Part shown: in pieces, positions 1 to 64,000 of the stretch | Layout: every line of letters begins with the position of its first letter | How positions within the stretch are numbered: the stretch's first letter is position 1 | NCBI GenBank assembly: GCA_028554795.2 | Contig: JAPYKE020000516.1 | Location: forward strand, 62,001-126,000 | Source: Sinohyriopsis cumingii | Taxonomy: Eukaryota; Mollusca; Bivalvia; Unionida; Unionidae | Direction of reading: 5' to 3' | Length of the DNA stretch: 64,000 bases | Notes under the pieces: model-generated | Databases searched by the model: none | Told to the model about the DNA's origin: nothing | What the model saw: the letters and a program-made list of their open reading frames with translations, nothing else | Position numbers and translations under genes: made by a program

Positions 1-477
1 TTCTGTGTTCAACTTAACATCATTTTGCTCTTTTCTTACATCCAAGGGTAAATATACCTGGGGAAAGCATATTTTATCCCTTGGACCTGTATTTCATTCA
101 CAGACAGTGTAAAATGATTAAGTAGAGAACTTGAGTAGGTTCTATTATAAAGTTTTCATCACAGTCCTCTAACTAAATACCTTATAACTATGTTTATAAA
201 CAATTACTAAAGGCTATACAAGCAGATATGTGTTACTCAGGAAGTGACCTCATCATAAACACATAAATTAACTGCTTGGAGCCGTAATAAATAGTCTGAA
301 TGGCCAATACAAAATATAATTTTATCTTCATGTATTTAAAATGAAGGTCTCATTTTGACTTACAAAATTATTTTCTCTGACAAAATGTGACAAATATCCA
401 ACATTGGAGCTTGTATATGGTGTAGGAATATATGCATACTGATAACATTTAATATCATTCCAAAAAATGTTATATAT

Positions 478-560
478 GTGCATTTTGGGAGGAAACTTTA
501 TTAAAATTTTTAAATAAAAATTAATTTTTTACTTTTAATTTCATTCTTATATTTTCAAAG
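478..560. other. AT-rich tract 1 (unit 1; every unit)
   Basis: Between about 500 and 560 only a few G or C bases occur. A small inverted repeat, AATTTTT (505-511) and AAAAATT (516-522) around AAAT, lies inside. Tracts of this kind are typical of matrix-attachment or easily unwound DNA, but composition alone cannot show that. Confidence 0.5.
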
Positions 561-771
561 TCAATATACCTAACATATTCAAATTTCATGTGTCTATCAT
601 TACTAATAAAGATTTTATACCAATTTAACTTTACTCCAATACTGCACTGACAGGATATAGAACACAATTAATTTTACTATATGTTCTCTACATTTGTTTC
701 TCAGTACTGACCTTTCCACTGTGTGACAATCAATGCAAATCATATGTTAATCTAAAATACCTTCAAAGATG

Positions 772-786
772 ACTTCACGGTGAAGT
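772..786. repeat. Short hairpin ACTTCA-CGG-TGAAGT (every unit)
   Basis: Six-base arms with a three-base CGG loop. It is followed within 15 bases by AAAGGTTGACCT (around 795-805), whose complement contains the AGGTCA hormone-receptor half-site. I read it as intact in all units; units 9 and 11 differ only just after the right arm. Short arms like these arise often by chance, so a role is not claimed. Confidence 0.5.
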
Positions 787-1379
787 TCTTGTCAAAGGTT
801 GACCTGCTCTTTTTTGAGATACTGGACTGTCAACATAGCAGCATGTAAACAGAACACAGATTTCACTTCCGAATCATCACCAAGGCCTTATTACTCACTG
901 AGCGCTGTCGCCAAAATACACACAGACAACAACACCCTGAGCTCATATTATCAAGAATAAATGGTTACCTTTAAATCCCTACCAAAAATGCATAAATAAA
1001 ACTCTTCTATCTCCACCAAAATAAGAGAGGAACAAATATTCTAAAAATAGACTAGAAATACATTCGTGGGTACTGAACTGGAAGTATTAATTGTGATGTA
1101 ATTCCTGACAGGTTCCATGTTTTAAGCCAATTTTAGTCAAACTTTTATATTTGCATGCTATACCTATTTCAACTTTATACATGAAGTCTTTTTGAAATTC
1201 CTTGCAAACAAAACATGTGACACCTGTCAGAAAGTATGTAGTGCTGGTGTTCCACAGGGTGCAAGGTCTAGTCCAAGTGCTCTTGAGAAGCCAAAACTAA
1301 ATTTGCTATATCTTCCTTAATTATAGAAATTTTTCAATGCAGTAAAAACCAAATTGTAATACAAGACAAGCCCTGTCTG

Positions 1380-1480
1380 AAAATATGTTTGAAATTTATC
1401 AATATTGATAAATTAAATTTTAATCGCAATTTAAATAAACATTTAAATTTTAAAAAGTAAATCGTTATTGAAAACTTATA
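1380..1480. other. AT-rich tract 2 around the palindrome (unit 1; every unit)
   Basis: A run dominated by A and T with several TTTAAA/AAATTT motifs and two isolated CpGs (ATCGCAA near 1423 and ATCGTTA near 1462). It surrounds the 22-bp palindrome. No coding potential. Confidence 0.5.
1393..1414. repeat. 22-bp perfect palindrome (unit 1; most units)
   Basis: The half-site AATTTATCAAT at 1393-1403 is followed at once by its reverse complement at 1404-1414, with no loop. It sits in an AT tract (about 1380-1470) that also holds repeated TTTAAAT motifs. It is intact in most units; unit 2 has one central change (G4618) and units 19 and 20 share one left-arm change (G59263, G62478). It could extrude as a cruciform or bind a dimeric protein, but nothing here shows that it does. 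Confidence 0.8.
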
Positions 1481-1996
1481 CAAGTTTTAAAACACAGATT
1501 GACAAATTTTAGACAGAAAAGTTGACTAATGAATGGTATTTAAAACAAATGGTAGTCTGGGTTTGTACAACTGATAACATTTTTCCCAGGGATAGTGGAG
1601 CAACATAGCTCATAGTGATTTTGGCAGTAAACCGCTATATGCCTGTCCAGATACATATTGGTGTACACACTAAAGAAACAAAGCCAGGTACTATGTTCCA
1701 CATTTATTGTGTCAGGTACTTAGGCAGTTGTTTCCATAACTAATAGCACATTCAGATTTAAAGTTCTGATGGGACCACTACCATGTTTTATAGCAAAAAT
1801 GCATTCCATTTCAATGTCGATAACTACAAAAGGTGACAATGGGATAGGAAAATAGTTTCTAGGGAGGCTCTACCTTACTAAAAAATGGTGCTGATCTCTC
1901 TCGTGAAGACCTAAGCCAAGTCTCTGAGGTGCTATATATCAGTGTGGTGATATAAACTAGTCTTGGCCACTTATGGCAGTACACTGCACATGCCCT

Positions 1997-2021
1997 TATA
2001 AAACCTTGCTATCACCGCCGG
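1997..2021 (+). promoter_or_regulatory. TATA-like motif followed by CpG cluster (weak candidate)
   Basis: TATAAAA at 1997-2003 is followed about 10 bp later by CACCGCCGG, which has two of the ~16 CpGs of the unit, then ATTGG (an inverted CCAAT) just after. The element recurs at the same place in all 20 units. If used, plus-strand transcription would start around 2025-2035. In a sequence this rich in A and T a TATAAAA is expected by chance, so this is only a candidate. Confidence 0.2.
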
Positions 2022-2440
2022 ACTATTGGAGAGCTTCCAAGCTGTTCCAACTCTAACACACTGTTCCAGATACCAGGCTAAACCGGAAAAGATACAATAT
2101 GTTTCACTTAATTCTCGAAAACAGTAAGATCTAGGTAAATGAAGTTAAAATGTGTTAGATATGGTGATTTCAAGATAACATTAAGGTTGCAAGCATGGGG
2201 GAAAATATTAAACTTGACAGAGTGACACTCAGAAATGTGAAGCAATGGCCATGCATTAAAGTGATAAATTCATCCTAAAAATATATCAGGTTTCTAGAAG
2301 CATATTTAACCATTTACAGCTTAAATAACTAATCAGGTAGACTATGTATCATAAAGTTTAAGGCAATGTTGAGGCAGTGAGGTTTGATCATTGCTGCAAA
2401 CATTAGTACATACCAGTATACAGGAAAGTCAAGTGACAAT

Positions 2441-2740
2441 GTACTAAAGTAGAATATATTACTATAAGCAATCTTATTCATGAGGGAAATAACAATTTTG
2501 CATATTGCAAGTGAATACAGCCAAATGTGGTCACACAGATCAACTATAGGTACCAATAAATCCTATATCATCAACTAAATGTGAAAATCTGATCCCCAAA
2601 ACTTGTAAACAAGGATGGAAAATTGCATATGTGGGACATATACAATGTACTTGTCAAGATCAAATGGGCAAACATAATTCAAATGATCTGTTTGAACATT
2701 TATAGTGTATTTTTAAGAGTGTTGGTTACCAATTATTAAG
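2441..2740 (+). repeat. Internal diverged duplication, copy A (unit 1; in every unit)
   Basis: Aligns in the same direction with 2799-3094. Landmarks in order: GTACTAAA against GTACCAAA, AATATATTAC against AATATGTTAC, ATTCATGA in both, ACAGCCAAATGTG against ACAGCCAGAAATGTG, ACTATAGGTAC in both, ATGTGAA then GATCCC in both, AAGATCA against AAGATCA, and ATCTGTTTGAA in both. The offset drifts from 358 to 354 bp through small indels. Identity looks like two-thirds to three-quarters by eye. Confidence 0.85.
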
Positions 2741-2798
2741 CTCATTGATTCAGTGGAATCAGATATCAGCTGATGCTTCAATACCGCACTCTCTCAAA

Positions 2799-3094
2799 GT
2801 ACCAAATTGAAATATGTTACCATACATAGGCATATTCATGATGAAAATAACATTTTGGGATATTTTCAGTGCACACAGCCAGAAATGTGCCTTACAGATT
2901 CACTATAGGTACAATTGTCAGCCTATATGATGTACTGAATGTGAACTTTTGATCCCAAACATTTTAAAATGTATTGATATTTGTTCAGGTGGGATATGTA
3001 ACCATGTTAAGATCACTTATACAAAGTTAAGTACAAATAATCTGTTTGAATATTTCTTATGTCATTTTTAAAGTGTCAGTTAACAAATATTATT
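2799..3094 (+). repeat. Internal diverged duplication, copy B (unit 1; in every unit)
   Basis: Partner of 2441-2740. The two copies are separated by about 58 bp that shows no partner elsewhere in the unit. The duplication is far more diverged than any two 3.2-kb units are from each other, so it predates the present array. Confidence 0.85.
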
Positions 3095-3217
3095 AGTAAT
3101 TAATAATGCATGATAAAGCAAGATGGATCATTAGAATTCCCATAACATCATATTGGCCACAATGACACACTACACCAATCAATATCTTAACCAAACTGAA
3201 CAATAAAATAGAATTCA

Positions 3218-6200
3218 TTCTGTGTTCAACTTAACATCATTTTGCTCTTTTCTTACATCCAAGGGTAAATATACCTGGGGAAAGCATATTTTATCCCTTG
3301 GACCTGTATTTCATTCACAGACAGTGTAAAATGATTAAGTAGAGAACTTGAGTAGGTTCTATTATAAAGTTTTCATCACAGTCCTCTAACTAAATACCTT
3401 ATAACTATGTTTATAAACAATTACTAAAGGCTATACAAGCAGATATGTGTTACTCAGGAAGTGACCTCATCATAAACACATAAATTAACTGCTTGGAGCC
3501 GTAATAAATAGTCTGAATGGCCAATACAAAATATAATTTTATCTTCATGTATTTAAAATGAAGGTCTCATTTTGACTTACAAAAATATTTTCTCTGACAA
3601 AATGTGACAAATATCCAACATTGGAGCTTGTATATGGTGTAGGAATATATGCATACTGATAACATTTAATATCATTCCAAAAAATGTTATATATGTGCAT
3701 TTTGGGAGGAAACTTTATTAAAATTTTTAAATAAAAATTAATTTTTTACTTTTAATTTCATTCTTATATTTTCAAAGTCAATATACCTAACATATTCAAA
3801 TTTCATGTGTCTATCATTACTAATAAAGATTTTATACCAATTTAACTTTACTCCAATACTGCACTGACAGGATATAGAACACAATTAATTTTACTATATG
3901 TTCTCTACATTTGTTTCTCAGTACTGACCTTTCCACTGTGTGACAATCAATGCAAATCATATGTTAATCTAAAATACCTTCAAAGATGACTTCACGGTGA
4001 AGTTCTTGTCAAAGGTTGACCTGCTCTTTTTTGAGATACTGGACTGTCAACATAGCAGCATGTAAACAGAACACAGATTTCACTTCCGAATCATCACCAA
4101 GGCCTTATTACTCACTGAGCGCTGTCGCCAAAATACACACAGACAACAACACCCTGAGCTCATATTATCAAGAATAAATGGTTACCTTTAAATCCCTACC
4201 AAAATGCATAAATAAAACTCTTCTATCTCCACCAAAATAAGAGAGGAACAAATATTCTAAAAATAGACTAGAAATACATTCGTGGGTACTGAACTGGAAG
4301 TATTAATTGTGATGTAATTCCTGACAGGCTCCATGTTTTAAGCCAATTTTAGTCAAACTTTTATATTTGCATGCTATACCTATTTCAACTTTATACATGA
4401 AGTCTTTTTGAAATTCCTTGCAAACAAAACATGTGACACCTGTCAGAAAGTATGTAGTGCTGGTGTTCCACAGGGTGCAAGGTCTAGTCCAAGTGCTCTT
4501 GAGAAGCCAAAACTAAATTTGCTATATCTTCCTTAATTATAGAAATTTTTCAATGCAGTAAAAACCAAATTGTAATACAAGACAAGCCCTGTCTGAAAAT
4601 ATGTTTGAAATTTATCAGTATTGATAAATTAAATTTTAATCGCAATTTAAATAAACATTTAAATTTTAAAAAGTAAATCGTTATTGAAAACTTATACAAG
4701 TTTTAAAACACAGATTGACAAATTTTAGACAGAAAAGTTGACTAATGAATGGTATTTAAAACAAATGGTAGTCTGGGTTTGTACAACTGATAACATTTTT
4801 CCCAGGGATAGTGGAGCAACATAGCTCATAGTGATTTTGGCAGTAAACCGCTATATGCCTGTCCAGATACATATTGGTGTACACACTAAAGAAACAATGC
4901 CAGGTGCTATGTTCCACATTTATTGTGTCAGGTACTTAGGCAGTTGTTTCCATAACTAATAGCACATTCAGATTTAAAGTTCTGATGGGATCACTACCAT
5001 GTTTTATAGCAAAAATGCATTCCATTTCAATGTCGATAACTACAAAAGGTGACAATGGGATAGGAAAATAGTTTCTAGGGAGGCTCTACCTTACTAAAAA
5101 ATGGTGCTGATCTCTCTCGTGAAGACCTAAGCCAAGTCTCTGAGGTGCTATATATCAGTGTGGTGATATAAACTAGTCTTGGCCACTTATGGCAGTACAC
5201 TGCACATGCCCTTATAAAACCTTGCTATCACCGCCGGACTATTGGAGAGCTTCCAAGCTGTTCCAACTCTAACACACTGTTCCAGATACCAGGCTAAACC
5301 GGAAAAGATACAATATGTTTCACTTAATTCTCGAAAACAGTAAGATCTAGGTAAATGAAGTTAAAATGTGTTAGATATGGTGATTTCAAGATAACATTAA
5401 GGTTGCAAGCATGGGGGAAAATATTAAACTTGACAGAGTGACACTCAGAAATGTGAAGCAATGGCCATGCATTAAAGTGATAAATTCATCCTAAAAATAT
5501 ATCAGGTTTCTAGAAGCATATTTAACCATTTACAGCTTAAATAACTAATCAGGTAGACTGTGTATCATAAAGTTTAAGGCAATGTTGAGGCAGTGAGGTT
5601 TGATCATTGGTGCAAACATTAGTACATACCAGTATACAGGAAAGTCAAGTGACAATGTACTAAATTAGAATATATTACTATAAGCAATCTTATTCATGAG
5701 GGAAATAACAATTTTGCATATTGCAAGTGAATACAGCCAAATGTGGTCACACAGATCAACTATAGGTACCAATAAATCCTATATCATCAACTAAATGTGA
5801 AAATCTGATCCCCAAAACTTGTAAACAAGGATGGAAAATTGCATATGTGGGACATATACAATGTACTTGTTAAGATCAAATGGGCAAACATAATTCAAAT
5901 GATCTGTTTGAACATTTATAGTGTATTTTTAAGAGTGTTGGTTACCAATTATTAAGCTCATTGATTCAGTGGAATCAGATATCAGCTGATGCTTCAATAC
6001 CGCACTCTCTCAAAGTACCAAATTGAAATATGTTACCATACATAGGCATATTCATGATGAAAATAACATTTTGGGATATTTTCAGTGCACACAGCCAGAA
6101 ATGTGCCTTACAGATTCACTATAGGTACAATTGTCAGCCTATATGATGTACTGAATGTGAACTTTTGATCCCAAACATTCTAAAATGTATTGATATTTGT

Positions 6201-6433
6201 TCAGGTGGGATATGTAACCATGTTAAGATCACTTATACAAAGTTAAGTACAAATAATCTGTTTGAATATTTCTTATGTCATTTTTAAAGTGTCAGTTAAC
6301 AAATATTATTAGTAATTAATAATGCATGATAAAGCAAGATGGATCATTAGAATTCCCATAACATCATATTGGCCACAATGACACACTACACCAATCAATA
6401 TCTTAACCAAACTGAACAATAAAATAGAATTCA
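3218..6433 (+). repeat. Satellite unit 2 (mosaic of unit-1-like front and type-X rear)
   Basis: The front matches unit 1 (TTTTATCTTC, TATGCATACT). The rear matches units 4 and 6: GACAGGCTCC near 4325, CTTCCAAGC, GACTGTGTATC near 5558, GTTCAGGTGGG and TGTCATTTTTAAAG. It carries the GGAATC form, so it begins the X/Y alternation. A private G4618 spoils the central palindrome. The front/rear switch suggests exchange or conversion within the unit. Confidence 0.97.
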
Positions 6434-9400
6434 TTCTGTGTTCAACTTAACATCATTTTGCTCTTTTCTTACATCCAAGGGTAAATATACCTGGGGAAAG
6501 CATATTTTATCCCTTGGACCTGTATTTCATTCACAGACAGTGTAAAATGATTAAGTAGAGAACTTGAGTAGGTTCTATTATAAAGTTTTCATCACAGTCC
6601 TCTAACTAAATACCTTATAACTATGTTTATAAACAATTACTAAAGGCTATACAAGCAGATATGTGTTACTCAGGAAGTGACCTCATCATAAACACATAAA
6701 TTAACTGCTTGGAGCCGTAATACATAGTCTGAATGGCCAATACAAAATATAATTTTGTCTTCATGTATTTAAAATGAAGGTCTCATTTTGACTTACAAAA
6801 ATATTTTCTCTGACAAAATGTGACAAATATCCAACATTGGAGCTTGTATATGGTGTAGGAATATATACATACTGATAACATTTAATATCATTCCAAAAAA
6901 TGTTATATATGTGCATTTTGGGAGGAAACTTTATTAAAATTTTTAAATAAAAATTAATTTTTTACTTTTAATTTCATTCTTATATTTTCACAGTCAATAT
7001 ACCTAACATATTCAAATTTCATGTGTCTATCATTACTAATAAAGATTTTATACCAATTTAACTTTACTCCAATACTGCACTGACAGGATATAGAACACAA
7101 TTAATTTTACTATATGTTCTCTACATTTGTTTCTCAGTACTGACCTTTCCACTGTGTGACAATCAATGCAAATCATATGTTAATCTAAAATACCTTCAAA
7201 GATGACTTCACGGTGAAGTTCTTGTCAAAGGTTGACCTGCTCTTTTTTGAGATACTGGACTGTCAACATAGCAGCATGTAAACAGAACACAGATTTCACT
7301 TCCGAATCATCACCAAGGCCTTATTACTCACTGAGCGCTGTCGCCAAAATACACACAGACAACAACACCCTGAGCTCATATTATCAAGAATAAATGGTTA
7401 CCTTTAAATCCCTACCAAAATGCATAAATAAAACTCTTCTATCTCCACCAAAATAAGAGAGGAACAAATATTCTAAAAATAGACTAGAAATACATTCGTG
7501 GGTACTGAACTGGAAGTATTAATTGTGATGTAATTCCTGACAGGTTCCATGTTTTAAGCCAATTTTAGTCAAACTTTTATATTTGCATGCTATACCTATT
7601 TCAACTTTATACATGAAGTCTTTTTGAAATTCCTTGCAAACAAAACATGTGACACCTGTCAGAAAGTATGTAGTGCTGGTGTTCCACAGGGTGCAAGGTC
7701 TAGTCCAAGTGCTCTTGAGAAGCCAAAACTAAATTTGCTATATCTTCCTTAATTATAGAAATTTTTCAATGCAGTAAAAACCAAATTGTAATACAAGACA
7801 AGCCCTGTCTGAAAATATGTTTGAAATTTATCAATATTGATAAATTAAATTTTAATCGCAATTTAAATAAACATTTAAATTTTAAAAAGTAAATCGTTAT
7901 TGAAAACTTATACAAGTTTTAAAACACAGATTGACAAATTTTAGACAGAAAAGTTGACTAATGAATGGTATTTAAAACAAATGGTAGTCTGGGTTTGTAC
8001 AACTGATAACATTTTTCCCAGGGATAGTGGAGCAACATAGCTCATAGTGATTTTGGCAGTAAACCGCTATATGCCTGTCCAGATACATATTGGTGTACAC
8101 ACTAAAGAAACAATGCCAGGTGCTATGTTCCACATTTATTGTGTCAGGTACTTAGGCAGTTGTTTCCATAACTAATAGCACATTCAGATTTAAAGTTCTG
8201 ATGGGATCACTACCATGTTTTATAGCAAAAATGCATTCCATTTCAATGTCGATAACTACAAAAGGTGACAATGGGATAGGAAAATAGTTTCTAGGGAGGC
8301 TCTACCTTACTAAAAAATGGTGCTGATCTCTCTCGTGAAGACCTAAGCCAAGTCTCTGAGGTGCTATATATCAGTGTGGTGATATAAACTAGTCTTGGCC
8401 ACTTATGGCAGTACACTGCACATGCCCTTATAAAACCTTGCTATCACCGCCGGACTATTGGAGAGCTTAAAGCTGTTCCAACTCTAACACACTGTTCCAG
8501 ATACCAGACTAAACCGGAAAAGATACAATATGTTTCACTTAATTCTCGAAAACAGTAAGATCTAGGTAAATGAAGTTAAAATGTGTTAGATATGGTGATT
8601 TCAAGATAACATTAAGGTTGCAAGCATGGGGGAAAATATTAAACTTGACAGAGTGACACTCAGAAATGTGAAGCAATGGCCATGCATTAAAGTGATAAAT
8701 TCATCCTAAAAATATATCAGGTTTCTAGAAGCATATTTAACCATTTACAGCTTAAATAACTAATCAGGTAGACTATGTATCATAAAGTTTAAGGCAATGT
8801 TGAGGCAGTGAGGTTTGATCATTGGTGCAAACATTAGTACATACCAGTATACAGGAAAGTCAAGTGACAATGTACTAAATTAGAATATATTACTATAAGC
8901 AATCTTATTCATGAGGGAAATAACAATTTTGCATATTGCAAGTGAATACAGCCAAATGTGGTCACACAGATCAACTATAGGTACCAATAAATCCTATATC
9001 ATCAACTAAATGTGAAAATCTGATCCCCAAAACTTGTAAACAAGGATGGAAAATTGCATATGTGGGACATATACAATGTACTTGTTAAGATCAAATGTGC
9101 AAACATAATTCAAATGATCTGTTTGAACATTTATAGTGTATTTTTAAGAGTGTTGGTTACCAATTATTAAGCTCATTGATTCAGTGGGAGCAGATATCAG
9201 CTGATGCTTCAATACCGCACTCTCTCAAAGTACCAAATTGAAATATGTTACCATACATAGGCATATTCATGATGAAAATAACATTTTGGGATATTTTCAG
9301 TGCACACAGCCAGAAATGTGCCTTACAGATTCACTATAGGTACAATTGTCAGCCTATATGATGTACTGAATGTGAACTTTTGATCCCAAACATTCTAAAA

Positions 9401-9648
9401 TGTATTGATATTTGTTCATGTGGGATATGTAACCATGTTAAGATCACTTATACAAAGTTAAGTACAAATAATCTGTTTGAATATTTCTTATGTAATCTTT
9501 AAAGTGTCAGTTAACAAATATTATTAGTAATTAATAATGCATGATAAAGCAAGATGGATCATTAGAATTCCCATAACATCATATTGGCCACAATGACACA
9601 CTACGCCAATCAATATCTTAACCAAACTGAACAAAAAAATAGAATTCA
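6434..9648 (+). repeat. Satellite unit 3 (type Y; first half of dimer 1)
   Basis: Diagnostic variants are C6723 (TAATACATAG), GACAGGTTCC near 7541, the short CTTAAAGC form near 8467, CAAATGTGCAAAC, GGGAGC near 9186, ACTACGCC near 9602 and the run AACAAAAAAATAG just before the next unit. All recur in unit 5, and all but the last in unit 7. Relative to unit 5 I noticed one difference only (T here where unit 5 has G14281). Confidence 0.97.
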
Positions 9649-12600
9649 TTCTGTGTTCAACTTAACATCATTTTGCTCTTTTTTTACATCCAAGGGTAAA
9701 TATACCTGGGGAAAGCATATTTTATCCCTTGGACCTGTATTTCATTCACAGACAGTGTAAAATGATTAAGTAGAGAACTTGAGTAGGTTCTATTATAAAG
9801 TTTTCATCACAGTCCTCTAACTAAATACCTTATAACTATGTTTATAAACAATTACTAAAGGCTATACAAGCAGATATGTGTTACTCAGGAAGTGACCTCA
9901 TCATAAACACATAAATTAACTGCTTGGAGCCGTAATAAATAGTCTGAATGGCCAATACAAAATATAATTTTGTCTTCATGTATTTAAAATGAAGGTCTCA
10001 TTTTGACTTACAAAAATATTTTCTCTGACAAAATGTGACAAATATCCAACATTGGAGCTTGTATATGGTGTAGGAATATATACATACTGATAACATTTAA
10101 TATCATTCCAAAAAATATTATATATGTGCATTTTGGGAGGAAACTTTATTAAAATTTTTAAATAAAAATTAATTTTTTACTTTTAATTTCATTCTTATAT
10201 TTTCAAAGTCAATATACCTAACATATTCAAATTTCATGTGTCTATCATTACTAATAAAGATTTTATACCAATTTAACTTTACTCCAATACTGCACTGACA
10301 GGATATAGAACACAATTAATTTTACTATATGTTCTCTACATTTGTTTCTCAGTACTGACCTTTCCAAAGTGTAACAATCAATGCAAATCATATGTTAATC
10401 TAAAATACCTTCAAAGATGACTTCACGGTGAAGTTCTTGTCAAAGGTTGACCTGCTCTTTTTTGAGATACTGGACTGTCAACATAGCAGTAATTAAACAG
10501 AACACAGATTTCACTTCCGAATCATCACCAAGGCCTTATTACTCACTGAGCGCTGTCGCCAAAATACACACAGACAACAACACCCTGAGCTCATATTATC
10601 AAGAATAAATGGTTACCTTTAAATCCCTACCAAAATGCATAAATAAAACTCTTCTATCTCCACCAAAATAAGAGAGGAACAAATATTCTAAAAATAGACT
10701 AGAAATACATTCGTGGGTACTGAACTGGAAGTATTAATTGTGATGTAATTCCTGACAGGCTCCATGTTTTAAGCCAATTTTAGTCAAACTTTTATATTTG
10801 CATGCTATACCTATTTCAACTTTATACATGAAGTCTTTTTGAAATTCCTTGCAAACAAAACATGTGACACCTGTCAGAAAGTATGTAGTGCTGGTGTTCC
10901 ACAGGGTGCAAGGTCTAGTCCAAGTGCTCTTGAGAAGCCAAAACTAAATTTGCTATATCTTCCTTAATTATAGAAATTTTTCAATGCAGTAAAAACCAAA
11001 TTGTAATACAAGACAAGCCCTGTCTGAAAATATGTTTGAAATTTATCAATATTGATAAATTAAATTTTAATCGCAATTTAAATAAACATTTAAATTTTAA
11101 AAAGTAAATCGTTATTGAAAACTTATACAAGTTTTAAAACACAGATTGACAAATTTTAGACAGAAAAGTTGACTAATGAATGGTATTTAAAACAAATGGT
11201 AGTCTGGGTTTGTACAACTGATAACATTTTTCCCAGGGATAGTGGAGCAACATAGCTCATAGTGATTTTGGCAGTAAACCGCTATATGCCTGTCCAGATA
11301 CATATTGGTGTACACACTAAAGAAACAATGCCAGGTGCTATGTTCCACATTTATTGTGTCAGGTACTTAGGCAGTTGTTTCCATAACTAATAGCACATTC
11401 AGATTTAAAGTTCTGATGGGATCACTACCATGTTTTATAGCAAAAATGCATTCCATTTCAATGTCGATAACTACAAAAGGTGACAATGGGATAGGAAAAT
11501 AGTTTCTAGGGAGGCTCTACCTTACTAAAAAATGGTGCTGATCTCTCTCGTGAAGACCTAAGCCAAGTCTCTGAGGTGCTATATATCAGTGTGGTGATAT
11601 AAACTAGTCTTGGCCACTTATGGCAGTACACTGCACATGCCCTTATAAAACCTTGCTATCACCGCCGGACTATTGGAGAGCTTCCAAGCTGTTCCAACTC
11701 TAACACACTGTTCCAGATACCAGGCTAAACCGGAAAAGATACAATATGTTTCACTTAATTCTCGAAAACAGTAAGATCTAGGTAAATGAAGTTAAAATGT
11801 GTTAGATATGGTGATTTCAAGATAACATTAAGGTTGCAAGCATGGGGGAAAATATTAAACTTGACAGAGTGACACTCAGAAATGTGAAGCAATGGCCATG
11901 CATTAAAGTGATAAATTCATCCTAAAAATATATCAGGTTTCTAGAAGCATATTTAACCATTTACAGCTTAAATAACTAATCAGGTAGACTGTGTATCATA
12001 AAGTTTAAGGCAATGTTGAGGCAGTGAGGTTTGATCATTGGTGCAAACATTAGTACATACCAGTATACAGGAAAGTCAAGTGACAATGTACTAAATTAGA
12101 ATATATTACTATAAGCAATCTTATTCATGAGGGAAATAACAATTTTGCATATTGCAAGTGAATACAGCCAAATGTGGTCACACAGATCAACTATAGGTAC
12201 CAATAAATCCTATATCATCAACTAAATGTGAAAATCTGATCCCCAAAACTTGTAAACAAGGATGGAAAATTGCATATGTGGGACATATACAATGTACTTG
12301 TTAAGATCAAATGGGCAAACATAATTCAAATGATCTGTTTGAACATTTATAGTGTATTTTTAAGAGTGTTGGTTACCAATTATTAAGCTCATTGATTCAG
12401 TGGAATCAGATATCAGCTGATGCTTCAATACCGCACTCTCTCAAAGTACCAAATTGAAATATGTTACCATACATAGGCATATTCATGATGAAAATAACAT
12501 TTTGGGATATTTTCAGTGCACACAGCCAGAAATGTGCCTTACAGATTCACTATAGGTACAATTGTCAGCCTATATGATGTACTGAATGTGAACTTTTGAT

Positions 12601-12864
12601 CCCAAACATTCTAAAATGTATTGATATTTGTTCAGGTGGGATATGTAACCATGTTAAGATCACTTATACAAAGTTAAGTACAAATAATCTGTTTGAATAT
12701 TTCTTATGTCATTTTTAAAGTGTCAGTTAACAAATATTATTAGTAATTAATAATGCATGATAAAGCAAGATGGATCATTAGAATTCCCATAACATCATAT
12801 TGGCCACAATGACACACTACACCAATCAATATCTTAACCAAACTGAACAATAAAATAGAATTCA
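9649..12864 (+). repeat. Satellite unit 4 (type X; second half of dimer 1)
   Basis: Diagnostic variants shared only with unit 6 are the run CTTTTTTTACATCC near the unit start, TTTCCAAAGTGTAAC at 10361-10374, and CAGTAATTAAACAG near 10487, which differs at three bases from all other units (T10490, A10492, T10493). The rear has CTTCCAAGC, GACTGTGTATC, GGAATC near 12401 and ACTACACC, as in units 2 and 6. Confidence 0.97.
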
Positions 12865-15800
12865 TTCTGTGTTCAACTTAACATCATTTTGCTCTTTTCT
12901 TACATCCAAGGGTAAATATACCTGGGGAAAGCATATTTTATCCCTTGGACCTGTATTTCATTCACAGACAGTGTAAAATGATTAAGTAGAGAACTTGAGT
13001 AGGTTCTATTATAAAGTTTTCATCACAGTCCTCTAACTAAATACCTTATAACTATGTTTATAAACAATTACTAAAGGCTATACAAGCAGATATGTGTTAC
13101 TCAGGAAGTGACCTCATCATAAACACATAAATTAACTGCTTGGAGCCGTAATACATAGTCTGAATGGCCAATACAAAATATAATTTTGTCTTCATGTATT
13201 TAAAATGAAGGTCTCATTTTGACTTACAAAAATATTTTCTCTGACAAAATGTGACAAATATCCAACATTGGAGCTTGTATATGGTGTAGGAATATATACA
13301 TACTGATAACATTTAATATCATTCCAAAAAATGTTATATATGTGCATTTTGGGAGGAAACTTTATTAAAATTTTTAAATAAAAATTAATTTTTTACTTTT
13401 AATTTCATTCTTATATTTTCACAGTCAATATACCTAACATATTCAAATTTCATGTGTCTATCATTACTAATAAAGATTTTATACCAATTTAACTTTACTC
13501 CAATACTGCACTGACAGGATATAGAACACAATTAATTTTACTATATGTTCTCTACATTTGTTTCTCAGTACTGACCTTTCCACTGTGTGACAATCAATGC
13601 AAATCATATGTTAATCTAAAATACCTTCAAAGATGACTTCACGGTGAAGTTCTTGTCAAAGGTTGACCTGCTCTTTTTTGAGATACTGGACTGTCAACAT
13701 AGCAGCATGTAAACAGAACACAGATTTCACTTCCGAATCATCACCAAGGCCTTATTACTCACTGAGCGCTGTCGCCAAAATACACACAGACAACAACACC
13801 CTGAGCTCATATTATCAAGAATAAATGGTTACCTTTAAATCCCTACCAAAATGCATAAATAAAACTCTTCTATCTCCACCAAAATAAGAGAGGAACAAAT
13901 ATTCTAAAAATAGACTAGAAATACATTCGTGGGTACTGAACTGGAAGTATTAATTGTGATGTAATTCCTGACAGGTTCCATGTTTTAAGCCAATTTTAGT
14001 CAAACTTTTATATTTGCATGCTATACCTATTTCAACTTTATACATGAAGTCTTTTTGAAATTCCTTGCAAACAAAACATGTGACACCTGTCAGAAAGTAT
14101 GTAGTGCTGGTGTTCCACAGGGTGCAAGGTCTAGTCCAAGTGCTCTTGAGAAGCCAAAACTAAATTTGCTATATCTTCCTTAATTATAGAAATTTTTCAA
14201 TGCAGTAAAAACCAAATTGTAATACAAGACAAGCCCTGTCTGAAAATATGTTTGAAATTTATCAATATTGATAAATTAAAGTTTAATCGCAATTTAAATA
14301 AACATTTAAATTTTAAAAAGTAAATCGTTATTGAAAACTTATACAAGTTTTAAAACACAGATTGACAAATTTTAGACAGAAAAGTTGACTAATGAATGGT
14401 ATTTAAAACAAATGGTAGTCTGGGTTTGTACAACTGATAACATTTTTCCCAGGGATAGTGGAGCAACATAGCTCATAGTGATTTTGGCAGTAAACCGCTA
14501 TATGCCTGTCCAGATACATATTGGTGTACACACTAAAGAAACAATGCCAGGTGCTATGTTCCACATTTATTGTGTCAGGTACTTAGGCAGTTGTTTCCAT
14601 AACTAATAGCACATTCAGATTTAAAGTTCTGATGGGATCACTACCATGTTTTATAGCAAAAATGCATTCCATTTCAATGTCGATAACTACAAAAGGTGAC
14701 AATGGGATAGGAAAATAGTTTCTAGGGAGGCTCTACCTTACTAAAAAATGGTGCTGATCTCTCTCGTGAAGACCTAAGCCAAGTCTCTGAGGTGCTATAT
14801 ATCAGTGTGGTGATATAAACTAGTCTTGGCCACTTATGGCAGTACACTGCACATGCCCTTATAAAACCTTGCTATCACCGCCGGACTATTGGAGAGCTTA
14901 AAGCTGTTCCAACTCTAACACACTGTTCCAGATACCAGACTAAACCGGAAAAGATACAATATGTTTCACTTAATTCTCGAAAACAGTAAGATCTAGGTAA
15001 ATGAAGTTAAAATGTGTTAGATATGGTGATTTCAAGATAACATTAAGGTTGCAAGCATGGGGGAAAATATTAAACTTGACAGAGTGACACTCAGAAATGT
15101 GAAGCAATGGCCATGCATTAAAGTGATAAATTCATCCTAAAAATATATCAGGTTTCTAGAAGCATATTTAACCATTTACAGCTTAAATAACTAATCAGGT
15201 AGACTATGTATCATAAAGTTTAAGGCAATGTTGAGGCAGTGAGGTTTGATCATTGGTGCAAACATTAGTACATACCAGTATACAGGAAAGTCAAGTGACA
15301 ATGTACTAAATTAGAATATATTACTATAAGCAATCTTATTCATGAGGGAAATAACAATTTTGCATATTGCAAGTGAATACAGCCAAATGTGGTCACACAG
15401 ATCAACTATAGGTACCAATAAATCCTATATCATCAACTAAATGTGAAAATCTGATCCCCAAAACTTGTAAACAAGGATGGAAAATTGCATATGTGGGACA
15501 TATACAATGTACTTGTTAAGATCAAATGTGCAAACATAATTCAAATGATCTGTTTGAACATTTATAGTGTATTTTTAAGAGTGTTGGTTACCAATTATTA
15601 AGCTCATTGATTCAGTGGGAGCAGATATCAGCTGATGCTTCAATACCGCACTCTCTCAAAGTACCAAATTGAAATATGTTACCATACATAGGCATATTCA
15701 TGATGAAAATAACATTTTGGGATATTTTCAGTGCACACAGCCAGAAATGTGCCTTACAGATTCACTATAGGTACAATTGTCAGCCTATATGATGTACTGA

Positions 15801-16079
15801 ATGTGAACTTTTGATCCCAAACATTCTAAAATGTATTGATATTTGTTCATGTGGGATATGTAACCATGTTAAGATCACTTATACAAAGTTAAGTACAAAT
15901 AATCTGTTTGAATATTTCTTATGTAATCTTTAAAGTGTCAGTTAACAAATATTATTAGTAATTAATAATGCATGATAAAGCAAGATGGATCATTAGAATT
16001 CCCATAACATCATATTGGCCACAATGACACACTACGCCAATCAATATCTTAACCAAACTGAACAAAAAAATAGAATTCA
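12865..16079 (+). repeat. Satellite unit 5 (type Y; first half of dimer 2)
   Basis: A near-perfect copy of unit 3, including C13154 (TAATACATAG), GGGAGC near 15618, ACTACGCC and the AACAAAAAAATAG junction. The one difference I noticed from unit 3 is G14281, just downstream of the palindrome. Confidence 0.97.
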
Positions 16080-19000
16080 TTCTGTGTTCAACTTAACATC
16101 ATTTTGCTCTTTTTTTACATCCAAGGGTAAATATACCTGGGGAAAGCATATTTTATCCCTTGGACCTGTATTTCATTCACAGACAGTGTAAAATGATTAA
16201 GTAGAGAACTTGAGTAGGTTCTATTATAAAGTTTTCATCACAGTCCTCTAACTAAATACCTTATAACTATGTTTATAAACAATTACTAAAGGCTATACAA
16301 GCAGATATGTGTTACTCAGGAAGTGACCTCATCATAAACACATAAATTAACTGCTTGGAGCCGTAATAAATAGTCTGAATGGCCAATACAAAATATAATT
16401 TTGTCTTCATGTATTTAAAATGAAGGTCTCATTTTGACTTACAAAAATATTTTCTCTGACAAAATGTGACAAATATCCAACATTGGAGCTTGTATATGGT
16501 GTAGGAATATATACATACTGATAACATTTAATATCATTCCAAAAAATATTATATATGTGCATTTTGGGAGGAAACTTTATTAAAATTTTTAAATAAAAAT
16601 TAATTTTTTACTTTTAATTTCATTCTTATATTTTCAAAGTCAATATACCTAACATATTCAAATTTCATGTGTCTATCATTACTAATAAAGATTTTATACC
16701 AATTTAACTTTACTCCAATACTGCACTGACAGGATATAGAACACAATTAATTTTACTATATGTTCTCTACATTTGTTTCTCAGTACTGACCTTTCCAAAG
16801 TGTAACAATCAATGCAAATCATATGTTAATCTAAAATACCTTCAAAGATGACTTCACGGTGAAGTTCTTGTCAAAGGTTGACCTGCTCTTTTTTGAGATA
16901 CTGGACTGTCAACATAGCAGTAATTAAACAGAACACAGATTTCACTTCCGAATCATCACCAAGGCCTTATTACTCACTGAGCGCTGTCGCCAAAATACAC
17001 ACAGACAACAACACCCTGAGCTCATATTATCAAGAATAAATGGTTACCTTTAAATCCCTACCAAAATGCATAAATAAAACTCTTCTATCTCCACCAAAAT
17101 AAGAGAGGAACAAATATTCTAAAAATAGACTAGAAATACATTCGTGGGTACTGAACTGGAAGTATTAATTGTGATGTAATTCCTGACAGGCTCCATGTTT
17201 TAAGCCAATTTTAGTCAAACTTTTATATTTGCATGCTATACCTATTTCAACTTTATACATGAAGTCTTTTTGAAATTCCTTGCAAACAAAACATGTGACA
17301 CCTGTCAGAAAGTATGTAGTGCTGGTGTTCCACAGGGTGCAAGGTCTAGTCCAAGTGCTCTTGAGAAGCCAAAACTAAATTTGCTATATCTTCCTTAATT
17401 ATAGAAATTTTTCAATGCAGTAAAAACCAAATTGTAATACAAGACAAGCCCTGTCTGAAAATATGTTTGAAATTTATCAATATTGATAAATTAAATTTTA
17501 ATCGCAATTTAAATAAACATTTAAATTTTAAAAAGTAAATCGTTATTGAAAACTTATACAAGTTTTAAAACACAGATTGACAAATTTTAGACAGAAAAGT
17601 TGACTAATGAATGGTATTTAAAACAAATGGTAGTCTGGGTTTGTACAACTGATAACATTTTTCCCAGGGATAGTGGAGCAACATAGCTCATAGTGATTTT
17701 GGCAGTAAACCGCTATATGCCTGTCCAGATACATATTGGTGTACACACTAAAGAAACAATGCCAGGTGCTATGTTCCACATTTATTGTGTCAGGTACTTA
17801 GGCAGTTGTTTCCATAACTAATAGCACATTCAGATTTAAAGTTCTGATGGGATCACTACCATGTTTTATAGCAAAAATGCATTCCATTTCAATGTCGATA
17901 ACTACAAAAGGTGACAATGGGATAGGAAAATAGTTTCTAGGGAGGCTCTACCTTACTAAAAAATGGTGCTGATCTCTCTCGTGAAGACCTAAGCCAAGTC
18001 TCTGAGGTGCTATATATCAGTGTGGTGATATAAACTAGTCTTGGCCACTTATGGCAGTACACTGCACATGCCCTTATAAAACCTTGCTATCACCGCCGGA
18101 CTATTGGAGAGCTTCCAAGCTGTTCCAACTCTAACACACTGTTCCAGATACCAGGCTAAACCGGAAAAGATACAATATGTTTCACTTAATTCTCGAAAAC
18201 AGTAAGATCTAGGTAAATGAAGTTAAAATGTGTTAGATATGGTGATTTCAAGATAACATTAAGGTTGCAAGCATGGGGGAAAATATTAAACTTGACAGAG
18301 TGACACTCAGAAATGTGAAGCAATGGCCATGCATTAAAGTGATAAATTCATCCTAAAAATATATCAGGTTTCTAGAAGCATATTTAACCATTTACAGCTT
18401 AAATAACTAATCAGGTAGACTGTGTATCATAAAGTTTAAGGCAATGTTGAGGCAGTGAGGTTTGATCATTGGTGCAAACATTAGTACATACCAGTATACA
18501 GGAAAGTCAAGTGACAATGTACTAAATTAGAATATATTACTATAAGCAATCTTATTCATGAGGGAAATAACAATTTTGCATATTGCAAGTGAATACAGCC
18601 AAATGTGGTCACACAGATCAACTATAGGTACCAATAAATCCTATATCATCAACTAAATGTGAAAATCTGATCCCCAAAACTTGTAAACAAGGATGGAAAA
18701 TTGCATATGTGGGACATATACAATGTACTTGTTAAGATCAAATGGGCAAACATAATTCAAATGATCTGTTTGAACATTTATAGTGTATTTTTAAGAGTGT
18801 TGGTTACCAATTATTAAGCTCATTGATTCAGTGGAATCAGATATCAGCTGATGCTTCAATACCGCACTCTCTCAAAGTACCAAATTGAAATATGTTACCA
18901 TACATAGGCATATTCATGATGAAAATAACATTTTGGGATATTTTCAGTGCACACAGCCAGAAATGTGCCTTACAGATTCACTATAGGTACAATTGTCAGC

Positions 19001-19295
19001 CTATATGATGTACTGAATGTGAACTTTTGATCCCAAACATTCTAAAATGTATTGATATTTGTTCAGGTGGGATATGTAACCATGTTAAGATCACTTATAC
19101 AAAGTTAAGTACAAATAATCTGTTTGAATATTTCTTATGTCATTTTTAAAGTGTCAGTTAACAAATATTATTAGTAATTAATAATGCATGATAAAGCAAG
19201 ATGGATCATTAGAATTCCCATAACATCATATTGGCCACAATGACACACTACACCAATCAATATCTTAACCAAACTGAACAATAAAATAGAATTCA
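16080..19295 (+). repeat. Satellite unit 6 (type X; second half of dimer 2)
   Basis: Reads as a copy of unit 4, with the same CTTTTTTTACATCC, GTGTAAC near 16800 and CAGTAATTAAACAG near 16917 variants. I noticed no difference from unit 4. It is the last unit with ATTCTCGAAAAC; from unit 7 on this reads ATTCTAGAAAAC. Confidence 0.97.
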
Positions 19296-22200
19296 TTCTG
19301 TGTTCAACTTAACATCATTTTGCTCTTTTCTTACATCCAAGGGTAAATATACCTGGGGAAAGCATATTTTATCCCTTGGACCTGTATTTCATTCACAGAC
19401 AGTGTAAAATGATTAAGTAGAGAACTTGAGTAGGTTCTATTATAAAGTTTTCATCACAGTCCTCTAACTAAATACCTTATAACTATGTTTATAAACAATT
19501 ACTAAAGGCTATACAAGCAGATATGTGTTACTCAGGAAGTGACCTCATCATAAACACATAAATTAACTGCTTGGAGCCGTAATACATAGTCTGAATGGCC
19601 AATACAAAATATAATTTTGTCTTCATGTATTTAAAATGAAGGTCTCATTTTGACTTACAAAAATATTTTCTCTGACAAAATGTGACAAATATCCAACATT
19701 GGAGCTTGTATATGGTGTAGGAATATATACATACTGATAACATTTAATATCATTCCAAAAAATGTTATATATGTGCATTTTGGGAGGAAACTTTATTAAA
19801 ATTTTTAAATAAAAATTAATTTTTTACTTTTAATTTCATTCTTATATTTTCACAGTCAATATACCTAACATATTCAAATTTCATGTGTCTATCATTACTA
19901 ATAAAGATTTTATACCAATTTAACTTTACTCCAATACTGCACTGACAGGATATAGAACACAATTAATTTTACTATATGTTCTCTACATTTGTTTCTCAGT
20001 ACTGACCTTTCCACTGTGTGACAATCAATGCAAATCATATGTTAATCTAAAATACCTTCAAAGATGACTTCACGGTGAAGTTCTTGTCAAAGGTTGACCT
20101 GCTCTTTTTTGAGATACTGGACTGTCAACATAGCAGCATGTAAACAGAACACAGATTTCACTTCCGAATCATCACCAAGGCCTTATTACTCACTGAGCGC
20201 TGTCGCCAAAATACACACAGACAACAACACCCTGAGCTCATATTATCAAGAATAAATGGTTACCTTTAAATCCCTACCAAAATGCATAAATAAAACTCTT
20301 CTATCTCCACCAAAATAAGAGAGGAACAAATATTCTAAAAATAGACTAGAAATACATTCGTGGGTACTGAACTGGAAGTATTAATTGTGATGTAATTCCT
20401 GACAGGTTCCATGTTTTAAGCCAATTTTAGTCAAACTTTTATATTTGCATGCTATACCTATTTCAACTTTATACATGAAGTCTTTTTGAAATTCCTTGCA
20501 AACAAAACATGTGACACCTGTCAGAAAGTATGTAGTGCTGGTGTTCCACAGGGTGCAAGGTCTAGTCCAAGTGCTCTTGAGAAGCCAAAACTAAATTTGC
20601 TATATCTTCCTTAATTATAGAAATTTTTCAATGCAGTAAAAACCAAATTGTAATACAAGACAAGCCCTGTCTGAAAATATGTTTGAAATTTATCAATATT
20701 GATAAATTAAATTTTAATCGCAATTTAAATAAACATTTAAATTTTAAAAAGTAAATCGTTATTGAAAACTTATACAAGTTTTAAAACACAGATTGACAAA
20801 TTTTAGACAGAAAAGTTGACTAATGAATGGTATTTAAAACAAATGGTAGTCTGGGTTTGTACAACTGATAACATTTTTCCCAGGGATAGTGGAGCAACAT
20901 AGCTCATAGTGATTTTGGCAGTAAACCGCTATATGCCTGTCCAGATACATATTGGTGTACACACTAAAGAAACAATGCCAGGTGCTATGTTCCACATTTA
21001 TTGTGTCAGGTACTTAGGCAGTTGTTTCCATAACTAATAGCACATTCAGATTTAAAGTTCTGATGGGATCACTACCATGTTTTATAGCAAAAATGCATTC
21101 CATTTCAATGTCGATAACTACAAAAGGTGACAATGGGATAGGAAAATAGTTTCTAGGGAGGCTCTACCTTACTAAAAAATGGTGCTGATCTCTCTCGTGA
21201 AGACCTAAGCCAAGTCTCTGAGGTGCTATATATCAGTGTGGTGATATAAACTAGTCTTGGCCACTTATGGCAGTACACTGCACATGCCCTTATAAAACCT
21301 TGCTATCACCGCCGGACTATTGGAGAGCTTAAAGCTGTTCCAACTCTAACACACTGTTCCAGATACCAGACTAAACCGGAAAAGATACAATATGTTTCAC
21401 TTAATTCTAGAAAACAGTAAGATCTAGGTAAATGAAGTTAAAATGTGTTAGATATGGTGATTTCAAGATAACATTAAGGTTGCAAGCATGGGGGAAAATA
21501 TTAAACTTGACAGAGTGACACTCAGAAATGTGAAGCAATGGCCATGCATTAAAGTGATAAATTCATCCTAAAAATATATCAGGTTTCTAGAAGCATATTT
21601 AACCATTTACAGCTTAAATAACTAATCAGGTAGACTATGTATCATAAAGTTTAAGGCAATGTTGAGGCAGTGAGGTTTGATCATTGGTGCAAACATTAGT
21701 ACATACCAGTATACAGGAAAGTCAAGTGACAATGTACTAAATTAGAATATATTACTATAAGCAATCTTATTCATGAGGGAAATAACAATTTTGCATATTG
21801 CAAGTGAATACAGCCAAATGTGGTCACACAGATCAACTATAGGTACCAATAAATCCTATATCATCAACTAAATGTGAAAATCTGATCCCCAAAACTTGTA
21901 AACAAGGATGGAAAATTGCATATGTGGTACATATACAATGTACTTGTTAAGATCAAATGTGCAAACATAATTCAAATGATCTGTTTGAACATTTATAGTG
22001 TATTTTTAAGAGTGTTGGTTACCAATTATTAAGCTCATTGATTCAGTGGGAGCAGATATCAGCTGATGCTTCAATACCGCACTCTCTCAAAGTACCAAAT
22101 TGAAATATGTTACCATACATAGGCATATTCATGATGAAAATAACATTTTGGGATATTTTCAGTGCACACAGCCAGAAATGTGCCTTACAGATTCACTATA

Positions 22201-22510
22201 GGTACAATTGTCAGCCTATATGATGTACTGAATGTGAACTTTTGATCCCAAACATTCTAAAATGTATTGATATTTGTTCATGTGGGATATGTAACCATGT
22301 TAAGATCACTTATACAAAGTTAAGTACAAATAATCTGTTTGAATATTTCTTATGTAATCTTTAAAGTGTCAGTTAACAAATATTATTAGTAATTAATAAT
22401 GCATGATAAAGCAAGATGGATCATTAGAATTCCCATAACATCATATTGGCCACAATGACACACTACGCCAATCAATATCTTAACCAAACTGAACAATAAA
22501 ATAGAATTCA
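19296..22510 (+). repeat. Satellite unit 7 (type Y; boundary unit between variant groups)
   Basis: Most of the unit matches units 3 and 5 (C19585, GACAGGTTCC, TATACATACT, GAACACAATT). From A21409 (ATTCTAGA, creating an extra TCTAGA site) and at the right-hand junction (AACAATAAAATAG) it matches units 8-20 instead. It has a private GTGGTACAT near 21925. It therefore looks like the unit in which the older dimer block joins the second sequence group. Confidence 0.96.
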
Positions 22511-25500
22511 TTCTGTGTTCAACTGAACATCATTTTGCTCTTTTCTTACATCCAAGGGTAAATATACCTGGGGAAAGCATATTTTATCCCTTGGACCTGT
22601 ATTTCATTCACAGACAGTGTAAAATGATTAAGTAGAGAACTTGAGTAGGTTCTATTATAAAGTTTTCATCACAGTCCTCTAACTAAATACCTTATAACTA
22701 TGTTTATAAACAATTACTAAAGGCTATACAAGCAGATATGTGTTACTCAGGAAGTGACCTCATCATAAACACATAAATTAACTGCTTGGAGCCGTAATAA
22801 ATAGTCTGAATGGCCAATACAAAATATAATTTTGTCTTCATGTATTTAAAATGAAGGTCTCATTTTGACTTACAAAAATATTTTCTCTGACAAAATGTGA
22901 CAAATATCCAACATTGGAGCTTGTATATGGTGTATTAATATATACCTACTGATAACATTTAATATCATTCCAAAAAATATTATATATGTGCATTTTGGGA
23001 GGAAACTTTATTAAAATTTTTAAATAAAAATTAATTTTTTACTTTTAATTTCATTCTTATATTTTCACAGTCAATATACCTAACATATTCAAATTTCATG
23101 TGTCTATCATTACTAATAAAGATTTTATACCAATTTAACTTTACTCCAATACTGCACTGACAGGATATAGAACATAATTAATTTTACTATATGTTCTCTA
23201 CATTTGTTTCTCAGTACTGACCTTTCCACTGTGTGACAATCAATGCAAATCATATGTTAATCTAAAATACCTTCAAAGATGACTTCACGGTGAAGTTCTT
23301 GTCAAAGGTTGACCTGCTCTTTTTTGAGATACTGGACTGTCAACATAGCAGCATGTAAACAGAACACAGATTTCACTTCCGAATCATCACCAAGGCCTTA
23401 TTACTCACTGAGCGCTGTCGCCAAAATACACACAGACAACAACACCCTGAGCTCATATTATCAAGAATAAATGGTTACCTTTAAATCCCTACCAAAATGC
23501 ATAAATAAAACTCTTCTATCTCCACCAAAATAAGAGAGGAACAAATATTCTAAAAATAGACTAGAAATACATTCGTGGGTACTGAACTGGAAGTATTAAT
23601 TGTGATGTAATTCCTGACAGGCTCCATGTTTTAAGCCAATTTTAGTCAAACTTTTATATTTGCATGCTATACCTATTTCAACTTTATACATGAAGTCTTT
23701 TTGAAATTCCTTGCAAACAAAACATGTGACACCTGTCAGAAAGTATGTAGTGCTGGTGTTCCACAGGGTGCAAGGTCTAGTCCAAGTGCTCTTGAGAAGC
23801 CAAAACTAAATTTGCTATATCTTCCTTAATTATAGAAATTTTTCAATGCAGTAAAAACCAAATTGTAATACAAGACAAGCCCTGTCTGAAAATATGTTTG
23901 AAATTTATCAATATTGATAAATTAAATTTTAATCGCAATTTAAATAAACATTTAAATTTTAAAAAGTAAATCGTTATTGAAAACTTATACAAGTTTTAAA
24001 ACACAGATTGACAAATTTTAGACAGAAAAGTTGACTAATGAATGGTATTTAAAACAAATGGTAGTCTGGGTTTGTACAACTGATAACATTTTTCCCAGGG
24101 ATAGTGGAGCAACATAGCTCATAGTGATTTTGGCAGTAAACCGCTATATGCCTGTCCAGATACATATTGGTGTACACACTAAAGAAACAATGCCAGGTGC
24201 TATGTTCCACATTTATTGTGTCAGGTACTTAGGCAGTTGTTTCCATAACTAATAGCACATTCAGATTTAAAGTTCTGATGGGATCACTACCATGTTTTAT
24301 AGCAAAAATGCATTCCATTTCAATGTCGATAACTACAAAAGGTGACAATGGGATAGGAAAATAGTTTCTAGGGAGGCTCTACCTTACTAAAAAATGGTGC
24401 TGATCTCTCTCGTGAAGACCTAAGCCAAGTCTCTGAGGTGCTATATATCAGTGTGGTGATATAAACTAGTCTTTGCCACTTATGGCAGTACACTGCACAT
24501 GCCCTTATAAAACATTGCTATCACCGCCGGACTATTGGAGAGCTTAAAGCTGTTCCAACTCTAACACACTGTTCCAGATACCAGACTAGACCGGAAAAAG
24601 ATACAATATGTTTCACTTAATTCTAGAAAACAGTAAGATCTAGGTAAATGAAGTTAAAATGTGTTAGATATGGTGATTTCAAGATAACATTAAGGTTGCA
24701 AGCATGGGGGAAAATATTAAACTTGACAGAGTGACACTCAGAAATGTGAAGCAATGGCCATGCATTAAAGTGATAAATTCATCCTAAAAATATATCAGGT
24801 TTCTAGAAGCATATTTAACCATTTACAGCTTAAATAACTAATCAGGTAGACTATGTATCATAAAGTTTAAGGCAATGTTGAGGCAGTGAGGTTTGATCAT
24901 TGGTGCAAACATTAGTACATACCAGTATACAGGAAAGTCAAGTGACAATGTACTAAATTAGAATATATTACTATAAGCAATCTTATTCATGAGGGAAATA
25001 ACAATTTTGCATATTGCAAGTGAATACAGCCAAATGTGGTCACACAGATCAACTATAGGTACCAATAAATCCTATATCATCAACTAAATGTGAAAATCTG
25101 ATCCCCAAAACTTGTAAACAAGGATGGAAAATTGCATATGTGGGACATATACAATGTACTTGTTAAGATCAAATGTGCAAACATAATTCAAATGATCTGT
25201 TTGAACATTTATAGTGTATTTTTAAGAGTGTTGGTTACCAATTATTAAGCTCATTGATTCAGTGGAATCAGATATCAGCTGATGCTTCAATACCGCACTC
25301 TCTCAAAGTACCAAATTGAAATATGTTACCATACATAGGCATATTCATGATGAAAATAACATTTTGGGATATTTTCAGTGCACACAGCCAGAAATGTGCC
25401 TTACAGATTCACTATAGGTACAATTGTCAGCCTATATGATGTACTGAATGTGAACTTTTGATCCCAAACATTCTAAAATGTATTGATATTTGTTCATGTG

Positions 25501-25726
25501 GGATATGTAACCATGTTAAGATCACTTATACAAAGTTAAGTACAAATAATCTGTTTGAATATTTCTTATGTAATCTTTAAAGTGTCAGTTAACAAATATT
25601 ATTAGTAATTAATAATGCATGATAAAGCAAGATGGATCATTAGAATTCCCATAACATCATATTGGCCACAATGACACACTACACCAATCAATATCTTAAC
25701 CAAACTGAACAATAAAATAGAATTCA
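22511..25726 (+). repeat. Satellite unit 8 (first unit of second variant group)
   Basis: It introduces the group-wide variants TATACCTACT at 22941-22950 and GAACATAATT near 23172, which hold to the window end. It carries T24474 (CTTTGCC), A24514 (AACATTGC) and the one-base-longer CTAGACCGGAAAAAG form at 24587-24600, shared with units 10 and 13. The start AACTGAACATC near 22521 is shared only with unit 13. TGTATTAATATA near 22932 is private. Rear type GGAATC, ACACC. Confidence 0.97.
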
Positions 25727-28700
25727 TTCTGTGTTCAACTTAACATCATTTTGCTCTTTTCTTACATCCAAGGGTAAATATACCTGGGGAAAGCATATTT
25801 TATCCCTTGGACCTGTATTTCATTCACAGACAGTGTAAAATGATTAAGTAGAGAACTTGAGTAGGTTCTATTATAAAGTTTTCATCACAGTCCTCTAACT
25901 AAATACCTTATAACTATGTTTATAAACAATTACTAAAGGCTATACAAGCAGATATGTGTTACTCAGGAAGTGACCTCATCATAAACACATAAATTAACTG
26001 CTTGGAGCCGTAATAAATAGTCTGAATGGCCAATACAAAATATAATTTTGTCTTCATGTATTTAAAATGAAGGTCTCATTTTGACTTACAAAAATATTTT
26101 CTCTGACAAAATGTGACAAATATCCAACATTGGAGCTTGTATATGGTGTAGGAATATATACCTACTGATAACATTTAATATCATTCCAAAAAATATTATA
26201 TATGTGCATTTTGGGAGGAAACTTTATTAAAATTTTTAAATAAAAATTAATTTTTTACTTTTAATTTCATTCTTATATTTTCACAGTCAATATACCTAAC
26301 ATATTCAAATTTCATGTGTCTATCATTACTAATAAAGATTTTATACCAATTTAACTTTACTCCAATACTGCACTGACAGGATATAGAACATAATTAATTT
26401 TACTATATGTTCTCTACATTTGTTTCTCAGTACTGACCTTTCCACTGTGTGACAATCAATGCAAATCATATGTTAATCTAAAATACCTTCAAAGATGACT
26501 TCACGGTGAAGTTGTTGTCAAAGGTTGACCTGCTCTTTTTTGAGATACTGGACTGTCAACATAGCAGCATGTAAACAGAACACAGATTTCACTTCCGAAT
26601 CATCACCAAGGCCTTATTACTCACTGAGCGCTGTCGCCAAAATACACACAGACAACAACACCCTGAGCTCATATTATCAAGAATAAATGGTTACCTTTAA
26701 ATCCCTACCAAAATGCATAAATAAAACTCTTCTATCTCCACCAAAATAAGAGAGGAACAAATATTCTAAAAATAGACTAGAAATACATTCGTGGGTACTG
26801 AACTGGAAGTATTAATTGTGATGTAATTCCTGACAGGCTCCATGTTTTAAGCCAATTTTAGTCAAACTTTTATATTTGCATGCTATACCTATTTCAACTT
26901 TATACATGAAGTCTTTTTGAAATTCCTTGCAAACAAAACATGTGACACCTGTCAGAAAGTATGTAGTGCTGGTGTTCCACAGGGTGCAAGGTCTAGTCCA
27001 AGTGCTCTTGAGAAGCCAAAACTAAATTTGCTATATCTTCCTTAATTATAGAAATTTTTCAATGCAGTAAAAACCAAATTGTAATACAAGACAAGCCCTG
27101 TCTGAAAATATGTTTGAAATTTATCAATATTGATAAATTAAATTTTAATCGCAATTTAAATAAACATTTAAATTTTAAAAAGTAAATCGTTATTGAAAAC
27201 TTATACAAGTTTTAAAACACAGATTGACAAATTTTAGACAGAAAAGTTGACTAATGAATGGTATTTAAAACAAATGGTAGTCTGGGTTTGTACAACTGAT
27301 AACATTTTTCCCAGGGATAGTGGAGCAACATAGCTCATAGTGATTTTGGCAGTAAACCGCTATATGCCTGTCCAGATACATATTGGTGTACACACTAAAG
27401 AAACAATGCCAGGTGCTATGTTCCACATTTATTGTGTCAGGTACTTAGGCAGTTGTTTCCATAACTAATAGCACATTCAGATTTAAAGTTCTGATGGGAT
27501 CACTACCATGTTTTATAGCAAAAATGCATTCCATTTCAATGTCGATAACTACAAAAGGTGACAATGGGATAGGAAAATAGTTTCTAGGGAGGCTCTACCT
27601 TACTAAAAAATGGTGCTGATCTCTCTCGTGAAGACCTAAGCCAAGTCTCTGAGGTGCTATATATCAGTGTGGTGATATAAACTAGTCTTGGCCACTTATG
27701 GCAGTACACTGCACATGCCCTTATAAAACCTTGCTATCACCGCCGGACTATTGGAGAGCTTAAAGCTGTTCCAACTCTAACACACTGTTCCAGATACCAG
27801 ACTAAACCGGAAAAGATACAATATGTTTCACTTAATTCTAGAAAACAGTAAGATCTAGGTAAATGAAGTTAAAATGTGTTAGATATGGTGATTTCAAGAT
27901 AACATTAAGATTGCAAGCATGGGGGAAAATATTAAACTTGACAGAGTGACACTCAGAAATGTGAAGCAATGGCCATGCATTAAAGTGATAAATTCATCCT
28001 AAAAATATATCAGGTTTCTAGAAGCATATTTAACCATTTACAGCTTAAATAACTAATCAGGTAGACTATGTATCATAAAGTTTAAGGCAATGTTGAGGCA
28101 GTGAGGTTTGATCATTGGTGCAAACATTAGTACATACCAGTATACAGGAAAGTCAAGTGACAATGTACTAAATTAGAATATATTACTATAAGCAATCTTA
28201 TTCATGAGGGAAATAACAATTTTGCATATTGCAAGTGAATACAGCCAAATGTGGTCACACAGATCAACTATAGGTACCAATAAATCCTATATCATCAACT
28301 AAATGTGAAAATCTGATCCCCAAAACTTGTAAACAAGGATGGAAAATTGCATATGTGGGACATATACAATGTACTTGTTAAGATCAAATGTGCAAACATA
28401 ATTCAAATGATCTGTTTGAACATTTATAGTGTATTTTTAAGAGTGTTGGTTACCAATTATTAAGCTCATTGATTCAGTGGGAGCAGATATCAGCTGATGC
28501 TTCAATACCGCACTCTCTCAAAGTACCAAATTGAAATATGTTACCATACATAGGCATATTCATGATGAAAATAACATTTTGGGATATTTTCAGTGCACAC
28601 AGCCAGAAATGTGCCTTACAGATTCACTATAGGTACAATTGTCAGCCTATATGATGTACTGAATGTGAACTTTTGATCCCAAACATTCTAAAATGTATTG

Positions 28701-28941
28701 ATATTTGTTCATGTGGGATATGTAACCATGTTAAGATCACTTATACAAAGTTAAGTACAAATAATCTGTTTGAATATTTCTTATGTAATCTTTAAAGTGT
28801 CAGTTAACAAATATTATTAGTAATTAATAATGCATGATAAAGCAAGATGGATCATTAGAATTCCCATAACATCATATTGGCCACAATGACACACTACACC
28901 AATCAATATCTTAACCAAACTGAACAATAAAATAGAATTCA
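25727..28941 (+). repeat. Satellite unit 9 (type Y; paired with unit 11)
   Basis: G26514 (GAAGTTGTTG) is found only here and in unit 11. It carries A27910 (AAGATTGC) and GGGAGC near 28479. Unlike unit 11 it ends in the ACACC form, so the last few tens of bases follow the type-X units. Confidence 0.97.
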
Positions 28942-31900
28942 TTCTGTGTTCAACTTAACATCATTTTGCTCTTTTCTTACATCCAAGGGTAAATATACCT
29001 GGGGAAAGCATATTTTATCCCTTGGACCTGTATTTCATTCACAGACAGTGTAAAATGATTAAGTAGAGAACTTGAGTAGGTTCTATTATAAAGTTTTCAT
29101 CACAGTCCTCTAACTAAATACCTTATAACTATGTTTATAAACAATTACTAAAGGCTATACAAGCAGATATGTGTTACTCAGGAAGTGACCTCATCATAAA
29201 CACATAAATTAACTGCTTGGAGCCGTAATAAATAGTCTGAATGGCCAATACAAAATATAATTTTGTCTTCATGTATTTAAAATGAAGGTCTCATTTTGAC
29301 TTACAAAAATATTTTCTCTGACAAAATGTGACAAATATCCAACATTGGAGCTTGTATATGGTGTAGGAATATATACCTACTGATAACATTTAATCATTCC
29401 AAAAAATATTATATATGTGCATTTTGGGAGGAAACTTTATTAAAATTTTTAAATAAAAATTAATTTTTTACTTTTAATTTCATTCTTATATTTTCACAGT
29501 CAATATACCTAACATATTCAAATTTCATGTGTCTATCATTACTAATAAAGATTTTATACCAATTTAACTTTACTCCAATACTGCACTGACAGGATATAGA
29601 ACATAATTAATTTTACTATATGTTCTCTACATTTGTTTCTCAGTACTGACCTTTCCACTGTGTGACAATCAATGCAAATCATATGTTAATCTAAAATACC
29701 TTCAAAGATGACTTCACGGTGAAGTTCTTGTCAAATGTTGACCTGCTCTTTTTTGAGATACTGGACTGTCAACATAGCAGCATGTAAACAGAACACAGAT
29801 TTCACTTCCGAATCATCACCAAGGCCTTATTACTCACTGAGCGCTGTCGCCAAAATACACACAGACAACAACACCCTGAGCTCATATTATCAAGAATAAA
29901 TGGTTACCTTTAAATCCCTACCAAAATGCATAAATAAAACTCTTCTATCTCCACCAAAATAAGAGAGGAACAAATATTCTAAAAATAGACTAGAAATACA
30001 TTCGTGGGTACTGAACTGGAAGTATTAATTGTGATGTAATTCCTGACAGGCTCCATGTTTTAAGCCAATTTTAGTCAAACTTTTATATTTGCATGCTATA
30101 CCTATTTCAACTTTATACATGAAGTCTTTTTGAAATTCCTTGCAAACAAAACATGTGACACCTGTCAGAAAGTATGTAGTGCTGGTGTTCCACAGGGTGC
30201 AAGGTCTAGTCCAAGTGCTCTTGAGAAGCCAAAACTAAATTTGCTATATCTTCCTTAATTATAGAAATTTTTCAATGCAGTAAAAACCAAATTGTAATAC
30301 AAGACAAGCCCTGTCTGAAAATATGTTTGAAATTTATCAATATTGATAAATTAAATTTTAATCGCAATTTAAATAAACATTTAAATTTTAAAAAGTAAAT
30401 CGTTATTGAAAACTTATACAAGTTTTAAAACACAGATTGACAAATTTTAGACAGAAAAGTTGACTAATGAATGGTATTTAAAACAAATGGTAGTCTGGGT
30501 TTGTACAACTGATAACATTTTTCCCAGGGATAGTGGAGCAACATAGCTCATAGTGATTTTGGCAGTAAACCGCTATATGCCTGTCCAGATACATATTGGT
30601 GTACACACTAAAGAAACAATGCCAGGTGCTATGTTCCACATTTATTGTGTCAGGTACTTAGGCAGTTGTTTCCATAACTAATAGCACATTCAGATTTAAA
30701 GTTCTGATGGGATCACTACCATGTTTTATAGCAAAAATGCATTCCATTTCAATGTCGATAACTACAAAAGGTGACAATGGGATAGGAAAATAGTTTCTAG
30801 GGAGGCTCTACCTTACTAAAAAATGGTGCTGATCTCTCTCGTGAAGACCTAAGCCAAGTCTCTGAGGTGCTATATATCAGTGTGGTGATATAAACTAGTC
30901 TTTGCCACTTATGGCAGTACACTGCACATGCCCTTATAAAACATTGCTATCACCGCCGGACTATTGGAGAGCTTAAAGCTGTTCCAACTCTAACACACTG
31001 TTCCAGATACCAGACTAGACCGGAAAAAGATACAATATGTTTCACTTAATTCTAGAAAACAGTAAGATCTAGGTAAATGAAGTTAAAATGTGTTAGATAT
31101 GGTGATTTCAAGATAACATTAAGGTTGCAAGCATGGGGGAAAATATTAAACTTGACAGAGTGACACTCAGAAATGTGAAGCAATGGCCATGCATTAAAGT
31201 GATAAATTCATCCTAAAAATATATCAGGTTTCTAGAAGCATATTTAACCATTTACAGCTTAAATAACTAATCAGGTAGACTATGTATCATAAAGTTTAAG
31301 GCAATGTTGAGGCAGTGAGGTTTGATCATTGGTGCAAACATTAGTACATACCAGTATACAGGAAAGTCAAGTGACAATGTACTAAATTAGAATATATTAC
31401 TATAAGCAATCTTATTCATGAGGGAAATAACAATTTTGCATATTGCAAGTGAATACAGCCAAATGTGGTCACACAGATCAACTATAGGTACCAATAAATC
31501 CTATATCATCAACTAAATGTGAAAATCTGATCCCCAAAACTTGTAAACAAGGATGGAAAATTGCATATGTGGGACATATACAATGTACTTGTTAAGATCA
31601 AATGTGCAAACATAATTCAAATGATCTGTTTGAACATTTATAGTGTATTTTTAAGAGTGTTGGTTACCAATTATTAAGCTCATTGATTCAGTGGAATCAG
31701 ATATCAGCTGATGCTTCAATACCGCACTCTCTCAAAGTACCAAATTGAAATATGTTACCATACATAGGCATATTCATGATGAAAATAACATTTTGGGATA
31801 TTTTCAGTGCACACAGCCAGAAATGTGCCTTACAGATTCACTATAGGTACAATTGTCAGCCTATATGATGTACTGAATGTGAACTTTTGATCCCAAACAT

Positions 31901-32155
31901 TCTAAAATGTATTGATATTTGTTCATGTGGGATATGTAACCATGTTAAGATCACTTATACAAAGTTAAGTACAAATAATCTGTTTGAATATTTCTTATGT
32001 AATCTTTAAAGTGTCAGTTAACAAATATTATTAGTAATTAATAATGCATGATAAAGCAAGATGGATCATTAGAATTCCCATAACATCATATTGGCCACAA
32101 TGACACACTACACCAATCAATATCTTAACCAAACTGAACAATAAAATAGAATTCA
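28942..32155 (+). repeat. Satellite unit 10 (chimeric, 3214 bp)
   Basis: The front has the two-base deletion that turns AATATCATTCC into AATCATTCC (29392-29400) and T29736 (CAAATGTTG), as in unit 12. The rear has T30904 (CTTTGCC) and the longer CTAGACCGGAAAAAG form near 31013, as in units 8 and 13. The deletion and the insertion explain the length. The combination marks an exchange between these two unit kinds, somewhere between about 29.74 and 30.90 kb. Confidence 0.97.
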
Positions 32156-35100
32156 TTCTGTGTTCAACTTAACATCATTTTGCTCTTTTCTTACATCCAA
32201 GGGTAAATATACCTGGGGAAAGCATATTTTATCCCTTGGACCTGTATTTCATTCACAGACAGTGTAAAATGATTAAGTAGAGAACTTGAGTAGGTTCTAT
32301 TATAAAGTTTTCATCACAGTCCTCTAACTAAATACCTTATAACTATGTTTATAAACAATTACTAAAGGCTATACAAGCAGATATGTGTTACTCAGGAAGT
32401 GACCTCATCATAAACACATAAATTAACTGCTTGGAGCCGTAATAAATAGTCTGAATGGCCAATACAAAATATAATTTTGTCTTCATGTATTTAAAATGAA
32501 GGTCTCATTTTGACTTACAAAAATATTTTCTCTGACAAAATGTGACAAATATCCAACATTGGAGCTTGTATATGGTGTAGGAATATATACCTACTGATAA
32601 CATTTAATATCATTCCAAAAAATATTATATATGTGCATTTTGGGAGGAAACTTTATTAAAATTTTTAAATAAAAATTAATTTTTTACTTTTAATTTCATT
32701 CTTATATTTTCACAGTCAATATACCTAACATATTCAAATTTCATGTGTCTATCATTACTAATAAAGATTTTATACCAATTTAACTTTACTCCAATACTGC
32801 ACTGACAGGATATAGAACATAATTAATTTTACTATATGTTCTCTACATTTGTTTCTCAGTACTGACCTTTCCACTGTGTGACAATCAATGCAAATCATAT
32901 GTTAATCTAAAATACCTTCAAAGATGACTTCACGGTGAAGTTGTTGTCAAAGGTTGACCTGCTCTTTTTTGAGATACTGGACTGTCAACATAGCAGCATG
33001 TAAACAGAACACAGATTTCACTTCCGAATCATCACCAAGGCCTTATTACTCACTGAGCGCTGTCGCCAAAATACACACAGACAACAACACCCTGAGCTCA
33101 TATTATCAAGAATAAATGGTTACCTTTAAATCCCTACCAAAATGCATAAATAAAACTCTTCTATCTCCACCAAAATAAGAGAGGAACAAATATTCTAAAA
33201 ATAGACTAGAAATACATTCGTGGGTACTGAACTGGAAGTATTAATTGTGATGTAATTCCTGACAGGCTCCATGTTTTAAGCCAATTTTAGTCAAACTTTT
33301 ATATTTGCATGCTATACCTATTTCAACTTTATACATGAAGTCTTTTTGAAATTCCTTGCAAACAAAACATGTGACACCTGTCAGAAAGTATGTAGTGCTG
33401 GTGTTCCACAGGGTGCAAGGTCTAGTCCAAGTGCTCTTGAGAAGCCAAAACTAAATTTGCTATATCTTCCTTAATTATAGAAATTTTTCAATGCAGTAAA
33501 AACCAAATTGTAATACAAGACAAGCCCTGTCTGAAAATATGTTTGAAATTTATCAATATTGATAAATTAAATTTTAATCGCAATTTAAATAAACATTTAA
33601 ATTTTAAAAAGTAAATCGTTATTGAAAACTTATACAAGTTTTAAAACACAGATTGACAAATTTTAGACAGAAAAGTTGACTAATGAATGGTATTTAAAAC
33701 AAATGGTAGTCTGGGTTTGTACAACTGATAACATTTTTCCCAGGGATAGTGGAGCAACATAGCTCATAGTGATTTTGGCAGTAAACCGCTATATGCCTGT
33801 CCAGATACATATTGGTGTACACACTAAAGAAACAATGCCAGGTGCTATGTTCCACATTTATTGTGTCAGGTACTTAGGCAGTTGTTTCCATAACTAATAG
33901 CACATTCAGATTTAAAGTTCTGATGGGATCACTACCATGTTTTATAGCAAAAATGCATTCCATTTCAATGTCGATAACTACAAAAGGTGACAATGGGATA
34001 GGAAAATAGTTTCTAGGGAGGCTCTACCTTACTAAAAAATGGTGCTGATCTCTCTCGTGAAGACCTAAGCCAAGTCTCTGAGGTGCTATATATCAGTGTG
34101 GTGATATAAACTAGTCTTGGCCACTTATGGCAGTACACTGCACATGCCCTTATAAAACCTTGCTATCACCGCCGGACTATTGGAGAGCTTAAAGCTGTTC
34201 CAACTCTAACACACTGTTCCAGATACCAGACTAAACCGGAAAAGATACAATATGTTTCACTTAATTCTAGAAAACAGTAAGATCTAGGTAAATGAAGTTA
34301 AAATGTGTTAGATATGGTGATTTCAAGATAACATTAAGATTGCAAGCATGGGGGAAAATATTAAACTTGACAGAGTGACACTCAGAAATGTGAAGCAATG
34401 GCCATGCATTAAAGTGATAAATTCATCCTAAAAATATATCAGGTTTCTAGAAGCATATTTAACCATTTACAGCTTAAATAACTAATCAGGTAGACTATGT
34501 ATCATAAAGTTTAAGGCAATGTTGAGGCAGTGAGGTTTGATCATTGGTGCAAACATTAGTACATACCAGTATACAGGAAAGTCAAGTGACAATGTACTAA
34601 ATTAGAATATATTACTATAAGCAATCTTATTCATGAGGGAAATAACAATTTTGCATATTGCAAGTGAATACAGCCAAATGTGGTCACACAGATCAACTAT
34701 AGGTACCAATAAATCCTATATCATCAACTAAATGTGAAAATCTGATCCCCAAAACTTGTAAACAAGGATGGAAAATTGCATATGTGGGACATATACAATG
34801 TACTTGTTAAGATCAAATGTGCAAACATAATTCAAATGATCTGTTTGAACATTTATAGTGTATTTTTAAGAGTGTTGGTTACCAATTATTAAGCTCATTG
34901 ATTCAGTGGGAGCAGATATCAGCTGATGCTTCAATACCGCACTCTCTCAAAGTACCAAATTGAAATATGTTACCATACATAGGCATATTCATGATGAAAA
35001 TAACATTTTGGGATATTTTCAGTGCACACAGCCAGAAATGTGCCTTACAGATTCACTATAGGTACAATTGTCAGCCTATATGATGTACTGAATGTGAACT

Positions 35101-35370
35101 TTTGATCCCAAACATTCTAAAATGTATTGATATTTGTTCATGTGGGATATGTAACCATGTTAAGATCACTTATACAAAGTTAAGTACAAATAATCTGTTT
35201 GAATATTTCTTATGTAATCTTTAAAGTGTCAGTTAACAAATATTATTAGTAATTAATAATGCATGATAAAGCAAGATGGATCATTAGAATTCCCATAACA
35301 TCATATTGGCCACAATGACACACTACGCCAATCAATATCTTAACCAAACTGAACAATAAAATAGAATTCA
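32156..35370 (+). repeat. Satellite unit 11 (type Y)
   Basis: Near-copy of unit 9: G32943 (GAAGTTGTTG), A34339 (AAGATTGC) and GGGAGC near 34908, but with the ACGCC end typical of most type-Y units. Confidence 0.97.
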
Positions 35371-38300
35371 TTCTGTGTTCAACTTAACATCATTTTGCTC
35401 TTTTCTTACATCCAAGGGTAAATATACCTGGGGAAAGCATATTTTATCCCTTGGACCTGTATTTCATTCACAGACAGTGTAAAATGATTAAGTAGAGAAC
35501 TTGAGTAGGTTCTATTATAAAGTTTTCATCACAGTCCTCTAACTAAATACCTTATAACTATGTTTATAAACAATTACTAAAGGCTATACAAGCAGATATG
35601 TGTTACTCAGGAAGTGACCTCATCATAAACACATAAATTAACTGCTTGGAGCCGTAATAAATAGTCTGAATGGCCAATACAAAATATAATTTTGTCTTCA
35701 TGTATTTAAAATGAAGGTCTCATTTTGACTTACAAAAATATTTTCTCTGACAAAATGTGACAAATATCCAACATTGGAGCTTGTATATGGTGTAGGAATA
35801 TATACCTACTGATAACATTTAATCATTCCAAAAAATATTATATATGTGCATTTTGGGAGGAAACTTTATTAAAATTTTTAAATAAAAATTAATTTTTTAC
35901 TTTTAATTTCATTCTTATATTTTCACAGTCAATATACCTAACATATTCAAATTTCATGTGTCTATCATTACTAATAAAGATTTTATACCAATTTAACTTT
36001 ACTCCAATACTGCACTGACAGGATATAGAACATAATTAATTTTACTATATGTTCTCTACATTTGTTTCTCAGTACTGACCTTTCCACTGTGTGACAATCA
36101 ATGCAAATCATATGTTAATCTAAAATACCTTCAAAGATGACTTCACGGTGAAGTTCTTGTCAAATGTTGACCTGCTCTTTTTTGAGATACTGGACTGTCA
36201 ACATAGCAGCATGTAAACAGAACACAGATTTCACTTCCGAATCATCACCAAGGCCTTATTACTCACTGAGCGCTGTCGCCAAAATACACACAGACAACAA
36301 CACCCTGAGCTCATATTATCAAGAATAAATGGTTACCTTTAAATCCCTACCAAAATGCATAAATAAAACTCTTCTATCTCCACCAAAATAAGAGAGGAAC
36401 AAATATTCTAAAAATAGACTAGAAATACATTCGTGGGTACTGAACTGGAAGTATTAATTGTGATGTAATTCCTGACAGGCTCCATGTTTTAAGCCAATTT
36501 TAGTCAAACTTTTATATTTGCATGCTATACCTATTTCAACTTTATACATGAAGTCTTTTTGAAATTCCTTGCAAACAAAACATGTGACACCTGTCAGAAA
36601 GTATGTAGTGCTGGTGTTCCACAGGGTGCAAGGTCTAGTCCAAGTGCTCTTGAGAAGCCAAAACTAAATTTGCTATATCTTCCTTAATTATAGAAATTTT
36701 TCAATGCAGTAAAAACCAAATTGTAATACAAGACAAGCCCTGTCTGAAAATATGTTTGAAATTTATCAATATTGATAAATTAAATTTTAATCGCAATTTA
36801 AATAAACATTTAAATTTTAAAAAGTAAATCGTTATTGAAAACTTATACAAGTTTTAAAACACAGATTGACAAATTTTAGACAGAAAAGTTGACTAATGAA
36901 TGGTATTTAAAACAAATGGTAGTCTGGGTTTGTACAACTGATAACATTTTTCCCAGGGATAGTGGAGCAACATAGCTCATAGTGATTTTGGCAGTAAACC
37001 GCTATATGCCTGTCCAGATACATATTGGTGTACACACTAAAGAAACAATGCCAGGTGCTATGTTCCACATTTATTGTGTCAGGTACTTAGGCAGTTGTTT
37101 CCATAACTAATAGCACATTCAGATTTAAAGTTCTGATGGGATCACTACCATGTTTTATAGCAAAAATGCATTCCATTTCAATGCCGATAACTACAAAAGG
37201 TGACAATGGGATAGGAAAATAGTTTCTAGGGAGGCTCTACCTTACTAAAAAATGGTGCTGATCTCTCTCGTGAAGACCTAAGCCAAGTCTCTGAGGTGCT
37301 ATATATCAGTGTGGTGATATAAACTAGTCTTGGCCACTTATGGCAGTACACTGCACATGCCCTTATAAAACATTGCTATCACCGCCGGACTATTGGAGAG
37401 CTTAAAGCTGTTCCAACTCTAACACACTGTTCCAGATACCAGACTAAACCGGAAAAGATACAATATGTTTCACTTAATTCTAGAAAACAGTAAGATCTAG
37501 GTAAATGAAGTTAAAATGTGTTAGATATGGTGATTTCAAGATAACATTAAGGTTGCAAGCATGGGGGAAAATATTAAACTTGACAGAGTGACACTCAGAA
37601 ATGTGAAGCAATGGCCATGCATTAAAGTGATAAATTCATCCTAAAAATATATCAGGTTTCTAGAAGCATATTTAACCATTTACAGCTTAAATAACTAATC
37701 AGGTAGACTATGTATCATAAAGTTTAAGGCAATGTTGAGGCAGTGAGGTTTGATCATTGGTGCAAACATTAGTACATACCAGTATACAGGAAAGTCAAGT
37801 GACAATGTACTAAATTAGAATATATTACTATAAGCAATCTTATTCATGAGGGAAATAACAATTTTGCATATTGCAAGTGAATACAGCCAAATGTGGTCAC
37901 ACAGATCAACTATAGGTACCAATAAATCCTATATCATCAACTAAATGTGAAAATCTGATCCCCAAAACTTGTAAACAAGGATGGAAAATTGCATATGTGG
38001 GACATATACAATGTACTTGTTAAGATCAAATGTGCAAACATAATTCAAATGATCTGTTTGAACATTTATAGTGTATTTTTAAGAGTGTTGGTTACCAATT
38101 ATTAAGCTCATTGATTCAGTGGAATCAGATATCAGCTGATGCTTCAATACCGCACTCTCTCAAAGTACCAAATTGAAATATGTTACCATACATAGGCATA
38201 TTCATGATGAAAATAACATTTTGGGATATTTTCAGTGCACACAGCCAGAAATGTGCCTTACAGATTCACTATAGGTACAATTGTCAGCCTATATGATGTA

Positions 38301-38583
38301 CTGAATGTGAACTTTTGATCCCAAACATTCTAAAATGTATTGATATTTGTTCATGTGGGATATGTAACCATGTTAAGATCACTTATACAAAGTTAAGTAC
38401 AAATAATCTGTTTGAATATTTCTTATGTAATCTTTAAAGTGTCAGTTAACAAATATTATTAGTAATTAATAATGCATGATAAAGCAAGATGGATCATTAG
38501 AATTCCCATAACATCATATTGGCCACAATGACACACTACGCCAATCAATATCTTAACCAAACTGAACAATAAAATAGAATTCA
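35371..38583 (+). repeat. Satellite unit 12 (type X, 3213 bp)
   Basis: It has the two-base deletion (AATCATTCC near 35821), T36165 (CAAATGTTG), C37184 (ATGCCGATAAC, shared only with unit 16), AACATTGC near 37370 and GGAATC near 38121. It is the last unit of the strict X/Y alternation, because unit 13 is again GGAATC. Confidence 0.97.
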
Positions 38584-41500
38584 TTCTGTGTTCAACTGAA
38601 CATCATTTTGCTCTTTTCTTACATCCAAGGGTAAATATACCTGGGGAAAGCATATTTTATCCCTTGGACCTGTATTTCATTCACAGACAGTGTAAAATGA
38701 TTAAGTAGAGAACTTGAGTAGGTTCTATTATAAAGTTTTCATCACAGTCCTCTAACTAAATACCTTATAACTATGTTTATAAACAATTACTAAAGGCTAT
38801 ACAAGCAGATATGTGTTACTCAGGAAGTGACCTCATCATAAACACATAAATTAACTGCTTGGAGCCGTAATAAATAGTCTGAATGGCCAATACAAAATAT
38901 AATTTTGTCTTCATGTATTTAAAATGAAGGTCTCATTTTGACTTACAAAAATATTTTCTCTGACAAAATGTGACAAATATCCAACATTGGAGCTTGTATA
39001 TGGTGTAGGAATATATACCTACTGATAACATTTAATATCATTCCAAAAAATATTATATATGTGCATTTTGGGAGGAAACTTTATTAAAATTTTTAAATAA
39101 AAATTAATTTTTTACTTTTAATTTCATTCTTATATTTTCACAGTCAATATACCTAACATATTCAAATTTCATGTGTCTATCATTACTAATAAAGATTTTA
39201 TACCAATTTAACTTTACTCCAATACTGCACTGACAGGATATAGAACATAATTAATTTTACTATATGTTCTCTACATTTGTTTCTCAGTACTGACCTTTCC
39301 ACTGTGTGACAATCAATGCAAATCATATGTTAATCTAAAATACCTTCAAAGATGACTTCACGGTGAAGTTCTTGTCAAAGGTTGACCTGCTCTTTTTTGA
39401 GATACTGGACTGTCAACATAGCAGCATGTAAACAGAACACAGATTTCACTTCCGAATCATCACCAAGGCCTTATTACTCACTGAGTGCTGTCGCCAAAAT
39501 ACACACAGACAACAACACCCTGAGCTCATATTATCAAGAATAAATGGTTACCTTTAAATCCCTACCAAAATGCATAAATAAAACTCTTCTATCTCCACCA
39601 AAATAAGAGAGGAACAAATATTCTAAAAATAGACTAGAAATACATTCGTGGGTACTGAACTGGAAGTATTAATTGTGATGTAATTCCTGACAGGCTCCAT
39701 GTTTTAAGCCAATTTTAGTCAAACTTTTATATTTGCATGCTATACCTATTTCAACTTTATACATGAAGTCTTTTTGAAATTCCTTGCAAACAAAACATGT
39801 GACACCTGTCAGAAAGTATGTAGTGCTGGTGTTCCACAGGGTGCAAGGTCTAGTCCAAGTGCTCTTGAGAAGCCAAAACTAAATTTGCTATATCTTCCTT
39901 AATTATAGAAATTTTTCAATGCAGTAAAAACCAAATTGTAATACAAGACAAGCCCTGTCTGAAAATATGTTTGAAATTTATCAATATTGATAAATTAAAT
40001 TTTAATCGCAATTTAAATAAACATTTAAATTTTAAAAAGTAAATCGTTATTGAAAACTTATACAAGTTTTAAAACACAGATTGACAAATTTTAGACAGAA
40101 AAGTTGACTAATGAATGGTATTTAAAACAAATGGTAGTCTGGGTTTGTACAACTGATAACATTTTTCCCAGGGATAGTGGAGCAACATAGCTCATAGTGA
40201 TTTTGGCAGTAAACCGCTATATGCCTGTCCAGATACATATTGGTGTACACACTAAAGAAACAATGCCAGGTGCTATGTTCCACATTTATTGTGTCAGGTA
40301 CTTAGGCAGTTGTTTCCATAACTAATAGCACATTCAGATTTAAAGTTCTGATGGGATCACTACCATGTTTTATAGCAAAAATGCATTCCATTTCAATGTC
40401 GATAACTACAAAAGGTGACAATGGGATAGGAAAATAGTTTCTAGGGAGGCTCTACCTTACTAAAAAATGGTGCTGATCTCTCTCGTGAAGACCTAAGCCA
40501 AGTCTCTGAGGTGCTATATATCAGTGTGGTGATATAAACTAGTCTTTGCCACTTATGGCAGTACACTGCACATGCCCTTATAAAACATTGCTATCACCGC
40601 CGGACTATTGGAGAGCTTAAAGCTGTTCCAACTCTAACACACTGTTCCAGATACCAGACTAGACCGGAAAAAGATACAATATGTTTCACTTAATTCTAGA
40701 AAACAGTAAGATCTAGGTAAATGAAGTTAAAATGTGTTAGATATGGTGATTTCAAGATAACATTAAGGTTGCAAGCATGGGGGAAAATATTAAACTTGAC
40801 AGAGTGACACTCAGAAATGTGAAGCAATGGCCATGCATTAAAGTGATAAATTCATCCTAAAAATATATCAGGTTTCTAGAAGCATATTTAACCATTTACA
40901 GCTTAAATAACTAATCAGGTAGACTATGTATCATAAAGTTTAAGGCAATGTTGAGGCAGTGAGGTTTGATCATTGGTGCAAACATTAGTACATACCAGTA
41001 TACAGGAAAGTCAAGTGACAATGTACTAAATTAGAATATATTACTATAAGCAATCTTATTCATGAGGGAAATAACAATTTTGCATATTGCAAGTGAATAC
41101 AGCCAAATGTGGTCACACAGATCAACTATAGGTACCAATAAATCCTATATCATCAACTAAATGTGAAAATCTGATCCCCAAAACTTGTAAACAAGGATGG
41201 AAAATTGCATATGTGGGACATATACAATGTACTTGTTAAGATCAAATGTGCAAACATAATTCAAATGATCTGTTTGAACATTTATAGTGTATTTTTAAGA
41301 GTGTTGGTTACCAATTATTAAGCTCATTGATTCAGTGGAATCAGATATCAGCTGATGCTTCAATACCGCACTCTCTCAAAGTACCAAATTGAAATATGTT
41401 ACCATACATAGGCATATTCATGATGAAAATAACATTTTGGGATATTTTCAGTGCACACAGCCAGAAATGTGCCTTACAGATTCACTATAGGTACAATTGT

Positions 41501-41799
41501 CAGCCTATATGATGTACTGAATGTGAACTTTTGATCCCAAACATTCTAAAATGTATTGATATTTGTTCATGTGCGATATGTAACCATGTTAAGATCACTT
41601 ATACAAAGTTAAGTACAAATAATCTGTTTGAATATTTCTTATGTAATCTTTAAAGTGTCAGTTAACAAATATTATTAGTAATTAATAATGCATGATAAAG
41701 CAAGATGGATCATTAGAATTCCCATAACATCATATTGGCCACAATGACACACTACACCAATCAATATCTTAACCAAACTGAACAATAAAATAGAATTCA
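38584..41799 (+). repeat. Satellite unit 13 (type X; breaks the alternation)
   Basis: Close to unit 8: AACTGAACATC (G38598), CTTTGCC near 40545 and CTAGACCGGAAAAAG near 40660. Private changes are T39486, which removes the CpG of GAGCGC, and C41574 (GTGCGATATG). It directly follows another GGAATC unit, so the dimer phase is lost here. Confidence 0.97.
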
Positions 41800-44700
41800 T
41801 TCTGTGTTCAACTTAACATCATTTTGCTCTTTTCTTACATCCAAGGGTAAATATACCTGGGGAAAGCATATTTTATCCCTTGGACCTGTATTTCATTCAC
41901 AGACAGTGTAAAATGATTAAGTAGAGAACTTGAGTAGGTTCTATTATAAAGTTTTCATCACAGTCCTCTAACTAAATACCTTATAACTATGTTTATAAAC
42001 AATTACTAAAGGCTATACAAGCAGATATGTGTTACTCAGGAAGTGACCTCATCATAAACACATAAATTAACTGCTTGGAGCCGTAATAAATAGTCTGAAT
42101 GGCCAATACAAAATATAATTTTGTCTTCATGTATTTAAAATGAAGGTCTCATTTTGACTTACAAAAATATTTTCTCTGACAAAATGTGACAAATATCCAA
42201 CATTGGAGCTTGTATATGGTGTAGGAATATATACCTACTGATAACATTTAATATCATTCCAAAAAATATTATATATGTGCATTTTGGGAGGAAACTTTAT
42301 TAAAATTTTTAAATAAAAATTAATTTTTTACTTTTAATTTCATTCTTATATTTTCACAGTCAATATACCTAACATATTCAAATTGCATGTGTCTATCATT
42401 ACTAATAAAGATTTTATACCAATTTAACTTTACTCCAATACTGCACTGACAGGATATAGAACATAATTAATTTTACTATATGTTCTCTACATTTGTTTCT
42501 CAGTACTGACCTTTCCACTGTGTGACAATCAATGCAAATCATATGTTAATCTAAAATACCTTCAAAGATGACTTCACGGTGAAGTTCTTGTCAAAGGTTG
42601 ACCTGCTCTTTTTTGAGATACTGGACTGTCAACATAGCAGCATGTAAACAGAACACAGATTTCACTTCCGAATCATCACCAAGGCCTTATTACTCACTGA
42701 GCGCTGTCGCCAAAATACACACAGACAACAACACCCTGAGCTCATATTATCAAGAATAAATGGTTACCTTTAAATCCCTACCAAAATGCATAAATAAAAC
42801 TCTTCTATCTCCACCAAAATAAGAGAGGAACAAATATTCTAAAAATAGACTAGAAATACATTCGTGGGTACTGAACTGGAAGTATTAATTGTGATGTAAT
42901 TCCTGACAGGCTCCATGTTTTAAGCCAATTTTAGTCAAACTTTTATATTTGCATGCTATACCTATTTCAACTTTATACATGAAGTCTTTTTGAAATTCCT
43001 TGCAAACAAAACATGTGACACCTGTCAGAAAGTATGTAGTGCTGGTGTTCCACAGGGTGCAAGGTCTAGTCCAAGTGCTCTTGAGAAGCCAAAACTAAAT
43101 TTGCTATATCTTCCTTAATTATAGAAATTTTTCAATGCAGTAAAAACCAAATTGTAATACAAGACAAGCCCTGTCTGAAAATATGTTTGAAATTTATCAA
43201 TATTGATAAATTAAATTTTAATCGCAATTTAAATAAACATTTAAATTTTAAAAAGTAAATCGTTATTGAAAACTTATACAAGTTTTAAAACACAGATTGA
43301 CAAATTTTAGACAGAAAAGTTGACTAATGAATGGTATTTAAAACAAATGGTAGTCTGGGTTTGTACAACTGATAACATTTTTCCCAGGGATAGTGGAGCA
43401 ACATAGCTCATAGTGATTTTGGCAGTAAACCGCTATATGCCTGTCCAGATACATATTGGTGTACACACTAAAGAAACAATGCCAGGTGCTATGTTCCACA
43501 TTTATTGTGTCAGGTACTTAGGCAGTTGTTTCCATAACTAATAGCACATTCAGATTTAAAGTTCTGATGGGATCACTACCATGTTTTATAGCAAAAATGC
43601 ATTCCATTTCAATGTCGATAACTACAAAAGGTGACAATGGGATAGGAAAATAGTTTCTAGGGAGGCTCTACCTTACTAAAAAATGGTGCTGATCTCTCTC
43701 GTGAAGACCTAAGCCAAGTCTCTGAGGTGCTATATATCAGTGTGGTGATATAAACTAGTCTTGGCCACTTATGGCAGTACACTGCACATGCCCTTATAAA
43801 ACATTGCTATCACCGCCGGACTATTGGAGAGCTTAAAGCTGTTCCAACTCTAACACACTGTTCCAGATACCAGACTAAACCGGAAAAGATACAATATGTT
43901 TCACTTAATTCTAGAAAACAGTAAGATCTAGGTAAATGAAGTTAAAATATGTTAGATATGGTGATTTCAAGATAACATTAAGATTGCAAGCATGGGGGAA
44001 AATATTAAACTTGACAGAGTGACACTCAGAAATGTGAAGCAATGGCCATGCATTAAAGTGATAAATTCATCCTAAAAATATATCAGGTTTCTAGAAGCAT
44101 ATTTAACCATTTACAGCTTAAATAACTAATCAGGTAGACTATGTATCATAAAGTTTAAGGCAATGTTGAGGCAGTGAGGTTTGATCATTGGTGCAAACAT
44201 TAGTACATACCAGTATACAGGAAAGTCAAGTGACAATGTACTAAATTAGAATATATTACTATAAGCAATCTTATTCATGAGGGAAATAACAATTTTGCAT
44301 ATTGCAAGTGAATACAGCCAAATGTGGTCACACAGATCAACTATAGGTACCAATAAATCCTATATCATCAACTAAATGTGAAAATCTGATCCCCAAAACT
44401 TGTAAACAAGGATGGAAAATTGCATATGTGGGACATATACAATGTACTTGTTAAGATCAAATGTGCAAACATAATTCAAATGATCTGTTTGAACATTTAT
44501 AGTGTATTTTTAAGAGTGTTGGTTACCAATTATTAAGCTCATTGATTCAGTGGGAGCAGATATCAGCTGATGCTTCAATACCGCACTCTCTCAAAGTACC
44601 AAATTGAAATATGTTACCATACATAGGCATATTCATGATGAAAATAACATTTTGGGATATTTTCAGTGCACACAGCCAGAAATGTGCCTTACAGATTCAC

Positions 44701-45014
44701 TATAGGTACAATTGTCAGCCTATATGATGTACTGAATGTGAACTTTTGATCCCAAACATTCTAAAATGTATTGATATTTGTTCATGTGGGATATGTAACC
44801 ATGTTAAGATCACTTATACAAAGTTAAGTACAAATAATCTGTTTGAATATTTCTTATGTAATCTTTAAAGTGTCAGTTAACAAATATTATTAGTAATTAA
44901 TAATGCATGATAAAGCAAGATGGATCATTAGAATTCCCATAACATCATATTGGCCACAATGACACACTACGCCAATCAATATCTTAACCAAACTGAACAA
45001 TAAAATAGAATTCA
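41800..45014 (+). repeat. Satellite unit 14 (type Y)
   Basis: AACATTGC near 43801, AAGATTGC near 43979, GGGAGC near 44552 and ACGCC end. Private changes are G42385 (AATTGCATG) and A43949 (AAAATATGTT). Confidence 0.97.
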
Positions 45015-48000
45015 TTCTGTGTTCAACTTGACATCATTTTGCTCTTTTCTTACATCCAAGGGTAAATATACCTGGGGAAAGCATATTTTATCCCTTGGAC
45101 CTGTATTTCATTCACAGACAGTGTAAAATGATTAAGTAGAGAACTTGAGTAGGTTCTATTATAAAGTTTTCATCACAGTCCTCTAACTAAATACCTTATA
45201 ACTATGTTTATAAACAATTACTAAAGGCTATACAAGCAGATATGTGTTACTCAGGAAGTGACCTCATCATAAACACATAAATTAACTGCTTGGAGCCGTA
45301 ATAAATAGTCTGAATGGCCAATACAAAATATAATTTTGTCTTCATGTATTTACAATGAAGGTCTCATTTTGACTTACAAAAATATTTTCTCTGACAAAAT
45401 GTGACAAATATCCAACATTGGAGCTTGTATATGGTGTAGGAATATATACCTACTGATAACATTGAATCATTCCAAAAAATATTATATATGTGCATTTTGG
45501 GAGGAAACTTTATTAAAATTTTTAAATAAAAATTAATTTTTTACTTTTAATTTCATTCTTATATTTTCACAGTCAATATACCTAACATATTCAAATTTCA
45601 TGTGTCTATCATTACTAATAAAGATTTTATACCAATTTAACTTTACTCCAATACTGCACTGACAGGATATAGAACATAATTAATTTTACTATATGTTCTC
45701 TACATTTGTTTCTCAGTACTGACCTTTCCACTGTGTGACAATCAATGCAAATCATATGTTAATCTAAAATACCTTCAAAGATGACTTCACGGTGAAGTTC
45801 TTGTCAAATGTTGACCTGCTCTTTTTTGAGATACTGGACTGTCAACATAGCAGCATGTAAACAGAACACAGATTTCACTTCCGAATCATCACCAAGGCCT
45901 TATTACTCACTGAGCGCTGTCGCCAAAATACACACAGACAACAACACCCTGAGCTCATATTATCAAGAATAAATGGTTACCTTTAAATCCCTACCAAAAT
46001 GCATAAATAAAACTCTTCTATCTCCACCAAAATAAGAGAGGAACAAATATTCTAAAAATAGACTAGAAATACATTCGTGGGTACTGAACTGGAAGTATTA
46101 ATTGTGATGTAATTCCTGACAGGCTCCATGTTTTAAGCCAATTTTAGTCAAACTTTTATATTTGCATGCTATACCTATTTCAACTTTATACATGAAGTCT
46201 TTTTGAAATTCCTTGCAAACAAAACATGTGACACCTGTCAGAAAGTATGTAGTGCTGGTGTTCCACAGGGTGCAAGGTCTAGTCCAAGTGCTCTTGAGAA
46301 GCCAAAACTAAATTTGCTATATCTTCCTTAATTATAGAAATTTTTCAATGCAGTAAAAATCAAATTGTAATACAAGACAAGCCCTGTCTGAAAATATGTT
46401 TGAAATTTATCAATATTGATAAATTAAATTTTAATCGCAATTTAAATAAACATTTAAATTTTAAAAAGTAAATCGTTATTGAAAACTTATACAAGTTTTA
46501 AAACACAGATTGACAAATTTTAGACAGAAAAGTTGACTAATGAATGGTATTTAAAACAAATGGTAGTCTGGGTTTGTACAACTGATAACATTTTTCCCAG
46601 GGATAGTGGAGCAACATAGCTCATAGTGATTTTGGCAGTAAACCGCTATATGCCTGTCCAGATACATATTGGTGTACACACTAAAGAAACAATGCCAGGT
46701 GCTATGTTCCACATTTATTGTGTCAGGTACTTAGGCAGTTGTTTCCATAACTAATAGCACATTCAGATTTAAAGTTCTGATGGGATCACTACCATGTTTT
46801 ATAGCAAAAATGCATTCCATTTCAATGTCGATAACTACAAAAGGTGACAATGGGATAGGAAAATAGTTTCTAGGGAGGCTCTACCTTACTAAAAAATGGT
46901 GCTGATCTCTCTCGTGAAGACCTAAGCCAAGTCTCTGAGGTGCTATATATCAGTGTGGTGATATAAACTAGTCTTGGCCACTTATGGCAGTACACTGCAC
47001 ATGCCCTTATAAAACCTTGCTATCACCGCCGGACTATTGGAGAGCTTAAAGCTGTTCCAACTCTAACACACTGTTCCAGATACCAGACTAAACCGGAAAA
47101 GATACAATATGTTTCACTTAATTCTAGAAAACAGTAAGATCTAGGTAAATGAAGTTAAAATGTGTTAGATATGGTGATTTCAAGATAACATTAAGATTGC
47201 AAGCATGGGGGAAAATATTAAACTTGACAGAGTGACACTCAGAAATGTGAAGCAATGGCCATGCATTAAAGTGATAAATTCATCCTAAAAATATATCAGG
47301 TTTCTAGAAGCATATTTAACCATTTACAGCTTAAATAACTAATCAGGTAGACTATGTATCATAAAGTTTAAGGCAATGTTGAGGCAGTGAGGTTTGATCA
47401 TTGGTGCAAACATTAGTACATACCAGTATACAGGAAAGTCAAGTGACAATGTACTAAATTAGAATATATTACTATAAGCAATCTTATTCATGAGGGAAAT
47501 AACAATTTTGCATATTGCAAGTGAATACAGCCAAATGTGGTCACACAGATCAACTATAGGTACCAATAAATCCTATATCATCAACTAAATGTGAAAATCT
47601 GATCCCCAAAACTTGTAAACAAGGATGGAAAATTGCATATGTGGGACATATACAATGTACTTGTTAAGATCAAATGTGCAAACATAATTCAAATGATCTG
47701 TTTGAACATTTATAGTGTATTTTTAAGAGTGTTGGTTACCAATTATTAAGCTCATTGATTCAGTGGGAGCAGATATCAGCTGATGCTTCAATACCGCACT
47801 CTCTCAAAGTACCAAATTGAAATATGTTACCATACATAGGCATATTCATGATGAAAATAACATTTTGGGATATTTTCAGTGCACACAGCCAGAAATGTGC
47901 CTTACAGATTCACTATAGGTACAATTGTCAGCCTATATGATGTACTGAATGTGAACTTTTGATCCCAAACATTCTAAAATGTATTGATATTTGTTCATGT

Positions 48001-48227
48001 GGGATATGTAACCATGTTAAGATCACTTATACAAAGTTAAGTACAAATAATCTGTTTGAATATTTCTTATGTAATCTTTAAAGTGTCAGTTAACAAATAT
48101 TATTAGTAATTAATAATGCATGATAAAGCAAGATGGATCATTAGAATTCCCATAACATCATATTGGCCACAATGACACACTACGCCAATCAATATCTTAA
48201 CCAAACTGAACAATAAAATAGAATTCA
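45015..48227 (+). repeat. Satellite unit 15 (type Y; front shared with unit 16)
   Basis: The front carries G45030 (AACTTGACATC), C45353 (TTTACAATG) and G45464 with the two-base deletion (ATTGAATCATTCC), all shared only with unit 16; T46360 (AAAATCAAATTG) is also in units 16 and 18. The rear (GTCGATAAC, AACCTTGC, AAGATTGC, GGGAGC, ACGCC) differs from unit 16. It follows another type-Y unit, a second break in the alternation. Confidence 0.97.
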
Positions 48228-51200
48228 TTCTGTGTTCAACTTGACATCATTTTGCTCTTTTCTTACATCCAAGGGTAAATATACCTGGGGAAAGCATATT
48301 TTATCCCTTGGACCTGTATTTCATTCACAGACAGTGTAAAATGATTAAGTAGAGAACTTGAGTAGGTTCTATTATAAAGTTTTCATCACAGTCCTCTAAC
48401 TAAATACCTTATAACTATGTTTATAAACAATTACTAAAGGCTATACAAGCAGATATGTGTTACTCAGGAAGTGACCTCATCATAAACACATAAATTAACT
48501 GCTTGGAGCCGTAATAAATAGTCTGAATGGCCAATACAAAATATAATTTTGTCTTCATGTATTTACAATGAAGGTCTCATTTTGACTTACAAAAATATTT
48601 TCTCTGACAAAATGTGACAAATATCCAACATTGGAGCTTGTATATGGTGTAGGAATATATACCTACTGATAACATTGAATCATTCCAAAAAATATTATAT
48701 ATGTGCATTTTGGGAGGAAACTTTATTAAAATTTTTAAATAAAAATTAATTTTTTACTTTTAATTTCATTCTTATATTTTCACAGTCAATATACCTAACA
48801 TATTCAAATTTCATGTGTCTATCATTACTAATAAAGATTTTATACCAATTTAACTTTACTCCAATACTGCACTGACAGGATATAGAACATAATTAATTTT
48901 ACTATATGTTCTCTACATTTGTTTCTCAGTACTGACCTTTCCACTGTGTGACAATCAATGCAAATCATATGTTAATCTAAAATACCTTCAAAGATGACTT
49001 CACGGTGAAGTTCTTGTCAAATGTTGACCTGCTCTTTTTTGAGATACTGGACTGTCAACATAGCAGCATGTAAACAGAACACAGATTTCACTTCCGAATC
49101 ATCACCAAGGCCTTATTACTCACTGAGCGCTGTCGCCAAAATACACACAGACAACAACACCCTGAGCTCATATTATCAAGAATAAATGGTTACCTTTAAA
49201 TCCCTACCAAAATGCATAAATAAAACTCTTCTATCTCCACCAAAATAAGAGAGGAACAAATATTCTAAAAATAGACTAGAAATACATTCGTGGGTACTGA
49301 ACTGGAAGTATTAATTGTGATGTAATTCCTGACAGGCTCCATGTTTTAAGCCAATTTTAGTCAAACTTTTATATTTGCATGCTATACCTATTTCAACTTT
49401 ATACATGAAGTCTTTTTGAAATTCCTTGCAAACAAAACATGTGACACCTGTCAGAAAGTATGTAGTGCTGGTGTTCCACAGGGTGCAAGGTCTAGTCCAA
49501 GTGCTCTTGAGAAGCCAAAACTAAATTTGCTATATCTTCCTTAATTATAGAAATTTTTCAATGCAGTAAAAATCAAATTGTAATACAAGACAAGCCCTGT
49601 CTGAAAATATGTTTGAAATTTATCAATATTGATAAATTAAATTTTAATCGCAATTTAAATAAACATTTAAATTTTAAAAAGTAAATCGTTATTGAAAACT
49701 TATACAAGTTTTAAAACACAGATTGACAAATTTTAGACAGAAAAGTTGACTAATGAATGGTATTTAAAACAAATGGTAGTCTGGGTTTGTACAACTGATA
49801 ACATTTTTCCCAGGGATAGTGGAGCAACATAGCTCATAGTGATTTTGGCAGTAAACCGCTATATGCCTGTCCAGATACATATTGGTGTACACACTAAAGA
49901 AACAATGCCAGGTGCTATGTTCCACATTTATTGTGTCAGGTACTTAGGCAGTTGTTTCCATAACTAATAGCACATTCAGATTTAAAGTTCTGATGGGATC
50001 ACTACCATGTTTTATAGCAAAAATGCATTCCATTTCAATGCCGATAACTACAAAAGGTGACAATGGGATAGGAAAATAGTTTCTAGGGAGGCTCTACCTT
50101 ACTAAAAAATGGTGCTGATCTCTCTCGTGAAGACCTAAGCCAAGTCTCTGAGGTGCTATATATCAGTGTGGTGATATAAACTAGTCTTGGCCACTTATGG
50201 CAGTACACTGCACATGCCCTTATAAAACATTGCTATCACCGCCGGACTATTGGAGAGCTTAAAGCTGTTCCAACTCTAACACACTGTTCCAGATACCAGA
50301 CTAAACCGGAAAAGATACAATATGTTTCACTTAATTCTAGAAAACAGTAAGATCTAGGTAAATGAAGTTAAAATGTGTTAGATATGGTGATTTCAAGATA
50401 ACATTAAGGTTGCAAGCATGGGGGAAAATATTAAACTTGACAGAGTGACACTCAGAAATGTGAAGCAATGGCCATGCATTAAAGTGATAAATTCATCCTA
50501 AAAATATATCAGGTTTCTAGAAGCATATTTAACCATTTACAGCTTAAATAACTAATCAGGTAGACTATGTATCATAAAGTTTAAGGCAATGTTGAGGCAG
50601 TGAGGTTTGATCATTGGTGCAAACATTAGTACATACCAGTATAGAGGAAAGTCAAGTGACAATGTACTAAATTAGAATATATTACTATAAGCAATCTTAT
50701 TCATGAGGGAAATAACAATTTTGCATATTGCAAGTGAATACAGCCAAATGTGGTCACACAGATCAACTATAGGTACCAATAAATCCTATATCATCAACTA
50801 AATGTGAAAATCTGATCCCCAAAACTTGTAAACAAGGATGGAAAATTGCATATGTGGGACATATACAATGTACTTGTTAAGATCAAATGTGCAAACATAA
50901 TTCAAATGATCTGTTTGAACATTTATAGTGTATTTTTAAGAGTGTTGGTTACCAATTATTAAGCTCATTGATTCAGTGGAATCAGATATCAGCTGATGCT
51001 TCAATACCGCACTCTCTCAAAGTACCAAATTGAAATATGTTACCATACATAGGCATATTCATGATGAAAATAACATTTTGGGATATTTTCAGTGCACACA
51101 GCCAGAAATGTGCCTTACAGATTCACTATAGGTACAATTGTCAGCCTATATGATGTACTGAATGTGAACTTTTGATCCCAAACATTCTAAAATGTATTGA

Positions 51201-51440
51201 TATTTGTTCATGTGGGATATGTAACCATGTTAAGATCACTTATACAAAGTTAAGTACAAATAATCTGTTTGAATATTTCTTATGTAATCTTTAAAGTGTC
51301 AGTTAACAAATATTATTAGTAATTAATAATGCATGATAAAGCAAGATGGATCATTAGAATTCCCATAACATCATATTGGCCACAATGACACACTACACCA
51401 ATCAATATCTTAACCAAACTGAACAATAAAATAGAATTCA
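48228..51440 (+). repeat. Satellite unit 16 (front as unit 15, rear as unit 12)
   Basis: The first ~1.8 kb repeats unit 15 with all its marker variants. From C50041 (ATGCCGATAAC) the rear follows unit 12 (AACATTGC, AAGGTTGC, GGAATC). G50644 (TATAGAGG) is shared with units 19 and 20. Ends ACACC. A clear mosaic. Confidence 0.97.
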
Positions 51441-54400
51441 TTCTGTGTTCAACTTAACATCATTTTGCTCTTTTCTTACATCCAAGGGTAAATATACCTG
51501 GGGAAAGCATATTTTATCCCTTGGACCTGTATTTCATTCACAGACAGTGTAAAATGATTAAGTAGAGAACTTGAGTAGGTTCTATTATAAAGTTTTCATC
51601 ACAGTCCTCTAACTAAATACCTTATAACTATGTTTATAAACAATTACTAAAGGCTATACAAGCAGATATGTGTTACTCAGGAAGTGACCTCATCATAAAC
51701 ACATAAATTAACTGCTTGGAGCCGTAATAAATAGTCTGAATGGCCAATACAAAATATAATTTTGTCTTCATGTATTTAAAATGAAGGTCTCATTTTGACT
51801 TACAAAAATATTTTCTCTGACAAAATGTGACAAATATCCAACATTGGAGCTTGTATATGGTGTAGGAATATATACCTACTGATAACATTTAATATCATTC
51901 CAAAAAATATTATATATGTGCATTTTGGGAGGAAACTTTATTAAAATTTTTAAATAAAAATTAATTTTTTACTTTTAATTTCATTCTTATATTTTCACAG
52001 TCAATATACCTAACATATTCAAATTTCATGTGTCTATCATTACTAATAAAGATTTTATACCAATTTAACTTTACTCCAATACTGCACTGACAGGATATAG
52101 AACATAATTAATTTTACTATATGTTCTCTACATTTGTTTCTCAGTACTGACCTTTCCACTGTGTGACAATCAATGCAAATCATATGTTAATCTAAAATAC
52201 CTTCAAAGATGACTTCACGGTGAAGTTCTTGTCAAAGGTTGACCTGCTCTTTTTTGAGATACTGGACTGTCAACATAGCAGCATGTAAACAGAACACAGA
52301 TTTCACTTCCGAATCATCACCAAGGCCTTATTACTCACTGAGCGCTGTCGCCAAAATACACACAGACAACAACACCCTGAGCTCATATTATCAAGAATAA
52401 ATGGTTACCTTTAAATCCCTACCAAAATGCATAAATAAAACTCTTCTATCTCCACCAAAATAAGAGAGGAACAAATATTCTAAAAATAGACTAGAAATAC
52501 ATTCGTGGGTACTGAACTGGAAGTATTAATTGTGATGTAATTCCTGACAGGCTCCATGTTTTAAGCCAATTTTAGTCAAACTTTTATATTTGCATGCTAT
52601 ACCTATTTCAACTTTATACATGAAGTCTTTTTGAAATTCCTTGCAAACAAAACATGTGACACCTGTCAGAAAGTATGTAGTGCTGGTGTTCCACAGGGTG
52701 CAAGGTCTAGTCCAAGTGCTCTTGAGAAGCCAAAACTAAATTTGCTATATCTTCCTTAATTATAGAAATTTTTCAATGCAGTAAAAACCAAATTGTAATA
52801 CAAGACAAGCCCTGTCTGAAAATATGTTTGAAATTTATCAATATTGATAAATTAAATTTTAATCGCAATTTAAATAAACATTTAAATTTTAAAAAGTAAA
52901 TCGTTATTGAAAACTTATACAAGTTTTAAAACACAGATTGACAAATTTTAGACAGAAAAGTTGACTAATGAATGGTATTTAAAACAAATGGTAGTCTGGG
53001 TTTGTACAACTGATAACATTTTTCCCAGGGATAGTGGAGCAACATAGCTCATAGTGATTTTGGCAGTAAACCGCTATATGCCTGTCCAGATACATATTGG
53101 TGTACACACTAACGAAACAATGCCAGGTGCTATGTTCCACATTTATTGTGTCAGGTACTTAGGCAGTTGTTTCCATAACTAATAGCACATTCAGATTTAA
53201 AGTTCTGATGGGATCACTACCATGTTTTATAGCAAAAATGCATTCCATTTCAATGTCGATAACTACAAAAGGTGACAATGGGATAGGAAAATAGTTTCTA
53301 GGGAGGCTCTACCTTACTAAAAAATGGTGCTGATCTCTCTCGTGAAGACCTAAGCCAAGTCTCTGAGGTGCTATATATCAGTGTGGTGATATAAACTAGT
53401 CTTGGCCACTTATGGCAGTACACTGCACATGCCCTTATAAAACCTTGCTATCACCGCCGGACTATTGGAGAGCTTAAAGCTGTTCCAACTCTAACACACT
53501 GTTCCAGATACCAGACTAAACCGGAAAAGATACAATATGTTTCACTTAATTCTAGAAAACAGTAAGATCTAGGTAAATGAAGTTAAAATGTGTTAGATAT
53601 GGTGATTTCAAGATAACATTAAGATTGCAAGCATGGGGGAAAATATTAAACTTGACAGAGTGACACTCAGAAATGTGAAGCAATGGCCATGCATTAAAGT
53701 GATAAATTCATCCTAAAAATATATCAGGTTTCTAGAAGCATATTTAACCATTTACAGCTTAAATAACTAATCAGGTAGACTATGTATCATAAAGTTTAAG
53801 GCAATGTTGAGGCAGTGAGGTTTGATCATTGGTGCAAACATTAGTACATACCAGTATACAGGAAAGTCAAGTGACAATGTACTAAATTAGAATATATTAC
53901 TATAAGCAATCTTATTCATGAGGGAAATAACAATTTTGCATATTGCAAGTGAATACAGCCAAATGTGGTCACACAGATCAACTATAGGTACCAATAAATC
54001 CTATATCATCAACTAAATGTGAAAATCTGATCCCCAAAACTTGTAAACAAGGATGGAAAATTGCATATGTGGGACATATACAATGTACTTGTTAAGATCA
54101 AATGTGCAAACATAATTCAAATGATCTGTTTGAACATTTATAGTGTATTTTTAAGAGTGTTGGTTACCAATTATTAAGCTCATTGATTCAGTGGGAGCAG
54201 ATATCAGCTGATGCTTCAATACCGCACTCTCTCAAAGTACCAAATTGAAATATGTTACCATACATAGGCATATTCATGATGAAAATAACATTTTGGGATA
54301 TTTTCAGTGCACACAGCCAGAAATGTGCCTTACAGATTCACTATAGGTACAATTGTCAGCCTATATGATGTACTGAATGTGAACTTTTGATCCCAAACAT

Positions 54401-54655
54401 TCTAAAATGTATTGATATTTGTTCATGTGGGATATGTAACCATGTTAAGATCACTTATACAAAGTTAAGTACAAATAATCTGTTTGAATATTTCTTATGT
54501 AATCTTTAAAGTGTCAGTTAACAAATATTATTAGTAATTAATAATGCATGATAAAGCAAGATGGATCATTAGAATTCCCATAACATCATATTGGCCACAA
54601 TGACACACTACGCCAATCAATATCTTAACCAAACTGAACAATAAAATAGAATTCA
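51441..54655 (+). repeat. Satellite unit 17 (type Y)
   Basis: AACCTTGC, AAGATTGC near 53621, GGGAGC near 54193 and ACGCC end. C53113 (ACTAACGAAAC) is private and creates a CpG. Confidence 0.97.
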
Positions 54656-57600
54656 TTCTGTGTTCAACTTAACATCATTTTGCTCTTTTCTTACATCCAA
54701 GGGTAAATATACCTGGGGAAAGCATATTTTATCCCTTGGACCTGTATTTCATTCACAGACAGTGTAAAATGATTAAGTAGAGAACTTGAGTAGGTTCTAT
54801 TATAAAGTTTTCATCACAGTCCTCTAACTAAATACCTTATAACTATGTTTATAAACAATTACTAAAGGCTATACAAGCAGATATGTGTTACTCAGGAAGT
54901 GACCTCATCATAAACACATAAATTAACTGCTTGGAGCCGTAATAAATAGTCTGAATGGCCAATACAAAATATAATTTTGTCTTCATGTATTTAAAATGAA
55001 GGTCTCATTTTGACTTACAAAAATATTTTCTCTGACAAAATGTGACAAATATCCAACATTGGAGCTTGTATATGGTGTAGGAATATATACCTACTGATAA
55101 CATTTAATCATTCCAAAAAATATTATATATGTGCATTTTGGGAGGAAACTTTATTAAAATTTTTAAATAAAAATTAATTTTTTACTTTTAATTTCATTCT
55201 TATATTTTCACAGTCAATATACCTAACATATTCAAATTTCATGTGTCTATCATTACTAATAAAGATTTTATACCAATTTAACTTTACTCCAATACTGCAC
55301 TGACAGGATATAGAACATAATTAATTTTACTATATGTTCTCTACATTTGTTTCTCAGTACTGACCTTTCCACTGTGTGACAATCAATGCAAATCATATGT
55401 TAATCTAAAATACCTTCAAAGATGACTTCACGGTGAAGTTCTTGTCAAAGGTTGACCTGCTCTTTTTTGAGATACTGGACTGTCAACATAGCAGCATGTA
55501 AACAGAACACAGATTTCACTTCCGAATCATCACCAAGGCCTTATTACTCACTGAGCGCTGTCGCCAAAATACACACAGACAACAACACCCTGAGCTCATA
55601 TTATCAAGAATAAATGGTTACCTTTAAATCCCTACCAAAATGCATAAATAAAACTCTTCTATCTCCACCAAAATAAGAGAGGAACAAATATTCTAAAAAT
55701 AGACTAGAAATACATTCGTGGGTACTGAACTGGAAGTATTAATTGTGATGTAATTCCTGACAGGCTCCATGTTTTAAGCCAATTTTAGTCAAACTTTTAT
55801 ATTTGCATGCTATACCTATTTCAACTTTATACATGAAGTCTTTTTGAAATTCCTTGCAAACAAAACATGTGACACCTGTCAGAAAGTATGTAGTGCTGGT
55901 GTTCCACAGGGTGCAAGGTCTAGTCCAAGTGCTCTTGAGAAGCCAAAACTAAATTTGCTATATCTTCCTTAATTATAGAAATTTTTCAATGCAGTAAAAA
56001 TCAAATTGTAATACAAGACAAGCCCTGTCTGAAAATATGTTTGAAATTTATCAATATTGATAAATTAAATTTTAATCGCAATTTAAATAAACATTTAAAT
56101 TTTAAAAAGTAAATCGTTATTGAAAACTTATACAAGTTTTAAAACACAGATTGACAAATTTTAGACAGAAAAGTTGACTAATGAATGGTATTTAAAACAA
56201 ATGGTAGTCTGGGTTTGTACAACTGATAACATTTTTCCCAGGGATAGTGGAGCAACATAGCTCATAGTGATTTTGGCAGTAAACCGCTATATGCCTGTCC
56301 AGATACATATTGGTGTACACACTAAAGAAACAATGCCAGGTGCTATGTTCCACATTTATTGTGTCAGGTACTTAGGCAGTTGTTTCCATAACTAATAGCA
56401 CATTCAGATTTAAAGTTCTGATGGGATCACTACCATGTTTTATAGCAAAAATGCATTCCATTTCAATGTCGATAACTACAAAAGGTGACAATGGGATAGG
56501 AAAATAGTTTCTAGGGAGGCTCTACCTTACTAAAAAATGGTGCTGATCTCTCTCGTGAAGACCTAAGCCAAGTCTCTGAGGTGCTATATATCAGTGTGGT
56601 GATATAAACTAGTCTTGGCCACTTATGGCAGTACACTGCACATGCCCTTATAAAACATTGCTATCACCGCCGGACTATTGGAGAGCTTAAAGCTGTTCCA
56701 ACTCTAACACACTGTTCCAGATACCAGACTAAACCGGAAAAGATACAATATGTTTCACTTAATTCTAGAAAACAGTAAGATCTAGGTAAATGAAGTTAAA
56801 ATGTGTTAGATATGGTGATTTCAAGATAACATTAAGGTTGCAAGCATGGGGGAAAATATTAAACTTGACAGAGTGACACTCAGAAATGTGAAGCAATGGC
56901 CATGCATTAAAGTGATAAATTCATCCTAAAAATATATCAGGTTTCTAGAAGCATATTTAACCATTTACAGCTTAAATAACTAATCAGGTAGACTATGTAT
57001 CATAAAGTTTAAGGCAATGTTGAGGCAGTGAGGTTTGATCATTGGTGCAAACATTAGTACATACCAGTATACAGGAAAGTCAAGTGACAATGTACTAAAT
57101 TAGAATATATTACTATAAGCAATCTTATTCATGAGGGAAATAACAATTTTGCATATTGCAAGTGAATACAGCCAAATGTGGTCACACAGATCAACTATAG
57201 GTACCAATAAATCCTATATCATCAACTAAATGTGAAAATCTGATCCCCAAAACTTGTAAACAAGGATGGAAAATTGCATATGTGGGACATATACAATGTA
57301 CTTGTTAAGATCAAATGTGCAAACATAATTCAAATGATCTGTTTGAACATTTATAGTGTATTTTTAAGAGTGTTGGTTACCAATTATTAAGCTCATTGAT
57401 TCAGTGGAATCAGATATCAGCTGATGCTTCAATACCGCACTCTCTCAAAGTACCAAATTGAAATATGTTACCATACATAGGCATATTCATGATGAAAATA
57501 ACATTTTGGGATATTTTCAGTGCACACAGCCAGAAATGTGCCTTACAGATTCACTATAGGTACAATTGTCAGCCTATATGATGTACTGAATGTGAACTTT

Positions 57601-57868
57601 TGATCCCAAACATTCTAAAATGTATTGATATTTGTTCAGGTGGGATATGTAACCATGTTAAGATCACTTATACAAAGTTAAGTACAAATAATCTGTTTGA
57701 ATATTTCTTATGTAATCTTTAAAGTGTCAGTTAACAAATATTATTAGTAATTAATAATGCATGATAAAGCAAGATGGATCATTAGAATTCCCATAACATC
57801 ATATTGGCCACAATGACACACTACACCAATCAATATCTTAACCAAACTGAACAATAAAATAGAATTCA
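54656..57868 (+). repeat. Satellite unit 18 (type X, 3213 bp)
   Basis: It has the two-base deletion (AATCATTCC near 55106), T56001 (AAAATCAAATTG, as in units 15 and 16), AACATTGC, GGAATC near 57407 and ACACC end. G57639 (TTCAGGTGGG) is the form otherwise seen only in units 1, 2, 4 and 6; here it sits in a second-group unit. Confidence 0.97.
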
Positions 57869-60800
57869 TTCTGTGTTCAACTTAACATCATTTTGCTCTT
57901 TTCTTACATCCAAGGGTAAATATACCTGGGGAAAGCATATTTTATCCCTTGGACCTGTATTTCATTCACAGACAGTGTAAAATGATTAAGTAGAGAACTT
58001 GAGTAGGTTCTATTATAAAGTTTTCATCACAGTCCTCTAACTAAATACCTTATAACTATGTTTATAAACAATTACTAAAGGCTATACAAGCAGATATGTG
58101 TTACTCAGGAAGTGACCTCATCATAAACACATAAATTAACTGCTTGGAGCCGTAATAAATAGTCTGAATGGCCAATACAAAATATAATTTTGTCTTCATG
58201 TATTTAAAATGAAGGTCTCATTTTGACTTACAAAAATATTTTCTCTGACAAAATGTGACAAATATCCAACATTGGAGCTTGTATATGGTGTAGGAATATA
58301 TACCTACTGATAACATTTAATATCATTCCAAAAAATATTATATATGTGCATTTTGGGAGGAAACTTTATTAAAATTTTTAAATAAAAATTAATTTTTTAC
58401 TTTTAATTTCATTCTTATATTTTCACAGTCAATATACCTAACATATTCAAATTTCATGTGTCTATCATTACTAATAAAGATTTTATACCAATTTAACTTT
58501 ACTCCAATACTGCACTGACAGGATATAGAACATAATTAATTTTACTATATGTTCTCTACATTTGTTTCTCAGTACTGACCTTTCCACTGTGTGACAATCA
58601 ATGCAAATCATATGTTAATCTAAAATACCTTCAAAGATGACTTCACGGTGAAGTTCTTGTCAAAGGTTGACCTGCTCTTTTTTGAGATACTGGACTGTCA
58701 ACATAGCAGCATGTAAACAGAACACAGATTTCACTTCCGAATCATCACCAAGGCCTTATTACTCACTGAGCGCTGTCGCCAAAATACACACAGACAACAA
58801 CACCCTGAGCTCATATTATCAAGAATAAATGGTTACCTTTAAATCCCTACCAAAATGCATAAATAAAACTCTTCTATCTCCACCAAAATAAGAGAGAAAC
58901 AAATATTCTAAAAATAGACTAGAAATACATTCGTGGGTACTGAACTGGAAGTATTAATTGTGATGTAATTCCTGACAGGCTCCATGTTTTAAGCCAATTT
59001 TAGTCAAACTTTTATATTTGCATGCTATACCTATTTCAACTTTATACATGAAGTCTTTTTGAAATTCCTTGCAAACAAAACATGTGACACCTGTCAGAAA
59101 GTATGTAGTGCTGGTGTTCCACAGGGTGCAAGGTCTAGTCCAAGTGCTCTTGAGAAGCCAAAACTAAATTTGCTATATCTTCCTTAATTATAGAAATTTT
59201 TCAATGCAGTAAAAACCAAATTGTAATACAAGACAAGCCCTGTCTGAAATTATGTTTGAAATGTATCAATATTGATAAATTAAATTTTAATCGCAATTTA
59301 AATAAACATTTAAATTTTAAAAAGTAAATCGTTATTGAAAACTTATACAAGTTTTAAAACACAGATTGACAAATTTTAGACAGAAAAGTTGACTAATGAA
59401 TGGTATTTAAAACAAATGGTAGTCTGGGTTTGTACAACTGATAACATTTTTCCCAGGGATAGTGGAGCAACATAGCTCATAGTGATTTTGGCAGTAAACC
59501 GCTATATGCCTGTCCAGATACATATTGGTGTACACACTAAAGAAACAATGCCAGGTGCTATGTTCCACATTTATTGTGTCAGGTACTTAGGCAGTTGTTT
59601 CCATAACTAATAGCACATTCAGATTTAAAGTTCTGATGGGATCACTACCATGTTTTATAGCAAAAATGCATTCCATTTCAATGTCGATAACTACAAAAGG
59701 TGACAATGGGATAGGAAAATAGTTTCTAGGGAGGCTCTACCTTACTAAAAAATGGTGCTGATCTCTCTCGTGAAGACCTAAGCCAAGTCTCTGAGGTGCT
59801 ATATATCAGTGTGGTGATATAAACTAGTCTTGGCCACTTATGGCAGTACACTGCACATGCCCTTATAAAACCTTGCTATCACCGCCGGACTATTGGAGAG
59901 CTTAAAGCTGTTCCAACTCTAACACACTGTTCCAGATACCAGACTAAACCGGAAAAGATACAATATGTTTCACTTAATTCTAGAAAACAGTAAGATCTAG
60001 GTAAATGAAGTTAAAATGTGTTAGATATGGTGATTTCAAGATAACATTAAGGTTGCAAGCATGGGGGAAAATATTAAACTTGACAGAGTGACACTCAGAA
60101 ATGTGAAGCAATGGCCATGCATTAAAGCGATAAATTCATCCTAAAAATATATCAGGTTTCTAGAAGCATATTTAACCATTTACAGCTTAAATAACTAATC
60201 AGGTAGACTATGTATCATAAAGTTTAAGGCAATGTTGAGGCAGTGAGGTTTGATCATTGGTGCAAACATTAGTACATACCAGTATAGAGGAAAGTCAAGT
60301 GACAATGTACTAAATTAGAATATATTACTATAAGCAATCTTATTCATGAGGGAAATAACAATTTTGCATATTGCAAGTGAATACAGCCAAATGTGGTCAC
60401 ACAGATCAACTATAGGTACCAATAAATCCTATATCATCAACTAAATGTGAAAATCTGATCCCCAAAACTTGTAAACAAGGATGGAAAATTGCATATGTGG
60501 GACATATACAATGTACTTGTTAAGATCAAATGTGCAAACATAATTCAAATGATCTGTTTGAACATTTATAGTGTATTTTTAAGAGTGTTGGTTACCAATT
60601 ATTAAGCTCATTGATTCAGTGGAATCAGATATCAGCTGATGCTTCAATACCGCACTCTCTCAAAGTACCAAATTGAAATATGTTACCATACATAGGCATA
60701 TTCATGATGAAAATAACATTTTGGGATATTTTCAGTGCACACAGCCAGAAATGTGCCTTACAGATTCACTATAGGTACAATTGTCAGCCTATATGATGTA

Positions 60801-61083
60801 CTGAATGTGAACTTTTGATCCCAAACATTCTAAAATGTATTGATATTTGTTCATGTGGGATATGTAACCATGTTAAGATCACTTATACAAAGTTAAGTAC
60901 AAATAATCTGTTTGAATATTTCTTATGTAATCTGTAAAGTGTCAGTTAACAAATATTATTAGTAATTAATAATGCATGATAAAGCAAGATGGATCATTAG
61001 AATTCCCATAACATCATATTGGCCACAATGACACACTACGCCAATCAATATCTTAACCAAACTGAACAATAAAATAGAATTCA
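57869..61083 (+). repeat. Satellite unit 19 (type X; paired with unit 20)
   Basis: A58897 (AGAGAGAAAC), T59250 (GAAATTATG) and G59263 (AAATGTATC) are shared only with unit 20; the last one damages the left arm of the central palindrome. G60287 (TATAGAGG) is shared with units 16 and 20. Private changes are C60128 (AAAGCGATA) and G60934 (TCTGTAAAG). GGAATC type with an ACGCC end. Confidence 0.97.
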
Positions 61084-64000
61084 TTCTGTGTTCAACTTAA
61101 CATCATTTTGCTCTTTTCTTACATCCAAGGGTAAATATACCTGGGGAAAGCATATTGTATCCCTTGGACCTGTATTTCATTCACAGACAGTGTAAAATGA
61201 TTAAGTAGAGAACTTGAGTAGGTTCTATTATAAAGTTTTCATCACAGTCCTCTAATTAAATACCTTATAACTATGTTTATAAACAATTACTAAAGGCTAT
61301 ACAAGCAGATATGTGTTACTCAGGAAGTGACCTCATCATAAACACATAAATTAACTGCTTGGAGCCGTAATAAATAGTCTGAATGGCCAATACAAAATAT
61401 AATTTTGTCTTCATGTATTTAAAATGAAGGTCTCATTTTGACTTACAAAAATATTTTCTCTGACAAAATGTGACAAATATCCAATATTGGAGCTTGTATA
61501 TGGTGTAGGAATATATACCTACTGATAACATTTAATATCATTCCAAAAAATATTATATATGTGCATTTTGGGAGGAAACTTTATTAAAATTTTTAAATAA
61601 AAATTAATTTTTTACTTTTAATTTCATTCTTATATTTTCACAGTCAATATACCTAACATATTCAAATTTCATGTGTCTATCATTACTAATAAAGATTTTA
61701 TACCAATTTAACTTTACTCCAATACTGCACTGACAGGATATAGAACATAATTAATTTTACTATATGTTCTCTACATTTGTTTCTCAGTACTGACCTTTCC
61801 ACTGTGTGACAATCAATGCAAATCATATGTTAATCTAAAATACCTTCAAAGATGACTTCACGGTGAAGTTCTTGTCAAAGGTTGACCTGCTCTTTTTTGA
61901 GATACTGGACTGTCAACATAGCAGCATGTAAACAGAACACAGATTTCACTTCCGAATCATCACCAAGGCCTTATTACTCACTGAGCGCTGTCGCCAAAAT
62001 ACACACAGACAACAACACCCTGAGCTCATATTATCAAGAATAAATGGTTACCTTTAAATCCCTACCAAAATGCATAAATAAAACTCTTCTATCTCCACCA
62101 AAATAAGAGAGAAACAAATATTCTAAAAATAGACTAGAAATACATTCGTGGGTACTGAACTGGAAGTATTAATTGTGATGTAATTCCTGACAGGCTCCAT
62201 GTTTTAAGCCAATTTTAGTCAAACTTTTATATTTGCATGCTATACCTATTTCAACTTTATACATGAAGTCTTTTTGAAATTCCTTGCAAACAAAACATGT
62301 GACACCTGTCAGAAAGTATGTAGTGCTGGTGTTCCACAGGGTGCAAGGTCTAGTCCAAGTGCTCTTGAGAAGCCAAAACTAAATTTGCTATATCTTCCTT
62401 AATTATAGAAATTTTTCAATGCAGTAAAAACCAAATTGTAATACAAGACAAGCCCTGTCTGAAATTATGTTTGAAATGTATCAATATTGATAAATTAAAT
62501 TTTAATCGCAATTTAAATAAACATTTAAATTTTAAAAAGTAAATCGTTATTGAAAACTTATACAAGTTTTAAAACACAGATTGACAAATTTTAGACAGAA
62601 AAGTTGACTAATGAATGGTATTTAAAACAAATGGTAGTCTGGGTTTGTACAACTGATAACATTTTTCCCAGGGATAGTGGAGCAACATAGCTCATAGTGA
62701 TTTTGGCAGTAAACCGCTATATGCCTGTCCAGATACATATTGGTGTACACACTAAAGAAACAATGCCAGGTGCTATGTTCCACATTTATTGTGTCAGGTA
62801 CTTAGGCAGTTGTTTCCATAACTAATAGCACATTCAGATTTAAAGTTCTGATGGGATCACTACCATGTTTTATAGCAAAAATGCATTCCATTTCAATGTC
62901 GATAACTACAAAAGGTGACAATGGGATAGGAAAATAGTTTCTAGGGAGGCTCTACCTTACTAAAAAATGGTGCTGATCTCTCTCGTGAAGACCTAAGCCA
63001 AGTCTCTGAGGTGCTATATATCAGTGTGGTGATATAAACTAGTCTTGGCCACTTATGGCAGTACACTGCACATGCCCTTATAAAACCTTGCTATCACCGC
63101 CGGACTATTGGAGAGCTTAAAGCTGTTCCAACTCTAACACACTGTTCCAGATACCAGACTAAACCGGAAAAGATACAATATGTTTCACTTAATTCTAGAA
63201 AACAGTAAGATCTAGGTAAATGAAGTTAAAATGTGTTAGATATGGTGATTTCAAGATAACATTAAGGTTGCAAGCATGGGGGAAAATATTAAACTTGACA
63301 GAGTGACACTCAGAAATGTGAAGCAATGGCCATGCATTAAAGTGATAAATTCATCCTAAAAATATATCAGGTTTCTAGAAGCATATTTAACCATTTACAG
63401 CTTAAATAACTAATCAGGTAGACTATGTATCATAAAGTTTAAGGCAATGTTGAGGCAGTGAGGTTTGATCATTGGTGCAAACATTAGTACATACCAGTAT
63501 AGAGGAAAGTCAAGTGACAATGTACTAAATTAGAATATATTACTATAAGCAATCTTATTCATGAGGGAAATAACAATTTTGCATATTGCAAGTGAATACA
63601 GCCAAATGTGGTCACACAGATCAACTATAGGTACCAATAAATCCTATATCATCAACTAAATGTGAAAATCTGATCCCCAAAACTTGTAAACAAGGATGGA
63701 AAATTGCATATGTGGGACATATACAATGTACTTGTTAAGATCAAATGTGCAAACATAATTCAAATGATCTGTTTGAACATTTATAGTGTATTTTTAAGAG
63801 TGTTGGTTACCAATTATTAAGCTCATTGATTCAGTGGAATCAGATATCAGCTGATGCTTCAATACCGCACTCTCTCAAAGTACCAAATTGAAATATGTTA
63901 CCATACATAGGCATATTCATGATGAAAATAACATTTTGGGATATTTTCAGTGCACACAGCCAGAAATGTGCCTTACAGATTCACTATAGGTACAATTGTC
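61084..64000 (+). repeat. Satellite unit 20 (partial, cut by window end)
   Basis: The first 2917 bp of a unit. It repeats unit 19's markers (AGAGAGAAAC near 62107, T62465, G62478, TATAGAGG near 63498), so units 19 and 20 are a recent adjacent duplication. Private changes are G61157 (CATATTGTAT), T61256 (CTAATTAAAT) and T61485 (CCAATATTGG). GGAATC type. The last ~300 bp of the unit lie outside the window. Confidence 0.96.

Follow-up and report, generated by a model that had tools for sequence, protein, structure and literature searches.

Tandem arrays display higher-order repeat (HOR) structure when their adjacent multimers are much more alike than adjacent monomers (PMC4053949). In the survey of Melters et al. 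2013, clear HOR structure was found in 76 of the 171 species with Sanger data, short monomers being favoured there by read length, and HOR patterns are said to need only polymorphism and a particular recombination pattern in the array (PMC4053949). Alpha-satellite HORs are built from 171-bp units which are about 70% identical within a HOR and contain CENP-B boxes, blocks being more alike than the units inside a block (PMC8122249). Higher order on kilobase units has been described as well. The pericentric 2D8 sequence of Solanum bulbocastanum is a 5.9-kb tandem repeat, homologous to the rDNA spacer, that represents a dimer of ~3-kb monomers (review PMC8122249). On gorilla acrocentric chromosomes, the SST1/SST1' macrosatellite (~1.4-kb monomers) forms tandem dimers whose two forms separate in a tree, SST1' being fast-evolving and accompanied by inserted HSat1A (PMC12767296, preprint 2025). 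The 3mer HORs of NBPF/Olduvai, located in genes, measure 4.8 kb and consist of ~1.6-kb monomers, human m1/m2 and m1/m3 being 19-20% apart (PMC11675761, 2024). Finally, chromosome-specific centromeric satellites of chicken, with units of 1.8-3.2 kb, are listed as long homogeneous arrays (PMC4107277, table citing Shang et al. 2010). In the complete chicken genome of 2023, the centromeres of macrochromosomes contain younger expansions (PMC9974502), which loosely resembles the situation below.

The window analysed here, a stretch of 64,000 bases, is occupied over its whole length by a single head-to-tail array of 19.9 units of 3,213-3,217 bp, with no flanks, as revealed by a unit walk with MAFFT alignment (3,218 columns) and by offset counts. 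Units U1-U10 start at positions 1, 3218, 6434, 9649, 12865, 16080, 19296, 22511, 25727 and 28942, units U11-U20 at 32156, 35371, 38584, 41800, 45015, 48228, 51441, 54656, 57869 and 61084; the last one, U20, ends with the window after 2,917 bp. All units are more than 99% identical to each other, with an observed mean pairwise difference of 14.2. Tandem Repeats Finder, run on the window with a longest period of 500, returned no rows, and no satellite fitting the 3.2-kb unit or the measured unit lengths was found in the open-licence literature that was searched. The window looks like an ordinary satellite array with a large unit, and the full array may be much longer.

Eleven successive units of this array, U2 to U12, alternate between two forms of a marker site, and two tracts among them repeat as dimers. 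These dimers are of nearly the same scale as 2D8, which, unlike this array, is a plant sequence related to the rDNA spacer; CAG and CTG are not depleted here. The array shares with gorilla SST1/SST1' the tandem dimers of a large monomer and the separation of two forms in a tree, but the forms are less than 1% apart and the dimers are present in 2-3 copies. With NBPF/Olduvai it has in common a higher order on a kilobase unit, whereas no coding sequence was found here and the divergence between forms is again below 1%. The chicken satellites have similar unit lengths and are likened by description only. Alpha satellite shows the same relation between blocks and units, but the array departs from that family in its unit length and in its lack of a CENP-B box core: neither an exact core nor a full box within 5 mismatches occurs on either strand of the 64 kb, one core-like site with 2 mismatches being present in U8. 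The initial annotation, which had set the alternation against the higher order known for the 171-bp alpha satellite, implied a novelty that is not supported, dimers and trimers of kilobase monomers being already published. With its order of two 3.2-kb units, the array adds another case to the known kilobase-scale HORs, here very young and short, and leaves general knowledge of satellites unchanged.

Alternation of units 2 to 12

The most conspicuous sign of the alternation is a marker site, GGAATC or GGGAGC, present once in each of the 20 units. GGAATC (A) occurs in 12 units and GGGAGC (G) in 8, their order from U1 to U20 being A A G A G A G A G A G A A G G A G A A A. Strict alternation of the marker over units 2-12 was thus seen correctly in the initial annotation, the sites lying at 5971, 9186, 12402, 15617, 18833, 22048, 25264, 28479, 31693, 34908 and 38121 (span 5971..38126). 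The boundaries given for the region, 3218-38583, and the dimer length of 6.43 kb are likewise correct: the dimers measure 6,431 bp for U2+3, U4+5, U6+7 and U8+9, and 6,429 bp for U10+11. On both sides of the region the same marker type is repeated, at U1-U2 and at U12-U13.

Further sites follow the marker. Up to five had been reported to alternate together in U2-7, which they do, but the number was an undercount, since 14 alignment columns alternate strictly in U2-7; in U8-12 there are 5 such columns. Shuffled unit orders match these column counts in 99 of 1,000 cases for U2-7 and in 101 of 1,000 for U8-12, and by themselves the counts are weak evidence. As to strictness across all of units 2-12, the claim was too broad: apart from the two columns of the marker, none keeps alternating over all 11 units. 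Such alternation of two columns over 11 units is reached by 3 of 1,000 orders, these being the very columns which the initial annotation had picked.

A more general comparison employs distances between units n and n+2, expected in the initial annotation to be smaller than those between neighbours through unit 12. Full-length distances were counted as substitutions plus gap events over U1-U19; a shorter comparison stops where U20 is cut. The excess is real in U2-12, where the n/n+2 distance is below both neighbour distances in 8 of 9 triples, but U6-U7-U8 breaks it. In this triple, U6 and U8 are 26 changes apart at full length, while U6-U7 differ by 24 and U7-U8 by 16 (23 versus 20 and 15 in the shorter comparison). 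After removal of the marker columns, 7 of the 9 triples still pass in the shorter comparison. When the shorter comparison is applied to the whole window, 9 of 18 triples pass, and 10 of 17 do so for full-length U1-U19, the additional one being U12-U13-U14.

Random orders of units provide a measure for this excess. In U2-12, a stretch chosen for its alternation, the mean lag-1 distance exceeds the mean lag-2 distance by 10.01 changes, a value reached by 16 of 20,000 orders. The difference is 18.6 in U2-7 (460 of 20,000 orders), 6.33 in U8-12 (699 of 20,000) and 4.58 in U1-19 (220 of 20,000). Past U12 there is no period-2 excess, the value for U13-19 being -0.67, which 12,628 of 20,000 orders reach. 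The excess does not depend on the marker: without its two columns, in the comparison to the cut end of U20, it persists in U2-12 (137 of 20,000 orders), and exact counts give 20 of 720 orders for U2-7 and 4 of 120 for U8-12.

Two dimer tracts and their borders

Upon base-by-base comparison of positions two units apart, the alternating region falls into two tracts. Tract I spans 4063..21408 (17,346 bp, or 2.70 copies of a 6,431-bp dimer). Its A form comprises part of U2, U4 and U6, its B form U3, U5 and part of U7. Over 4063-14977 (10.9 kb, 1.70 periods), each base equals that 6,431 positions further on, with three mismatches at 4618, 7850 and 14281; the longest exact match covers 6,430 bp (7851 = 14282). 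Tract II spans 23308..37183 (13,876 bp, or 2.16 copies of a 6,429-bp dimer), its A' form being made up of U8, U10 and part of U12, its B' form of U9 and U11. Here the identity at an offset of 6,429 extends over 23308-30754 (7.4 kb, 1.16 periods) with a single mismatch at 28898, the longest exact match being 5,590 bp (23308 = 29737). Starting from positions 14978-23307, the base two units on is often different, 45 such positions being listed, and the stretch between the tracts themselves, delimited from the list of lag-2 mismatches, is 21409..23307. The marker phase is still carried across it. As the tract borders are located inside units, the exchange was not tied to unit boundaries.

Distances between units confirm this division. 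In tract I, U4 and U6 are identical (0 substitutions), U3-U5 differ by 1, U5-U7 by 4 and U3-U7 by 3 substitutions; neighbours among U3-U7 are 22-23 substitutions apart, and U2-U3 are 17 apart. In tract II, the lag-2 distances are 1 for U9-U11 and 4 for both U8-U10 and U10-U12, and neighbours among U8-U12 differ by 7-10 substitutions. The A units U4 and U6 differ from the A' units U8, U10 and U12 by 22-24 substitutions, but the latter differ from their B' partners U9 and U11 by only 7-11, less than A from A'. Two different founder pairs were therefore copied. B and B' are 8-11 substitutions apart.

In the tree, U1, U2, U4 and U6 are split off by a branch supported at 100/99. U3, U5 and U7 are split off at 90/97, their branch arising from a fork that also holds the 13 remaining units and is poorly resolved, and U9 groups with U11 (95/85). 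In and after tract II, B' (U9, U11, U14, U15 and U17) is supported at 83/78, A' (U8, U10, U12 and U13) needs two changes, and 7 of the 16 inner branches are left open. Multimers are much more alike than adjacent monomers only within the two tracts, and the same multimer does not run in register through units 2-12, the register failing at U6-U8. An amplification unit of about 6.43 kb, as initially proposed, is supported for each tract, but the two tracts repeat different dimers, and a single eleven-unit higher-order array is not supported. The eleven-unit alternation is probably the product of two separate local duplications whose markers, by simple reasoning, had a one-in-two chance of being in step. 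The case illustrates how one striking marker may lend separate events the look of one long higher-order array.

Single-unit copying occurs in this array, too. The sequence from 43950 onward equals that from 47163 onward over 2,878 bp exactly, and over 3,066 bp (0.95 unit) with one mismatch; this duplication, at 43950..50040, shows that units have also been copied one at a time. U19 and U20 differ by 4 substitutions over the available part of U20. When tracts with at most one mismatch were sought at lags of 1 to 8 units, only lag 2 reached a full period, lag 1 attaining 0.95 and lags 3-8 at most 0.35 of it.

Two observations concern variation along the array. Columns 436 and 665 carry fixed differences between U1-U7 and U8-U20, which points to regional sub-families with a border near the seam between the dimer tracts. 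U4 contains two clusters of three substitutions each, at columns 719-725 (10367-10373) and 842-845 (10490-10493), unique to U4 and U6; they look like the outcome of several bases mutating together or of conversion by a diverged copy. U2 and U4 differ only in the first 845 columns and at column 1402. A mosaic origin of U2 was considered but abandoned, since only U4 and U6 show the changes at columns 35, 719-725 and 842-845; U2 may keep the older state.

Origin of the alternation

Identity at a lag of k units over at least one full period is the trace of a k-unit tandem duplication, and both tracts fit k = 2. The alternation is most probably explained by recent two-unit tandem duplications in an array that also copies single units. 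According to this explanation, a satellite with a unit of ~3.2 kb would be homogenised locally as blocks of units are duplicated in tandem or lost. The process which we infer is unequal exchange, with sister strands or homologues out of alignment, or a copying equivalent to it that depends on replication. Blocks of exactly two units would have been copied recently, about three times in total: tract I would have gone through about two rounds or a single tripling, tract II through one round. The alternation inside each tract would stem from the difference between its two founder units, and with tracts derived from different founder pairs the markers would have come into step by the one-in-two chance. 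Such an array displays base by base how period-2 order arises, with copying of two-unit blocks, visible borders and one-unit copying nearby.

How often events of various sizes would generate the observed order was assessed by simulation of 120-unit arrays that mutate and in which deletion offsets tandem duplication. Each model supplied 640 windows, each 20 units long, from 8 runs. These windows are correlated, their mean pairwise differences are 17-22 as against 14.2 observed, and the models operate with neither within-unit crossovers nor gene conversion. At least 9 of 18 n/n+2 triples, the observed number being 9, passed in 0 of 640 windows with single-unit events and in 0.8% with geometrically distributed block sizes of mean 1.33. 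Mixed blocks devoid of dimer preference gave 6.6% (geometric, mean 2), 12.8% (uniform 1-3), 17.2% (uniform 1-6) and 17.5% (geometric, mean 6). When 80% of events copied two units, the share was 57.5%. Runs of 11 or more units in which no more than one triple fails arose in 0% of windows under single-unit events and under geometric blocks of mean 1.33, in 1.4% under both geometric blocks of mean 2 and uniform 1-3, in 2.0% under uniform 1-6, in 2.2% under geometric blocks of mean 6 and in 17.8% under the 80% dimer bias. Limiting the simulation to windows with mean pairwise differences of 8-22 changed little. An earlier simulation, with mutation set too high (mean pairwise difference 55-198), had yielded at least 9 triples in 5-21% of windows for mixed blocks, 0% for single-unit events and 100% for fixed two-unit events. 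Within these models, the low counts for single-unit or mostly single-unit events imply that events of two units or more are fairly common. A preference for two-unit steps is possible and would give a slightly better fit in the models, which do not depend on it, however; we take it to be probably absent.

The strongest alternative makes such a preference intrinsic. A true dimeric HOR array would have its exchange register set at two units, e.g. by a bound protein or a chromatin loop spanning the dimer; units 2-12 would lie within it and U7/U8 would be a seam between two homogenised versions of one dimer. The marker phase kept over 11 units, the relatedness of B to B' (8-9 substitutions separate U7 from U11 and U9) and the ease with which the dimer-biased simulation reproduces the data all speak for it. 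Nevertheless we regard it as improbable: A and A', being further from each other than A' is from B', are not versions of one unit, U13-19 lack the n/n+2 excess, markers in step at one seam demand no more than an even chance, and the marker type is repeated at both ends of the alternation. There is an equally small chance that the array, its forms less than 1% apart, intrinsically prefers exchange in two-unit steps of the 3.2-kb unit and is only beginning to turn into a 6.43-kb HOR. A true higher-order array in the same phase may also lie beyond the window. If the preference were real, the window would be a snapshot of the birth of a HOR on a kilobase unit.

Less probable still is an artefact in which the assembler duplicated near-identical long units in two places. 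The exact copies of 6,430 and 5,590 bp and the absence of a unique flank in the window are what such an error would produce, and the near-identical copies could partly be due to it, but the copies carry differences of their own (three in tract I, one in tract II), and A and B of tract I differ by 17-23 substitutions per 3.2 kb, a divergence at which accurate long reads can be placed. Patchwise gene conversion between alternate units without any block duplication, although in keeping with tract borders inside units and with the substitution clusters confined to U4 and U6, is very improbable: in both tracts the lag-2 identity crosses entire units almost without interruption and exceeds one full period, and conversion patches are expected to be shorter and non-periodic.

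Composition and internal structure of the unit

Base composition was determined in U8. G+C content is 32%, the observed/expected ratio of CpG is 0.18, those of TpG and CpA are 1.39 and 1.34, and neither CAG nor CTG is depleted. Depletion of CpG without loss of CAG and CTG is expected of CpG-only methylation, as in vertebrates, rather than of the plant type, and the composition of U8 fits the former pattern.

D4Z4 carries the DUX4 reading frame. Affiliation with the D4Z4/DXZ4 macrosatellites (~3.3 and 3 kb), judged by description, was rejected on account of the low G+C and CpG values and the lack of a long frame: the sole open reading frame of at least 60 amino acids beginning with ATG, GTG or TTG in window positions 1-6500 encodes 75 amino acids. 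The DXZ4 unit is described as CpG-rich (PMC8122249).

No Pfam family was matched above its cut-off by 18 of the 19 stop-to-stop frames of at least 45 amino acids overlapping U8, the 19th being the next unit's copy of the first. A weak RVT_1 match in a U8 frame (E 0.05, 13.7 bits as against a cut-off of 29.6) was not accepted. The whole window gave no Rfam match at gathering scores, and ARAGORN in its bacterial setting detected no tRNA in one dimer. No similarity was found to plasmids (near search, query 1-6500), to phages (distant search, query 22511-28941) or to E. coli (near search, query 22511-25726), and exact unit-derived patterns had no matches in viral contigs (three scans) and prokaryote genome contigs (two scans), as is expected for eukaryotic satellite DNA. 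On the plus strand of U8, an open frame at 23635-23829 includes a stretch resembling the GVPQG motif of reverse transcriptases; this frame, in which the RVT_1 match lies below its cut-off, is possibly a very old retroelement relic.

The unit also contains an older internal duplication, at 24824..25533 (U8 positions ~2314-3023; detected in window positions 1-3300 as well), consisting of two ~355-bp copies that are 61-62% identical. Beyond the first 65 bp, the score of their alignment was reached by none of 500 shuffles. A third copy was considered and dropped: it is recognisable over only its first ~60 bp, beyond the first 65 bp its scores were reached by 59 of 500 shuffles against the second copy and by 381 of 500 against the first, and its nhmmer match was circular, the model having included that copy. 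Possibly the large unit incorporates a piece of an older satellite with a short period.
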